NCBI GenBank assembly: GCA_914767715.1
Contig: OU612066.1
Span: 10,667,001 to 10,731,000, forward strand
Source of the DNA: Membranipora membranacea
Lineage: Eukaryota > Bryozoa > Gymnolaemata > Cheilostomatida > Membraniporidae
Direction: 5' to 3'
Length of the DNA: 64,000 nucleotides
How positions within the stretch are numbered: position 1 is the stretch's first letter; every line of letters starts with the position of its first letter. Made by a program: the position numbers and the translations under genes. Positions 1 through 64,000 of this stretch are shown here, piece by piece. The notes under the pieces are model-generated. The model did not search any database and had not been told where the DNA came from. It was given only the letters and a program-made list of their open reading frames with translations.

Positions 1-1
1 A

Positions 2-937
2 CCTGACAGTATCGGACAGCTGACTAACCTTGTTTCACTGGATATCAGCGAAAACGTAACGCTTGTCATATTACCTGAGAGTATAGGTCAGCTGGCTAAT
101 CTCACATCATTGGTTATCAGAGACAATCCATCTCTTACCTCCTTACCTGAGAGTATCGGTCAGCTGACTAATCTCACCTCACTGGATATCAGCCTCAATG
201 AGTCACTTACAGCCTTCCCTGAGAGTATTGGTCAGCTGACAAACCTCACTTCACTGCTCTTCGACAACAATGATGAGCTTACTACAATATCTGAGCGTAT
301 AGGTCAGCTGACTAATCTCACATATCTCGATATCAGCTACTGCAGGTTACTGACAACAATACCTGACAGTATTGGCCAACTGACAAACCTCAAAGAACTG
401 GTTATCAGCAGCAACGAATTACTTACTACCATTCCTGAGAGCATCGGGCAGCTGACTAACCTCATCGATCTAGACATAAGTGAAAACAGCGAACTTACAA
501 CCATACCTGACAGTATCGGACAGCTGATTAACCTTACCTCACTGAAACTCAGCGGCAATAGTGAACTTAGAGCCATACCTGAGAGTATAATTCAGCTAAC
601 TAACCTCACCTTACTGGTCATCAACGGCAGTTATAAACTTACTACGATCCCTGAGAGTATCGGCAAGTTGGTTAACCTCACCTCACTGACAATCAGTGGC
701 AATGGCAAACTGACAGCCATATCCGAGAGTATCAGTCAACTCGTTAATCTCAATTTTTTAGATATAAGTCATAACAACTCACTGATAGCCATAACGGAAA
801 ACGTGTTTAAAATCTTGACATTACGCGAGGTTAAGTTTTACGGCTGTGATTCTCTCACATCACCCCCTCGAACAGTCCGCAATTATGGACTTGATGCTAT
901 AAGAAAATACTATGAAGACTGTGACAATAAAAGGTAG
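2..937 (+). CDS. Leucine-rich-repeat protein, C-terminal part (5' end outside window)
   Basis: The reading frame is already open at base 2 and ends at TAG 935-937, so only the C-terminal 311 or so residues are seen. It is built from about a dozen near-identical 24-residue repeats of the type IGQLTNLTxLxIxxNxxLTxIPES, each carrying the LxxLxxL strand and an N position typical of LRR solenoids. The last repeats degrade, and the tail has an SPPxxVRNYGLDAIRKYY cap. Similar P-P-x-x-V...G...AI...Y endings close the LRR block of several animal LRR proteins. No membrane segment or extra domain is visible in this part. The repeats are close to identical at DNA level (72-bp period), which suggests recent unit amplification. 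Function is probably protein binding; the partner and full domain make-up cannot be told because the N-terminal part is missing. Confidence 0.85.
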   Translation, partial: PDSIGQLTNLVSLDISENVTLVILPESIGQLANLTSLVIRDNPSLTSLPESIGQLTNLTSLDISLNESLTAFPESIGQLTNLTSLLFDNNDELTTISERIGQLTNLTYLDISYCRLLTTIPDSIGQLTNLKELVISSNELLTTIPESIGQLTNLIDLDISENSELTTIPDSIGQLINLTSLKLSGNSELRAIPESIIQLTNLTLLVINGSYKLTTIPESIGKLVNLTSLTISGNGKLTAISESISQLVNLNFLDISHNNSLIAITENVFKILTLREVKFYGCDSLTSPPRTVRNYGLDAIRKYYEDCDNKR

Positions 938-1425
938 CCCTGGCGTTAGGGGTTTGTAAATGTGTCATGGATTAAGCAAGGCACACTTCTCTATAACTTT
1001 TAAGCAGATAATTCCAAGGCATAATAGACCATAAGCCCTTATTTTCCCATTCCTCAAACACTAGAAGGCTACTTATATCCTATCATGGATAACATACTTC
1101 TCTATGACTGTACACAATTTACTACACGAGCCATCAAGTTTTCAAACTGTTCTCCGCTCACGGCATTCAGGCTATAACTGTAATTTTTTACAATTATTTT
1201 TTACTATGTAATCATTGAATCTAATTCAGTGTATGTAATGTATACATTTATAATTTCAGGGAACAGACAGTTCATTTTAATATCGACATGTGGATCATTA
1301 TGCAGCTTAGGTGTAGTTAGATTATCAAGTGAAGAGTTTATGATTATGAGATTTTCTGTTTAGCTAATTTTATATATTATATATATTTGGTATTCTGTCT
1401 CTGCCACGTGTTGTAAATGTCAAGA

Positions 1426-1431
1426 AATAAA
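1426..1431 (+). terminator. Possible polyadenylation signal AATAAA of the LRR gene
   Basis: This is a canonical AATAAA hexamer on the sense strand, about 490 bases after the LRR stop codon. The distance is long, so it may not be the one used. Confidence 0.35.
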
Positions 1432-2131
1432 GAAGAAAAGAAGTTTTTTACACATTAGGAAATTATCTTAATAAAGAAGACTGAAATTGAAAACTGCATA
1501 CGTTGTGCTCTTAAACATTGTCTCTGTAGCTCTCTTCTACCTTGACGTTAGCGGTAGCGCCCTGATGAACAAAATCGGTTGGAAAATACTGAGAGAGTTT
1601 TAGATTTTAAGTTGGCGTCAGCGTTGTGATGAAGTGACAGTGTTTGCTACTTAAAATGGCTAATAGCAGAATTATTACAGTGCAGCATCAACTCATATGG
1701 TATATTTTTGGGATTTGCATATTTTTGGTCTAAAACTAGTATCGCAGAAAATAGGATACTATATCTTGTGTCATTTATACACGATAAGAATACAGGTTTA
1801 TTGGATCGTCAGTTAATTTAATAAATGGATGATGCCTCTCAGTTCGAAATCAAATTTTTACGATGACAATAACTGTTTGCACACATCTTTTTACTTCATA
1901 ACAAGAGATTGTTAAAGTGGTCAGCAAGCTAATGTGACTAGCAAAATAATGTTGGCACAATAATATTTTTTATAAATCTTCAAACTCAGTAAAAACACTT
2001 GTGAATTTCAGCTATATATAAATTTATCTATAAATCTAACGTACCTCTAGAAAACTAACAAGCTACAACTATTTTAAAATGTTTCTGCGCAGAAAAATCC
2101 ACGGAAAACTTGCAATATTGTTAACTAAAGT

Positions 2132-2342
2132 CCAGATCAAGTTTTTTCCCTCTGCGGTGACAGAGGGATATTGCAAAAGACAGGTATTGAGATACCAACA
2201 AAAAGAATAAGTGTATATGAAGTGTCCATTTACCTACTGGTAGGTAAACATTTAATATTCTTGTTCCATCCGGTGCGGCGCCTCTAAACCCGACTTCTGC
2301 AATATCCCTCCGCCGCCACAGAGGGAACAGACTTGCTCTAGG
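2132..2342. mobile_element. Inverted-repeat element, family A, copy 1
   Basis: The ends are imperfect inverted copies: CAAGTTTTTTCCCTCTG...GACAGAGGGATATTGCA on the left, and TGCAATATCCCTCCG...CAGAGGGAACAGACTTG on the right. The same terminal sequence occurs at 13311-13433 (intact) and about 41990-42030 (fragment). There is no coding capacity. It looks like a diverged non-autonomous DNA transposon with unrelated sequence in the middle. Confidence 0.65.
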
Positions 2343-3119
2343 AAACTCACAGTAGCGACAGACCTGTATTGTAGATGGTCTAAATGTCTACTAAATTGTA
2401 TTTATCAGACATTTAGTTGAGCCAAGGAGTTGGTTTACCCTGGACCTGCAGACAGCCTGCTCAGGCTACATTAAGTTGAGCTGTAACCAGAATTTAGCAG
2501 CCTCTCATCCATAAGGCCTTATGCTCTCATCCGTGTTTCAATGAGCCCCTGCTATAACTCGGGCCAACTCCGCCAAGTAGATTGATATTCATTATTAGGA
2601 GAAATCTTTCATTATCACTGAATACCTATCTCACCTGATATCTCACCTGAGGATTCTTAGCTCCTAGCACCGACTTTAAGATAAGTTATATGAGTATGAC
2701 ATATATGTCTCTCTAATTATTTATCTACCTGTTTAGTCTGGGCTTTTGCTCTCTTCAGACCTGAACAAATAGAACACATTTGCCTTCAAAATAGACCATA
2801 TTTAGTTCCTTCATGTAATTTTGAGGTTCATTATTACATGAAATAAAAGATTTACTAACCAATGAACTCCCTCTTCATTGAACCAGGGATCGAACTAACT
2901 AACTAAATAGAACACAACTACAAGAAAGGATGTGCAGACACAACTAAGCAAACTTTGAGATACCTCAAAAACTATTTAAGATGCTCTAATTGGTTGACAT
3001 CCACATCCGGTTCCTAAAGTGAAACCACTTTAAGACATAATTTGCATGTGTGAGAAAAGAAATTCTTCTTTTAGTTTTGTCAGTGCCTAATTTATACAAT
3101 CTCATGTTGCAAATCTACA

Positions 3120-6100
3120 ATGGATGAACCAGAGAGAAGTATAATGGAAGAAACAGCTCCACCATTCCACTTCGAGTCAGACCAGCTAGCATTTAAAGGT
3201 AACTTGAGTTGAGAATGGTTTTGCTTTTGCCTTTCAAGAACAGGCGCACCACAACAAGGAGTCCCCTTGGCCACACACTGTCTGTGACTTGACTTCAGGG
3301 CACAGGTCTACTCCAAAACCTGGGATTTTGGCAATGTTTGACTGCCCCCTTGAGTTTCTGTTGTTTTGTTGTTTGAAGGTAATTCATGGTTTAGAAGACA
3401 CATCCAACTTTCAGTTTCATGGTCTCTGGAGTCAGAAGAAATCTGGACAGCACTTCCCTGAGTATTCTGTTTGAAAGACTACCTCCTAAGCTGCTCATAC
3501 ATACCTCATTTGATGGATTTAGTCACCTGTAGCTCTTTCAGCAAACAATTTCAGTTCAAAAATCTTTTGAAATCATGCGCAGACGCTGATAAATTCAGAG
3601 TGAGGCAACGTAATTATAGAGCTACAGGTGACTAAATCCATCAAATGAGGTTTGTATGAGCAGCTTAGGAGGTAGTCTTTCAAACAGAATACTCAGGAAA
3701 GTGCTGTCCAAATCTCTTCTGACCCCATGAGACCATGAAAGTTGGATGTGTCTTCTAAACCATGAATTACCTTTAAACAACAAAACAACAAAAACTCAAG
3801 GGGGGCAGTCAAACATTGCCAAAATCCCAGGTTTTGGAGTAGACCTGTGCTTCAGGGCTGTATCCATGGGTTTCAAAGTGGTAGGGCCAGGCAGGTAAGG
3901 TGTGGGAGGGGTGCTAAAGCACCTTCACGCCAGGGGGTATGGGGGGCCTGCCCCAGAAAATTTGCAAAAGAACAAAGGCAGTTTTAAAGCATTCCAGCCA
4001 TTTTTTGAGAAAGAAATTGGCCCCAGGGATCTTAGTGTAATAGGAAGGGACATCATCATAACTCTACTGTCACTGTCTTAGAATTGAGAAAAAAAATCCT
4101 ATTATGGAGTATAGAAAAGAGGTAAGAACCATTTCTTGAATTAACTGCTTACAGAGAAGAAGAGGATTAAAAGTAAATAAAATATTTGATATCGTTATAA
4201 TTTTGTCCATGAAGAGATTTAATAATAGTATTAATCATTTTTGTTTGAGCAATTGTTCAAAATTCTGATTTTATTGACCAGAGAAGGCTTCTGGGATGAG
4301 ATGCCATGAAATTTCTAACTTTGACAAACTGAATACCTCTATGCAGCCAATTTAGAACATGCAATGTGCTGAGGCTGTTTGATCAAGTTTGGCCCAAAAG
4401 TATGCTTTGTGGCGGTCCATGGCGCTGAAGAAAAGCTCACATGTTTCAGATTTAGATTTATTGATGAACTGATGAACAAGCAGAAAACATGCCATCATAA
4501 AACAGCTACATCAGCGCTATCACTTCGAAATCCCTACCTTTAACACAAGGGGCCCCCTGAGCCACTGTTATTGAGAAACATAAATAGAGTCAATGAGTAT
4601 TCATAACACTTAGGCCTATGGCAAATTTTGGAGTTTTTTCAAATTGAGCTCATGATAAAGTGGTAGGGCCATCGACTCCTAGCCCCACCTATGAATACAC
4701 CCCTGCTTGACTTGTGACATAACTGTGTAGGCTACTAAGTCCCGCCGGGACCATGCTAGGGGCCCATCCAGTAAATATCATCATGCATCATAGATAGAGA
4801 AACGGTAGTCAAAACCTAAAAAAAGTTATGATTTTTAATGTAAGTTATGATTTAAAATACTTGGGCTGGTAATAGGTCTACTTGTCACGGTGGTATTATG
4901 TCTTTGGAAGATGAACGGGCAATTAGTAGGCTCATATTAGTGGACTGTTAGCATCTACAATGTATGACATATCTCAGTGCACAGGAAATAGCACCCTTGA
5001 TGTTATACATTAAGTAAAGACTCGATGAACACAATGCTTATTTGGTCATTAGACGAATCAAACTAACTACCATCAAGCTCGTCACTGTTTGCGAGAGGGT
5101 TGACTAAGGGAAAATAATTCCCCTTAAGGCAGTTTTATTCATTCAAGTTACTCCAACAAAGCCAGATACAGTTTCCCACTTATTGTTCTTCAGGAAATGA
5201 AGATTACCAGCTGTTACTGTCTACATTGTCTAAGTTTGAAGCACTACGTGACAAAGCTATGAAGGATGTTGACAAACTCTATGATCTGAGGAAAGAAGCA
5301 CAGGCAGATCCGATTAATCTGGTGAAGAAACTGCAGACTGATCCAAAGGTAACGCTGAGGGTTGAACCATCAATATTTCATAAGAGCCACTGTGGATACC
5401 GAACAAAGTCATTTATGTTGAAACCAGATAGGAAGACTGATACCTAGTAGGCTATATTGTCCTGAAATCTTCTTGGAATTTAGTGGGTACACCCACCCAA
5501 TTTAGTCATAACCATCTTTTATCACTAATAGGCCTATGTGGATTATTGGTTGGTTTCATGCTAGCTTTTTTGTTGCGTCTATGTCTTGTCTATCATGCAT
5601 AGAAGCTTAATGGAAGGATGTGCAGTACCAACTAGGTATATCTTCTTATCACTTTAGTGCCTCAACCCCCACAAGTTGTACGATATAATGTTAAAACAAC
5701 CTGCTATGAACTACGCGCTTGCTATTCACTGCCAGGCAATTGGTGCCACAGGAGTCATGGTTAAAGGGGGAGCTTTCATGGTCGATTGTCCCTACCCCTA
5801 GCACCCGCTGCTGTATATCTCTACTTCATGTATCACCCAGTGTTATTTTAGTCACTGGATATACCTTCCAGACCTCAGATACCCGAAGTACCAGAGATCA
5901 ACTGGAGTAAATATTCCTTCACAGCCGACTCTGCCTCCGCGACTAACCAGTCTGTACACAACACCAGAGGGGTCAAAGTCCATGTGCCTGATGGTGAGTG
6001 AATCTACTTGAAACTGTAATCGCATATGCAGCCATAAGAAATAGGTCTACACATAGAATATAATAATGTATGAAATACAACATTTTGCTTCATCATTGAT

Positions 6101-9100
6101 GATACACAATGGGAACAAACTCTCTTAAATAATAAAAATAATAACGTGTGCAAGTCACGATAAAAGTACAGGCATTATCCAGAGAAGTGTCAGTGTGCCA
6201 GCCTTATCGTAAAGCCCCCACCTTTGTTGTGTATGTTTATTGGGCGGCTGTGATATGGCTATAGTTATGCCAGCCTTATCGTAAAGCCCCCACCTTTGTT
6301 GTGTGTGTTTATTGGGCGGCTGTGATATGGCTATAATTATGCAAATTTATAATCATTGGTGAAAATCTCAATACATGATATCTAATAAGAACCCAACAAC
6401 ATCCTATTTCCCTGACTTGCTTTAGAATTTCTTGTCTCCAAATTCCTTGTGATGCGTTGTTAGACAGGCCACATATTCAGCGATTGATTTTTTGTAGTCT
6501 TGAAAAGGAAGACAGTGAAGCCAGAGGATATAACTGAAGACTCAGTGTTTGTGAGGGGGAGATTGAAGACTGAGACTAAATCGGAGACATTCAATCAACC
6601 TTGGACATCAGAGGAGCAGAGAAAGCTTGAGCAGCTTCTGGTGGAGTTCCCTCCTGAGAGGGTGGAGTCCAGAAGATACAGGAAAATAGCCCAGAAACTA
6701 GGAACTAAATCTCTCACTCAGGTAAATAAACATCTTTAACCACTGCTGCCACACAGCCAAATGTGTACTTATAGAATTCTGTGTAGCTCAAAACTAATAA
6801 AATGAGGCTGCAATCTCAGCATTGTCACCTAATGAGCGAATAATTTGCACAAACTTATAGTTTGAATTAGGGTATGCAATTAATTATCTACGCATCGGGT
6901 GACATAGTTACTGTCTTACTAGTGCACACTGTAGATTTCATGCCCTGATTTTGAAGACCAGTTTGTGCAAATTATTTGTCCATTAGATGACACTTATGAG
7001 ATTTAAGTCTCAATTAATTATCTTGGAGCTATGCAGAATTCAATTAGCACAAATTTGCATGAGTGGCAGCAGTTTTTAAAGATGAATGGGTTATGCTGTT
7101 CAGCTATAGAATGTGAAATCCAAGGGGTTCTTTCAATTACAAACACCAAAAATTGCCATCTAATCACTCACACAGGGAGGGAGGCGTGCGAGACTTGCTT
7201 AGGTCTCGTTTCCACATTGCTCACTCATTACTGAAACTATATGGATTCTGAGTGAGCAATCTGGGAACAAATTTGTTAATTGAAAGACTAAGTGTGATGT
7301 GTACTAATTTTCTCTAAAACTCATCACTCATTCTTAAAAAAAACACCACCAAGGCTGCTAAATCATACTTTCCATTCAGTCAGTCCTAAAATCTTTTTAA
7401 ATCCTATGTGTCTGCTATTACACTCAAGATGTCCTTTTTTACTTTGTAAAGTAAAATGCTGCTCACTTACCTTTTCTGTCGAAGCTTGTCTTATCTAGCC
7501 AAGCAGTCTATGAGCGATATCAACAAACCGTCACGGATATCTCTGTGCTATGAGTTCCTCATATTGTTTTTTCAGTGTAACTCATCATGTAGACAATTGA
7601 TGCAGTTCCTTGCATCACGTAGTCAACGAACTATAAATGATGTAGCTATCTTTTACTATTAAAACTGTAGTCTTCACCAGGATATTCACAGCTGCTCACC
7701 TTGTTTACTTGTGCTAATGAAAGCCTGCTCTTTCTCTGTGCTCCCTCAGCAGCTAGCCCTTTCCAGAGCCGTATGTTTTTTATTGGGAATTTTCCACGAC
7801 AACAAAGTTTGTGGCTGGCGCAATGACTGGTTGTGCCCATCTCTGAATAATATGCCATGAAACAAATGAACTTTTCATGTAAAAAAGTGAATACTATATA
7901 GAAAAAATAAAAGAAAAAATAAATATGACCGTTTTGTGTTGTAGGTCTGCAGTAGGATACAGAAATACTTCATCCAACTGACGAAACTAGGCTTACCTGT
8001 ACCAGGGAAAGCTCCCAACCTACAAGCTCACAGAATCAAATATAAACACAGATCAAGAGTAAGTAAAAAAAACCAATACTTATATATATATATATATATA
8101 ATTTAAATATCATTATAGGAACGTAAACATTTCTACCATCTAGCTCTTAGCATCGAGTTAATCGCTCTCAAAGTTCAGCAGATGTTGCTGGCACTATATG
8201 TGATTTTTCCCTATAGAACTTTGCACACGAAATTGCAGCCATGGGTTTACCGATTTAATGATATATTCATATCTTATTATCTCAGATGTTGCATGGAGCT
8301 AGTACATTCCTACAAGCTTACGTACCGCCTGTGTACATGCCTGATGATGATGCTGACTATGATGCGATGTCGTCCGTCCCCGGCAGCAGTATGGACAGTG
8401 GAGAGGACAGTGACAGCGATTTGGAGTTACCTCCCCCGCTGTATGAGAGCGAGGATTACAGAGAACTACAGGCACTCAGGGAGCTGAGACAAATAAAACT
8501 GGCTAGTAACAGCGTGGAACATGTCGGGTATAAGGTGTGATATGTTACAATACATAGATAATTGCTAATAAGTCTATAGTTACTGCAGAAAGATGTAAGC
8601 GAACATGCAGTCTGAGCGCTTATTATCTTCTATCAAGAATGTAGTGATTCATCACGACATGTCACCTAGATTAGTGGAGTGAGAGTCAACTCTTCTCGCC
8701 AGCCTGCTGATAAAAAATCATAATAATCGCAATCATCGATGAAACGCATACATGAAAAATTTTACTTGCAAAGTCATGATAAATTATCTCTAACCTTTAT
8801 CTTTGAATTACAGTGCGATGGATGTGGACAGGAACCTATCATGGGTATAAGATATCATTGCACAGAATGTCCAGAAGATAATAGTATAGATTTCTGCTCT
8901 ACTTGTAATGAGTAAGTACAACTTCTCATATTCTCAGTTGAAGAACACAGAATCTCAACCCAACCTTGTCTAGTGTATGTTCAAAAGAATGTAATGGTAA
9001 AACCAGCAATGAACCAAAGATATGGAATAGTAGAATTGTCCTTCTAACTTGGGGTTGTCCCTTTTTATAAACCTTTGTTCCGAGAAAGCACGATTCCAAT

Positions 9101-9342
9101 ATTAGATATTTCATCTCCTTTATAGACGAAGAATATCACTAGCTAGCCACAGACCACAGCATACAATGTTAGCAGTGAGTAAAAGAGAAGAAGAGGTACC
9201 ACCTGCTATAACCTCAACAGCTAGTGCAGTTACCCAGCCAGCAACGGTCAACTCGATAAATGACAAGGACTATCTACCCAGCAAGTTTAACATTCCCGGA
9301 CATTACAACTACCTCGACCCTAATTACATGCCATCATCATAG
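3120..9342 (+). CDS. ZZZ3: ZZZ3 homologue: SANT/Myb and ZZ-finger chromatin protein
   Basis: In vertebrates ZZZ3 is a subunit of the ATAC histone acetyltransferase complex whose ZZ finger binds the histone H3 tail in the nucleus. Coding exons: 3120-3198, 5194-5348, 5658-5674 (17-nt microexon, inferred), 5872-5993, 6498-6721, 7945-8058, 8286-8534, 8814-8911, 9126-9342, giving 424 residues. Segments recognisable from vertebrate ZZZ3 include HFESDQLAFKGNEDYQLLL at the N terminus, the SANT domain (about residues 158-211, ETFNQPWT...VESRRYRKIA...VCSRIQKYF), PVPGKAPNL, PPVYMPDDD and the C-terminal NYLDPNY. The ZZ finger (about 321-370) keeps CxxC, CxxC, CxxC and a final HxxxH. The protein lacks the long N-terminal extension of the human protein and starts at the ATG just before the conserved block. 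The microexon is the least certain part, but without it the frame breaks. Confidence 0.92.
3293..3857. mobile_element. Long fold-back element with 8-bp target duplication
   Basis: Two arms of about 235 bases (3301-3536 and 3618-3849) are inverted copies around a spacer of about 80 bases. The tips are CACAGGTCTACTCC and GGAGTAGACCTGTG. Both sides are flanked by the identical 8-mer CTTCAGGG (3293-3300 and 3850-3857), a target-site duplication of the length made by hAT-type transposases. No transposase is encoded. It lies in intron 1 of ZZZ3. Confidence 0.8.
6197..6340. repeat. Two-copy 72-bp tandem repeat
   Basis: Two almost identical direct copies (6197-6268 and 6269-6340) start with GCCAGCCTTATCGTAAAGCC. 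They differ at a couple of bases. They lie in the ZZZ3 intron before the SANT exon. Confidence 0.9.
6811..7003. mobile_element. Small inverted-repeat element in a ZZZ3 intron
   Basis: Left end GTCACCTAATGAGCGAATAATTTGCACAAACT (about 6824-6855) is matched in inverse orientation by AGTTTGTGCAAATTATTTGTCCATTAGATGAC (about 6960-6991). Target duplications are not clear and there is no coding capacity. Confidence 0.7.
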
Positions 9343-12300
9343 ACAGTTCTAGTAGGAACAAGCTAGGCTTTGTCAGCTTTTTCCTCTGGTGTGGTATTGC
9401 CTTATCATAAGTGACATAAGGGAAAATCTTTTAGCTCCTCAGTATTTTTCTGGTCATAATAGTGGTGAGAGAAGGACAAATATATATTGTACACCGTATG
9501 TATATATCCTAAAGTTTTTGCTAACTCAGGATTTAGAGGCAGATTTTTATCTATTTGTTGCTGTGTAGGTAAGTGAAAATATCAGCCGGCGAAGCATCAA
9601 GCAAGCCTGAGTTGTTGCTTTAGTATATTTGAACATCAAGCTGAATCTGAGATATCACCAGGTCTTAATCAGGTCTATTTATTTGACATACCGCCAGCAT
9701 ACAGAGTGGTGATGTTCATAATTTTGACCTTGTTGTAGCCGTAGCCTGTTGTAGTCAGCAATTGCCAAGTCTTTCTGTGTAATCACTATTTTATTTGTTG
9801 CTTTCTCACCCTCCATCCCAATACATTGCAGAACAAAGCGCAGTCTGTGACGAGACATCAATCGCACCACAGGCTGGCTAAGCCTCAAAGCTGTAAGTTT
9901 ATATGAATACGTCAAAAAAAATCAAATGGCCACGAGATTATAATGTGCCGTATGTCCTTATTACCTTATTACCAACCCTTACCCTTATACCTATACCATA
10001 GAGTCAACATTGTTACCAAGTCAATGCTTATACCTCATTGCCTCCTAATACCAATGACTATGACATGACAGTCCCGCTGTTCCCTGTCCACAGTAACTCA
10101 AGCGTCAAAACGAGTGTTTTCATTTTAGGCTGCTGCGCTCGCTTGCTCTGTTTATATAAGTTTACAATGGAGCAATGGTTTCTTTTTGCAGACATAGCTT
10201 CCCTTATTTCAGATTTACCCAAGAATGGTTCATGCAAACCTCTTGATTTTTTTCATGTGTGTTACAAGGACATATGGGCCACAGTCTAGGCATTTATTCA
10301 TGCAGTCAGTCAATGGATTTTGCAGATATATTTGATTTAGTCGCTAACATTGCTTTGTGAGATGAGTAAGAGTCATTGGTAAGACTAGGTACACACAATA
10401 CTAGATAGCCCTTACATCGAAGAAATGTTTCCTATAACCAACAGTCATTCTAAGCTGACCAAAGGAAGGTGTCAGATTTATGAAATTTGTCATTCACAAG
10501 CTGAAAACTAAATAAAAACAGCCCAAAAACAGCTTTCTTTTCTCCCTCCCAATCCGACAAAATCTTATTGTGAACCATGAAAATGATCATTATTACCAAT
10601 CGCCTCAATCAAGATATTTACTTGAGAACATTTGCTCCAATTAAAGAGGTAAACGTGTCTATAGAGACGGCCCAAAAAGTGCCCAGTTCATAGCTCCATA
10701 TGGACATGTCTCTTCTATACACATGCTAAGCGAAAGTTGTCCCACCATCTGCATGAATGATGGGGCCTTTATTTTAGATTGAGCTTAGCATTACAACATG
10801 AAAACTCATGTCCATACTCTAGCACTCAACTACATCAGTGAAACTCCACCCATAATCTCAGCTATCACATAGTAAACCTACCAGCCGTTTAGTCGCTAGC
10901 AAAACAGTAAGTGGTAAGATCACCACAGTTGCATTTACATCACCTTCCCTTGGTAGTCAAACTCTATGATAAGGCCAATGTCACTTAGTTGATCCTACAA
11001 TGTACTTTATAGTTTTTTACCAAATCTTGCAATAAGATCCTACGCTATCCTCCCGAGTAAGATCCATACTTACTCGATACTTGAAAATTTGAATTAATTT
11101 TCAAAGAAACTGATCTGTGCATTGACATAGACTGCACTTATTCAGTAATATTGATAGTCCATGTTTAGAGTGCTCAGTAACTGTGGTGCACAAATGGACA
11201 AGATTTGATGCCACAAAACAGAAAGCTTCTCCAAGTCACCCACTGCTAACACATATCAATACTACTCTTTAGGAGGCTGTCAAATTCATTTGGATTTTTA
11301 TCACCCTGAAGACTGAAATAACTAGATAACAAATTTATTTACATGGATCTACTTTAAGACATGTAAATACTAGTTTTTGATGTAAAGAGAACAATTTATC
11401 TTAAAGTTTGTAAAAATTGCTTTAAAAAATCCTCAAAACTTAAATCACTCATTAGTAATCATCAGATGATTTTGATTTTTACATCATTGTGATGCCTGAA
11501 ATGTCTAGATCTAAAATATTTTTATTTGAAGTTCCAGTGAAATTTGGAAATACATTATTTTCGTGAAAAACAAACAGGCTACCTGTGTAAATCTTGAACT
11601 TCCTATTGAAATTCTATTGAAAGCCAGTAAGCCACTAATCATAAAGCTCATAATTGAAGCGTAACACTCGTTTTCATGCGGCCCGCTTGCCTATTCAACT
11701 GAAGGCCGGAGTTTGATAGGAGTGTCATATCTTAGTAGGCCTATTTATAATCTTTGCTAATACATGGCAGGTGATATGACATGTTAAAAAAGTTCTTGTG
11801 CAGTCATGCTTGTGATACCGATGTGTTTGCCTTCTATTTGTTGTAAAGTTGACATTAATCATGAATAGTTTGCATATAAGGAATTTGACAAGGAAGTCAG
11901 TCAACTTTATGATTCAGTTTCATGTATAAAACATACATAAAACAATTCATCAAACCCACTTCATCAGATTTCCTATGGGTATGGTGATTTTGTTGGCCAT
12001 TGTGTCCTTGAAATACCCTATATACTGTGATATGTTGTTTTATAGTGTAACCCCAGGAATGATAAATGTGGAGAGATCAGTCAGTCTATCTACAGTCAAA
12101 CTCTGAACAGCTACAGTCGTAGATTCAGAGTCAGGTACGCATACCTACTTACCACCACTTTAGAGATTTTTGGAGGGTTAACTTAATATAATAGTGTCCT
12201 GTGAATAGTGTTATCATTTGGAAAGCTTCGAATATATTTATTATGTATAATATAGTGAGTTAACTTCAAGAGGTTGTTATCAACAACCAGAAACCAAGAT

Positions 12301-13131
12301 AAGAAAAAATATGGGGCATTATCAATTTGGATAATGAAAAGTAAATCCGAATACTGTGTTATCAAATAACCAAAACACAAGGTGCTCATGAACGGGAAAA
12401 TTTAAACAGCTACTAGAGTAAAAAAAACCAACATAGTGAAGATATATTTTAATTTAAATGTGTAAGTTGCAAAGCATTGTTCAAATTAAAAATGAAACTT
12501 CCCTCAGTACACAAGCCCTGAAATTTTAATTAATGCTACATGTGACAGTTTCCAGTATCCATCTCTTTTTCGGAGTTTGTGTGTCCTAACTCACAGGCCA
12601 AAGCATAATGTGTAACCAGTATGTAGTTGTGAGAAAGTGCGGAAAATATTTTATGTCTTTGGTGCGTTGCAGTATAAACAAAAAAGTTGTAACTCTAACG
12701 GAACATATTATAGATAGCTCAAAGCTCATTTCAGTGGGAGCATGCAGGCCATTATCAGTTTTGAGTTAACACCATAGACATAGTCTATCTATGGTTTACA
12801 CTGATAAGAGTATGTGTCATTAATGTCAAGCAACTTATTAGTGCCTAAATTGTTGTCTGATGACAAACCCAAATATTCTCTGAAGATTTATTTTGTTGTA
12901 ATGTAATCTGAAGTTTTTGTCATTTTGGCAATGACTTTTTGATTATTTATAATCTTTGACTTAGGTTTCCTGGTTGGTCTTGGAAAAGCCAATCGATTAA
13001 AAAAGAAAAGACAGAGATATCAATGGCTTGTTTAATGATTTAGTTATGTTTAACTTTGATTGACAAGTTTCAAATCAATGTCCTACCGAGGAGACAATTT
13101 AGTTCCTCAAACTGGTATACAGGTTGTATGG
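9343..13131. other. Intergenic stretch between ZZZ3 and the RING-ZZ-ZZ array
   Basis: The 3' ends of ZZZ3 (+) and array copy 1 (-) converge here. Only two weak coding-like signals are seen: a short + strand segment at about 12046-12134 with good splice sites, listed separately, and an open minus-strand frame at 9679-9915 that I could not tie to any gene. The rest is AT-rich with no recognised feature. Confidence 0.5.
12046..12134 (+). other. Possible orphan coding exon
   Basis: A pyrimidine-rich tract ending in TTTTATAG precedes an open segment reading CNPRNDKCGEISQSIYSQTL..., followed by CAG|GTACGC, a good splice donor. No neighbouring exons could be found to form a gene and the peptide is not recognised. 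It could be a relic, an alternative 3' exon of ZZZ3, or chance. Confidence 0.2.
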
Positions 13132-16010
13132 TTAGTAGAAGTCCACTCTAAGGGATCGACCAGCCTGCTGCGCTTGGCTAGTAGGATGTCTCAGTACAAT
13201 AAACACATGATCTCTATCATGGAACTTCTCAGAGTTCTTCTCACAATCACCACACAGGTCATAGTCCCTACACATTCTGCAAGTAAATGTATCAAGGACT
13301 TCATTTGTATCTAGAACAAGTTTGATCCCTCTGTGGTGACAGAGGGATATTGCAAATGTTTGGTATCGAAGCGCTGCGATGCCAAACATTTGCAATATCC
13401 CTCTGCCACCACAGAGGGAACAAACTTGTTCTAATTTGTATCAGAATCTTGATGACAATGATGAACTGAGAAGAAGTTTGAAACGCAAAGTTTTTTATAT
13501 ATATATATATATTCTTACCTACCATTCAAATTTTTATTGACTATCACAATAAAAAGCAGATCAGTAGCGGGATTTGTCTATTAAGTTGTTGACCTACCCG
13601 CATTTGTAGCGTGTACCAACAATTGGGTCTTTTCCACATCTATCACATTGAGTGGTAGTCGGCTTTGTGACTCCCATTCCTAGAATCTCGCCAACCAGAA
13701 CTGAATTCCTGTGGATGTGTGAACTAAAATCCTGACCCATACCCCTCTTGACCAAATCCTGCGAGGGGACAAATAAAGAGAAATCATTAAATGGGACAGC
13801 TTTTATGGGTCATACCACATTTAATATTTGTCATTCCACATTTATAACATTTGTCATATTATTATCTCTGAATATTTCTGTAAGACTACTGAGACAAAGA
13901 AATATATATATGCCCAGTGATAGTATATCTACATAGACCTACATCATCGAGCACACGTCCTCTGGGTACCCGCTGCTCTGCCGGGCGCTTCAGTTTGACA
14001 AATATGTGCCTCCTGTCATGTACATACTGTCTTGGCTTCTGTTCACATCTCTCACATAAGTCATAGTCATCACAGAAACTGTAATAAAATACAACCTCTT
14101 CTGTACCTCCCGAGTCGACAGGAAAGGCAGATAAACATAAACTTCATCTGGATTAGGTCATATATCTTCACAAGAGTTTTAATGTGGCAATTTTTTGAAG
14201 GTCCATCAATAATGTGCAAATTTCTAAGGAATTAAGGAATTAATTTCCTTACACCGCTAGTCTTTATCGCAGCTTTTTCCCAAACATCCTTTTACAGCCT
14301 CAGAGTAGAAATGGTTTGTGGTATGGTCAGAAGCATCAGAACAATCAGTTGAATGCAGTATGATCTCTTCATGTAAGCTTCGTGTGACCTTGCCGACCTC
14401 GCTGACCTTGTAATGACTTACCCACACTTATACCGACACCCAGTGATGCTTTCTGTTTTACACTCATCACATACTATCCCCCTGTGTACATTAGATGGTA
14501 ACCTTCTCTGTACACCCTGTCCCGCTCCTCCTCCTAGTAATGCCTCCAGTAAATCAAATGAAGACACGTCTCCATCTGAACTAGAGCTGGAACTGGAGGG
14601 AGGCCTTCTCCTACCACCCAAACCTAAGCATAAAAAAGTTAGGTTGAATTTTGATGGGTAGCAGTTGCGAAGGTCTATCGCTTTATCCCACTAACTAACC
14701 CACTGATATGTGATACAAAGTGCATTTTGCAAAAAAGTATGTATAGACAATTTATGCTTCAGTTAGACATAACCTGATGTGTGGAGAGTGTTAGCAATCT
14801 GGTTACCATCAATGAAAAGCATTGTGATCAGAATGACATTAACAGATCTTCTAAGATCCCCATAAGAGATACCGATCTCTGGACATCATAACAAAAAGTT
14901 CACTATTGGTCAACTTTGTCATACCTCCGGTCAGTGCTTCAGCAAAAGCTTCAGCCATGGCCTCCGCCAGTGCATCATCCCTGGACTTTGGAGGCTGTGG
15001 TTTAGGCTGCGGTGGAGGCGGCTGAGGTTTCGGTTGAGGTCTTTGTTGTGGTCGCGGTATTCCCAGTAAATTAGCCAGCCTTTGCTGCAGTTGCGGATCT
15101 GCCTCTATTTAAATAATAAAGAGGTAAAAATTCCGTATTTTAGTGGCTGTGTTTTGAATAAGACAACCATCCGATGAGTGTTTTGACTAACAAAGTAAAA
15201 CTCAACACTGGGTATCTTGTGAAGGTCACTCACTTTGCTACTTACGAGCTTGTTGACGTGGAGGTCGTGGTGGTGGCGGAGGTGATGTTCTTTGAGGAGT
15301 TGGTTGTGGATTAGGTCTGTTTCTAGGTGTATTGCTATTGTTTGCAGGCTCTGGATCTGCTCTAGGGCTGTAGGGTGGTGGAAGGACTTTGTTTGGTTTA
15401 TTCTGTGTGGACTGGCTTCCCCCTGTTGGCATGGGATTCCCTTCTGATGTTGCTAAAAATGGAGATTGTAAACGTTAGAAAAAAAGATCAGAGGGTGTCC
15501 TGCATGAGGGAGTTTCACAAAACAAATACAGCTATATTTATATTACTTCAAACACTGTATATATTGTGTGTTTTATATTTTCCACTGTCATTGAAATATG
15601 TCTTATTCATTCGCCGTGATGGGAATAGCAGTTGTAAACCTGAACCAAGCACATCACTCTCATGTATTTGTCTATCACTTGCCATATCTAGTTCTGATAG
15701 CTCCTCATCTCTAAAACTACGCCACCTATATGAAGGTGTCATACCGACCTTTGTGTTTCATAACGAGTCCCACCATATCATTGACAGCTGTATTGACAGG
15801 TAATCTGTGTAACTCTCTGGCTGCCGGTACTGTGTTCTCTCTGCACAGAGGACAAGGCTTCTTTGTGAACGTGGTCTGAAACTCTATCAGACACGAATAA
15901 CAGAAGCAGTGTTTACATGTCAGGCTTCTGGCGTCGGTAAACAGCTCTTGACAGATACTACATGTGATGATGTCCTCCATTCCCTGGAGATGCAAGTCTG
16001 CAGCCGCCAT
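13132..16010 (-). CDS. RING-ZZ-ZZ protein, array copy 1 (Pro-rich linker)
   Basis: Exons in transcript order: 16010-15749, 15452-15246, 15104-14925, 14623-14422, 14078-13943, 13758-13598, 13276-13132; 430 residues. The RING has ligands C17, C20, C32, H34, C37, C40, C53 and C56, which suggests E2 binding and ubiquitin ligase activity. Residues 88-215 are rich in Pro and Gln and include LPPPYSP, a PPxY motif of the kind bound by WW domains, and a PQPKPQPPPPQPKPQ stretch. A Ser run follows (PPSSSSSSDGD). ZZ1 starts at C268 (CDECKTESITGCRYKCG) and ZZ2 at C367 (CDRCGKDPIVGTRYKCG); each continues with FCDDYDLCERC- or MCRDYDLCGDC-type halves and an HDRxH motif. It ends in RSLRVDFY. It has the most exons of the seven, because the linker is spread over three. 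The ubiquitin ligase role is inferred from the RING. Confidence 0.9.
13303..13441. mobile_element. Inverted-repeat element, family A, copy 2 (intact, 8-bp target duplication)
   Basis: A near-perfect palindrome of about 123 bases (13311-13433) has ends CTAGAACAAGTTTGATCCC and GGGAACAAACTTGTTCTA, flanked on both sides by ATTTGTAT (13303-13310 and 13434-13441). The 8-bp duplication and lack of coding sequence fit a hAT-like MITE. It sits in the last intron of array copy 1, just upstream of the final exon. Confidence 0.85.
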
Positions 16011-17166
16011 CCTGCCTAAGGTGATATTGATGAAAAAGTAGTGTTAGCTATGTAATCAATGAGTTTAGTTCATTGATGTAATCTGATAGTGTTTCGCACA
16101 CTGCAGATGAACTTGTACACAGTTTCACTTTGCATTCATCTTATTTCTGCTGCACGCGGTATTAATGTCAGAGGGGGATGGGGGGATATTTAGATTTGGA
16201 ATAACTCAGGTAAACACTCATGGTATTGAATTCACATATTCTTTTTGTCTTATACAATATCCTGTTCATAAACCATGAATAAACAACAATAAATAGTAGC
16301 GGAACACCAACCTGTGTTGCTGGGTACTATCCCCTGTCTGTTCTGTATGTAGGATTTTCCTCCTAAAGTTGGTAGACCAAGGAGTTAGTCTCTAACTCCA
16401 TGGGTAGACTAAGTTCAAGTCTGACTATAGGTATTTTATTGTGAAAAAATGTCTGCAGTTTTTACTTAACCTGCAACTGCTAGAGGTACTCATTAACTAA
16501 CAAGTTTATCTTACTCTTGGCACTGACACAATGTCAACTATGATAAATGGGTCGCTTATCGAATAACAATAACAAGGAGCTATGTGGGAAATTGGGAATC
16601 CCAGAACGGGAAGTTTCAAATCTATCATGCATTCTATGCATGCTCAAAACTTTTTTTATGATACAAGTATTAGCAAAGTGGATAGTCCTACCATGAGGTG
16701 ACTGTCAAAATTTTTGATACCTGCAATAATGAAGACTGAAGAAGCAGTAGCAGTGGATTATTTGACAGTAGTTATCAGGTTTCATTGTATGTAATGTGGG
16801 GTGCAGAGAGTCGAGCATAGATATAAGTGTGCATATCATATTATGTGCTAGAAGATAACAGCTACATATCAGCTTTTATCACCCATAGTGCACCAGTATA
16901 ATGAGATCCTTCAATTATTATCTGTGGTAAATTCCAAGTTAACTTTTATTTCACCGGAAATATGTATACAATTATGAAAGTGCGTAAAGCTAGTTGAAAA
17001 TTGGCATACCAAATCATAAACTCAAACATTAAAAATATCAGACATAAAAGAATAATCGGACGGAAGCTGATGGCAATCGTCGGAGGTTTTATGGTGTTAC
17101 TAAACAGGTATCAATGCAGTCTGAATGTTGCCGATAAGACTCTACGTTCTACATCCATATTCGTCT
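16011..17166. other. Spacer between array copies 1 and 2
   Basis: No coding exon is seen. It should hold the promoter of copy 1 and the 3' end of copy 2. A short motif TTTAGTTCATTGATG near 16062-16076 also occurs in the hairpin at 32230-32281 and may be a repeat fragment. Confidence 0.5.
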
Positions 17167-19590
17167 TTACGTGTAATAGACACGCTTGAGCAGTTTGCTG
17201 CTTTCACCTGTAACTGTTGTGAGTGGATGTGGAATTTTCACAAACGGATGCTTTCGGTTGTGATTAGTCTCTGAGTTCTGCTCGCACTTCTCACATAAGT
17301 CGTAACTCAAGCAAACTCTGTAAATACATTTTGAGAAAACTCAATTACCCATAACAATGACTTGCTGTGATCGGTTCACGAGGGAGATGAATTTTTTTTT
17401 GTGTGCTTGGTTGAAACGGGTCTTAAAAATGACAATGACATTTTCGATGGATAGAAAAGATTATTATTTGGCAGTTACCTACCCACATCTGAAGCGAGCT
17501 CCTATGATTGGCATAGTTTTGCACGACCCACATTGGACAGATACTCGCGCACCAAGTTCACTCACATCTACGCTGTGCTCTTTGCCGCTAAAGTTCATTG
17601 TCTTTCCAAGTTTTGCAGCTTCCTAATGGATAAAAAGATATCCTGTGTGTGACCTACTCCATGTTTCTAACTGGCAACGGCCAGAAATTACGACATTGTT
17701 CATCATCTGCACCACAAGTATTTACACCACCTTAAATCATACCATAATATTATGACTATACTTTTACCATCAACAGGTCTATGCAATCAGAGTCACATGG
17801 GATTTATGTTTGGTATGTAAACACGGTCTAGTTATATAAATATATATCAGCCTTAGAAGACTGCTTGCCTTAGTGAGAGCCGGTCCTTGCCTTGGCGTTA
17901 TCACAGCAGGCTGTTTGAGTTTGATGAATAGATGCGTTGGCTCGTGGATGTCTTTGCGTGGTTTGGCCTCGCATTCTTCACACAAGTCAAAATCAACACA
18001 TACCCTTAATAAACAGCAATCATTATTAGAAATACCGTTGAGGAAAAAAGGAGAATTTAGCATTCCCACAATGCTATTTTAACCTGGAAGATCAGGATGA
18101 TACTCAGAAAAGTATATTTATATTAATGGTTTGTGGGTCAATCTCATTGAAAATAACATCGGAAGCATTTCACTGGGAATCCCAGTAAATTGCATTGTGG
18201 GATGCATATAATCATCCCCTCTTCCAGCTGAATGACCAAATAATGACATCACAATGTTCTTGTGGGGAGTTGAAAAGAAGAACAACCCTGTTGATTCCTA
18301 CTGCTGCTATTGTATATCAGCCTGGCTGTCCTACTACAAACTATGTACTGTGTGTTATATTCTTCTCTACAAACTGCAAACCGTAACGAACTGGTTCTTA
18401 TGTGGATAGCTAGGGCATAACTCACCCACATTCAAATCTTGCTCCAGTAAAGTTAGACTCCCCACAGCCATCACATGTATATCCAAAATGAGACACTTCT
18501 GTTAAAAATATTATTATTACAAACAGGTGTTGATAGATGTGTATGATACTACTCTCCGAGATTTTTCCTCACTCATAAATGTTTATTAAAGTATATTATT
18601 ATGTTATTTACTGTTCTACGAGCAGACAATAATTTGAGGTAACAAATAACATCATTTATAAACACCAACCTGGCCTGTTTTGAAGCGCTTCGGCTTTCTT
18701 TCTTTCCACTAAAACAGAGAACTTAAATGTATAAGTTTGGAATACTTAGGCTGATAGCTAGTATAGGAGCCATACCTGAGTACTTGCGCTGCAGTGGGGT
18801 TTCACTCTCAATCTCCCCATGTTGATTGTCAAGCGCCACTATTGCTACTGGTACCCAAGTCTGACCATAGCCTGGCTGATAGCTTAAGGTACAACACTTT
18901 GATCTAACTGATTATATAGACATTCAGGTTGTCACAGGATCAATGTTCTGAAACCAGAGACATGGTATACCCTTTCTGCTAACACTTGAGCAAAAGCAAA
19001 ATACATCGGTGCCAGGGCTCTATGGTCCATTAAAGTTCGTTTAGGCTCAAACTTTGGAGAAGCTTCGGTTAGGGATTACAAGTTATTTTCACTCATTTTC
19101 AGTTTATTTTCCATTTGAACCAATCAGATCTCAACTGATGTTGCCCCTGTGAATCAATGAAAATCACACATTCTATTTTTATGAAAGACAGAGAAAAGGT
19201 TTTGTTACCTATAGCCAGCATGGCTTTTCCCACTCTCTTGTTGGTATCCGAATCTGGTGACAGACTCTTCACAAGCTCTGCTGGTGGTACTGTCAAATCA
19301 TGACAGGTTGGACACTCCTTACTTTCTGATGTCATCTGCACGGTGCATAGACATGTGAAACAGAACACATGTCCACAGCTGAGTGATCTTGCGTCTGTGT
19401 AAAGCTTGTTACAGATTTTGCATTCTAGACCTGTAAGAACGATCTTTATATTTTCTTCATTGGATGCACCTGTTGCTTTGTCTGCTGAGACTACATTCAC
19501 TGCTGAGTTGGAGACGTCATCAGCAGCATTCAGCACTGATGTTATCTCCTGTTTGAGATCTGGTATGTTGCTGTCAACATGCTCCGCCAT
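17167..19590 (-). CDS. RING-ZZ-ZZ protein, array copy 2
   Basis: Exons in transcript order: 19590-19209, 18844-18776, 18708-18670, 18498-18426, 18004-17869, 17622-17483, 17317-17167; 329 residues. A 56-residue N-terminal extension precedes the RING (C57, C60, C72, H74, C77, C80, C93, C96). The linker is short, charged, and carried by two tiny exons of 69 and 39 bases. ZZ1 starts at C172 (CDGCGESNFTGARFECG|VCVDFDLCEEC) and ZZ2 at C264 (CGSCKTMPIIGARFRCG|VCLSYDLCEKC). The intron after 17869 starts with GC (AAG|GCAAGC) rather than GT; this is the only choice that keeps the phase-0 junction shared by all copies. The protein ends in LKRVYYT. The start is the first ATG in frame before the RING. Confidence 0.88.
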
Positions 19591-19796
19591 TTTAACATAG
19601 AATGATTGAATGTAACTGAGCAATCCTGTTTTTACTACTCCCGCATAGCAACTGGGAATAAAAGGGGATTTTTTGGCGATTGCAAAGCTGGATTTTCCAA
19701 AGACCTGAAAAGTACTGTTCTTGATTTCATGTTCTACAAAAAGCTTTATGTGACAAAAAATCGATGCAATCAATTTATTTGATCTGCTCACTATGT

Positions 19797-19888
19797 CAAA
19801 GGAGTTTATAAATGATTTATAAACTCCTTTGTCTCTCTATGAAAGTCTCATGCTTTCATAGAAAGTCTCTCTATGAAGAGAGACTTTC
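19797..19888. repeat. Pair of adjacent short hairpins
   Basis: CAAAGGAGTTTATAAATGAT folds onto TTATAAACTCCTTTG (19797-19831), and GAAAGTCTCTCTATGA folds onto AGAGAGACTTTC (19861-19888). They lie just upstream of the copy 2 start codon (outside the coding region) and look like palindromic repeat remnants. Confidence 0.7.
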
Positions 19889-20174
19889 TTTACTAAAGCT
19901 TGAGCTAAAAATACATCTTGATCTTCTTTGTTTTCGATATATTGCAAAGGTTAAAGAATATGAGAATCATCCGTGTAAAATATTTTTGGAAGCCCGAAAT
20001 CACCGCTCTATAAATAGGACAGCATTTATAGACAATGATATTTTTCATAAATACACCTGACTGCTTTGTTTTTATTTATTTATTTATGCATGGTCTTTAT
20101 TTGTCATTGACTTTGATCGGCAATAATAAAGTATATATATATATGATTTGAAGGGTGTGTTAACCCTAGAGTCT

Positions 20175-20213
20175 GTCTTTCTTTCGTTCTTTCTTTCTTC
20201 CTTTCCTTCTTTC
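20175..20213. repeat. CTTT/CCTT microsatellite
   Basis: An imperfect run of CTTT and CCTT units on the plus strand. It is simple-sequence DNA with no sign of function. Confidence 0.85.
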
Positions 20214-20419
20214 AATTCCTTTCTATTACGCCAGAACTGGGCTCACAAACTCCAAATTTTGCTTTCCAAGTCAGTTTTTGTTATGTTGCTTTTGCTTTAA
20301 ACTTCAATATTGCCTTCTGATCAAACGTAGCAGATAATTGAGAAAAAAAATATCCTTGGATCCCTTTAAAAAATATGTGGGTTAAAATCGCAAGTCTATC
20401 TCTGTCCGAAGATTGAGAA

Positions 20420-20605
20420 ATAGCAGTGCCTTAAGGGCGGGCCGTCGTATTCGGTGCCAAGTTGCTCTCAGTTTGCAGGCAGGTAGGAGCACACCTGGGA
20501 CGTCAATTGAGCCCAGTATTCAGTAGTCTGCAGCAGGGTTCGAACCCAGGACCTCCAACGCATGCGCATTAGGCGCTCTAGCCAACTGAGCTACCTCCTA
20601 CTCCC
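20420..20605 (-). mobile_element. tRNA-derived SINE
   Basis: Read on the minus strand, the head is tRNA-like: GTAGGAGGTAGCTCAGTTGG gives an A box, and GGTCCTGGGTTCGAACCC gives a B box with the right spacing for RNA polymerase III. The 3' side does not pair with the 5' acceptor strand, so it is not a working tRNA gene. A unique tail follows (CAAACTGAGAGCAACTTGGC), and the same tail is found again at about 39340-39405, which shows a repeat family. Confidence 0.75.
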
Positions 20606-22369
20606 TTATAGTGAGAAAGAGTGAGCCAACTATCACTATGACTATGCTACAAATTGTTGCTCATCCGTCTTGCAGTTTGGCAAATTCATACCCAAATCAT
20701 TTACTCAGAATTTATGAAGTCCCATCAATGAGTGCGCAATTTGAAAACGTGACCCGCTAGCAGGTCTCACTCACTCAGCTAGGAGTGATCAGATAGTGAT
20801 TTTGGCAGTTTTCAATCGGGAGATCCCCTTGGGAATAGGTATTGCAGGTGTTGTAGCTTGGGGGGGTGGTGCTCATCAACAATATGGTCACTTGTGACAT
20901 AATCCTGCTGGCATAGTCATTCTCTCATTTATAGACTTGGTGTCGGTTGATTGTTGGCCGCTGATGTCAATGAACACAAAAAAGGCCCAGCCAGGCTCTC
21001 AATGGTCTTTTTCATGTTTTTCACTACTGCTGCTGCGACTACCTTTTAATAATTTACCAGCCTGCCTGGTTTTCCTGCTTTGCGAATCATGATTATGGAA
21101 GATTGGCGAAACTCTCATCAAGACCAAATGGTATTGCGTCCAACCCAGCTCCTTACTTATGGCCGCATATCATAACTTATATTATATCATATGCCAAATC
21201 ATAGTCTGGCTTCTCCCATGACTGTGCAGTGTTTGACATGTGTTTTTATCGCAGGCTTATGTGGAAGGTTCCAATGTCATTGATAGAAAATCTAATCAAT
21301 GATAACCTTTTACCAAAATTAATGGCGGGCAGTAGATATATTATTCACATGATGAAAAAATTGTGTAGGTGATGGATAAAATGTCAATAATAATGCGAAT
21401 TGAAAAATCTTCAGTAGGTCGGGTTTATTTTCTGTTATTTCAAGTTTACTCGTTTTGCCTACTTTCAGTAGCTCCTCCACAACAAACAGCAACAGACAGA
21501 CAAGAAAAGGTGGATAAACTAAGATGCTGGGAAAATGGACCAAACATAATGTAAGAGATCTGATACTCTGAACCATATATATATATATATATATTGCGAT
21601 ATATTGTCGATTACTACACAGGTGTTGGTAAGATTGGTAACTGCCTTGATCTTGAAAGCTGAATGAGATTCTTAAAGGCGCACATACAATAATCCATAGC
21701 TAGGTAGAGAAAACAAAAGACAAGACAATGTTTTCACTGACTTGAAAATTCAATGGCTGCGGGCACCATGGTTAAAAGTCATTGACAGGAGAAAAAAATA
21801 CACTAATTCGCAAACTTCCGAAAAATTATTGAGGGGATTGTAAATAAAACCGCTGAATTCTGAAAAAACTTTTTTTGACATAAGCCAGGGCTCTCAACAT
21901 GGGAGGATCCAAGACCTGAGTTTCGCGGATACCGTGTTGCAGGTGGCATTTTGAAGGCGTGAAACGCCCTGTGCACAAACAGCTTAGAGTTTTAGAGCTC
22001 TGTTAGCCTCCTCAATGGGTCAAGCCGCCAAAGCCTAGAGAGCAATTTAGTCCTCTGCACATGAATGATACTGGTTTTTAGCAGATCACTGATATAGAAT
22101 CACTGTAAAATTCATCCTGGTTAATGTATTTCATATATCACAACATAAAATTGTTTCTTTATAATCATACAACTAGGCCACACCCAAAGGAATTCCCCAA
22201 CTTTGGACATTACAACTTTGTTAGGTATATAGTCAATAACGCAAAAATACAAGATATGCTAACCTAAAAAGTTTTTATAGTTTCAATGAATAACAAATCA
22301 GAATAAATGTTTGTTGTTGGTTTATATGTGTTTGGTGCAAATAAGGAAGGAATACCAACTCAATGGGAC

Positions 22370-25300
22370 TCAATCAGCATCGCAGAAAACTTCGCAAGCT
22401 GCAAACTCCGGATCGGTTTCAAGACTGCACTTTCCACTCAAATAGTCGCCTGTAATAAAAGAAATACCAAATTATCGCAATGCAAACACCTTTAAATGTC
22501 GGGCAGGAGAAGAGTCTGGGGAGGGGGTCAAACTATCCATCATCTATCAGAGGCGACTTAAACAGAATGTTCCATCCACAACATTTGGCATGCATATATT
22601 CCAGATGAGACATAAGCTGTCTGGCTGAAAGGCTTGATATTGTACCGATCGCCTTTATTGGCCCTTGCTGGAAATTCCAAAAAATTGCATTGTGGGATAC
22701 TCATGAACATGCCATTACAGTGTCCGTGAGGTTTCAGGCCATCAAGTATGAAAACAGCATATTTAAAATTATAGTGCAGATATTGGTAAATGTTCAACAG
22801 CCGTGCCAAAATGTAAGAGGTTTTACCATAAACATATAAATATTTATATAAAAAATATATATAAATGCTTATTTGTTTTAGGGTCTTGCTCCTGTTCAAT
22901 CATATCTGTATTTAGTCTTTTGTGATGTGGACTGACTGTCAACTTACCTGGCAGAAGTGTTTTCCCTTCCATCATATTGGGGTTGAGTGTATGTGGTACT
23001 TTGACAAAGATGTGAGTTTTATCATGGACCTTCTCACATATACGTTCACATGTCTCGCAAAGATCATAGTCTGCACACATTCTACAAGAAAAAACACAGA
23101 GCTTTGATGCATGGATATGAGATGTTAAGGTGATGTTACACTGCAGATTTTTCCATATGACTTTCCCGCCAGACATTTCAATCAGATTTTGCTCTATAAG
23201 CTATTATTGGGAGCAGCCAAAACTCTGAATTTTGTGATTATGTCACATATCTTTGGCTGGTTCCAATGGTAGCTTATATAAAAGAAACACTCACCGGCCT
23301 CTGATCAGCTATTTTGTGTCATACAAAACAACCAAAATGTACAATATCCGGAAACTGAGTGAAAGTATGCAAAACTTAGTCTCTCAGTTCACTAAATAAT
23401 AAGAGTCTCTCCAACTAAAATATTGTATACCAGGTTCTGGGTCTCGCATAGAATAGCAAGTACATCAGTTCATTAGGCATGGCGATAAGTATATCAACAC
23501 ATATAACAAATAAGATATAAGGCTTCAACCTCCCATGATGCAATGTTATGATATTTTAACCCATGTATTGAGTTACCATCGCCATATATGTTATTAATTT
23601 TGCACACAACTGACCCACACAGATATCTGTCTCCTCTCATGCCTCTAACATTACAATGATCACAACACACCAACCTCCTCACCACCTTACTATCTGTCTC
23701 GTTCACAACATAGGAATGGTGCCTACTACTGAAGTCCAACGCTTTGCTCACCTCATCTGCGATCTACAACGAATGTACATCAATTTAACCGCTGGTCCTA
23801 CGAAGATTTATGCAGTTCCTTAATACAACATGATGAATACGACTGTGGTAAGCTGTCAGCTTGAAATTTGATATCTGCCCCGCAGCAAAGAGGCAGTTTT
23901 ATTGTCAACAGGAACCGCAGAGTCGGAGCATAACGTTTTGCATTGTGCTCTGTCCAACCTCAAGAGTCAGAAACATTAGACGACTATGATTAAATGACAA
24001 ACAGTCATTCAATCAGCTTGATGAAAAGTGGATACCTTTTTCAGCACAGGAATCTTTGGGGGCTGGATTTCAGCAGGTTTTCTGAATTTAATGAAGAGAT
24101 GGGTGCGTGGATGTATGTCTGCTCTCGGCTTTGCCTCACAGTAAGCACAAAGGTTGTAGTTACGACAGTTACTAAAACGGAAGAATGAAGTCAATCAAAA
24201 ATTATGCCATATAATATGAATATGTCAAATGATATAATGTTGTCTGACTGAGATTTGATAAAATAATTAAAATAACAGAAATTAAGTAACCGTCGCTTCT
24301 CTCTTTACATCCATGAGCGTTTAACCTGCCCTTTAAATCTTGCCTTCAAATATCAAATGTAACTAGTAGAATTCGAGCAGTAAAAGGTTTATCTTATCCA
24401 CTACTAGTCTAAGTTCTCAGACACAGCTGCAATGCGAGTTAGTGGTATCAAGTTATCATTGAGTGGTTGATGATGAACATTCATAGATATCATATTATAT
24501 CGTAAAATAATTGCAACAGGAAATGTATAAAAGGTTGTGTGTTCGATTTCGAACAGATACAGCGGAGTCCAGAAGGGTGTCCTGCCTCGATTGGTCCTAC
24601 ACTACATCAGATAAAATCTCTGCATTACCTGAGAAAAAATCAACTATCGGTCCCTCTAAGGGTATCATGACCAATAACAACGTTAATGTTTATTTGCGCC
24701 CCCCCCCCCCTGTTAAATCGAAATTAATGATTGAGATCCAAATATTCTTATGTCTCCTCAAATAGCCGTCAATGAAATGCAATACATAACTAACTGCATA
24801 AAGAGTTGTCTTCAAAATACCTGCGATAAAACAAATTGGAGCGACACACTAATTTCAGTTTGATGAATGAGTGCCGTGGGTGAGTGTGGTTTGAGAAGAA
24901 TCAATGCATTCACTTACAACAGATATGACATATATTTTAAGTTTTGTCATCGAAAAGGTGGTGGTCAGCTAGACAGGTAGTGATGGTTTGGAGTCATCCT
25001 CATTAAATTCAACTGAGCTGGAATTGCATTAAATAGGAGTTGTCTCCCTTGTCTCTGATAGCATTTAGATTTATGCAGCTGTTTTGTATATCACAAGTGA
25101 CAATCATAAAAAGGCGTTATCATTCTTTTACTGCATTCGATAGCAGTAGGTACACAATAATAATTGCAAGTAATACAACACCTCTTTTAAAAATTGGAAA
25201 AAGTTTATTTAGTTTCATAATATGCATAAATGACATTATTGGCAAAGTCGCGTTTTCACGTTAAAATCATCCATTTTTTTGTACTGGGCAATTGCTACTG

Positions 25301-26934
25301 AGTGGTTCTTAGCCCTGAATTTATTCATTCTAAGCATTTGTACATGAGATTCTAACACGGATACTGGCGCCGCATCACCCATTGATTTTCTGGGATAATG
25401 CAGGCCTAGCCAGTAGGTCCATGACTAGTGGTATTCCACCACTCCAATCAAGCTCTTATATATAATGGTATCCATTCCATCGCTACTAACCAGCTTGCTC
25501 TAGTCAAACCTAAATCAAGGTTACTTACAACTCTCGCCTAGACTTACTAAGAGACGTACTCAGCCCTCTCTATCTGGTAATCATTTTTCACATGTCAGCA
25601 TTATTTCTTACAGATTTGAACCTTAGCATAGGCATATTATTGCATTCAATTATAATGCCACTTATTCTAACTGCAGCCGTCTGAGCACTTCTTACAACTT
25701 ACCCACACAAGAAACGAAAACCAGTAAAGTTTTTCTGATGGCAATTTCCACATTCAACACCAGTATGTGGCTCAAGGTTATATGTGGTGATGTGATTAAT
25801 GAGTTCTCGTCCAAGCTGGCTGGTAACTAAAAACAGGAGCAGATAACCGTACGAAGGAACTATGGTTATGTGATGTGTATCATCACCATTGTACAATATC
25901 ATCTTTGATGGCCGATCAAGTCACTTGGATATTAATTGGACCATGCACAAACAAAATTAAATGGTAAAGCTTATCAAGTGAATTGTAAAAAAGAACAACC
26001 CTACATACTTTTGTCCGCTAGTACCAACCGTAAACGTATCTATATTACATGTTTATGTCTACTTTGATATATGTATATATTAAGTCTATAACTATGACGG
26101 TAGTTGTTTAGCATGGGTATGTAACAATCAATCTTATCTTATCTCATCTATATTACATGTTTATGTCTACTTTGATATATATATATATATATATTAAGTC
26201 TATAACTATGATGGTAGTTGTTTAGCATGGGTATGTAACAATCAATCTTATCTTATCTTATCTATATTACATGTTTATGTCTACTTTGATATATATATAT
26301 ATTAAGTCTATAACTATGACGGTAGTTGTTTAGCATGGGTATGTAACAATCAATCTATCTTATATTCATGTCAAGATTGCTGGAGAGCAGCGAAATAAAA
26401 AGTGATTGACATTGACATTGACATTGACATTGACATGCACCATATCTTAGCATTATTGTAAGCGACATGTAAGGGTTACAAACAACGCTCATTTCCCCTG
26501 ATCAGCCACCAAGCTTTTTGGTAATGTATTAGGCTTGGTCTAGTTTTCAAGATTAATATGAAAATCAAGTGCTCACCTATTCTTAGTATCGCTACCCCAA
26601 CAGCCTTGTTAACTTCCTGATTAGGTGTTAAGTCCTTGACCTCTCCAACTGGCGGGATAGTTGTCAGCTCACAGCTTGGACATGGTTCATTTTCTGATCC
26701 TGTTTGAATACCCACCAGACAAGGAAAGCAGAACTCATGTCCACAGCTTAATATCCTGGCATCGGTGAAGAAATTTTGGCAAAGCGTACAGACCAGATTC
26801 CGGTATTCCTTTGACATTTCTTCAACCAGCAGAAGGGAATCACCAGATCCCTTTTCACCCACCTGTACACCATTGTTGACATTTGCTGGATTGTTTCTCT
26901 GCTGAAGCTGTGTCTCATTAGCTGCAGAGAACAT
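22370..26934 (-). CDS. RING-ZZ-ZZ protein, array copy 3
   Basis: Exons in transcript order: 26934-26577, 25826-25703, 24171-24036, 23763-23615, 23081-22948, 22449-22370; 326 residues. RING ligands are C49, C52, C64, H66, C69, C72, C85 and C88, after a 48-residue leader. The linker is only about 25 residues, the shortest in the array. ZZ1 starts at C145 (CGNCHQKNFTGFRFLCG|NCRNYNLCAYC) and ZZ2 at C240 (CDHCNVRGMRGDRYLCG|MCADYDLCETC). A small extra 3' exon adds a tail GDYLSGKCSLETDPEFAACE... with a high share of acidic residues and three cysteines, unlike the aromatic tails of other copies. That last exon rests on splice phase and frame only. The long introns contain tandem repeats and a C12 run. 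Confidence 0.85.
26039..26436. repeat. Three-copy 108-114-bp tandem repeat plus hexamer microsatellite
   Basis: Three direct copies begin at about 26039, 26147 and 26261, each TCTATATTACATGTTTATGT..., with variable AT-rich and CTTAT-type segments. They are followed by a (GACATT)n run at about 26405-26436. It lies in intron 1 of array copy 3. Confidence 0.9.
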
Positions 26935-27971
26935 AGTCACAAAAAATCTGCTGGAAACCAAAACTTGGCAGTCTGAATGAGCTGTTTATGTAATAAAGGT
27001 AGTTACTAGTTCCTTGTTGGCTACTAACTGCTAACTGATGGTGCAATGTAAAGCTGAACTTTATCAATATGGCTGCGCTCAGCTCGCTTTGTATCAACTG
27101 GATGTTTTTGTTATCTGGGTTTTTCCATGATTAGTCATGCTATATTTGTTATCACCATGATTGTTCGAGGCAACATCAATACAATATTTGATAATGTAGA
27201 AAGTGCTGAAGTAATAAGTTCCAATACAGGTGTTGAGTTTTGAGTTGAGTAGTCTAGCATTGGTGTACACACGGTTTTATCCGTTAACAATCTCTTGTCC
27301 AAATGAGCTTTCCTTCCGTTGTGGACTTTTGAAACTGGGGAAAACCCAGTGACGTCGGCTGCTTCGTTTTCCACAGCCTCAAATGTCAATAATATTGTTA
27401 TTCTGAACTCACATCAGTTTTTCACTTCAAATAATGACATCAATAACACTAGGAGAGAAAATCAATAACTACAAGTGGCAAGCGACAAGGCTAATTACAT
27501 GGGCTTATGGGTAGGCGTAAATGGTGGGGTTACAAGCTAGGGCAAAATTGACTGTTATATTATTATATGGGCACAGCTTAAACAGGCCTTACCCTACCAC
27601 CCATGCCAGCTAGATGATAGTATAGCACCACTCAGCTTCCAAGAGTTTTAACAACCCTTAAAGTCTAAGACTAAACCAAGTACCTGGTGATGGTACTGTG
27701 TGTGTAGTCGTATTGGATATAGGATGTAGAATGAAAACGTTCAGACAAACAGACCCCCTTTCTCTTGGTTTTCATAAATATAATAATTCTGATCAGATTA
27801 ATAACAGAAAAGAAAAAACCGGAAGAATGACAGCGTGTGTGAAACAATTGTTACACTGCATACAAAAAATGTCATCGAAAATAGAATTGATTATCAATCA
27901 CATTCAGCTTCGGAACTTCCAATAAAAATAAATAACTAAGGTGTATGAAAGCATATTTGATGATCCCTTTT
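26935..27971. other. Spacer between array copies 3 and 4
   Basis: It holds the presumed promoter of copy 3 and the 3' untranslated region of copy 4. An open minus-strand frame at 27135-27389 has no recognisable domain and no splice partner, so I do not call a gene. Confidence 0.5.
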
Positions 27972-30900
27972 TCATTCGGTGCTTTCAGTGCTTTCCGAGC
28001 TCTGCATTTTGAGGGTAGTAATATCTGTGATAGGTCCGTGCTCAGATTGTGATGGAGCAGCGGCAGCAGCAGCAGCAGCACACTCCTCCTGACTCTGACC
28101 TTCTGTGTCTTGAATAGCTCTAAAATAAAGAGGAGATTTATCATCGAATGACTCGTTGTATGTCTCTTTGACCAAGGAGTTGTCTTTTCGGCCAGTAAGT
28201 GTTTAGGTAAGGCACGCACTCCTCTAGGGTATATGGCTAGGGATATTAGACAGTGCTTCAATTCATCAGCCATTGATTGCTGCTGGCGCATATAATACAT
28301 GTTTCCGCAATTTTAAGCTATCAACTCATCGTTAACTGGACAACAACGAGGATAGGATAGGATAGGAGAGTCGCCTAGACTTTTGCAAGTTTCGTAACTG
28401 GAACATTATTTATCGAAGCTATAGACATTGGAGTTGGAAAATTCTGCGCAATATACCAGTTTATAACGACTATAACAACCATATGTCATAGGCTGCACTA
28501 TGGTACAGCAGTAGTACTTGTATACATATATTTACCCGTAGAAGTTGTGAGTGAGTTGAGCTTGTGTCGGATGATACTGGGTGGGATGGTCGATGACCAG
28601 GAACAGGTGTTTGTTATCGTGTATCTCCTCAGAATTCTTTTCACAATCACTGCACAGGTTGTAATCAACACAATATCTATCGGAAAAATAAGAATTGGCT
28701 GTATTATACTATTTTAGGCAAGATTGAATATCATGTACTTTGAAAATAATGACCATTGGTTGTTGGGAAATGAAAGATCATTAGGACGGATGCTACTTTT
28801 TCTCCTTATTATGGAACATCTTAGCAGAACATATCAAGCTTGCTAGAAATTGTAGTCCTATTATATTATCGTGTTTATTTGTATATTACAGATTGCTGTT
28901 TGAAATGACTCGCCGGCGTTGAGAATACAGATTTATAGTCAGACAATAATACAAGAACACATTGGTGAGTATGTAAACCATCAAAACCTGGCTGGTTGGT
29001 ATGGTCATATCAGGTTCACCTTTGTGCAGCGATATAGTTTGAGCGCTTTAACAGTGCCGGGATAGCTGGTAGTAGCATTTTTACACAACGGGAAAGTGGT
29101 TGATAATGAAATGCTACTACCAGCTATTCCGGCACGGTTTAAACGCTTAAACTAGCATCAATATTGGAAAGGGCTTGTCAACATCCTTTCCACAATGCAA
29201 CGTTAACCTGGAATTCCCAAGATGTTCAGATCAACCTCATATTCCCGCAGAAACAAAAAATTTACCTAGTTCACTAATTGGAATTTCGCTGGAGATCAAT
29301 TCTGTAAATCATAAGAATTTCTAAAATTTTAAATTTATAGCTTATACAAAGGAGTTTTAAAAATTGAAATTGAATACATGACTTTAAATTCTGGAGGTTC
29401 TGTTAACATTTTCATGATCTCACTGGATATTCTACAAATTGCATTCACTGTGTTTCAATATGTTGACGGCTTGACGTCATGTCGATTTTAGGAGTAATCG
29501 ACACGTTGGAAAAGCATTAAGGTCAACTCTCGTTCGCATTGGGTTGTGTTTCTTCATTCGCTTTGGGGAACCGTGTTGATATGATGAGGCGACAAGAAGC
29601 CTGGCTTCAGATCTCGGCCGCGGCAGAATTTGTTTGATACTGCGAGATACTGCGAGATACTCATCAGTGCACCTCATTGAAACTTAACCATAACACAAAC
29701 TTACCCACACATATACCTGACACCAGATATGGGCCCTCGTCCACAGTGACTACATATAATATCTACAGACTCTCCCTCATCTGTCTCCCTCTTGTGTTGT
29801 GTAGCAGTCTCATTGTATGACATACCGATCAATATCGCATCCTACAGATACACCAAATATAAATATAAAGATAAAAACAGGAAGTGAAATTTATCAGCAT
29901 TTCAAACAGATTTCAAGGTTATGAGTTATGGTTATGAGTTTCAACTGCATTAGACTAGCCTCGTCACAGGGCAACTTTTGTTGTTTTTTAACTAGAAATT
30001 GGCCCGTGACAAGGCTAGCATACACATAAGTCACATTAGATATCATACGGTCAGAAATAGAATAATTTATGGTATGCTATGCTGCACTTTGAGTCTTTGG
30101 GATCACATAAGACATGCGGAAAGTTATATCCGATGAGCAGGTAACCGCATACCGCTTTGAGCACTGGGCACAGTTCCCTGGGGCTAGTAGTGGCAGGTCT
30201 CTTGAACTTGATGAGCAGGTGCTCTGGATCATGTACTGCTCCTCGTACTATCTTCTGACATTTCTCACACAGATCGTAGTCATCACATATACTACAACGT
30301 CATACTCGTGAATTAGATATATTGGACATCATGTTTCGTTAAGACGTTAACCTGATCCTGTTATGTGAAAATAAAATAGACAACACCCTGTTGCCGAGGT
30401 TTCAGAACACTGAGGTATGATAGTACATACCAGACAGTGCATTAGATGCCACATGTATTGGCTGTTTGATATCAATGACTTTTTTCCTTCTTGCAGAATC
30501 TTAGACCAACTTTGAACTTTGGGTTTCCTACATGATAACTTTACTACGCTACATGAATGATATACATTGTTTGTATGCTGTTTTTACTAAGCTGTATGCA
30601 TGATTATTATTATAATCAAGTCTATGGCTGTATGTTATTTACCACAACGCAAAAAATATTCACTGTCCCTCATTGCCTACATGCCAAAATCTAAGCAGAA
30701 TCTGACCTGGTTGTTGAGTGATATAAATGTGGACTATGAGCGAGAGTTGCTCACAGGACTATCATACTTGTTACCTGAGTCTTAGAATGTAGCCGGGTAT
30801 TCCATTAAATACTTTCATAACAAGCTAACAATAATCTCTTCGGTTAGGAAAAAACCCCATGTCTGCATCACAGGGTATGAGTAGCCTTAATCTGTGACTG

Positions 30901-31955
30901 TCTATAGTCCTAGTCTAGGATCTAGTATTGGTACCAGTACCGTCAACTTACTTTTTTTCTGAGGATTGAGAAACACAGCAATAAGAGGTGAAACGCATTG
31001 GAGGAAAAGAGGATATGGGAGAAAATTTAATTTACAGCCTGAGCACTACCAATATAATTTTATGGAGAAGGCACTACAGAGTTCATTAATCTATTGCCAT
31101 CTGTATCCAATATTCACTATATACGGTTTTCACTAAACTTCCTGAAGATCACTTACCCACATTTGTATCTGTCGCCTCTGATACTGCTACTCCTACATTC
31201 ATCACAAGTAATGCTAGTGTGTTGAGGTCGGCTGGAGTTCTGGTCACTCTCTTCAGATTCCTGTACAGGCCTGACTTCTTCGAGCAGGTGCTCCTGCAGG
31301 TCTGTCTGTAAGCCTGTCAAAGCAGCTGACAGCATGCCGAGGTCGGCTCGACCTCCAGATAAGGCAAAATTGAGAAAGTCTCCTCTTAAACCAGATAACC
31401 TGGCCGCTGGCCTCTTCTCCCTCACTTCGGGTGCTTTCCATTGTGGAGGAGCCTCTGGGAATGAGGAAAAAAGCAATTGTGTCTAATTATCAGGTTTGAC
31501 ATTCCATAGAAGTTGTGCCTCATAAGAGAAATCCGGCGAATTACAATTGCAAAGTAGGTAGTACCAGCAAACACTTTTCTTTCTTCATATGTATTACGTA
31601 TTATGTATTACGCCCCCTCCCCTTAAATCCGAAGTATGTTCTATGTGAAACACAGACAGAAGTTCTGGAACTTACCTATGGTAGCTGGTTCGTACTGATG
31701 TACAAGCTTAACCAAATCACCAGCCAGTTTGTTAACTGGCAGCTTCTCAAGTTCTGATGATTTCGGAATAGTCTTAGCTCTACAAATTGGACATTCTTTA
31801 ACTGAGGAGGTGCCCTGAAAGCCCTTAAGGCAGACTAGACAGTAGGTATGACCACAGGTTAAGCCCCGTGGATCAGTAAATATCTGAAGACATATGCCAC
31901 AAGTAATCGTCTCTTTTACATCTGTCAGTTGAATCCTTGAGCTGCTCTCCGCCAT
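27972..31955 (-). CDS. RING-ZZ-ZZ protein, array copy 4
   Basis: Exons in transcript order: 31955-31676, 31454-31157, 30291-30153, 29841-29705, 28676-28536, 28119-27972; 380 residues. The RING uses C19, C22, C34, H36, C39, C42, C55 and C58. Exon 2 opens with EAPPQWKAPEV, an Ala-Pro-Gln-Trp box shared with copies 5 and 6, followed by a Leu-rich amphipathic segment and acidic stretch. ZZ1 starts at C177 (CDECRSSSIRGDRYKCG|ICDDYDLCEKC) and ZZ2 at C269 (CSHCGRGPISGVRYMCG|YCVDYNLCSDC). After ZZ2 the QLTHNFY motif is reached, but a further exon adds a 48-residue tail with an eight-Ala run and SSESTESTE. In copies 5 and 6 the protein stops a few residues after this motif, so the added exon looks like a lineage addition. 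Confidence 0.9.
29035..29154. mobile_element. Palindromic MITE with TA target duplication
   Basis: Arms GTTTGAGCGCTTTAACAGTG... and its inverse ...GGTTTAAACGCTTAAAC (29037-29152) surround a short loop, and both ends abut TA (29035-29036 and 29153-29154). This fits a Tc1/mariner-type non-autonomous element. It lies in an intron of array copy 4. Confidence 0.75.
29955..30018. repeat. Short inverted repeat
   Basis: CTAGCCTCGTCACAGGGC (29955-29972) is matched by the inverse GGCCCGTGACAAGGCTAG (30001-30018) around a 28-base loop. It is probably a small palindromic element in an intron of array copy 4. Confidence 0.75.
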
Positions 31956-33926
31956 CGTATGATACGCTCAGCTTCTCACAACATTAGCAAGGACAGCAGA
32001 GACTTTATTTTCGCTCAATACTTTGAACCTGCAAACAGCACCGCCACAAAGTTTATACAACTTAAATTGGTATTAGAATGAATTGTGTTGCCACTTGGCG
32101 ACTATATTGATAGCACTATAGTCTAACATAGAGAATCTCATTAGAGATGGTAGTGGTACCAGCATGAAAACTAAGCCAACCGATTTCCGCATGATACACA
32201 AACACAACCCTGGGGTTGGTTGAAAGCAGTATATCATATCAATGAACTAAACCCCGGTTTAGTTCATTGATCATATGGTATATTGAGTTAGGACTTACCT
32301 TTAGTGCGAATAAGCTCTATGCCCATACCAATACCAACTCAACCTCTTTCAAGTGTGAAAGCCAATTCTCATTTGGCTATTGAGCTAATAGAGCTTCAGA
32401 TGTTGTGCCAGAACTTTTTGTCCGAATGTGGTGACATTAATTCATGTACAGTAATAGGTATGTCAACAGTGCTAAAGTAGTACAGCTAGTTCAATAACGT
32501 CACCTTCTTCGACTTATATTATGCTACTCTCTATTCAACCAATCCTAAAGCTAAAGCTTGATATATGGGTTTCGGAATTTCCACTTGAGTTATGAGTCGT
32601 GGGAATTCCAGTTGTATCAGCTATCTGGTAATTTCACCGATGAACTAGTTCATTGATTTCAATGTTTTCTTCACTAAGTTCTCTTGTACTGTGTTGTATT
32701 AAAAATTGCCTTACTGGTGCTATGATAGAGCAAGGAGTTAAAGACTCCATGGATAGAGCAGAACATGTAAAACAGTGAGAATACATTGATGCCTGGTGAA
32801 CATAGCCTCAAAGCAAGGAGTAACTGCTTAAAGTTAGCTCAGTACAATACAACACAAATAATGTATTGCTCGAAAGTTAGAGAAAGTTATCATAGTGCAG
32901 GATTCGCTGGTTGTGCGTAGGAAGGTTTTTGCAGGTTAGCATTTAAACTGCTATATTTAATAGAGGATTCCATTGAAGAAAAAACATGGTGGGATTTATG
33001 AAAACATGGTGAGAAAAAGGAACAATATACAGCAAACAGTGTCAATGCTTGGGTTTTGAAGAAAAAACATTGTCTAAGCTTTGTTATTAAAAAACTGACA
33101 GTCCAAGGATATCGTTACTTTGCTAAGCAAGGATATAGCATTTGTGTAATTCCCCTTTGGCACCAATTCTGAATAGGGTGAGCAAAATCAACTTTTCCGA
33201 TAGTACACTTGGTGCCTACAACATTATAGATACTCTCTCAGCCAAAACTCCTCTAATTTTTTTAAACTTATACATCCAAGCAATCCCACAGCGTGCTTTT
33301 TTAATCTCACAATCGAAACTCACAATTTTTACAGAGGTTCTGTTATAAAAATTAGATTGAGGTGTTGGCGAAATTCAAAGTTAAAATACACACAGTCAAG
33401 ATTATTAACCCTATGGCAGCCAGGTGATAAAATAAATATATATTCTCAGCTGGGAAATGAAATATGTAGCTAAAATATGATTGTAGAAAGCCTTTGAATT
33501 TATCGTAATCGATAAATATCATGAGCATATCTCACCGAGTTTCATGCAGGAAACTTTCCCTGCTCACGACCACCAGGAAATCTCTGACCAAAATCATGGT
33601 TTAGATTAGAAGAAACCATAGCTATATAAAATTTTATGTATAACTATGGAAATAACCTGTAAATTTTATTCCTTGGACAAAAGGAACCAATATTTCTGGT
33701 CCTAAATCCTATCCACCAAGGAACCTGTTACTTCCTGCTTTCAACATAGCTCTCCATTATTCAGAGTAAAGTCTTAATTATATCAAAGCCTCACAACCAA
33801 ACCTCAACATCACACACTTTCATTGAAAATTGAAAAAAGCAAAAAAATATAATATATATATTATATTTCCTAGAGGTATAAGTAATTGTGATAGGAATTA
33901 TGATAAGTACCCTTATATTAGATTGT
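31956..33926. other. Spacer between array copies 4 and 5
   Basis: No coding exon is recognised. It contains the hairpin at 32230-32281 and a related CTAGTTCATTGATTTC fragment near 32645. The presumed promoter of copy 4 and 3' region of copy 5 lie here. Confidence 0.5.
32230..32281. repeat. Perfect hairpin around TCAATGAACTAAACC
   Basis: TCAATGAACTAAACC is followed almost directly by GGTTTAGTTCATTGA, with weaker pairing of ATATCATA and TATGGTAT outside. The TTCATTGA end recurs at about 16068, 32648 and 55980. Confidence 0.8.
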
Positions 33927-36900
33927 TCATGCCTCTTGTGTTTCATAAAAGTTGTACATGAGCTGTGGTTCTGTCGTATGGAAAGCAGTAGGATGTTTGA
34001 ACACCAGGAATATATGCTCCTCATCATGGAAATCCTCTGAGTGCTTCTCACATTCCTCACATAGATCATAATCAGCACACACTCTAAAAATGTACAATTA
34101 TTTTATAATATATAATTTCGGATAGTTCATGCCATCACATAATTGCTGAATATCATAGATGGTTACATCTAGCTAGATATTCCAAGCTTCCATCCTACAA
34201 GGGAAGTGTGATTTCCAGTTACTTATGCTGTTGGAACTTGCTGCTCACTTCCACCTCGGAATTAACAAAAAACAATTTACATGCAATAAGTTGAACTTTT
34301 AAGCTGTCTCCCATTGCAATCAAAGATCAGAAAGCTCATCAGGTCATAATTGAGATGTCAGGAAAACGATGATGCACATAAGCATGATATGTACCATTTG
34401 CCATATGAAGGACCAACCAAGTACTTAGTTAGTTTGATGGCCATATACACAGGCTACCCTGTGTGTTTTCTCATTCCTTTGAAAAACAATAAACAGAATT
34501 CTTATGCCTGCATCAAAAGTAAGATTACAGAAAAAGTAAGTCTTTTATCACATCAGCTTGATGTCTCATGGTCATTTATTATCACATAAGAACCGTATAC
34601 TGAGGAAACCATGTAACACGCCTATTGGTTTCCTAGCAAGCTTAAAATTTGTGGAGTTGTTGACCTCACTTATTGAACATGGTGAAAACAATGGTTAAGA
34701 TATTTTCAAGGATATCCCAGGACACACAGTGCACTTTTCTGAAATTTCAAGATATATTACCAAAAATTGCCTATAAAGAATCTATTTTGGATTTGCTGAT
34801 TGCTAACACACACCATAGGCTATAGATAAATAAAAGGGCAAATGGCCCCAACCCCTTCTCATCTCCCCTACCAATCGCCCCGCCCCCCTACCTTCTCAGG
34901 GATTTATAATGATTGTATGTTTGTTGAATACAGCGAACAACAATGAAATCATAATAGTATTCTGAAGACAAGGAAAAGTCCTTCCTTGAAAACAATAAGA
35001 AGTCAACTCAGAGGAAAACCAGGAAAAAACTAGATAGCCTCGCTTCTAATGTAACATTATAAATCATGGGCTGCTATATCATTAGTCCTTATAATTTATC
35101 AAACCAATGAACAAATGCAGGCTAACAAATACAAGGGCAAGTCTCACTGCATATACACTGCAGGATATTAGAATGAGTGACAAACTAAGACCTTCCTTCA
35201 TTCATCTATATAAGAAGAATAACAATTTGCTACAAGAAGATTTTGATCACTCATGAGTCATGACAGGGTTGGGGGGGGGAGTAACTCACCCACACTTGTA
35301 GCGTACTCCTGAAATCGGAGCAGTACCACAGTTATCACAGTTAATCATTTTGGTCTCTGTCTCTGATAAGTAGAGAACATGTTCTGTCTTTGACACATCC
35401 ATTGTCATTGCCATAGTCATCGAATCCTGAAAATGGGAGAGAGCGTAGTTTGGTCAATGATCAATCTAGTACATCCCAAGCAGCCGTTTTGGAAACGTCA
35501 TTCCAAGCAAACAGTTATTGCGTCAATGATCTAGGTGGATTTGATATTAATCATTTCATACTGGTGGTGGCGGTTGCCGGCAACCAGTTTCAGTTGGCAT
35601 TGAGGTACAAAGACTACAGTGATATTGGACTAACATCTCCAAGTATCCTCTGCATAGCTGGGTCAGCTGTCCTAGGTTTCTTCATTTTCACAAATAGATG
35701 AGGTTCGTCGGTTGGATGTGATTCACTTCTGGGCTTTTTCTCACATTCCTCACACAAGTCGAAGTCCTCACAGAACCTATAAATACGGATATGAGAGATT
35801 AGATTGGTGGTGATAAAAATAATTTCCATCAATACTGCTGTTGAAGATTAAGTGGGCAGAATCACAAAAAGCCATGATATGATAATGAGATAGGAGCTTT
35901 AAAGCAAATTATCACCATCAATCATTTAGCAATTTCAGGATGAGGCACCTAGCAGATCTTGCTCACTCAGCTAGGAGTGATCAGAAAGTGAGCTGGCTGA
36001 CCCTTTTACCACCTATACAAAGTCATCACAGAGTATGCTACCACTATTTGAGTGTGATTGATGCCCAGAAATTTATAAGGTTGCTTCTATAAACTTAAAC
36101 TGTAGGCTACCGATGAAAATCTCAAACTTTTATATGGAATACAATGATTGTATTTTATATAAAAGTTTAAGAATTTCATTGTCGTTCCCAGCGACCAAAC
36201 TCACCATCCGACCCAGTGTAGTAGGAGGACTATTCAAAGCTTGCCAAATTTCTACGCCCAATGCTTGATTAGCAATTATACACTCGCAGTACCAGATATC
36301 AAGTTTAACTAATTCTGGCAACCCAGAAACCATTGCAAGGTGAAAGTACAAAATTAATTCCACCAATGCTGACTCACCCGCATTTGTACCTGGCCCCGTA
36401 GACGCCACCGTGACAGGAGTCACACTTTACATATCTGTGACGAACCCCTCTTTCTTCAGTATCATTGCCATCATTGTCGCTGTCACTGTTCAAACCCAGG
36501 AGGCCGGCAAGACCGGAGAGGTCAGAGTTCAACATCATCAGTGCAGCGATACGAGAGTGTAACTCACCGTCATCATCGCTATCCTCATCTGAGCTGTCGC
36601 TGTCGGAAGATTCCTTGTCCACAGAGTTTTTTGGCTCTCTCCATTGCGGAGCTTCTTCTGTTAAATAGTAGAGTATCAGATGATAAACAAGCACAGAAGA
36701 TTATTTGAACAGTTGTCATTTCAAGTCAAGTAACAGCTGTTCTGTAGGTGGAGTGAGTAGGGATCTCATTGCCCCGCTTCATGCAACTACTTCACAACAC
36801 AGCCTTACGACATAGGCATAAGGAGTTTGCCAGCCTGTGAACTGCCCCCCTATGAACTGCCCATGGAAAGAGGTGGGAAGTTCATAAGGGGGCAGTTCAC

Positions 36901-37355
36901 AGACTGGCAAACTCCTTATGCCTATGCCATAATATTAACCCTCAAACTTCAAGCAAGGAGTAACAAATACTCTATGCTTCAAAGTGGATGTCTATATGGT
37001 CATATCTACCGGAAATTATTTGTAAGATTGGCAGGGTTGGGAAGTTGTTAGTTTTTTGTTCAGGTTTACCTTTTGTTTCTGGTTCATAAGTGTGTACCAA
37101 CATGACAAGTTGCTTTGCCAGCTCATTCTCTGGCAATCCATCGAGATCCTGTTTGATAGGTATTGTCTTTTCTCTACACACAGGGCAGTTCTTTGAATTT
37201 GAGGAGGAGGTCTGGAATCCTTGGAGACATATCAAACAGTAAGTATGTTCACATGTCAAAACTCTTGGATCAGTGTATAACTGTAGACAGATTCCACAAG
37301 TCACTGTTTGTTTGACATCCTCAAGCTGGATCTTGCTGCCTGCTGCCTGAGCCAT
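33927..37355 (-). CDS. RING-ZZ-ZZ protein, array copy 5 (acidic linker)
   Basis: Exons in transcript order: 37355-37070, 36657-36378, 35776-35635, 35426-35290, 34083-33927; 333 residues. The RING uses C20, C23, C35, H37, C40, C43, C57 and C60. The linker begins EEAPQWREP and runs into a strongly acidic Ser/Asp tract (DSDSSDEDSDDDGE), a Leu-rich part (LMMLNSDLSGLAGLLGL) and another acidic patch. ZZ1 starts at C174 (CDSCHGGVYGARYKCG|FCEDFDLCEEC) and ZZ2 at C266 (CDNCGTAPISGVRYKCG|VCADYDLCEEC). ZZ2 is preceded by a Met-rich MTMAMTMDVSKTEH segment nearly identical in copy 6, marking these two as closest relatives. It ends QLMYNFYETQEA. Confidence 0.92.
36811..36926. mobile_element. Palindromic MITE upstream of the copy 5 linker exon
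   Basis: CATAGGCATAAGGAGTTTGC starts one arm and GCAAACTCCTTATGCCTATG ends the other, with CAGCCTGTGAACTGCCCCC paired inside. Length is about 116 bases. It lies in intron 1 of array copy 5; target duplications are not evident. Confidence 0.8.
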
Positions 37356-38546
37356 TTGGCTGTCAGAAGTCTTCAGTTGAAGCTATAACCTATGAATATC
37401 CAGGCCAAGAAGTGAGAAACAACAGAAAAATAATAACATGACTAATTTATTATCAACATAGGAACTCAAGGTCAAGGTCATATTAAGGGGATTTTCCCAT
37501 AAATGTAAATTCCAAATTAGAACATAAGTCCCATCCTATCAATGGATAAATCCTATAGCATTCATGATTTTACTTGAAATTTTTATTCATTATCAATAAA
37601 ACACATAGCCACATCCTCTTTATTCCGCTGACTCCAACCCAAATTGTTGCTTGTACATTATATTGTTTCTAGCTGCATATCTGACAACCCAAGTTCGTAC
37701 AAAATCTTGCATTCAATTTCAAAAGGATCTCATGTTACTAATTCCTTTTTTTTCTGCCGCCCAGAGTCGGTCGAACAGTAAGCAGTGAGCAAATAAGGGG
37801 AGTTGCAGTGCCATAAAAGCATACAGGTGAACGCTCACATATGGTTTCTCTCTTTTCATATATTTTGAATGTATTTATATTTTTTATAAAATATGAGTAA
37901 TTATACTACTCAACTCGGACATGGATCACTCTTAAAAGTGGAAACATACTTTTAATAAATTTCGAAAAATGGACTTCACTGCAATATAATAAATTACATA
38001 GTCAATCCTTGGTACAATATAAGTTCTAAGGACAATCTGATGGGCAAAAAAAGTCATATCTTTTTTCATTATTTTGACACAGCAGACCTAAACACAGTAC
38101 CTATTGAGTGACTTACTGAACTAGGTAAGCAAGAAAAGGAAATAAGAGATATTAGTATGTTTATGAAACAGCAATCAAAATCTTGCAATTTCATCATAAG
38201 TGAGAAAATTTTACCATACACAATTTCATCCGTACACACATGCCACAAAACATAAATGCAAGGAATGAAGTAAAAAGTTTTTGGTCCCTTGTAATTGTAA
38301 TTAATATCCGACTAATACAGTTCGAATTTGTGGTTCACAGACTTATCATGATTGAATGCTCCTTCCTTCGCAATTCAGACTTGGATATCACACATATATT
38401 CCTTCCTTGTTATACATGTCGATTTGCTAATCTTGAGCATGTTGAGCTTGCACATCACGTCCCAGCAGCACAAAATGATTACATTATTTTCATGTTCCTT
38501 TTCCTCTGTGGATCCTCATTAAATGGGTTGGTAGAAAACTGGTGCA
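37356..38546. other. Spacer between array copies 5 and 6
   Basis: AT-rich DNA with no recognised exon or repeat. It should contain the promoter of copy 5 and the 3' end of copy 6. Confidence 0.5.
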
Positions 38547-41064
38547 CTATGCGTAGAAGTTATGTGTTAGTTGTGGCTCTGTAGTGTGAAATGCTGCTGG
38601 ATATTTGAATACCAGAAAGACGTGATCTGGATTATGTATTTCTTCTGATCGTTTCTCACATTCAGCGCACAAGTCATAGTCCTCACACACCCTGCCATGT
38701 TAACAAAAACCAGGTCTGTGTAAATAGTCGGTAGTCACTCTAAAGTCTAAGCACTGAGATAAGGTATCGCTGATTTGAGAAGGGCCGGTATACAGATCAT
38801 AGACAGGCCAGTTCTAATCTATTTTGGGTGATAACAATGTACTGTATATTATTTTATATAGCTTGGCAGGTCCTCAACTCATACTGTTACGTCATGTCAC
38901 TATTTTGGTAAATATTCCGTCATGTCATCGCAATACAGACTGTGTTGCCAAAAACTAACAGTTTGCCAATAAACAATGGTGATTATTTATGAGTTATTGG
39001 TCAACTGTAGTTATTGCGACATGGAGTGGAAGAACGAGATTATTCTTCTGCCAGATTTTCAGTGATAATACCCACCCACACTTGTAGCGGACTCCTGATA
39101 TAGGTGATTTCTTGCACTGAGTACAGAATACTTTCATCACTCTGTTCCCCTCAGCATGTGCTATATGCTCTGTTTTGGTGATGTCCATAGTCATAGCCAT
39201 CGTAAGAGCAGCCTGGTGAACAAAAATCAAACAGGTGTCATGCTGTGTAGCATACTCGGGCATTCCGAGTCAAGGCCTGAATTACATTCTCGCCTGTTTA
39301 TTTTTTGTGGGTAAAAAACGGAAATTTCTGACTCTGATGAAGACTGAGAAATGATGGTGCCTTACCTGTACATTCGGCGCCAAGTTGCTCTCAGTTTGCA
39401 GGCATAGTCATGAAAGAAAGCCTACCTAATCATGACCTACCTGACTCATATGAGCAGAGCCTGGCAGATAGCCGGTATGAGATAAATTGAAAAGCAAATG
39501 TTCGTGTTGCAGAAGTTTATGACCAAAGATTATACTCTTCTCCGGATGGAGGCTGTCAATTGGGGCAAGGGGTCTGGGGGGGGGGGGGCTTAGACTACTC
39601 AATTCTAACAAGTTATACTCACATCCTTAACAAAAGTTCCATGGGGAGAAGACTTCCTTGGCTTCTTTAGTTTTACAAATACATGGGGAAATTCAGTTTT
39701 ATGTGCTTCCATGCGTGGCTTATCCATACATGCCTCACAAAGGTCGAAGTCATCACAGTTTCTGCAAATATAAACCATGATGAGGCATTGGAGGGTCCCT
39801 TAGACTAAGACAGGCGACTCTTGTCTTAATAGCACTTCAAATACAATGTCCAAACACCCCAACAGTCTGTGGTGTTAGACTCTTGATAAAAAAGTGTTTT
39901 TTCTTTGTTAGTGGAATTGCTCTCCCTCCTATGGTGAACATAATTGTGTACCATCTGGGCCAAGAATCATCCATACCATCTAGACCAAGTTTGATCCAGT
40001 TTGCCAGGAATACTGACTAATCAGCCGTAGAAGAGGTATATCTGTGGAAAGGGAGCAATCCCCAATGAAGGCAAACTGGATTAAACTTGGTCTACATCAG
40101 GGCTACCAAAGGGGCAGCATTGAGAAATCCCGTTTTGTCAAAGAATTATTGGAGTAATGAAACTGGGATTTAGTCTGCGCTTTGCATCTGTATTCGAGAA
40201 GGAAGGTTATCAACATACCCACACTTGAAGCATGCTCCAAAAATTGGCTTCTTACAAGAATCACAAGTCACCCCATTATGTCTGACTTCGCCACCTGCGG
40301 CTCCTGCAGTCTCCCCTTCCGTGCCGAGTAGCCGCATGAGCTGAGCGAACTGTGTAAGCCTGTCTTCTCTGAGTAATCTCATCAAACCAGCGAGGTGATC
40401 ATCTGATTCCTCATCACTATCGGCATCCCCTTCGCCAGGCTCCTGCCACTGTGGAGCTTCTGTGAATTAAAAAAACTCATTGATAAAAAATGTCAATTTC
40501 TACAGGTGCCCAACACAATCCATCGGTTAATCATTTCAGTTAAGCCAATGAGTTATCTGTAACTATGCAGAGCAAGGAAAAAAATTGGTTTGAGAAAAAA
40601 GAAGTGGGTTGACACAGTCCAGGTATCAACCGCAAATCTACAAGACAATAATTCGGTGGAGTTTACGTATTTGACTTGGGGAAGCTATTTACCTTTCAAT
40701 GGAACAAGCCGCTAAGAACACAAAAACTATTCCTAAGCATGTTGTTTTACCTTTTGCATTGAAAGTAGCACTTACCTCTAGTGTCAGGTTCATAGTTGTG
40801 TACTAAGCCGATTAACTGAATAGCTAAATTGTTGACTGGCAAATCCGTCAATTCTTGTTTGGTAGGTATTGTCTTTTCTCGGCATTCTGGACAGTTTTTC
40901 TTGTTGCTTGAAGACTTTTGGAATCCTTGCAGACATGTGTAACAATAAGTGTGACTACATGTTAAAGACCGAGGATCAGTAAATAGCTGCAGACATATCC
41001 CACAAGTCACTGTCTGTTTGATTTCCTCCAGCTGTTGTTTACCCTCCAGAGTAGCTGCAGCCAT
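38547..41064 (-). CDS. RING-ZZ-ZZ protein, array copy 6
   Basis: Exons in transcript order: 41064-40776, 40459-40219, 39761-39623, 39212-39076, 38691-38547; 316 residues, the smallest of the seven. The RING uses C21, C24, C36, H38, C41, C44, C58 and C61. The linker opens EAPQWQEP, is acidic (DADSDEESDD), then carries LAGLMRLLREDRLTQFAQLM, a likely amphipathic helix. ZZ1 starts at C162 (CDSCKKPIFGACFKCG|NCDDFDLCEAC) and ZZ2 at C253 (CTQCKKSPISGVRYKCG|VCEDYDLCAEC). The segment TMAMTMDITKTEH before ZZ2 and the tail FHTTEPQLTHNFYA match copy 5 closely. All introns are short. Confidence 0.92.
39340..39405 (-). mobile_element. SINE tail fragment
   Basis: The block CGGCGCCAAGTTGCTCTCAG and flanking bases match the 3' part of the SINE at about 20420-20605, in the same orientation. 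The tRNA-like head is missing here. Confidence 0.65.
39981..40094. mobile_element. Inverted-repeat element related to family A
   Basis: Ends TAGACCAAGTTTGATCCAGT and ACTGGATTAAACTTGGTCTA are inverted copies around an unrelated 60-base centre. The outer 17 bases differ from family A (TAGAACAAGTTTGATCC) at one position, so this is probably another branch of the same transposon. It lies in an intron of array copy 6. Confidence 0.75.
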
Positions 41065-42605
41065 GCCTCTCTGTCAAATTCTATTTGATATTTTAAAATG
41101 AAATGGTAACCTATTCCAAGCAATTCAGAAAGTATCAACTTGGCTGATGCAGAGCAAATGCACTAGTTAGGCTATGCTAGTTAGGCTATGCTGCAACTTA
41201 GTATGCATACTTTGTACACAATTATCAATAGAGTATAGATTAGTCAACACAAAGCACCCAGTTTATGTATGGGTGTGTGCTAAGTATTTTGGAATTCCCA
41301 ATGTTGCAGTTTCTATTCTGCCAGCTAATACATCTTTAATACAGCTTATGCATGGTGAGAAAACTTCAAACTACAGCATACTTCATTTCATAATCGGTAC
41401 AGAGAAGATAACAGCATACCTTTGGGGTGTGCTCAGTATTTTTAGAATATTTTAAGTGGCAGTTAGGGTTTTGCCAAATAATGCAGGTGATGAGGAGGGG
41501 ACTGGTACCGGTGAAACGTGAATAACTCTTCTTCATGAAGTCCCATAAATATATAATTTTTCCTGAGAATGCTTTAATCTTGACTCAAAAAAGGATGGTG
41601 TGTTTTTCATGCCCACCTATACACTTGAGATAATACATGTTCAACATTACCTGCAATATAGCCCACAATGAATGCAAACATATTTTGGTCAAAAATATGT
41701 AGAGGAATGTTCTCCGAAGTACTAAACAAGATAGTGTCAACTTTGCCCGCATCCATGGTAGTGGCATTCAATTGTTAATTATATTATCAATTATTAATCA
41801 ATCGCCTTATCATGGAATGTAATGCCACTCGAAGCAACTAAACAAGCAAATTTATTTCTAACATAAATTATGACATTAATTGTAACCATACACATTTCTT
41901 TACATATTACACATTGATTAAATGTCAAAAAATTTTGCTACCTCCAATGTAAATATTATGTAGAGAGGTGCCACGTCAGATACCCATATTCTGCAATATC
42001 CATCCACCACCAGAGGAAACAGACTTGTTTTATTTAGAACACGATGCATTGTAAGCTATTAGTTACAAAACTATTAAATATTCAGATTATACATTCTATT
42101 TTATGTTCAAGTATAACCTATTTAAACTTTACTAGGGAAACTATAAATGGATACACACCACCACAACCATTATCATTGCTGCCACCAAGGTCACAGAGGT
42201 AACCGGTATGGACAATGTTGAGACTCGTATAAAGCTACTAATATAAAATCAAAATTTATCCTGGATCATTATATTGTGTGACATAACAACTGTATAGCTG
42301 TCAACACTGCAGCGGCAGCAGTCTCTGTTTATATTTTATACTGCCTGTTAGATTCAGTCTTAGCTAGACCTTTGTATAGCTGTCAAGCATACTTTATTAC
42401 ACGCAATAGAAATCTAGAATAATGTAACCTAAAACACAAACTCGCTACTGCTGTACCCCTAACACAGATAGGGGCACACATTATAACAATCATTATAAAG
42501 TATGCAGAGGTGCTTGCGAGAATAAATCAGAGAAATAGAATGTCAAACTTATTATGTATGCATATGTTGCAGTAAATTTTTTCATGAAAACCAAACTCCC
42601 TGTGC
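41065..42605. other. Spacer between array copies 6 and 7
   Basis: No coding exon is recognised. A fragment of the family A inverted-repeat element is present at about 41990-42030. Confidence 0.5.
41990..42030. mobile_element. Fragment of family A inverted-repeat element
   Basis: TCTGCAATATCCATCCACCA followed by CAGAGGAAACAGACTTGTTT matches the right end of the elements at 2132-2342 and 13311-13433. The left end is not detectable. Confidence 0.6.
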
Positions 42606-45600
42606 TTAGCCGCATTGTAATGAGGAATACCTGTTTATCTGATTAGGACGTGAGTCTCTATGTAGAGTGTTAGGCCTACTGATTGGTTGGTTATACCTCA
42701 GCTGCCGAGCTGCAGGGTCTATATCAAGTTCATCATCACAGCTGTCGTCACTGTATGAATTGTAGTCATATGTATGTATGTGGTTACGTGGAGAATGCCT
42801 GCCGGCTTCTGGCTGCACTTGAGATACCGCTGCAGATGGTGTGGTAGGGTGTGACACACTACCGATTCCACGCTGAATATCAATTTCCCAAACATTGGGG
42901 TCTTCAATGTCGGATCCTCGTTCCTCTGCCATGAGAATATTTACGATTTCTTGTACTTCGTTGCTTTCCCGTGACCATGTATAGTAAGTGAGAGGGAAAT
43001 CTCCTCCTGCCGGAGTCATTCTGTACAGAGGAGTGCTGGTGTAGTTCTCTAGAACTCGAGGTATCATGATAAAAGGATGACACGGATGAAAGTTCTCTGA
43101 TGACTGCTCACATGTCTCACAGATATCATACTCCTCACAAACCCTACAAATCAACAATCACTATACTTACATTAATGATGCTAGATAAGCAGGTTGTGGC
43201 AATATCCTGCAGGACCGTAGTTCTAAGTGAGACATGGAGGCACTGCTGCCTCCCCTAAAACACTGAATAAAGTGGTCCAAAATCACTATAGTTTTGAATA
43301 ATCCAAGTCAGAACCAGTCTCACTCTTACGTTTACTATTTATTTACATACCTCACCTGGTGCTGCTGCGTAGTTTGTAACCCCCAGAATTATTGCCTCCC
43401 CTAACCGTTGTTCTAAACTAAAGCCTTGTCTGCGGACTGGTAGACCTCATCATTTCACAACTTGAAAGCTTATACTGGGGAGTCAGTTAAGGTACATGAA
43501 TATGTTGCACTGAAATCTGCCTTACCCGCACTTATATCTAACACCAGTTATGGGTGATGCGCCGCAGTGATCACATTGTATATTCAGCCAGTTTCCAGGA
43601 TTCACTTGTATGACGTGAACATCCTCCGGAGCTCTGATAGCCAAGTGCGAAAAAGTAGTCATCTCCTGTAGGTGAACCTGAAATGAAACATTGATAAACA
43701 GATAGTCAGTCAAAATATTCAACTGATTGACAAAAGTTTACAAAGGGTCGGCTGTAGCATTACCGAACTTGTGGACCAATCAAAGACTAGAAATACCATA
43801 TATAAATTGCCATAATATGCTTGGTCAGAGTCAGATATGTTCCCCTTATCCACAAAAATATTATATCAGTGTTTATTAGGCTTCCTAAAACAATCATTCC
43901 TAATATATTCAAGGGAACAAAATTCCAATAACTCTAGTTTTTTTTCTTATGAATATATACAAATTACTGATTCTCTTAGATGAACACAACTTTTCCCACT
44001 ATAGACCAAACATAGATAAAGCCAGAATAATTTACCTCTCTACTTCGAGCTGCCCTATCACATACTCCTGGAGTTTTGATCTTGACCAATAGATGACTGC
44101 TATCATGGTCTCGGTTGGGATCATGGAACCCTGTCTCCAAAGCGTGCACAGCGCATAAATGGTAGTCATCACATACGCTGCAGGAAAAACAAAAACTCAG
44201 TGCAATACAACACAAAGCTGATGGTATTACTCTCATGTGCCATGACGACTCATCAATATACATGAGCTATTGGTCATAAGCAGTGGCAAGAAAAACTAGC
44301 TATAGCAATTTCTTATTAAGAAAACATAAAACATCTTATACCGACTTGTATGAAACACTGATGGTAACGGAAAATCAATACACAGGAAACTTGCTTACCT
44401 ACACTGGTACCTTACGCCAATAATACCTCGACCGCTCAGACATCTCCGACACTGGTAAGGAAAGTGACTCCTTTGGTAATAGTTGGTATTTCTCAAAGGA
44501 AAGGTAAGAAAATTCGTCCACCTCTCCATTGCATCACCCCAATGGTGAGCTTCATTCCCTGCGACCAGTGTGTTTATCCTGGATGTAAATGCCCCATGTC
44601 TGGTCGTCCTTGGCGTTGATGCCACCAGTGCTGAGCTGGATGTTGATGCCCCACCGAGCCGGTTCTGCTGCTCTTGGTGCTGATGTTGTTGCTGATTCCG
44701 GTATTCTTGTAGCTGTTGTTCAGCAGTTTGTGGTTCACCTTCTGAGGTTGGCTGAACGGCTCTAGTGGTAGCTCCAGATGGAAGTTGTGCCGCAGCAGCT
44801 GTATCAGACAAAAAAGAATAAAAGTTTTGTTACACAAGAGTTTTGAGGCCTCACTGACAGTTTATACAGTAGAAAATTACTAATTCATACAGCATGTTTA
44901 GTTAGCATCTTCTGAAACTCACAATATTAAGTAATAACGGTGCCTATGAACGGTAATTCTTCAACTAAACAGATATCAAAGTTTTTCAGCTTGACACGGG
45001 ATACAATAATTGTTATGGTTTAGTACCTGACAGCATTTTGCATTCCCACACTTCGTGTCAGTGAGTGATGAAATTCATTGGTACCATACCATGTTGAGCT
45101 TAGCTAGATTTATTAATAACACACTGCTTCAAAGGGGTAACTGTTAATTGCTGAACAGGCTGAACAGACTGAACAGCTGAATAGAATTTCTCAGACTACT
45201 ATTCGTTTGATTCTTTACATGATTGTCTAATTTTACATGAGCATGGACAATTCTTTATATTCTTCGCATTAAATCATTTATTTTAATTTGCATTCACCCA
45301 TGGTTTCTTTCAATTTTATTCTCAGTAATTTTTTTGGTATTACACTACTAGTGAATGGATGGAAAGTAGCCCCCCCCCCCCCCCCCCTATAAACAAAGCT
45401 TGTTAAGACTGGCTAGAGGGAAGTTTGAGCTGGATAATGTTTCTGGTATCCAATTTCCAGAACACCATCAGATTTTGTCATAATTGGCACATTGATTGCT
45501 TCATTTGCTTGCCCTAAATTGGTTATATTAGGTGCCAACAGGAACTTAGTGACTCATCAAATCATTTGGTTAGGAGGAATGTGTTTGAGAAGTAATAGTC

Positions 45601-46175
45601 AGCCAGAGAAATGATTACAAATAATAATTTTAGTCTGAGAAATTCTGTTCAGCTGTTCAGTAATTTACAGTTACCGGCTTCAAAGGATACCCAATCTATC
45701 CACAGTGCGTATCGATATAGCCTCTCATACTATGCTGACCTAAGCTACATTGTGAAAATCTGCTAACTAAGCCACTATCAGTGATCAATAAATGAGAAAG
45801 TTCTTTGCTGTGACGTGATGCCTACATGCAACTGTCAATCAAAAGCAGGTTTTCGTAAGAGACATCATGTGACATACCTGGAGCTGCAACAGCAGGATTC
45901 TCAAATCGCTGCATCAGCTTGACCAGTTCCTCTGCAAGCTTGTTCTTAGGCAGCATCATAAGCATATTGTTGAACGGCACCGTCATCTGCTTGCAGACAG
46001 GGCAAGGCATATTGGAGTAGTTGCTCGGCTGCAAATTCTGAAGACATTCTAAGCAGAAAGTGTGGTTGCATGGCAGACCACGCGGATCAGTAAATGCATC
46101 TAGACAGATGGGACATTTAGTAGTTTGCTGTACGTCACCCAGCTGGATCTGAGCTCCTCCGCTAGCACCTGCCAT
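42606..46175 (-). CDS. RING-ZZ-ZZ protein, array copy 7 (long tail, altered ZZ1)
   Basis: Exons in transcript order: 46175-45878, 44798-44399, 44177-44036, 43677-43526, 43143-42606; 509 residues, the largest copy. The RING uses C21, C24, C36, H38, C41, C44, C58 and C61, with KCPICLDAFTDPRGLPCNHT. The linker is Gln/Ala/Ser/Thr-rich (QQQHQHQEQQ). ZZ1 starts at C216 but is unusual: the Gly at the intron is Ser (QCS|VCDDYHLCAVH), the sixth ligand Cys is replaced by His, and the spacing to the final H pair is longer. ZZ2 is regular (C315, CDHCGASPITGVRYKCG|VCEEYDICETC). The last exon continues about 140 residues beyond ZZ2 with an acidic, Ser/Asp/Tyr-rich low-complexity tail. Start is the first ATG of the frame; a GTG codon lies just before it. 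Confidence 0.9.
45370..45387. repeat. Poly-C run
   Basis: 18 consecutive C residues on the plus strand, in intron 1 of array copy 7. Similar C or G runs occur at 24699-24710, about 39573-39586 and about 56126-56140. Confidence 0.9.
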
Positions 46176-47796
46176 CACTCTACTGAAGAGTGGACTTCAG
46201 TCCTTGACTGCAGTCTACAATATAGCCACTCACAGCACATAAAAATTCACATTACTTACAAGACTGAGTGAGAAAAACAAGGAAATGCATCAAAAGATAG
46301 AAAGGCTTATGATATAAACTGTAAAGGACAAATTTGACACCAAACTAATCACTGGGAAGTGGTGCTCAAGTTGCCAAGGCCAGCTGAGTAGCCTATGTAA
46401 TTGTTTGTATGATAGACAAATCTCACTCACCTCTAAATCTAAAACCCAGTGTGTTTGTGAATGAAGTCCTACCAGGAAGTTAAATGTCTTGGATGTATCC
46501 AGCGTAAATCCACTTCAAATTTGTGCGCCCAGTTGATGGTTAGGGCAATACAAGTCGATACTATGAGCCAGTAAAGGGAGTCTTTCCAAAAACTCTACTA
46601 CGCTTTAATATAGTACCAGCCAATAGTACTGCACGATACACAATCAATAGCCGTCGTTATCAAGAATTCTTATCTATTGTTTAGTATGCAACCAAGCGTA
46701 GTGTGACGCAAAGTTAGCACAGGGAAAATAGATTAGCAAGTTTTTACACAGCCAACAGAATTTTAGGTATCAATATGCAGCCATTCATTGAGGAGTATTA
46801 GAAATAACCAATAGTATGCAATATTAATTATTGGAATGCACTGGCCGTGCTAGCTTTTTATCACAATGGCTATTGCTGCTCAGTGAATTGCAAGCATGTA
46901 AGGCATTAAATGTGTTAGCAGAGGCCCATCACAAGTGACTAGGCTAGACTGTTTGACCATAACATAATTATGTGTTTTGACTGAGAGGATGCCTCCATCC
47001 AGCAGATTTTCCACATTTGCAATGCCATTCACTGTGTTACCATGAAATTTTTGAGCTCAAGCTGAGTTCTCACCTCTTTGCTCGCTCTCAAAATATTCAT
47101 CCGTTCCCGTGTGTTGAGATTGAGCTGAAACTACTATCTGCTGCCATCAGGACATTAACCCAGGCCTCTTTAGACAAAGTCTTTGATGATAACCACTCAG
47201 CTCGGCCACACCAACTCACTGTCTTGAAACAGCTCAGCTCCAACTAAGCCTCCAAGCTCAGAGCGAACCAGGTTTTCCCATGGATCAAACTCAAAATTAA
47301 CTCAGGTCAATCCATGGAACGAAAGTGGTGGTACACACATAAACCGACTTCTGTATAGTTGACAGAGGAATTATTCACATAGAACTATTTTCAAATTCAT
47401 TTATTGCAGATAAGATAATCACCCAAACCCTTTTATATGTTAGACACGACAACCTATAAGGAGTCGGAAAACAGAAGCTAAAATGGTTAAAGATAAAACA
47501 TTGGCTAACTAACAGACAAGCCATGGAACAGAGGTGCAAGCTACGCTTGCTTAAAACAACACCCTGCCAAGACATTGCTGCCTAAACGTGTAGTAACTAC
47601 TAATAAGTCTCAGACAGACAAAATGTATTTGGTTCAATATTTCTCAGTCGGTGTGGCTGTGGGTTTCCGTGGGTCTCGAGAGTTGCAGTAATTCTAGTAA
47701 TCTCAGTTGACAGAGAGGAAGATATGGGAGAGCACCTGTTAAACTGACGTCAGACAGTATGACAGGTGCACAGATCAGCGATGTGGGTGGTAACGT
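46176..47796. other. Spacer between the array and eIF3b
   Basis: No exon is recognised. It should contain the promoter of array copy 7 and the 3' untranslated region of eIF3b; a reverse-strand AATAAA (plus-strand TTTATT) is at 47400-47405. Confidence 0.5.
47400..47405 (-). terminator. Possible polyadenylation signal of eIF3b
   Basis: AATAAA on the minus strand, about 390 bases after the eIF3b stop codon. Nearest good hexamer I noticed; usage is unproven. Confidence 0.35.
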
Positions 47797-50700
47797 CTAC
47801 TCTTCAATTATTGTTTCATCAACTTTAACTAAGAATTCAATCACCTCTTCCTCAAAATTATCGGTGTGGCTATCCAGCTCATCTGTATCAATGTCTATAA
47901 ATGATTAAATTATAATATATGATATTATCAAATATAAGTATAACAATCAACTTGGCATGTTATAGAAAATAAGTTCAAAGTAAAAATAAAATTATAATCT
48001 GACAACAATGTTAAATTATTCTCTCTGAATAAAAGATAGGACAACTTAGAAATTGAGCAAAATCTTGAGAAATAGATCTCTGGTAGTGCTTACCATTCCT
48101 GAGTTTGAGCCTGGCAGATTTCTGCTGACTGAGGACCTTATCGACCTGCTGACGGAACAGATTGTAATCATCCATCATCTTCTTCCTCTTGTCCAACACA
48201 TCCTGAAACATTGCACAGACAGAATTATAGTGTGTCATTACCATTACCATGGGGCAAAGATGGAAGAGAGCAATCAATTATATTTATGGTGTACTATCTC
48301 ACTGTGTATCTAGACTATGTGGGCAAATTTTGCTCGCATATTATTATAATCTATTTCATGGCTATACTGACAAGGAAGTGCAGTATGTCTGCACTAAATG
48401 CCTGGCGAGGCTTCACAATGGGAATGCATTGGATGTCGCGCTGGATCATGAACTGATCTTTGAGAAGAGTTGTCATTTGGGCTTTGGAATGTATTGCAGA
48501 ATTTAACAACAAGGCAGCACAGTTTTTCAGCAGTAATCTTTGCATGTAGTGAGGTCTTTCACCAGCGCCATCGATTATGACAGTACAGGCTGTTAGGCTC
48601 ACAGAGATGTGATCTAGCATCAGTTGAGACAGACAAGGTCACAAAAAAACCAAGACTACCAATTATAAATGCAACTTCCACTGAGTACTGACTTGAGAAA
48701 AATGATTGCAAAATCTATTATATGGCTACATGGACAAGGAAACATGTTATATCTGCACTATATTTCTGACAGAGCCTCACACAATGTGGATGCAGGGGAT
48801 GTCATGCTGGATCATGAACTGATAATTGAGAATAAACATAATTTCAGACATACCTTAGAGGCCTTGGATTTAGATCTGATATCCTGCATCTCAAATGTAC
48901 GACTGTACTCCTTCATGTTCCTACGTATCTCCTGTAATAATAAAACAAGTGTCTTGTTAGGAATTAGGACGCAGTAAGACTGACGACAACAAGATACATA
49001 GTTGAGCAATACTACAGTAGCACAACTAACTCATTGTTACTTTAGATATGGAAGACTATTCTGTGTGATAAATTTTAGAGACACTGGGGAAAAAGCAAGC
49101 CTATTCTGGTGTCAAGAACTACGTGATGAATACAGACACCGGGAAGTATTGCATGTAGTGAGGTCTTTCACCCGTATCATCATAAGTGACAGTACAGGCT
49201 GTTAGGCTCACAGAGATTTGATCTAGCATCATTTGAGACACACTAAGTCATAAAACAACCGAGTCTGCCAATTATAAATGCCACTTCTACAAAGTAATAA
49301 TCAACCTTGAAAAACTGATGTCCTGTTGGCAACAAGCGCCAGTTTACGGGGAGGTGAAGTTCATAATAAGAATTATAATTATACAGCGGATCAATCTGGG
49401 AGCCTTACCTTCTGTTTCTTGTCAGGTAGAAGAGTTTTAGGTCTGGGCCTCCACAAAAGTGCGCAGAATCCATCCATAGGATTCTTAGATATCTGACGAC
49501 CTTGGAAGTTCCACAACCAGAAACCGTTATCCATCTGAAAGATGATAATTCAATTATATAATGGATCAGCTAACACGACTACGCTAACTAAAAGTCAAAC
49601 CGATTGATATATTATCTTAGTTATTATCAGGTATCAAATTGGATCAGGAGCTATTCCATTCAGTCATCATAGCTCTACAGAATATATCATTATTCTATTA
49701 TTATTCCACAGGACAGTGCACCGACCTTATGTCCCCACCAGCTGACAGCTGTGGTGACGTAACGTCCTGTAGGATCCCACTCGACATCGGTACACATAAA
49801 GTGCTCCTGAGGTGGTGACATAACAGTCATATCCGTGGTGTCCACAAACTCCAGCACACCATTCATACCCCTCAGTCCGGCAAGGATTATGAACTGTCCA
49901 GTAGGGCACCAGAAAAGACTGTTACATTGCTTCTTCTCTAGTGTCTCTGAAATAAGATAATAACATAGATATCTAAATCGCATAATACTATCGCATAATA
50001 TAATCGCATAATATTTAAATCGAAAAGTAACAATGAGATCTAAATATGCTGCCATCCTTTTAGTTGCCAAAGTATCAAGCAAGGTTCCCATGATTATGCT
50101 TTGTGTTTTGCTTCAGCAAATTGTATCATCCATACGTTTATTTCAACACCATGATTTGATCTGTAACTGCAGGCTTTGAAGCAACTCAATGGCCCCATTG
50201 ATAATTTATGGTAGATTCGGGACACTTCACTTACTTAGTAGGCTGATCTTCTCATCACCAATCTTATAGAAAGATACGGATATTCTCGGTGATTCTCCGT
50301 GAATGAAAGCAAACTTTTTGCCTTCTGGCTCCCAGGCGAAGGCGCTCACCATGTCCTTACATTCTACAGTGTCCATAGGGATCTGCTTCTTCTTCACATG
50401 GAAGATCTCAAAGTTAAAGTACAATTTCTGAAAAAAACAAGCAGAGATCAGTGTACAAGGTCTATCACAACACGGCAGACACCAATAAGTCCAAGTTCTG
50501 TGGCAGCACATACTGAGGCCAATAATTAAGATGGTGATTTGGGGCACTGGAAAATTATGGACAATAAAACAAGTAGTATTCGCATGTAGTGAGGTCTTTC
50601 ACCAGTGCCATCAATTGTGACAGTACAGGCTGTTAGGCTCACAGAGATTTGATCTAGCATCATTTGAGACAGACAAGGTCACACAAAAAACCGAATCTGC

Positions 50701-53700
50701 CAATTATAAATGCAACTTCTACTGAATAACTGAGCCACCATTTTTGCAACATTTCACAAAATTGATTAGATAAGGCTACACATTTCATCAAGTTACGCGT
50801 TATAAGTGAAACAGGTTGGGATTATCAGTTCAAAGCAGAATCAAAGTGTCATTTGAAGTAGTCATACATTCACAGGGGTAAAACCTATTAAGTATTTAAA
50901 AATATTGGTTTTAGGTGGCTACCACATCCACTTTTGAAATGTTGGAGCAACCAGCCACGTCTTGCACGAAGTACACACTTACAGTATATTTCACTTCACC
51001 ATCTTCTTCTATTTTCTTTTTCTGGTACCTATCAACTTTGACGCACAGATGCTCTCCAGACTTCTGCCAGTGAAGCTTACATCCGGCTACGTTAAACAGA
51101 TTACGTCCACGAAGCTCCTCACGACTAGGTATACCCAGCAGGGTAACACGGGCAGGGTTAGCCTCTACCTCGGGTACCCAGTATGATATAATATTATCAT
51201 CAGGTGACCACTCAAAATCACTGTAAAAAAACAATATTTGAAATGATTACACCTATCTACATACTGTACAGATTATTCTATACTATTAAATATAGAAAGC
51301 AAACACATATCAATCCATCAATCCAAGTATTGGTCATATCATTTCAATGTGGCATGAATGCTGAGTAAGACAGTCTTCAAGACTAATAAGATATACAGCA
51401 ACCAGTTCAACTCAAGTACCCAACCCAGTTGGGATATACCGTAGTAGTAGGTGTTGTGAGGTCTTTTACCTGTATTATCAGTAGTGACAGTACATGCTGA
51501 TAGGCTCACAGAGATTTGTTCTTGCATCAGTTGAGACAGACAAGGTCATAAAATCACCAAGTCTGCCAATTATGAATGCACATTAAGAAACACAAAGTGA
51601 AGTGATTTTCTAACTTACCCAACTCCTGGAACCTTAATACTCTTTTTATCTAACAAACCGCAAGACTATAAACAGAAAGAGGATATGATGATCAATAAAT
51701 AGCGGTGGTGATAGTGACTGCAAGTGTCAATGAAGTATCAAACAGTGATAATCATTTTGACATTTGACTACTTTGGCACATTGTCAACTGAGAGGACAAC
51801 TCCGTAACTAGGGAAAATCAACTTAAAGACTTTGTTTTAGGCTGCTCTTTTGTATCACATCTTATTCTCCATATTTTATTCTATCATGTGAGCGATTTTC
51901 AGCTTTAGAATCCAAATATTAAGGAAGTTATGGCCTCTCAAACTTCCAAGGTGACGGCAATTTATCGGCAGTAAAAATCTTCGGGTACGTCACAACCAGC
52001 TAACCTAGTTGGTCCAAGTGGCGTGATGGTAGCGTCGTTGCCTATAGGTATGGGGACCCGGTTTCGTTTCCCACCCAGGTTTGAATTTTGATCATCAATT
52101 ATTATGTGATTATTAGTGTATTAACTAATAACTCATAATGTCTATGTCACATGTCTATGGTTGTGACATACCCCAGGGGAAACATCCGCTTATTCCCAAT
52201 GCCGGTTGAAGGCAATCACCCTGGAAGTTTGAGAGGCCATAACTTCCTCAATATTTGGATTCTAAAGCTGAAAATCGCTCACATGATAGAATAAAATATG
52301 GAGAATAAGATGTGATACAAAAGAGCAGCCTCAAACAAAGTCTTTAACATGTATTTTCAGGCATATTTATGTGCTCACCATTAATTCATATAACTCAAAA
52401 TATACATAACAAGCTGCTGAACAAATAGTATGTACTATCATCAGGTGACATATTAAAATACAGTTTTCATGGCGTTGTTGTTTTTGCATGGAGTGAGGTC
52501 TTTTTCCAGTATTGTCAGTTATGACATTAGAGGCTCTTTGGGCTCACAGAGTGTTTATCTAGCATCATTTGAGACAGACTTAGTCACAAAAAACTAAGCC
52601 TACCAATTATAAATGTAACTACAAAGAATCTTGGAGGCATTCGGAATTTAGAGTTTCAGGATCAACTTACCGGTAATTCGTATACGCTAACTGCATCAAC
52701 TTGGAGACGAGCGAAATAGGTACCATCATGGTTCCATCTAAAATAGATGAGGGTCATGATGATGGAACATGAATTTAGTCCAAGAAAGACTCCCAGCATA
52801 TGACACATTTATTTCTGAACCCACAAAACAATATATATTTGTAATAGTAACCAACTTGGACAATACATGACCCAGTAGTCTAACATTTACTAAAATTCTT
52901 CTTAAACAGTAGTTAATACGCAGTCATATATCAACCCAATAACTGACATATCATTTAGGGTCAGATTTACAAGTCAGTTAGGAGTCAAGTTCAGCAAAGC
53001 TTGATCAAACTTACTTGAGGATTGGCCATCCTGCAGCGGGTCCATCGACAGCGAATCCTCTCTTCTTAGCTCCAGTCTGAACATCCCAGACTATTACGCT
53101 CTCTGCTACTCCAGTATCGCTACGAGACACCGGCATAGGGCTGAACGTGACGAGATATCGCTCGCATGGTGAAAAGTCGACTAGCTGTACGCCCTGATGA
53201 CTGAATCTCTGTATCTGCCTGAAATGTTCACCTCCCCACAGAGCAATGCCCTTGGAGTGTAAGGTGCACAGATAGGATCCTAGAGGAGACCATCTCACAT
53301 AGGTCTCAGTCCAGTGCTACAAAATATGGATATAAATACACATGAATAGCATACAGCAGGATGTAATGCATGTCAAGAAAATGGTCTCGCAGGAAATGAT
53401 CTACTGGGCCCCATAGTGTAATCTAATATTATGACAGTTAATAAAGACAAATTACATATATATATATAAAAAAATAGTGCTAGATATAGATTTCATGGTG
53501 TGTGAATAATAACCTCCGAAAAACCCTAGATTTGTATGAAAACTCAAACAGCTACCATGTAATCACTGATGTGATGTGGCAATGAAACCAACAACACCAC
53601 TGATATCACATAGATAAGACCACAGCATGAGACACATAAGTAATTACCTTTCTCTCTTCAGCTACAGAGAACTCAGGAGTAGAGTTCATAATAATACTAG

Positions 53701-55318
53701 TCTTCTCTCCTCTCTCATAGATCACACTCAGCTGATCGAGGCATTCTTTATTTAATAACCAACTCTGTAGATTACCCTGCAGAAAATAAACCAACATTAC
53801 AGAACAACAGTTTCATATATATCGAGACCAAATCAATGTTCACCTCTGTTAGCTCTTAAATATTACAACACAGTCTATCAAAATGAAGTAAATTAGTTCA
53901 CAAGTGTTGTGTTAGATAATCTAGCAGATCAATGAAAACGGAAAACAATCTATGAATGTCCTGAAGTAATTGTGGACCCGTATAACTTGTGTCCATAAAT
54001 GCTCAATATTTGTTTAGTTTAATCATGACTTACATGATCCTTGTAGGGTACAGGGGATGGTGCCTCCCATTCATCTGTGACAGTTGTGTACTTATCAAAG
54101 TCAGAAAACAGGTTAACAGCGAATATGTGGTTCTTGTCAAGCTTGTGGCCATTTACAGCCTTGACAGCTTCCTTTGCTTCTGCGAGCGTGGCAAACTCCA
54201 GGAACATGTACCTACACATAGAAAAGAAATAATGGTTACTGATCTATTAGCTTAACCATAAATGTAATGCGAATGCTTCCGTATAATCACCATAACGATA
54301 TGTTAGTGGGATAAATAGGATTTGAATGAAATGAAAAATTTGAAATGCTGGTTTTCAAACAATGACAGCCATTGTGGAAATACTGGTAGAAGATAACTCA
54401 CCCTTTTGTCTGTTTCTTGTCATCAAGCGGTACATGCTCAGTTACGAGTGTGCCAAACTTAGAGAACAGTTTCTTCAATACATTCTTCAGCTTCTCAATC
54501 TTTTCAGCTCCAACCACAGGGATATTGTCACAAACTATCACAGACTCAAAAGAATCACTTGGGTTGGGTTTCTGCTTCAAAATGTCAGGCAACAATTCTG
54601 CAAAATAAAAAGTAACATGTCACATCAGGGGTTAATATGAGACAGGTCCATGCATTTCCAGGACGATGTATATATATATATATATGCTACTATATTGTTT
54701 GAAGCATTATAGGTTCATACTAATTGTCCGCAGGTAAGTTGATGGGAAGTTACCAGCCGAGCAGTGAGTAGAGTAGTACTAGTAAGTAGTAGGTTACTAC
54801 TACTATTAGTACTAGTCAGTTCTAACTAGGCTCTCCTATTCAAATCTTCTTAGTTAATAAGTTAGTAGCTAGCTTAGAACAAGGAGTAATAGCGAATAGA
54901 ATGCTTGCTTAGAAGGTGCTCTGCTGGTCATTAAAATTTACTCATTACCCAACCCATCATTCATCATCAATTTGTTTTGTGGTAGGGTGCATTATGCTTC
55001 TCTCCATGTCAGGATTGTTTTAAAACATATAACTCAGTAACTGACTACACAACTCCACAGAGTGAGAGAGACTCAGCACAGACTCACTAAGCAAAGTTAA
55101 TCATCATCTGTAACCTGTTCATTTCTGTCATTATTTTGAGATACTTTATTTATTATCTTAATTCTTAGTTAGGCTAGCATACCCTCATCAGCAATGTCAT
55201 CAATATAATCTTCAGGGTCACTGAAGTCATCTTCTAGGTCAGACATGTCTTCTTTGTTCTCTATGTATTCACTTTCAGATTGTCTTGATCCAATCCGTTT
55301 CCCATCTCCCACAGCCAT
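47797..55318 (-). CDS. EIF3B: Eukaryotic translation initiation factor 3 subunit B
   Basis: eIF3b is a core scaffold of the cytoplasmic eIF3 complex on the 40S ribosome. Exons in transcript order: 55318-55183, 54597-54402, 54211-54034, 53776-53648, 53316-53015, 52737-52671, 51665-51619, 51220-50983, 50427-50235, 49946-49726, 49534-49409, 48931-48854, 48202-48094, 47894-47797; 705 residues with no frame break. Domains: acidic N terminus, RRM (about 63-147, [12 protein letters not shown]...YMFLEF), then the beta-propeller with diagnostic segments such as [52 protein letters not shown]-like [25 protein letters not shown] and [10 protein letters not shown]. The C terminus has the basic helical [12 protein letters not shown]...[16 protein letters not shown] segment and ends in an acidic [14 protein letters not shown] region as in other animals. 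Introns carry five copies of a private repeat and a TTAA-flanked element. Confidence 0.97.
48340..48845. repeat. Direct repeat pair in eIF3b intron
   Basis: About 48340-48475 and 48700-48845 are diverged direct copies (ATGGCTA...GACAAGGAA..., ...TGCTGGATCATGAACTGAT). They flank the first copy of the 145-bp eIF3b repeat, so this intron holds a partial tandem duplication of a larger unit. Confidence 0.7.
48542..48688. repeat. eIF3b intronic repeat, copy 1
   Basis: About 147 bases: TGCATGTAGTGAGGTCTTTC, ACAGTACAGGCTGTTAGGCT, TTGAGACAGACAAGGTCACA and ACCAATTATAAATGCAACTT in that order. Four more copies in the same orientation follow in other introns of this gene. Confidence 0.85.
49150..49297. 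repeat. eIF3b intronic repeat, copy 2
   Basis: Same unit as 48542-48688, about 148 bases, same orientation, in the neighbouring intron. It is close to copy 1, with a few substitutions. Confidence 0.85.
50581..50728. repeat. eIF3b intronic repeat, copy 3
   Basis: Same unit, about 148 bases, same orientation; it closely matches copies 1 and 2. Confidence 0.85.
51448..51585. repeat. eIF3b intronic repeat, copy 4
   Basis: Same unit but more diverged (GTAGTAGTAGGTGTTGTGAG at the start), about 138 bases. Confidence 0.8.
51823..52347. mobile_element. TTAA-flanked inverted-repeat element with tRNA-like core
   Basis: Arms of about 125 bases (AGACTTTGTTTTAGGCTGCT... and its inverse ...AGCAGCCTCAAACAAAGTCT) are bounded on both sides by TTAA (51823-51826 and 52344-52347), the target duplication of piggyBac-type transposases. 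The central, unpaired part (about 52005-52085) resembles a tRNA promoter: AAGTGGCGTGATGGTAGCG as an A box, and GACCCGGTTTCGTTTCCCAC as a degenerate B box. There is no open frame. It lies in an eIF3b intron. Confidence 0.75.
52486..52626. repeat. eIF3b intronic repeat, copy 5
   Basis: The most diverged of the five copies (GGAGTGAGGTCTTTTTCCAG...ACCAATTATAAATGTAACT), about 141 bases, same orientation. Confidence 0.8.
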
Positions 55319-55326
55319 TTCTTTGA

Positions 55327-55509
55327 ATGAATTCCCTCTATTGGTGTAACGTGTGTCAGGGGCAGAGTGCGCATGAGCACAGCAAGTTGTGTGTGATGTA
55401 TGCTAAACATAGGGATATTGGAGCAATAGCCGATATATTAGAATTGGATATAGCAGTCTACAAGGAAGCCGGCAAGCGGATACACAGCCTAAAAACCTCT
55501 GAGCTGTAA
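55327..55509 (+). CDS. Small ORF head-to-head with eIF3b (60 residues)
   Basis: It starts with ATG eight bases from the eIF3b ATG, on the opposite strand, and ends at TAA 55507-55509, directly followed by an AATAAA-like stretch. The peptide has a cysteine/histidine cluster (CNVCQGQSAHEHSKLC) that could bind zinc, and a helical-looking second half (IGAIADILELDIAVYKEAGK). The amino-acid composition is protein-like, but I do not recognise the family. It overlaps the region expected to be the eIF3b 5' leader, so it may be noise or the product of a bidirectional promoter. Confidence 0.3.
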   Translation: MNSLYWCNVCQGQSAHEHSKLCVMYAKHRDIGAIADILELDIAVYKEAGKRIHSLKTSEL

Positions 55510-55956
55510 TAAACCATGAGACGTGCCACGAGTTTCCATCACCAAGTTTTAGGGATTTATGGCTAATATCCAAGTGAAAAATATATTCTTCTGACAGACT
55601 TCAACAGACATTGCATGATTCAGTCAATGTAGTTTTACTACTTTTATGCACTTAGATTTCTTTTCCTTAACCATACTTTAGTCAGTGACAAGGCAGGAGT
55701 ATTTGCTTGTGCATAATTCATTATCCTCTGATAGTGATACCAGGTGATACACCATTTAAACCGGTTTGTGCTGTTGGTTATCCAGGGAAGGACCAATTCA
55801 TTCAATCAACAATTGGTTATGTCCTATGGGGGATACCTGTCCTTGCCCATGGGACTACTGCATTTCCTGACTTTGCAGTAGTCCTCTGAGTGTGGGCTAA
55901 CCTGTCCTGTGATCAAGGAGTTTTTACTCTGACTGAGTCTGACCTGTTGTGTCTGT

Positions 55957-55988
55957 GCAATGAACTCCCTCTTCAGGGAGTTCATTGG
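55957..55988. repeat. Hairpin CAATGAACTCCCT / AGGGAGTTCATTG
   Basis: Perfect 13-base arms around a 4-base loop. One arm with the loop recurs at about 2859-2881, so it is a dispersed repeat. Confidence 0.8.
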
Positions 55989-57770
55989 TCTGTGTGTGTG
56001 TGTGTTTGGTACTTGTTTGTAATTAATTGTTAATTAATAGTTAAGATATAGTAGATAGAGATTTACATCAATTATGTTTGGTTGTCAATGTAGCTTTTTC
56101 TTCTTTGAGTTTTATATTAAGCACTACCCCCCCCCCCCCCTGATCACTTATCTCATAACAATGTGCAGAGAGTCTGTGTAGTAAGTGTAGTTTTCATCAA
56201 GAATGATTGTGCCAGTGATGATGGTCCATAGACTGGTGATTGAATGTCATGACTAGACTATAAATAACTCACAGTACAGACAGGTCTATTCCGTTGTTGC
56301 CAAACCTGGGCGTGAACTGGCAGTTCCTCATTATCAAATTGATAGAGCTTTCATTGATCATTGCTATTTCATTCATTCCCAACAGTCAAGTTCTATGATC
56401 GCTCTCTACATTGGCCCATGGAACTGCAAAGCATGGGCTTGGATGCATGTTCTTTTGTCCGAATACACCCTGGAACTAATCCACCCATGCGGAATAAGGC
56501 CAAATAATACCCTGCTCTTGGTTAGATACATAACTTGAAACAAAAATCAAATTGCTGAGCTGACCATGCCCTGCAGTTGTTTGATTATAATATGTGAGCA
56601 ATTTGTCAGCCCTGGCTGCTGATGTTGGGGCGGCAGCGCAAAAATAACAAAACGATCCACTTTGGTGGTTTTGCTTTCATAAATGAAATAATACTGAAAA
56701 GGCCGAAGCATTGGTTGAGATAGATGTTGTCAGCCATTGAAACAAACCAACATCATAATGGCTCAGTAAAACATGCCAAAGCAAGTTAGCCTATTTCTGA
56801 GGGTTCTTAAGGAAAAAGTGTGAACCAAGTTGACAGCTAGGATAAGGTCGGGCAAAGTTGAATTGTAAACTGGGATTATAATACTTTGTGATTTGGGACT
56901 CATCAGAAGTAAGGGGGGTGAAGCCCTGTCAAGAATGAGAGTTAGAGGGTTAGGAGTTATAGCCCTCTGACTCCTTGCTCAACCTTTCTATCATAATGTT
57001 GTCACCTCATGAAAATCAATAGGTTTTACATTCCTGTACTGTGAGGAGGGATTTTGCAAACCAGATAAAACTTCTTCTTTAATCCGACGCCTTTAATTAG
57101 GTGAAAGAGGATCACAAAACCGCAGTCATAGGATAGTATATATATGGAGAAGTCGAGAAACTGGAAATTCTAGCCGTGGTTTTAACTGGAATTTTCAATG
57201 TATATATACTGATTCGTTTTTTTTTGCAACATGTGTTACCTGGGATATAACAAACTATCTCTGTTGATTGTATATCAATATTCAATACTTTGCATCTTTT
57301 TATAAACTTATTTACAATGAAGACTTTTTGTTTCAGATCCTTGTTGGCAGACAGAATCCTGAGATCACAATCTAATAGTTTTGAGACCTTACCCATGTTA
57401 CTACCGTAGAATAACATTCAACCATCTCCATATCAGGTTAGTTCACAAGACTTCTCATCCCATACCCACGTTTAGCACATAACTTTAGTAGGTAGGTACA
57501 TACGTTAATGTCATTTCATCTATTTAGATCCTATTATCACCACTTAATACTTCTACTAGCCTTTTCATTCATATATTTGTTTCACATCTGAGTCAGCATT
57601 GGATTACAAGAGCAAGACAAAGAACTAACAGAATTTACTATGATTAAATTGCTTTGCTGCTAATTAACTAATCTGCCTCAGTCATAATTATCATCTAGTT
57701 TGCTGTCTGTCTACCACCCCAGTTTTAAAAGTACTACAATGAAAGCATGCTGACATAGCATAGATAAATA

Positions 57771-57834
57771 GCCTGGGCAGGCTGTCGGGGGTAGGTCCCA
57801 ACCCACTCACCCAGACAGCCTGCCCAGGCTACTT
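57771..57834. repeat. Hairpin TAGCCTGGGCAGGCTGTC
   Basis: TAGCCTGGGCAGGCTGTC is followed by its inverse GACAGCCTGCCCAGGCTA across a 25-base or so loop. A single arm (GACAGCCTGCTCAGGCTA) is also at about 2450-2467. Confidence 0.8.
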
Positions 57835-57917
57835 AGGCTAATAGATAAGTCCACTTTGAGATAACCGCCCAGCTTTTGTTTTATATTTTAGGGTAGACAG
57901 GCAGCTTACTAGGCTTT

Positions 57918-59861
57918 ATGATGAGTGCCAACAATGGCTTGTTTCAAACTGAGTATGCTAACTTGTCTCACTACATCCGCCAGCACGGTATAGAAAAAAC
58001 CTGCACTGAGGAGTTTGGTAAACTAGATAATAACTGTAGTCGTGTCGACTATTTACTTAACTTGCACACAAAATTCGCTAACACACAATGCACCGCACGA
58101 TCAAAAACTACTAAGAATCTCAAGAAGGCGGAATCTCTAAAAGCCGATGGAAACAAGTTGTTCCAAACCCAGAAACACAACAAAGCTCTTGAGACTTACA
58201 ACAAAGCCATTCTCTTAACCCCACATGGTGAGAATAAAGGGCTGCTAGGAGTGTTATACGCTAACAGAAGTGCTGTGCTTTTCTCTCTCAACAAGTACAC
58301 AGAATGCCTTGCTAACATCGAATATGCTCTGCAGAATAACTACCCAGAGGAGAACCAATATAAACTGTTCGTCAGACGTGCCAAATGCCATCAGTTCACC
58401 ACATCAACGAAAGAGTTTCAAGAAAGTTTGGATGCTGCTACGTTTTGGCTAGAGAAGGCCAATCTCAGTGAGACAATTCACAACAAATGGTCAAAGGAAA
58501 TTTCCGAGCTCTCTCATACCTCTATAATTACACACAATGATGAGACGGATCGAGAAATGATAGAGCAAAGAAATGAAGAGTTCCCCTCTCTGTCGGTAAA
58601 AGCTGGCGTGGCTGAGAATAATGAATTCGGCAGATTTGTACACGCTGATGCAGATATTGAAGCAGGCAGCACGGTACTTGTAGAGAAGCCATACTGCTCA
58701 GTAACCATGCCCGAGTACTATCTCTCGCACTGTGCACACTGTCAGGCTAGGGCTGACATGTCTCCATATCCGTGTACAGGCTGTGCTGATCTCATATACT
58801 GCAATGAAAGCTGTCAGGCTGAGGCTTGGCAGCAGTACCACCAGTATGAGTGTGGCTTTATCCTCCGCCTTAGGGATGTGAATATAAACATGGGACACTT
58901 AGCGTTGAGAACAGCTCTGAAAGCTGGTTATGATACTCTCAAGGGCATATCAGATGGAAGTGTAACTATTATCTCTCAGCATCCTTATAGCAGTCAGGAT
59001 TATTTGAATGTGTTCAATCTTGGGGGACACGAGACTGAAAGGACCAGTAAGGATTTATTCTGGAGAGCATACGCATGCGTGATTCTAGCCCATATGTGTG
59101 ACACAGCGGCATGGAGCGATGGAGCAGAAGATGCAAAACTCATGATAGCCAGTTTCACACTTCATCATATGCAAGTTATGCCTTGCAATGCTCATGAGAT
59201 TTCAGAGTTACTCTACGATGTGAAACATCCTTATCGGAGTCAAACTATCGAGATTGGGGGCGGTATGTACCCCACCCTCAGTCTTTTCAACCACTCATGC
59301 GATCCAGTTGTAGTAAGGACATTTACTAAAGGAAACACCTGTATAATGAAGGCTTTATCTCCAATTGGCAAGGATGAGCAGGTGTACGACAACTATGGTG
59401 TTGTGTATGCTGTTCACGATATAAAGGAAAGGCAACTTAAAGTACAGAGCCAGTATTACTTTGAGTGTCTGTGTTCACCCTGTACACAGAACTGGCTTGA
59501 CTATCCTGCTATGAGTTATGATACTGAGCCAATGTATAAATGTGTCAGCTGTGGAGCTATGATGACACCCCCGGAGGAGTCGCAGTGTCCTCAATGTGGG
59601 GCACAATTCGATAAAGCTGCTGCTGATAACAAGTTAGCCAAGGCCAAGCAGGCATTGGATAAACACATGTCAAGTCTCTTCTGCGACAATCTCTCTGATA
59701 TGTCTCGAATCTCACTTATAGAAAAAGCTAACACCTTTGCTACTTATTCACAGATAGTTAACACTCTTGTATTCAGGCCTTACAAGTCATTAAATGATTG
59801 TCAGGAGGCTCTAAAACATATCTATGGAATGCTTAGTAATCACACCACTGTAAGCAAATAA
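57918..59861 (+). CDS. SMYD4: SMYD4-like TPR / MYND / SET-domain protein
   Basis: SMYD family proteins are SET-domain lysine methyltransferases whose SET domain is interrupted by a MYND zinc finger. The 647-residue frame has TPR-type helices at about 68-165 (ADGNKLFQTQKHNKALETYNKAI, NRSAVLFSL), the first SET segment at about 225-268 (GRFVHADADIEAGSTVLVEKPY), and the MYND finger with C272, C275, C286, C289, C295, C299, H308 and C312. The SET core has NHSCDP (458-463) and YDNYG (490-494), followed by post-SET cysteines C517, C519 and C522 and a second CxxC pair (C542/C545, C557/C560). TPR before SET is the SMYD4 arrangement. The gene has no intron in its coding region, unlike all its neighbours. 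Start ATG 57918 is followed at once by a second ATG. Confidence 0.9.
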   Translation: MMSANNGLFQTEYANLSHYIRQHGIEKTCTEEFGKLDNNCSRVDYLLNLHTKFANTQCTARSKTTKNLKKAESLKADGNKLFQTQKHNKALETYNKAILLTPHGENKGLLGVLYANRSAVLFSLNKYTECLANIEYALQNNYPEENQYKLFVRRAKCHQFTTSTKEFQESLDAATFWLEKANLSETIHNKWSKEISELSHTSIITHNDETDREMIEQRNEEFPSLSVKAGVAENNEFGRFVHADADIEAGSTVLVEKPYCSVTMPEYYLSHCAHCQARADMSPYPCTGCADLIYCNESCQAEAWQQYHQYECGFILRLRDVNINMGHLALRTALKAGYDTLKGISDGSVTIISQHPYSSQDYLNVFNLGGHETERTSKDLFWRAYACVILAHMCDTAAWSDGAEDAKLMIASFTLHHMQVMPCNAHEISELLYDVKHPYRSQTIEIGGGMYPTLSLFNHSCDPVVVRTFTKGNTCIMKALSPIGKDEQVYDNYGVVYAVHDIKERQLKVQSQYYFECLCSPCTQNWLDYPAMSYDTEPMYKCVSCGAMMTPPEESQCPQCGAQFDKAAADNKLAKAKQALDKHMSSLFCDNLSDMSRISLIEKANTFATYSQIVNTLVFRPYKSLNDCQEALKHIYGMLSNHTTVSK

Positions 59862-60559
59862 GTGTGACTTAGACCCTTATTTTACAATCTCCTTTTTTAT
59901 GACTATCACCTAGTCCTATGATATGCTATTTATTATCTTTGCTATGACAATGCCAATCCCTAGCTTTTCTGCTTTGCTTATTTCAGATGTGCACTATATA
60001 CACAAATTTAAAAGATTACTTGGAAGTCTCATATACTTATTATGACCCCATTTTTTTCCTAAGGTTTGCTAGTCGTGGCCATTGTGTTTATGTTTGTGAT
60101 TATCTTTTGATCCCCTAAATAAATTAGTTATGTCAGGTTTATGATATGTACACTCATTTCGATAAATATACACACTCGTAGCCAACAGAGTAAAAATAAT
60201 CTCAGCATTATTACTTCAGTGCCTTTTGAACATAACTACTCGTTTCAACCAGAAATAGCTTTCTAGTCTTGCTAGTCTAGCTTTGCACTGGTACGACAAC
60301 TGTTTGATCACCTCAAAGTATATGTACTTTCTAATTGCACCTGTTTTTTCATAATGAATAATTCATGATTTTTTGCCAGACTGTTAATGTACTGAGGTCT
60401 GAGGCCACATAATGGCTATCAAACTTAGTTAATGGTTACACGGTTTAATGGGTCATGAGTTGTACTTTATCACTTTTATCAGGCGTCACACACTGGCTCT
60501 GCACAGTTAGTAGTGCTAAGAACACCGTCTCGTCTCGCTGAACAAGCCTGTACAAGGCG
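59862..60559. other. Spacer between SMYD4-like gene and CUTC
   Basis: It contains the 3' region of the SMYD4-like gene with an AATAAA at 60118-60123, and the presumed promoter and leader of the CutC gene. No exon or repeat is recognised. Confidence 0.55.
60118..60123 (+). terminator. Polyadenylation signal AATAAA of the SMYD4-like gene
   Basis: Canonical hexamer about 257 bases after the stop codon, in an AT-rich 3' region. Confidence 0.5.
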
Positions 60560-63500
60560 ATGGAGGTTTGCGTAGATTCAATCACATCAGCCCTGGCTGC
60601 TGAAAAAGGAGGTAGGTTAATACACAGTTGGTAGTACAAATGATGGTGATTGCCCAAAAACCGTAGTTTTAATACTTTACTATGTAACACTTCGTATCAA
60701 TTTGGAGGGAGATGTGCCTCCAAACTGCCATGGGCTTTCGGAGCTAAGTCCATAAGTACTCCCCTTCAATTCACTTTTACTTGTTTAACTAGTTTAGCCT
60801 TATCTGGAGTTGCCTCACCATGCAATAAAAGAATGCAACTCTGATTGGCACGATCTGCAAATTGATTTATTCTTTTGAATCATTCAATTTTCATTCTAAG
60901 AGAACTTATAATCTTGCTTGACAACTTGTATAAGAAAGTTGATTGTTTTTATTATTTTAACAGGAGCAACAAGACTTGAACTATGTGCCAACCTACTGGA
61001 AGGTGGAACAACCCCAAGTTTAGGTGAGACGTTAGCTTTAACTCTATTAAAATCCAGTGGTCTCAACCTTGAGCAACAAGTTCACGGTCTCTGCACTGTA
61101 CATTTTCCAGTAACATTAAAAATTTGTAATTTATACAGGTTTAACCATGCTTTGGTAAAAAATCAAGGATAATTCAGATGCGTGAGGTATAATGTTATCA
61201 CTATTGGGAAGAAAAACTCATACAAATTTGATGTCATGTGTTGCCCTATTTGTTAAACTTTGTCACTTTTCAAGGGCTGAAGTCTAGCTATCTAGTCGAG
61301 TTGACAAATTCAGCCACATGCCTTTTTAGTCAATTAACCTAAGTTCCTTTAGAAATGATGGACAACAAATTGCAGGTTTAGCTTCATTCATGTTTGCGAG
61401 GAGGTTTCTCTAAAACTGGAAAAATTTAGTCGTCAAGACACTTTCACTCACTGTAATACTGCTTTATTCAGGTCTAGCACTGACTGTGAAGACGAAAGTA
61501 TCCATACCTATCTTTGCCCTGATACGTCCTCGAGGTGGCGACTTCCTCTATACAGATGATGAGTTTCAGGTTATGAAGATGGATGTGATAGCCATGGTTG
61601 AGGGCGGTATAGATGGTATGGTAATAGGAATACTCAAAAAGTGAGTGTTATTGTAAATTCATTTAGGTTAATTAAAATAATGTAGATGTAATCATAAACC
61701 GAGATAATATATTTATGTTTATATGCTATGTTTATATTTGTATGATATGCTTATATTTATATTATAAAAAAATATGATTAAATTACACAGTCAGTTGTGC
61801 TGTTTGGGCCTGATCTGTGCTCACTTTTCGTTATTTAGATGGACAACATTTTTTAGTGTAAGCAGTTATGGTGATAGGTTGGCTATCTCATATCCTCTTT
61901 AAGTGACAGTCCTACTAGGCCATGTTTGGTATGGTTTTAAAGATCTCAGGCTGAAAAGTCATTAGGGCATATGAAATGAAACAGCCTAGTTGCAGTAAAA
62001 CTGCTGCACAGTCTGAAAATTGGGATCATAGTGGATCATAGTGATTTATTGCCTCCCCCTGACCACTATGATCCACTATGATCCTTGCTAAAATATTCAA
62101 AAAACTAAAATGCTATTTTCCACAATTTTCATTTTATTATTATTTTTATTTGCCCTATGAACTCACAATATTCGAGTTACTGGGGTAATATATCCAGTTT
62201 TCTAATAGGACTGTCACTTTAACGAACTCCTTTCCGTTTATTTACCCTAGGGAGTTTTGGAGTTTGACCCAGAATCCTTGCTTACTCTCCCTGTATGTCC
62301 GTCATTTTACATAGAGGAGTTGCCTGCCCTTCGAATACTAAGTTACAAGAGAAAGCAATTATGAACAATGACATGTCCTGTTCAAATTTTCCTGCTTTGT
62401 ATGTCACCACCAGGTTAATGGGAAGGAGGTTCAAATGATGACAGATTTGATCTTACATTATGCATTTAAGCTTTAAATGTTCCCTGCATTCTGTTATTGT
62501 AGAGATGGGAGTGTAGATATAGAGAGATGTGCTGAACTCATAGGTTTAGCCAAAAACAGAGTGCAATCAATTAAAGTTACTTTCCACAGAGGTTTGTTCA
62601 TTTGTAATATGATCCGATGGTGCATACTTTTTACTACTTTAAATATGACTATCCACAGCAGTTTGTTTCCCAGGGTCATTTGTATGTTGGCTGATTTTCC
62701 AAACATGTTGCCGTTGCCTAGAAATTATGTTTCCCAAATATTGGCCCTATAAGTTCATTATCCACTCAGGATACAAACGCTTACTGAAGTTCTTAGGTTA
62801 AACTAATGAGATGATATTGTGATATAAACCTCAAGGGGAGTAAATATTCTATCTCTATCAAGGCCATGCCCTGAATATGTCTATTCTGAGATATCCAGAT
62901 GGATCAAGTCGAAGGGAACAAATCAATTGATAACCCTCCCTCAATCCAAACTGTTACCCCCACGGTATGCTGCATCTACTGTACATGTGTACCTAAAAAA
63001 TTAAGCAAATATTGATGATATATTCAGCATTATTATCAGTATGTTAAAGTAAGCAAAATAATTCAGTTTTGTTCCATCTGAATATGAAATTATCATGGAT
63101 TTGAATGTTATATCACATCTCTTGTGCTGTTTTTCAGCGTTTGATATGGTGACTGACTATGAGAAAGCACTAGAAGACATAGTTGGTTTAGGTTGTGAGA
63201 GAATATTAACTAGCGGTATGGAGACATCAGCATTAGAAGGAACTCCAATCATCAAAAAGTGTATTGAACTGGTATGTAAAGAAACAAAAATACAATACAA
63301 TAACAATGCAGATTCTAGTCAACGAGCTGAATATGTGTAAAGAACTGAAGTTTTGAGAATTGAAGTTGCTTGGACTTGACTTGCTCTGCAAACCATTTTA
63401 GTGGTAACCAATGTCGGCACCATTTTCGCTTCTATTGATGTTTAAGTATGTTCACGGGAAAGATTTTTCAATGCCTGAAAATCGTTTGTTTTTGACTTTT

Positions 63501-63652
63501 AATCATCCGTTAAATGCTGCAAAGCCAATTGGAAATGTCCTCAATCTATCTATCTGCCTGTGGTGCAAAGATCTGCCAGTGGCTAATTTAGGGAATACAA
63601 TTAATTTTCTTCTCTCATTTTCAGGCCAACGACAGGCTGATCATAATGCCAG
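60560..63652 (+). CDS. CUTC: CutC copper homeostasis protein homologue (3' end outside window)
   Basis: CutC is a small cytoplasmic TIM-barrel protein linked to copper tolerance; its exact reaction is unsettled. Exons seen: 60560-60611, 60964-61023, 61472-61640, 62503-62591, 63138-63271, 63625-63652, with consistent phases. The peptide follows the family closely: MEVCVDSITSALAAEKGATRLELCANLLEGG at the N terminus, PIFALIRPRGGDFLY, VTFHRAFDMV, CERILTSGMETSALEG and DRLIIMPG, which reaches the start of the Gly-rich strand late in the barrel. About 177 residues are present; the last quarter should lie to the right of the window. There is no N-terminal extension before MEVCVD. Introns are 350-860 bases. 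Confidence 0.92.
62023..62084. repeat. Hairpin GGATCATAGTGGATCATAGTG
   Basis: GGATCATAGTGGATCATAGT (62023 on) has its exact inverse ACTATGATCCACTATGATCC ending at 62084, with a 20-base loop. Each arm is itself a doubled GGATCATAGT. It lies in a CUTC intron. Confidence 0.85.
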
Positions 63653-64000
63653 GTGAGTAGAGTAGAGTAGATGCTCACGCAAGCTGGGTTAAGAGTAATA
63701 AATGTCAGTTCTCTATGTCCTAGAGATTAGCTTACAATCAATGGAGCATTGAAGACGTTCTTGTAACCTAGAATAACTTATTGATTCTACTCTAGTGTAC
63801 ATATCTATAAATGAGCGTCGTGTCATCAATACAGTACTTTCAATTACCGAGATATTCCTCAACCCGCGCACATCGTCTGTCAGTTAATTTAAGAGTAAGT
63901 TTCTCACTGGTCTGGTGAATAATGCTTCATTATCGGATAGGTAATTAGATAGAACGCTCTGTCGTCGTACTTCAAAACGGTGATTATTACTCTTACTGCG

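Follow-up and report, generated by a model that had tools for sequence, protein, structure and literature searches.

Seven tandem genes with the domain order RING-ZZ-ZZ in the bryozoan Membranipora membranacea and their possible role as ubiquitin ligases

Do alternating RING and ZZ exons at one bryozoan locus form single genes, and if so, could their products be ubiquitin ligases that select substrates through their ZZ fingers? The locus lies in a 64-kb stretch of the Membranipora membranacea genome, the whole of which was analysed and is called here the window. On its minus strand, between positions 13132 and 46175, seven complete genes follow each other in head-to-tail tandem. Each of them encodes one RING and two ZZ fingers (ZZ1 and ZZ2), and we use the name RZZ for the RING-ZZ-ZZ family.

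Structure and completeness of the array

A six-frame motif scan of the window revealed seven RING patterns, 14 patterns for the 5' half of a ZZ and 13 for its 3' half. Thirteen of the 5'-half patterns are on the minus strand, and the fourteenth is located inside a separate plus-strand gene. Dinucleotide-preserving shuffles of the window (n=50) contained, on average, 0 RING, 0 ZZ 5'-half and 0.16 ZZ 3'-half patterns. Two halves missed by the patterns (5' half of g6 ZZ1 and 3' half of g7 ZZ1) were recovered from the reading frames, and Pfam detected a RING above the curated cut-off together with two ZZ stretches in all seven array proteins.

All seven genes can be rebuilt from ATG to stop codon and none contains an internal stop (Table 1). 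The preliminary description of this DNA had counted seven complete frames with one RING and two ZZs each, and both the rebuilt frames and the Pfam matches bear this out. The outer limits of the array are exact, position 46175 being the start of the g7 ATG and position 13132 the end of the g1 stop codon. Every gene consists of five exons, whose boundaries fall in phases 1, 2, 0 and 2, and the encoded proteins are 293-509 aa long. Splice sites were picked from the sequence and from agreement among the seven copies; 27 of the 28 introns are of the GT-AG type and one is GC-AG. The least certain sites are the weak exon-1 donor of g1 (GTCGGT) and the GC donor of g2. A stop codon lies in frame upstream of each selected ATG, and AATAAA or ATTAAA is present within 600 bases past the stop codon in six genes. 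No upstream 10-mer is shared by more than two of the seven genes, the same as in random stretches.

Table 1. Exons and products of the seven array genes (window positions, listed in order of transcription)
Gene	Exons 1-5	Strand	Product	Basis and remarks
g7 (first of array)	46175-45878, 44798-44399, 44177-44036, 43677-43526, 43143-42606	-	509 aa, RING-ZZ-ZZ, long C-terminal tail	Reading frames, Pfam
g6	41064-40776, 40459-40219, 39761-39623, 39212-39076, 38691-38547	-	316 aa, RING-ZZ-ZZ	Reading frames, Pfam
g5	37355-37070, 36657-36378, 35776-35635, 35426-35290, 34083-33927	-	333 aa, RING-ZZ-ZZ	Pfam; Watersipora subatra match
g4	31955-31676, 31454-31157, 30291-30153, 29841-29705, 28676-28532	-	332 aa, RING-ZZ-ZZ	Pfam
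g3	26934-26577, 25826-25703, 24171-24036, 23763-23615, 23081-22844	-	334 aa, RING-ZZ-ZZ	Pfam; groups with g2
g2	19590-19209, 18498-18426, 18004-17869 (GC donor), 17622-17483, 17317-17167	-	293 aa, RING-ZZ-ZZ	Pfam; groups with g3
g1 (last of array)	16010-15749, 14623-14422, 14078-13943, 13758-13598, 13276-13132	-	301 aa, RING-ZZ-ZZ	Pfam; weak exon-1 donor

The distribution of domains over exons is the same throughout the array. The RING is encoded by exon 1; exon 2 supplies a linker plus the 5' half of ZZ1, which exon 3 completes with the 3' half. Exon 4 encodes the inter-ZZ linker and the 5' half of ZZ2, and exon 5 the 3' half of ZZ2 together with the C-terminus. Upon comparison of the fingers, a phase-2 intron was found to split all 14 array ZZs within the codon after the third cysteine, and the family profiles of ZZ1 and ZZ2 are 48% identical over 52 columns. 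The common intron site and the likeness of the two profiles suggest that ZZ1 and ZZ2 arose through a duplication that carried the intron along.

Completeness of the array was examined by a tblastn search of the window with the seven array proteins and their two relatives P0001 and P0002, introduced below (E 1e-3). Among 303 hits, no extra or broken copy was found. Just six hits fall outside the model exons, and all of them match the ZZ encoded on the plus strand at 8.8 kb, near the array. Derivation of the array ZZs from this neighbouring ZZZ3-like gene is not favoured, as its ZZ matches ZZZ3 best and the ZZ frame continues through the site at which all 14 array ZZs are interrupted by an intron.

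Relatives and age of the family

The preliminary description had proposed a comparison of the rebuilt proteins with other proteomes, and this recovered the same domain order in a second bryozoan. A search with g5 identified two uncharacterized proteins of the cheilostome Watersipora subatra, P0001 (51% identity over 96% of g5) and P0002 (50% over 98%). Both contain RING, ZZ and ZZ in a single chain and resemble g5 over the full-length RING-ZZ-ZZ arrangement, in the inter-ZZ motif and at the C-terminus. They differ from the array in that just two were found, on contigs of different size. Taken by themselves, these two hits suggest a bryozoan origin of the window, from a species other than W. 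subatra given that half of the residues differ. An accidental alternation of RING-only genes with ZZ-only genes is hardly conceivable and was rejected: although splicing was deduced from sequence, order, strand and phases are alike in all seven array genes, and both Watersipora proteins hold the three domains in one chain.

In the word-based search of about 5.8 billion proteins, no full-length relative other than P0001 and P0002 was found. A profile built from eight family members, applied to 4008 candidates, added none, and a search with g7 returned eight partial matches and no full-length relative among the best 7995 candidates by shared words. The next profile matches cover the ZZ part alone (40-50% of the query) and come from fungi and metagenomes, accompanied by a few weak RING-only matches. 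Since these searches require shared five-residue words and similar length, relatives may well exist elsewhere, and absence outside Bryozoa is weak evidence.

Comparison of the array copies revealed considerable divergence. Their pairwise identity is 29-57%, and synonymous differences between them are saturated (pS 0.73-0.85). For this reason dN/dS, computable in two of the 21 pairs, is not meaningful. As the proteins stay alike while synonymous sites are saturated, we infer that the RZZ array is old and has been maintained. In a tree of the nine whole proteins (g1-g7, P0001, P0002), which has three long branches, the only resolved split unites g2 with g3 (support 100/99), the other five of the six inner branches being open. 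A tree of 42 ZZs, with too few columns, places most ZZ1s apart from most ZZ2s, weakly; g7 ZZ1, g2 ZZ2 and g3 ZZ2 fall outside these groups, and a nematode ZZ (P0052) sits within the ZZ1 group.

RING, linkers and ZZ fingers

The eight zinc ligands of the RING are present in all nine proteins. In the array, RING and ZZ ligands are kept with a sole exception, the sixth cysteine of g7 ZZ1; in this degenerate finger a histidine possibly stands in its stead. Compared with PDB structures, the RING profile matches TRIM2 best (9.6e-14), the nearest RINGs being those of TRIM2, TRIM5 and TRIM3. The AlphaFold model of P0002 reaches a pLDDT of about 90 in the RING (approximately residues 10-90) and in both ZZs, and the first two chains retrieved with it by Foldseek were the TRIM2 RING and the p62 ZZ. 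A single-sequence fold of the same protein (mean pLDDT 37) was discarded.

The residue immediately following the last RING cysteine, which we take to be the linchpin, is arginine in six of the nine proteins, lysine in g7, histidine in g2 and glutamate in g3, so that the position is positively charged in all but g3. In most RINGs the linchpin is described as His, Lys or Arg (PMC11992055); it is Arg R54 in the account of TRIM25 that also reports dimerisation of the RING by its flanking helices (PMC4864278). The RINGs of eight of the nine proteins look competent as predicted ligases, and g3 may be a pseudoligase because of the glutamate at its linchpin position.

Linkers were inspected by eye. 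The one between RING and ZZ1 contains a leucine-rich stretch in g1, g4, g5, g6, P0001 and P0002; in P0002, the one member modelled, AlphaFold predicts a helix of 27 residues in this linker (110-136, pLDDT about 70). The corresponding linkers of g2 and g3 are short and devoid of such a stretch. Between the two ZZs, most members and both Watersipora proteins share a motif of approximately M-x-x-D-x-S/T, followed by a histidine which is invariant.

With regard to ZZ affinities, the ZZ1 profile matches HERC2 (8.4e-14), fission-yeast P35G2.11c, presumably Nbr1 (2.5e-12), p62 (1.2e-11) and KCMF1 (1e-10), and the ZZ2 profile matches P35G2.11c (1e-12), p62 (3.1e-12) and HERC2 (7.4e-12). The Mind bomb ZZ is close too, ranking below HERC2, p62 and KCMF1 for ZZ1, and below HERC2 and p62 and above KCMF1 for ZZ2. 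The ZZ of plant PRT1 is a moderate match (2.3e-7 for ZZ1, 3.6e-6 for ZZ2), and dystrobrevin ranks above it for both fingers.

According to structural accounts of p62, D129 and D149 hold the N-terminal amine, and D147 and N132 complete the groove (PMC6197226, PMC6098011). Mutation of Asp29/Asp31 in KCMF1 is reported to abolish recognition of an N-degron substrate (PMC12286842), and PRT1 is described as relying on an aspartate pair (PMC11668491). Twelve of the 18 family ZZs (seven of nine ZZ1s, five of nine ZZ2s) retain equivalents of both D129 and D149, and the remaining six lack D129 or D149. In every one of the nine proteins the pair is intact in at least one finger, and g3 ZZ2 carries D129, N132, R139, D147 and D149. 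An aspartate at the D129 position was also counted by eye in 17 of 24 non-family ZZs, and, given the losses, the chance of one intact ZZ per protein is about 28% (10 of 36). As the aspartates are common among ZZs and the observed pattern could arise by chance this often, the pockets are compatible with N-terminus reading, not diagnostic of it.

The idea of N-terminus reading, put forward as a guess in the preliminary description, is supported in part. HERC2 and p62, which read N-terminal tails or N-degrons, are indeed among the nearest solved ZZs of both fingers, as is KCMF1 for ZZ1; on the other side, Mind bomb is also close, dystrobrevin surpasses PRT1, the pocket aspartates are common in ZZs, and six of the 18 family ZZs have an incomplete pair.

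Counterparts and possible function

The sequences themselves show the order of the domains, the structure of the genes, the presence of nearly all zinc ligands, the affinities of RING and ZZs and the one-protein status in the relatives. We give an even chance to the reading that the array products are RING-type ubiquitin ligases of the cell interior which capture their substrates by the free N-terminus through the ZZs. The TRIM-like RING would recruit E2~ubiquitin, and the short helices beside it could permit dimerisation. Joined to the RING by the linker, the ZZ pair, which belongs to the p62/HERC2/KCMF1 class, would capture a substrate by its free N-terminus, and the RING would then ubiquitylate it; this N-terminus could be an N-degron or a tail that is exposed or has been processed. 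Avidity for oligomeric or aggregated substrates might result from the two pockets carried on a flexible linker, whose number would double upon RING dimerisation. The array would supply seven diverged pocket pairs, among which specificity might be divided.

The nearest functional precedent is Arabidopsis PRT1, described as an E3 for N-degrons that carries two RINGs and a single ZZ (PMC11668491), where a RING ligase and an N-terminus-reading ZZ are likewise found within one chain. PRT1 is a plant protein, and its domain numbers are reversed in the array, where Pfam finds one RING and two ZZs in seven of seven proteins. It was absent from the ZZ ligases listed in the preliminary description. The RING-ZZ-ZZ combination appears to be new, but it is made of familiar domains, and PRT1 already exemplifies a RING that works together with an N-terminus-reading ZZ. 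No named family of this order was found in open-licence PMC papers or in the protein searches, in keeping with the earlier remark that no described animal family with RING, linker, ZZ, ZZ was known to its author. The paper on TRIM origin (PMC3503706) uses neither 'zz-type' nor 'ZZ finger' in its main text.

Other known proteins share particular features with the family. The TRIM ligases TRIM2, TRIM5, TRIM3 and TRIM21, with an N-terminal RING and flanking helices, are nearest in RING sequence and fold, but the array proteins have two ZZs in place of the B-box. The ZZs of p62/SQSTM1 and NBR1 are of the same class; the p62 ZZ reads N-degrons and several ZZs are possible in NBR1-like proteins, yet these are autophagy receptors and not RING ligases. 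HERC2, the best ZZ1 match, whose ZZ has been solved with SUMO1 and H3 tails, is a giant HECT ligase. Mind bomb (MIB1) combines RING and ZZ in one ligase and its ZZ closely matches the family ZZs, but its RING is C-terminal and it has, in addition, MIB/HERC2 domains and ankyrin repeats. KCMF1, to our knowledge without a RING, has an N-degron-reading ZZ within a ubiquitin ligase. There, the ZZ is followed by predicted C2H2 fingers, and the protein is described as working within the UBR4 complex (PMC12286842). Pfam matches of the seven array proteins (E<=0.1) include no B-box (PF00643) or TRIM C-terminal domain, no PB1, FW or UBA domain, no HECT domain, no MIB/HERC2 domain or ankyrin repeats and no KCMF1-type C2H2 region (zf-Di19-like, PF05605). 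Mind bomb, KCMF1 and HERC2 are arranged differently, as had been maintained before.

In another reading, N-termini are not read at all and the ZZ pair replaces the TRIM B-boxes structurally, serving as a scaffold, in self-assembly or, like the ZZ of Mind bomb, in recognition of internal motifs. We regard it as rather unlikely in view of the ZZ rankings, where Mind bomb is outranked as given above, and of the D129/D149 pair present in at least one ZZ of every protein, although the latter could be due to chance, as calculated above. Lower still is the probability we assign to an innate-immune, TRIM-like expansion under pathogen pressure, with copies recognising foreign or damaged proteins, which would be compatible with an N-terminus-reading ligase. 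Tandem expansion, strong divergence of the copies and the TRIM-like RING fit such a history, but synonymous sites are saturated and the divergence may simply be old. Quite improbable, finally, is that the ZZs are HERC2-like readers of SUMO1 or of the H3 N-terminus, making the proteins chromatin- or SUMO-linked ligases and not part of N-degron quality control: the HERC2 match is best for ZZ1, but p62 ranks above it for ZZ2 (Z differences are about 1), and Pfam detected no nuclear or chromatin domain in the seven array proteins.

Returning to capture by the free N-terminus, a broader proposal is advanced tentatively, at less than even confidence. RZZ proteins may be a family that originated in bryozoans, or has survived in them alone, and in which a TRIM-type RING and a duplicated p62/HERC2-type ZZ constitute bivalent single-chain N-terminus readers, an independent animal counterpart of PRT1 with seven specificities in tandem and g3 as a possible pseudoligase partner.

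Regardless of whether N-termini are read, the array adds a domain architecture whose annotated relatives found so far bear the name 'uncharacterized protein' only. If N-termini are indeed read, the locus would stand for a growth in ligase number within a phylum that has received little study, possibly confined to Bryozoa. Animals would then own a PRT1-like single-chain RING-ZZ N-degron ligase, but with two readers, and the array would constitute a seven-member natural series for studying how the specificity of ZZ pockets changes.

Intron donor and linker motif within the array

Among the 28 introns of the array of seven tandem RING-ZZ-ZZ genes (g1-g7), a single donor, that of intron 3 of g2, departs from GT, the intron being of the GC-AG type. 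A short conserved motif, reading TMAMTMDVSKTEH in g5, recurs at the matching starts of exon 4 in the other array genes. The linker which holds it is modelled with low confidence in P0002, one of the two full-length relatives from Watersipora subatra; it is possible that the motif serves in binding.

Features of the window (positions in nt)
Feature	Position	Strand
Tandem repeat, 72-nt unit	1-830	+
Relatives of the g1 inverted repeat	2131-2190, 2278-2340	
Inverted repeat	3300-3850	
Inverted repeat	6731-7084	
ZZ finger	8778-8912	+
Inverted repeat in g1 intron 4	13312-13433	
GC donor, g2 intron 3	17868-17867	-
Exon-4-start motif, g5	35426-35379	-
148-nt repeat, four copies	48540-52593	
eIF2A-domain fragments	49690-53316	-
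Inverted repeat	51814-52356	
SET/MYND frame, 654 aa	57897-59861	+

Neighbouring genes

Next to the array, a separate plus-strand gene encodes a ZZ finger of the ZZZ3 type (top PDB match ZZZ3, 2e-11). Upstream of the array and on its strand lie fragments of an eIF2A-domain protein, presumably eIF3B. The uninterrupted SET/MYND frame, apparently an intronless gene, yields SET and MYND matches exceeding the cut-off and weak TPR matches; we take it to be SMYD4-like.

Repeated sequences

A single open frame through the 72-nt repeat encodes about ten leucine-rich repeats of 24 residues, each approximately SIGQLTNLTSLDIS, and runs open at the window edge. Copies of the 148-nt repeat are located both in and near the eIF2A-domain gene, and its 56-nt core is present in a fifth copy. 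The inverted repeats, one of which is placed inside an array gene, may be small mobile elements.
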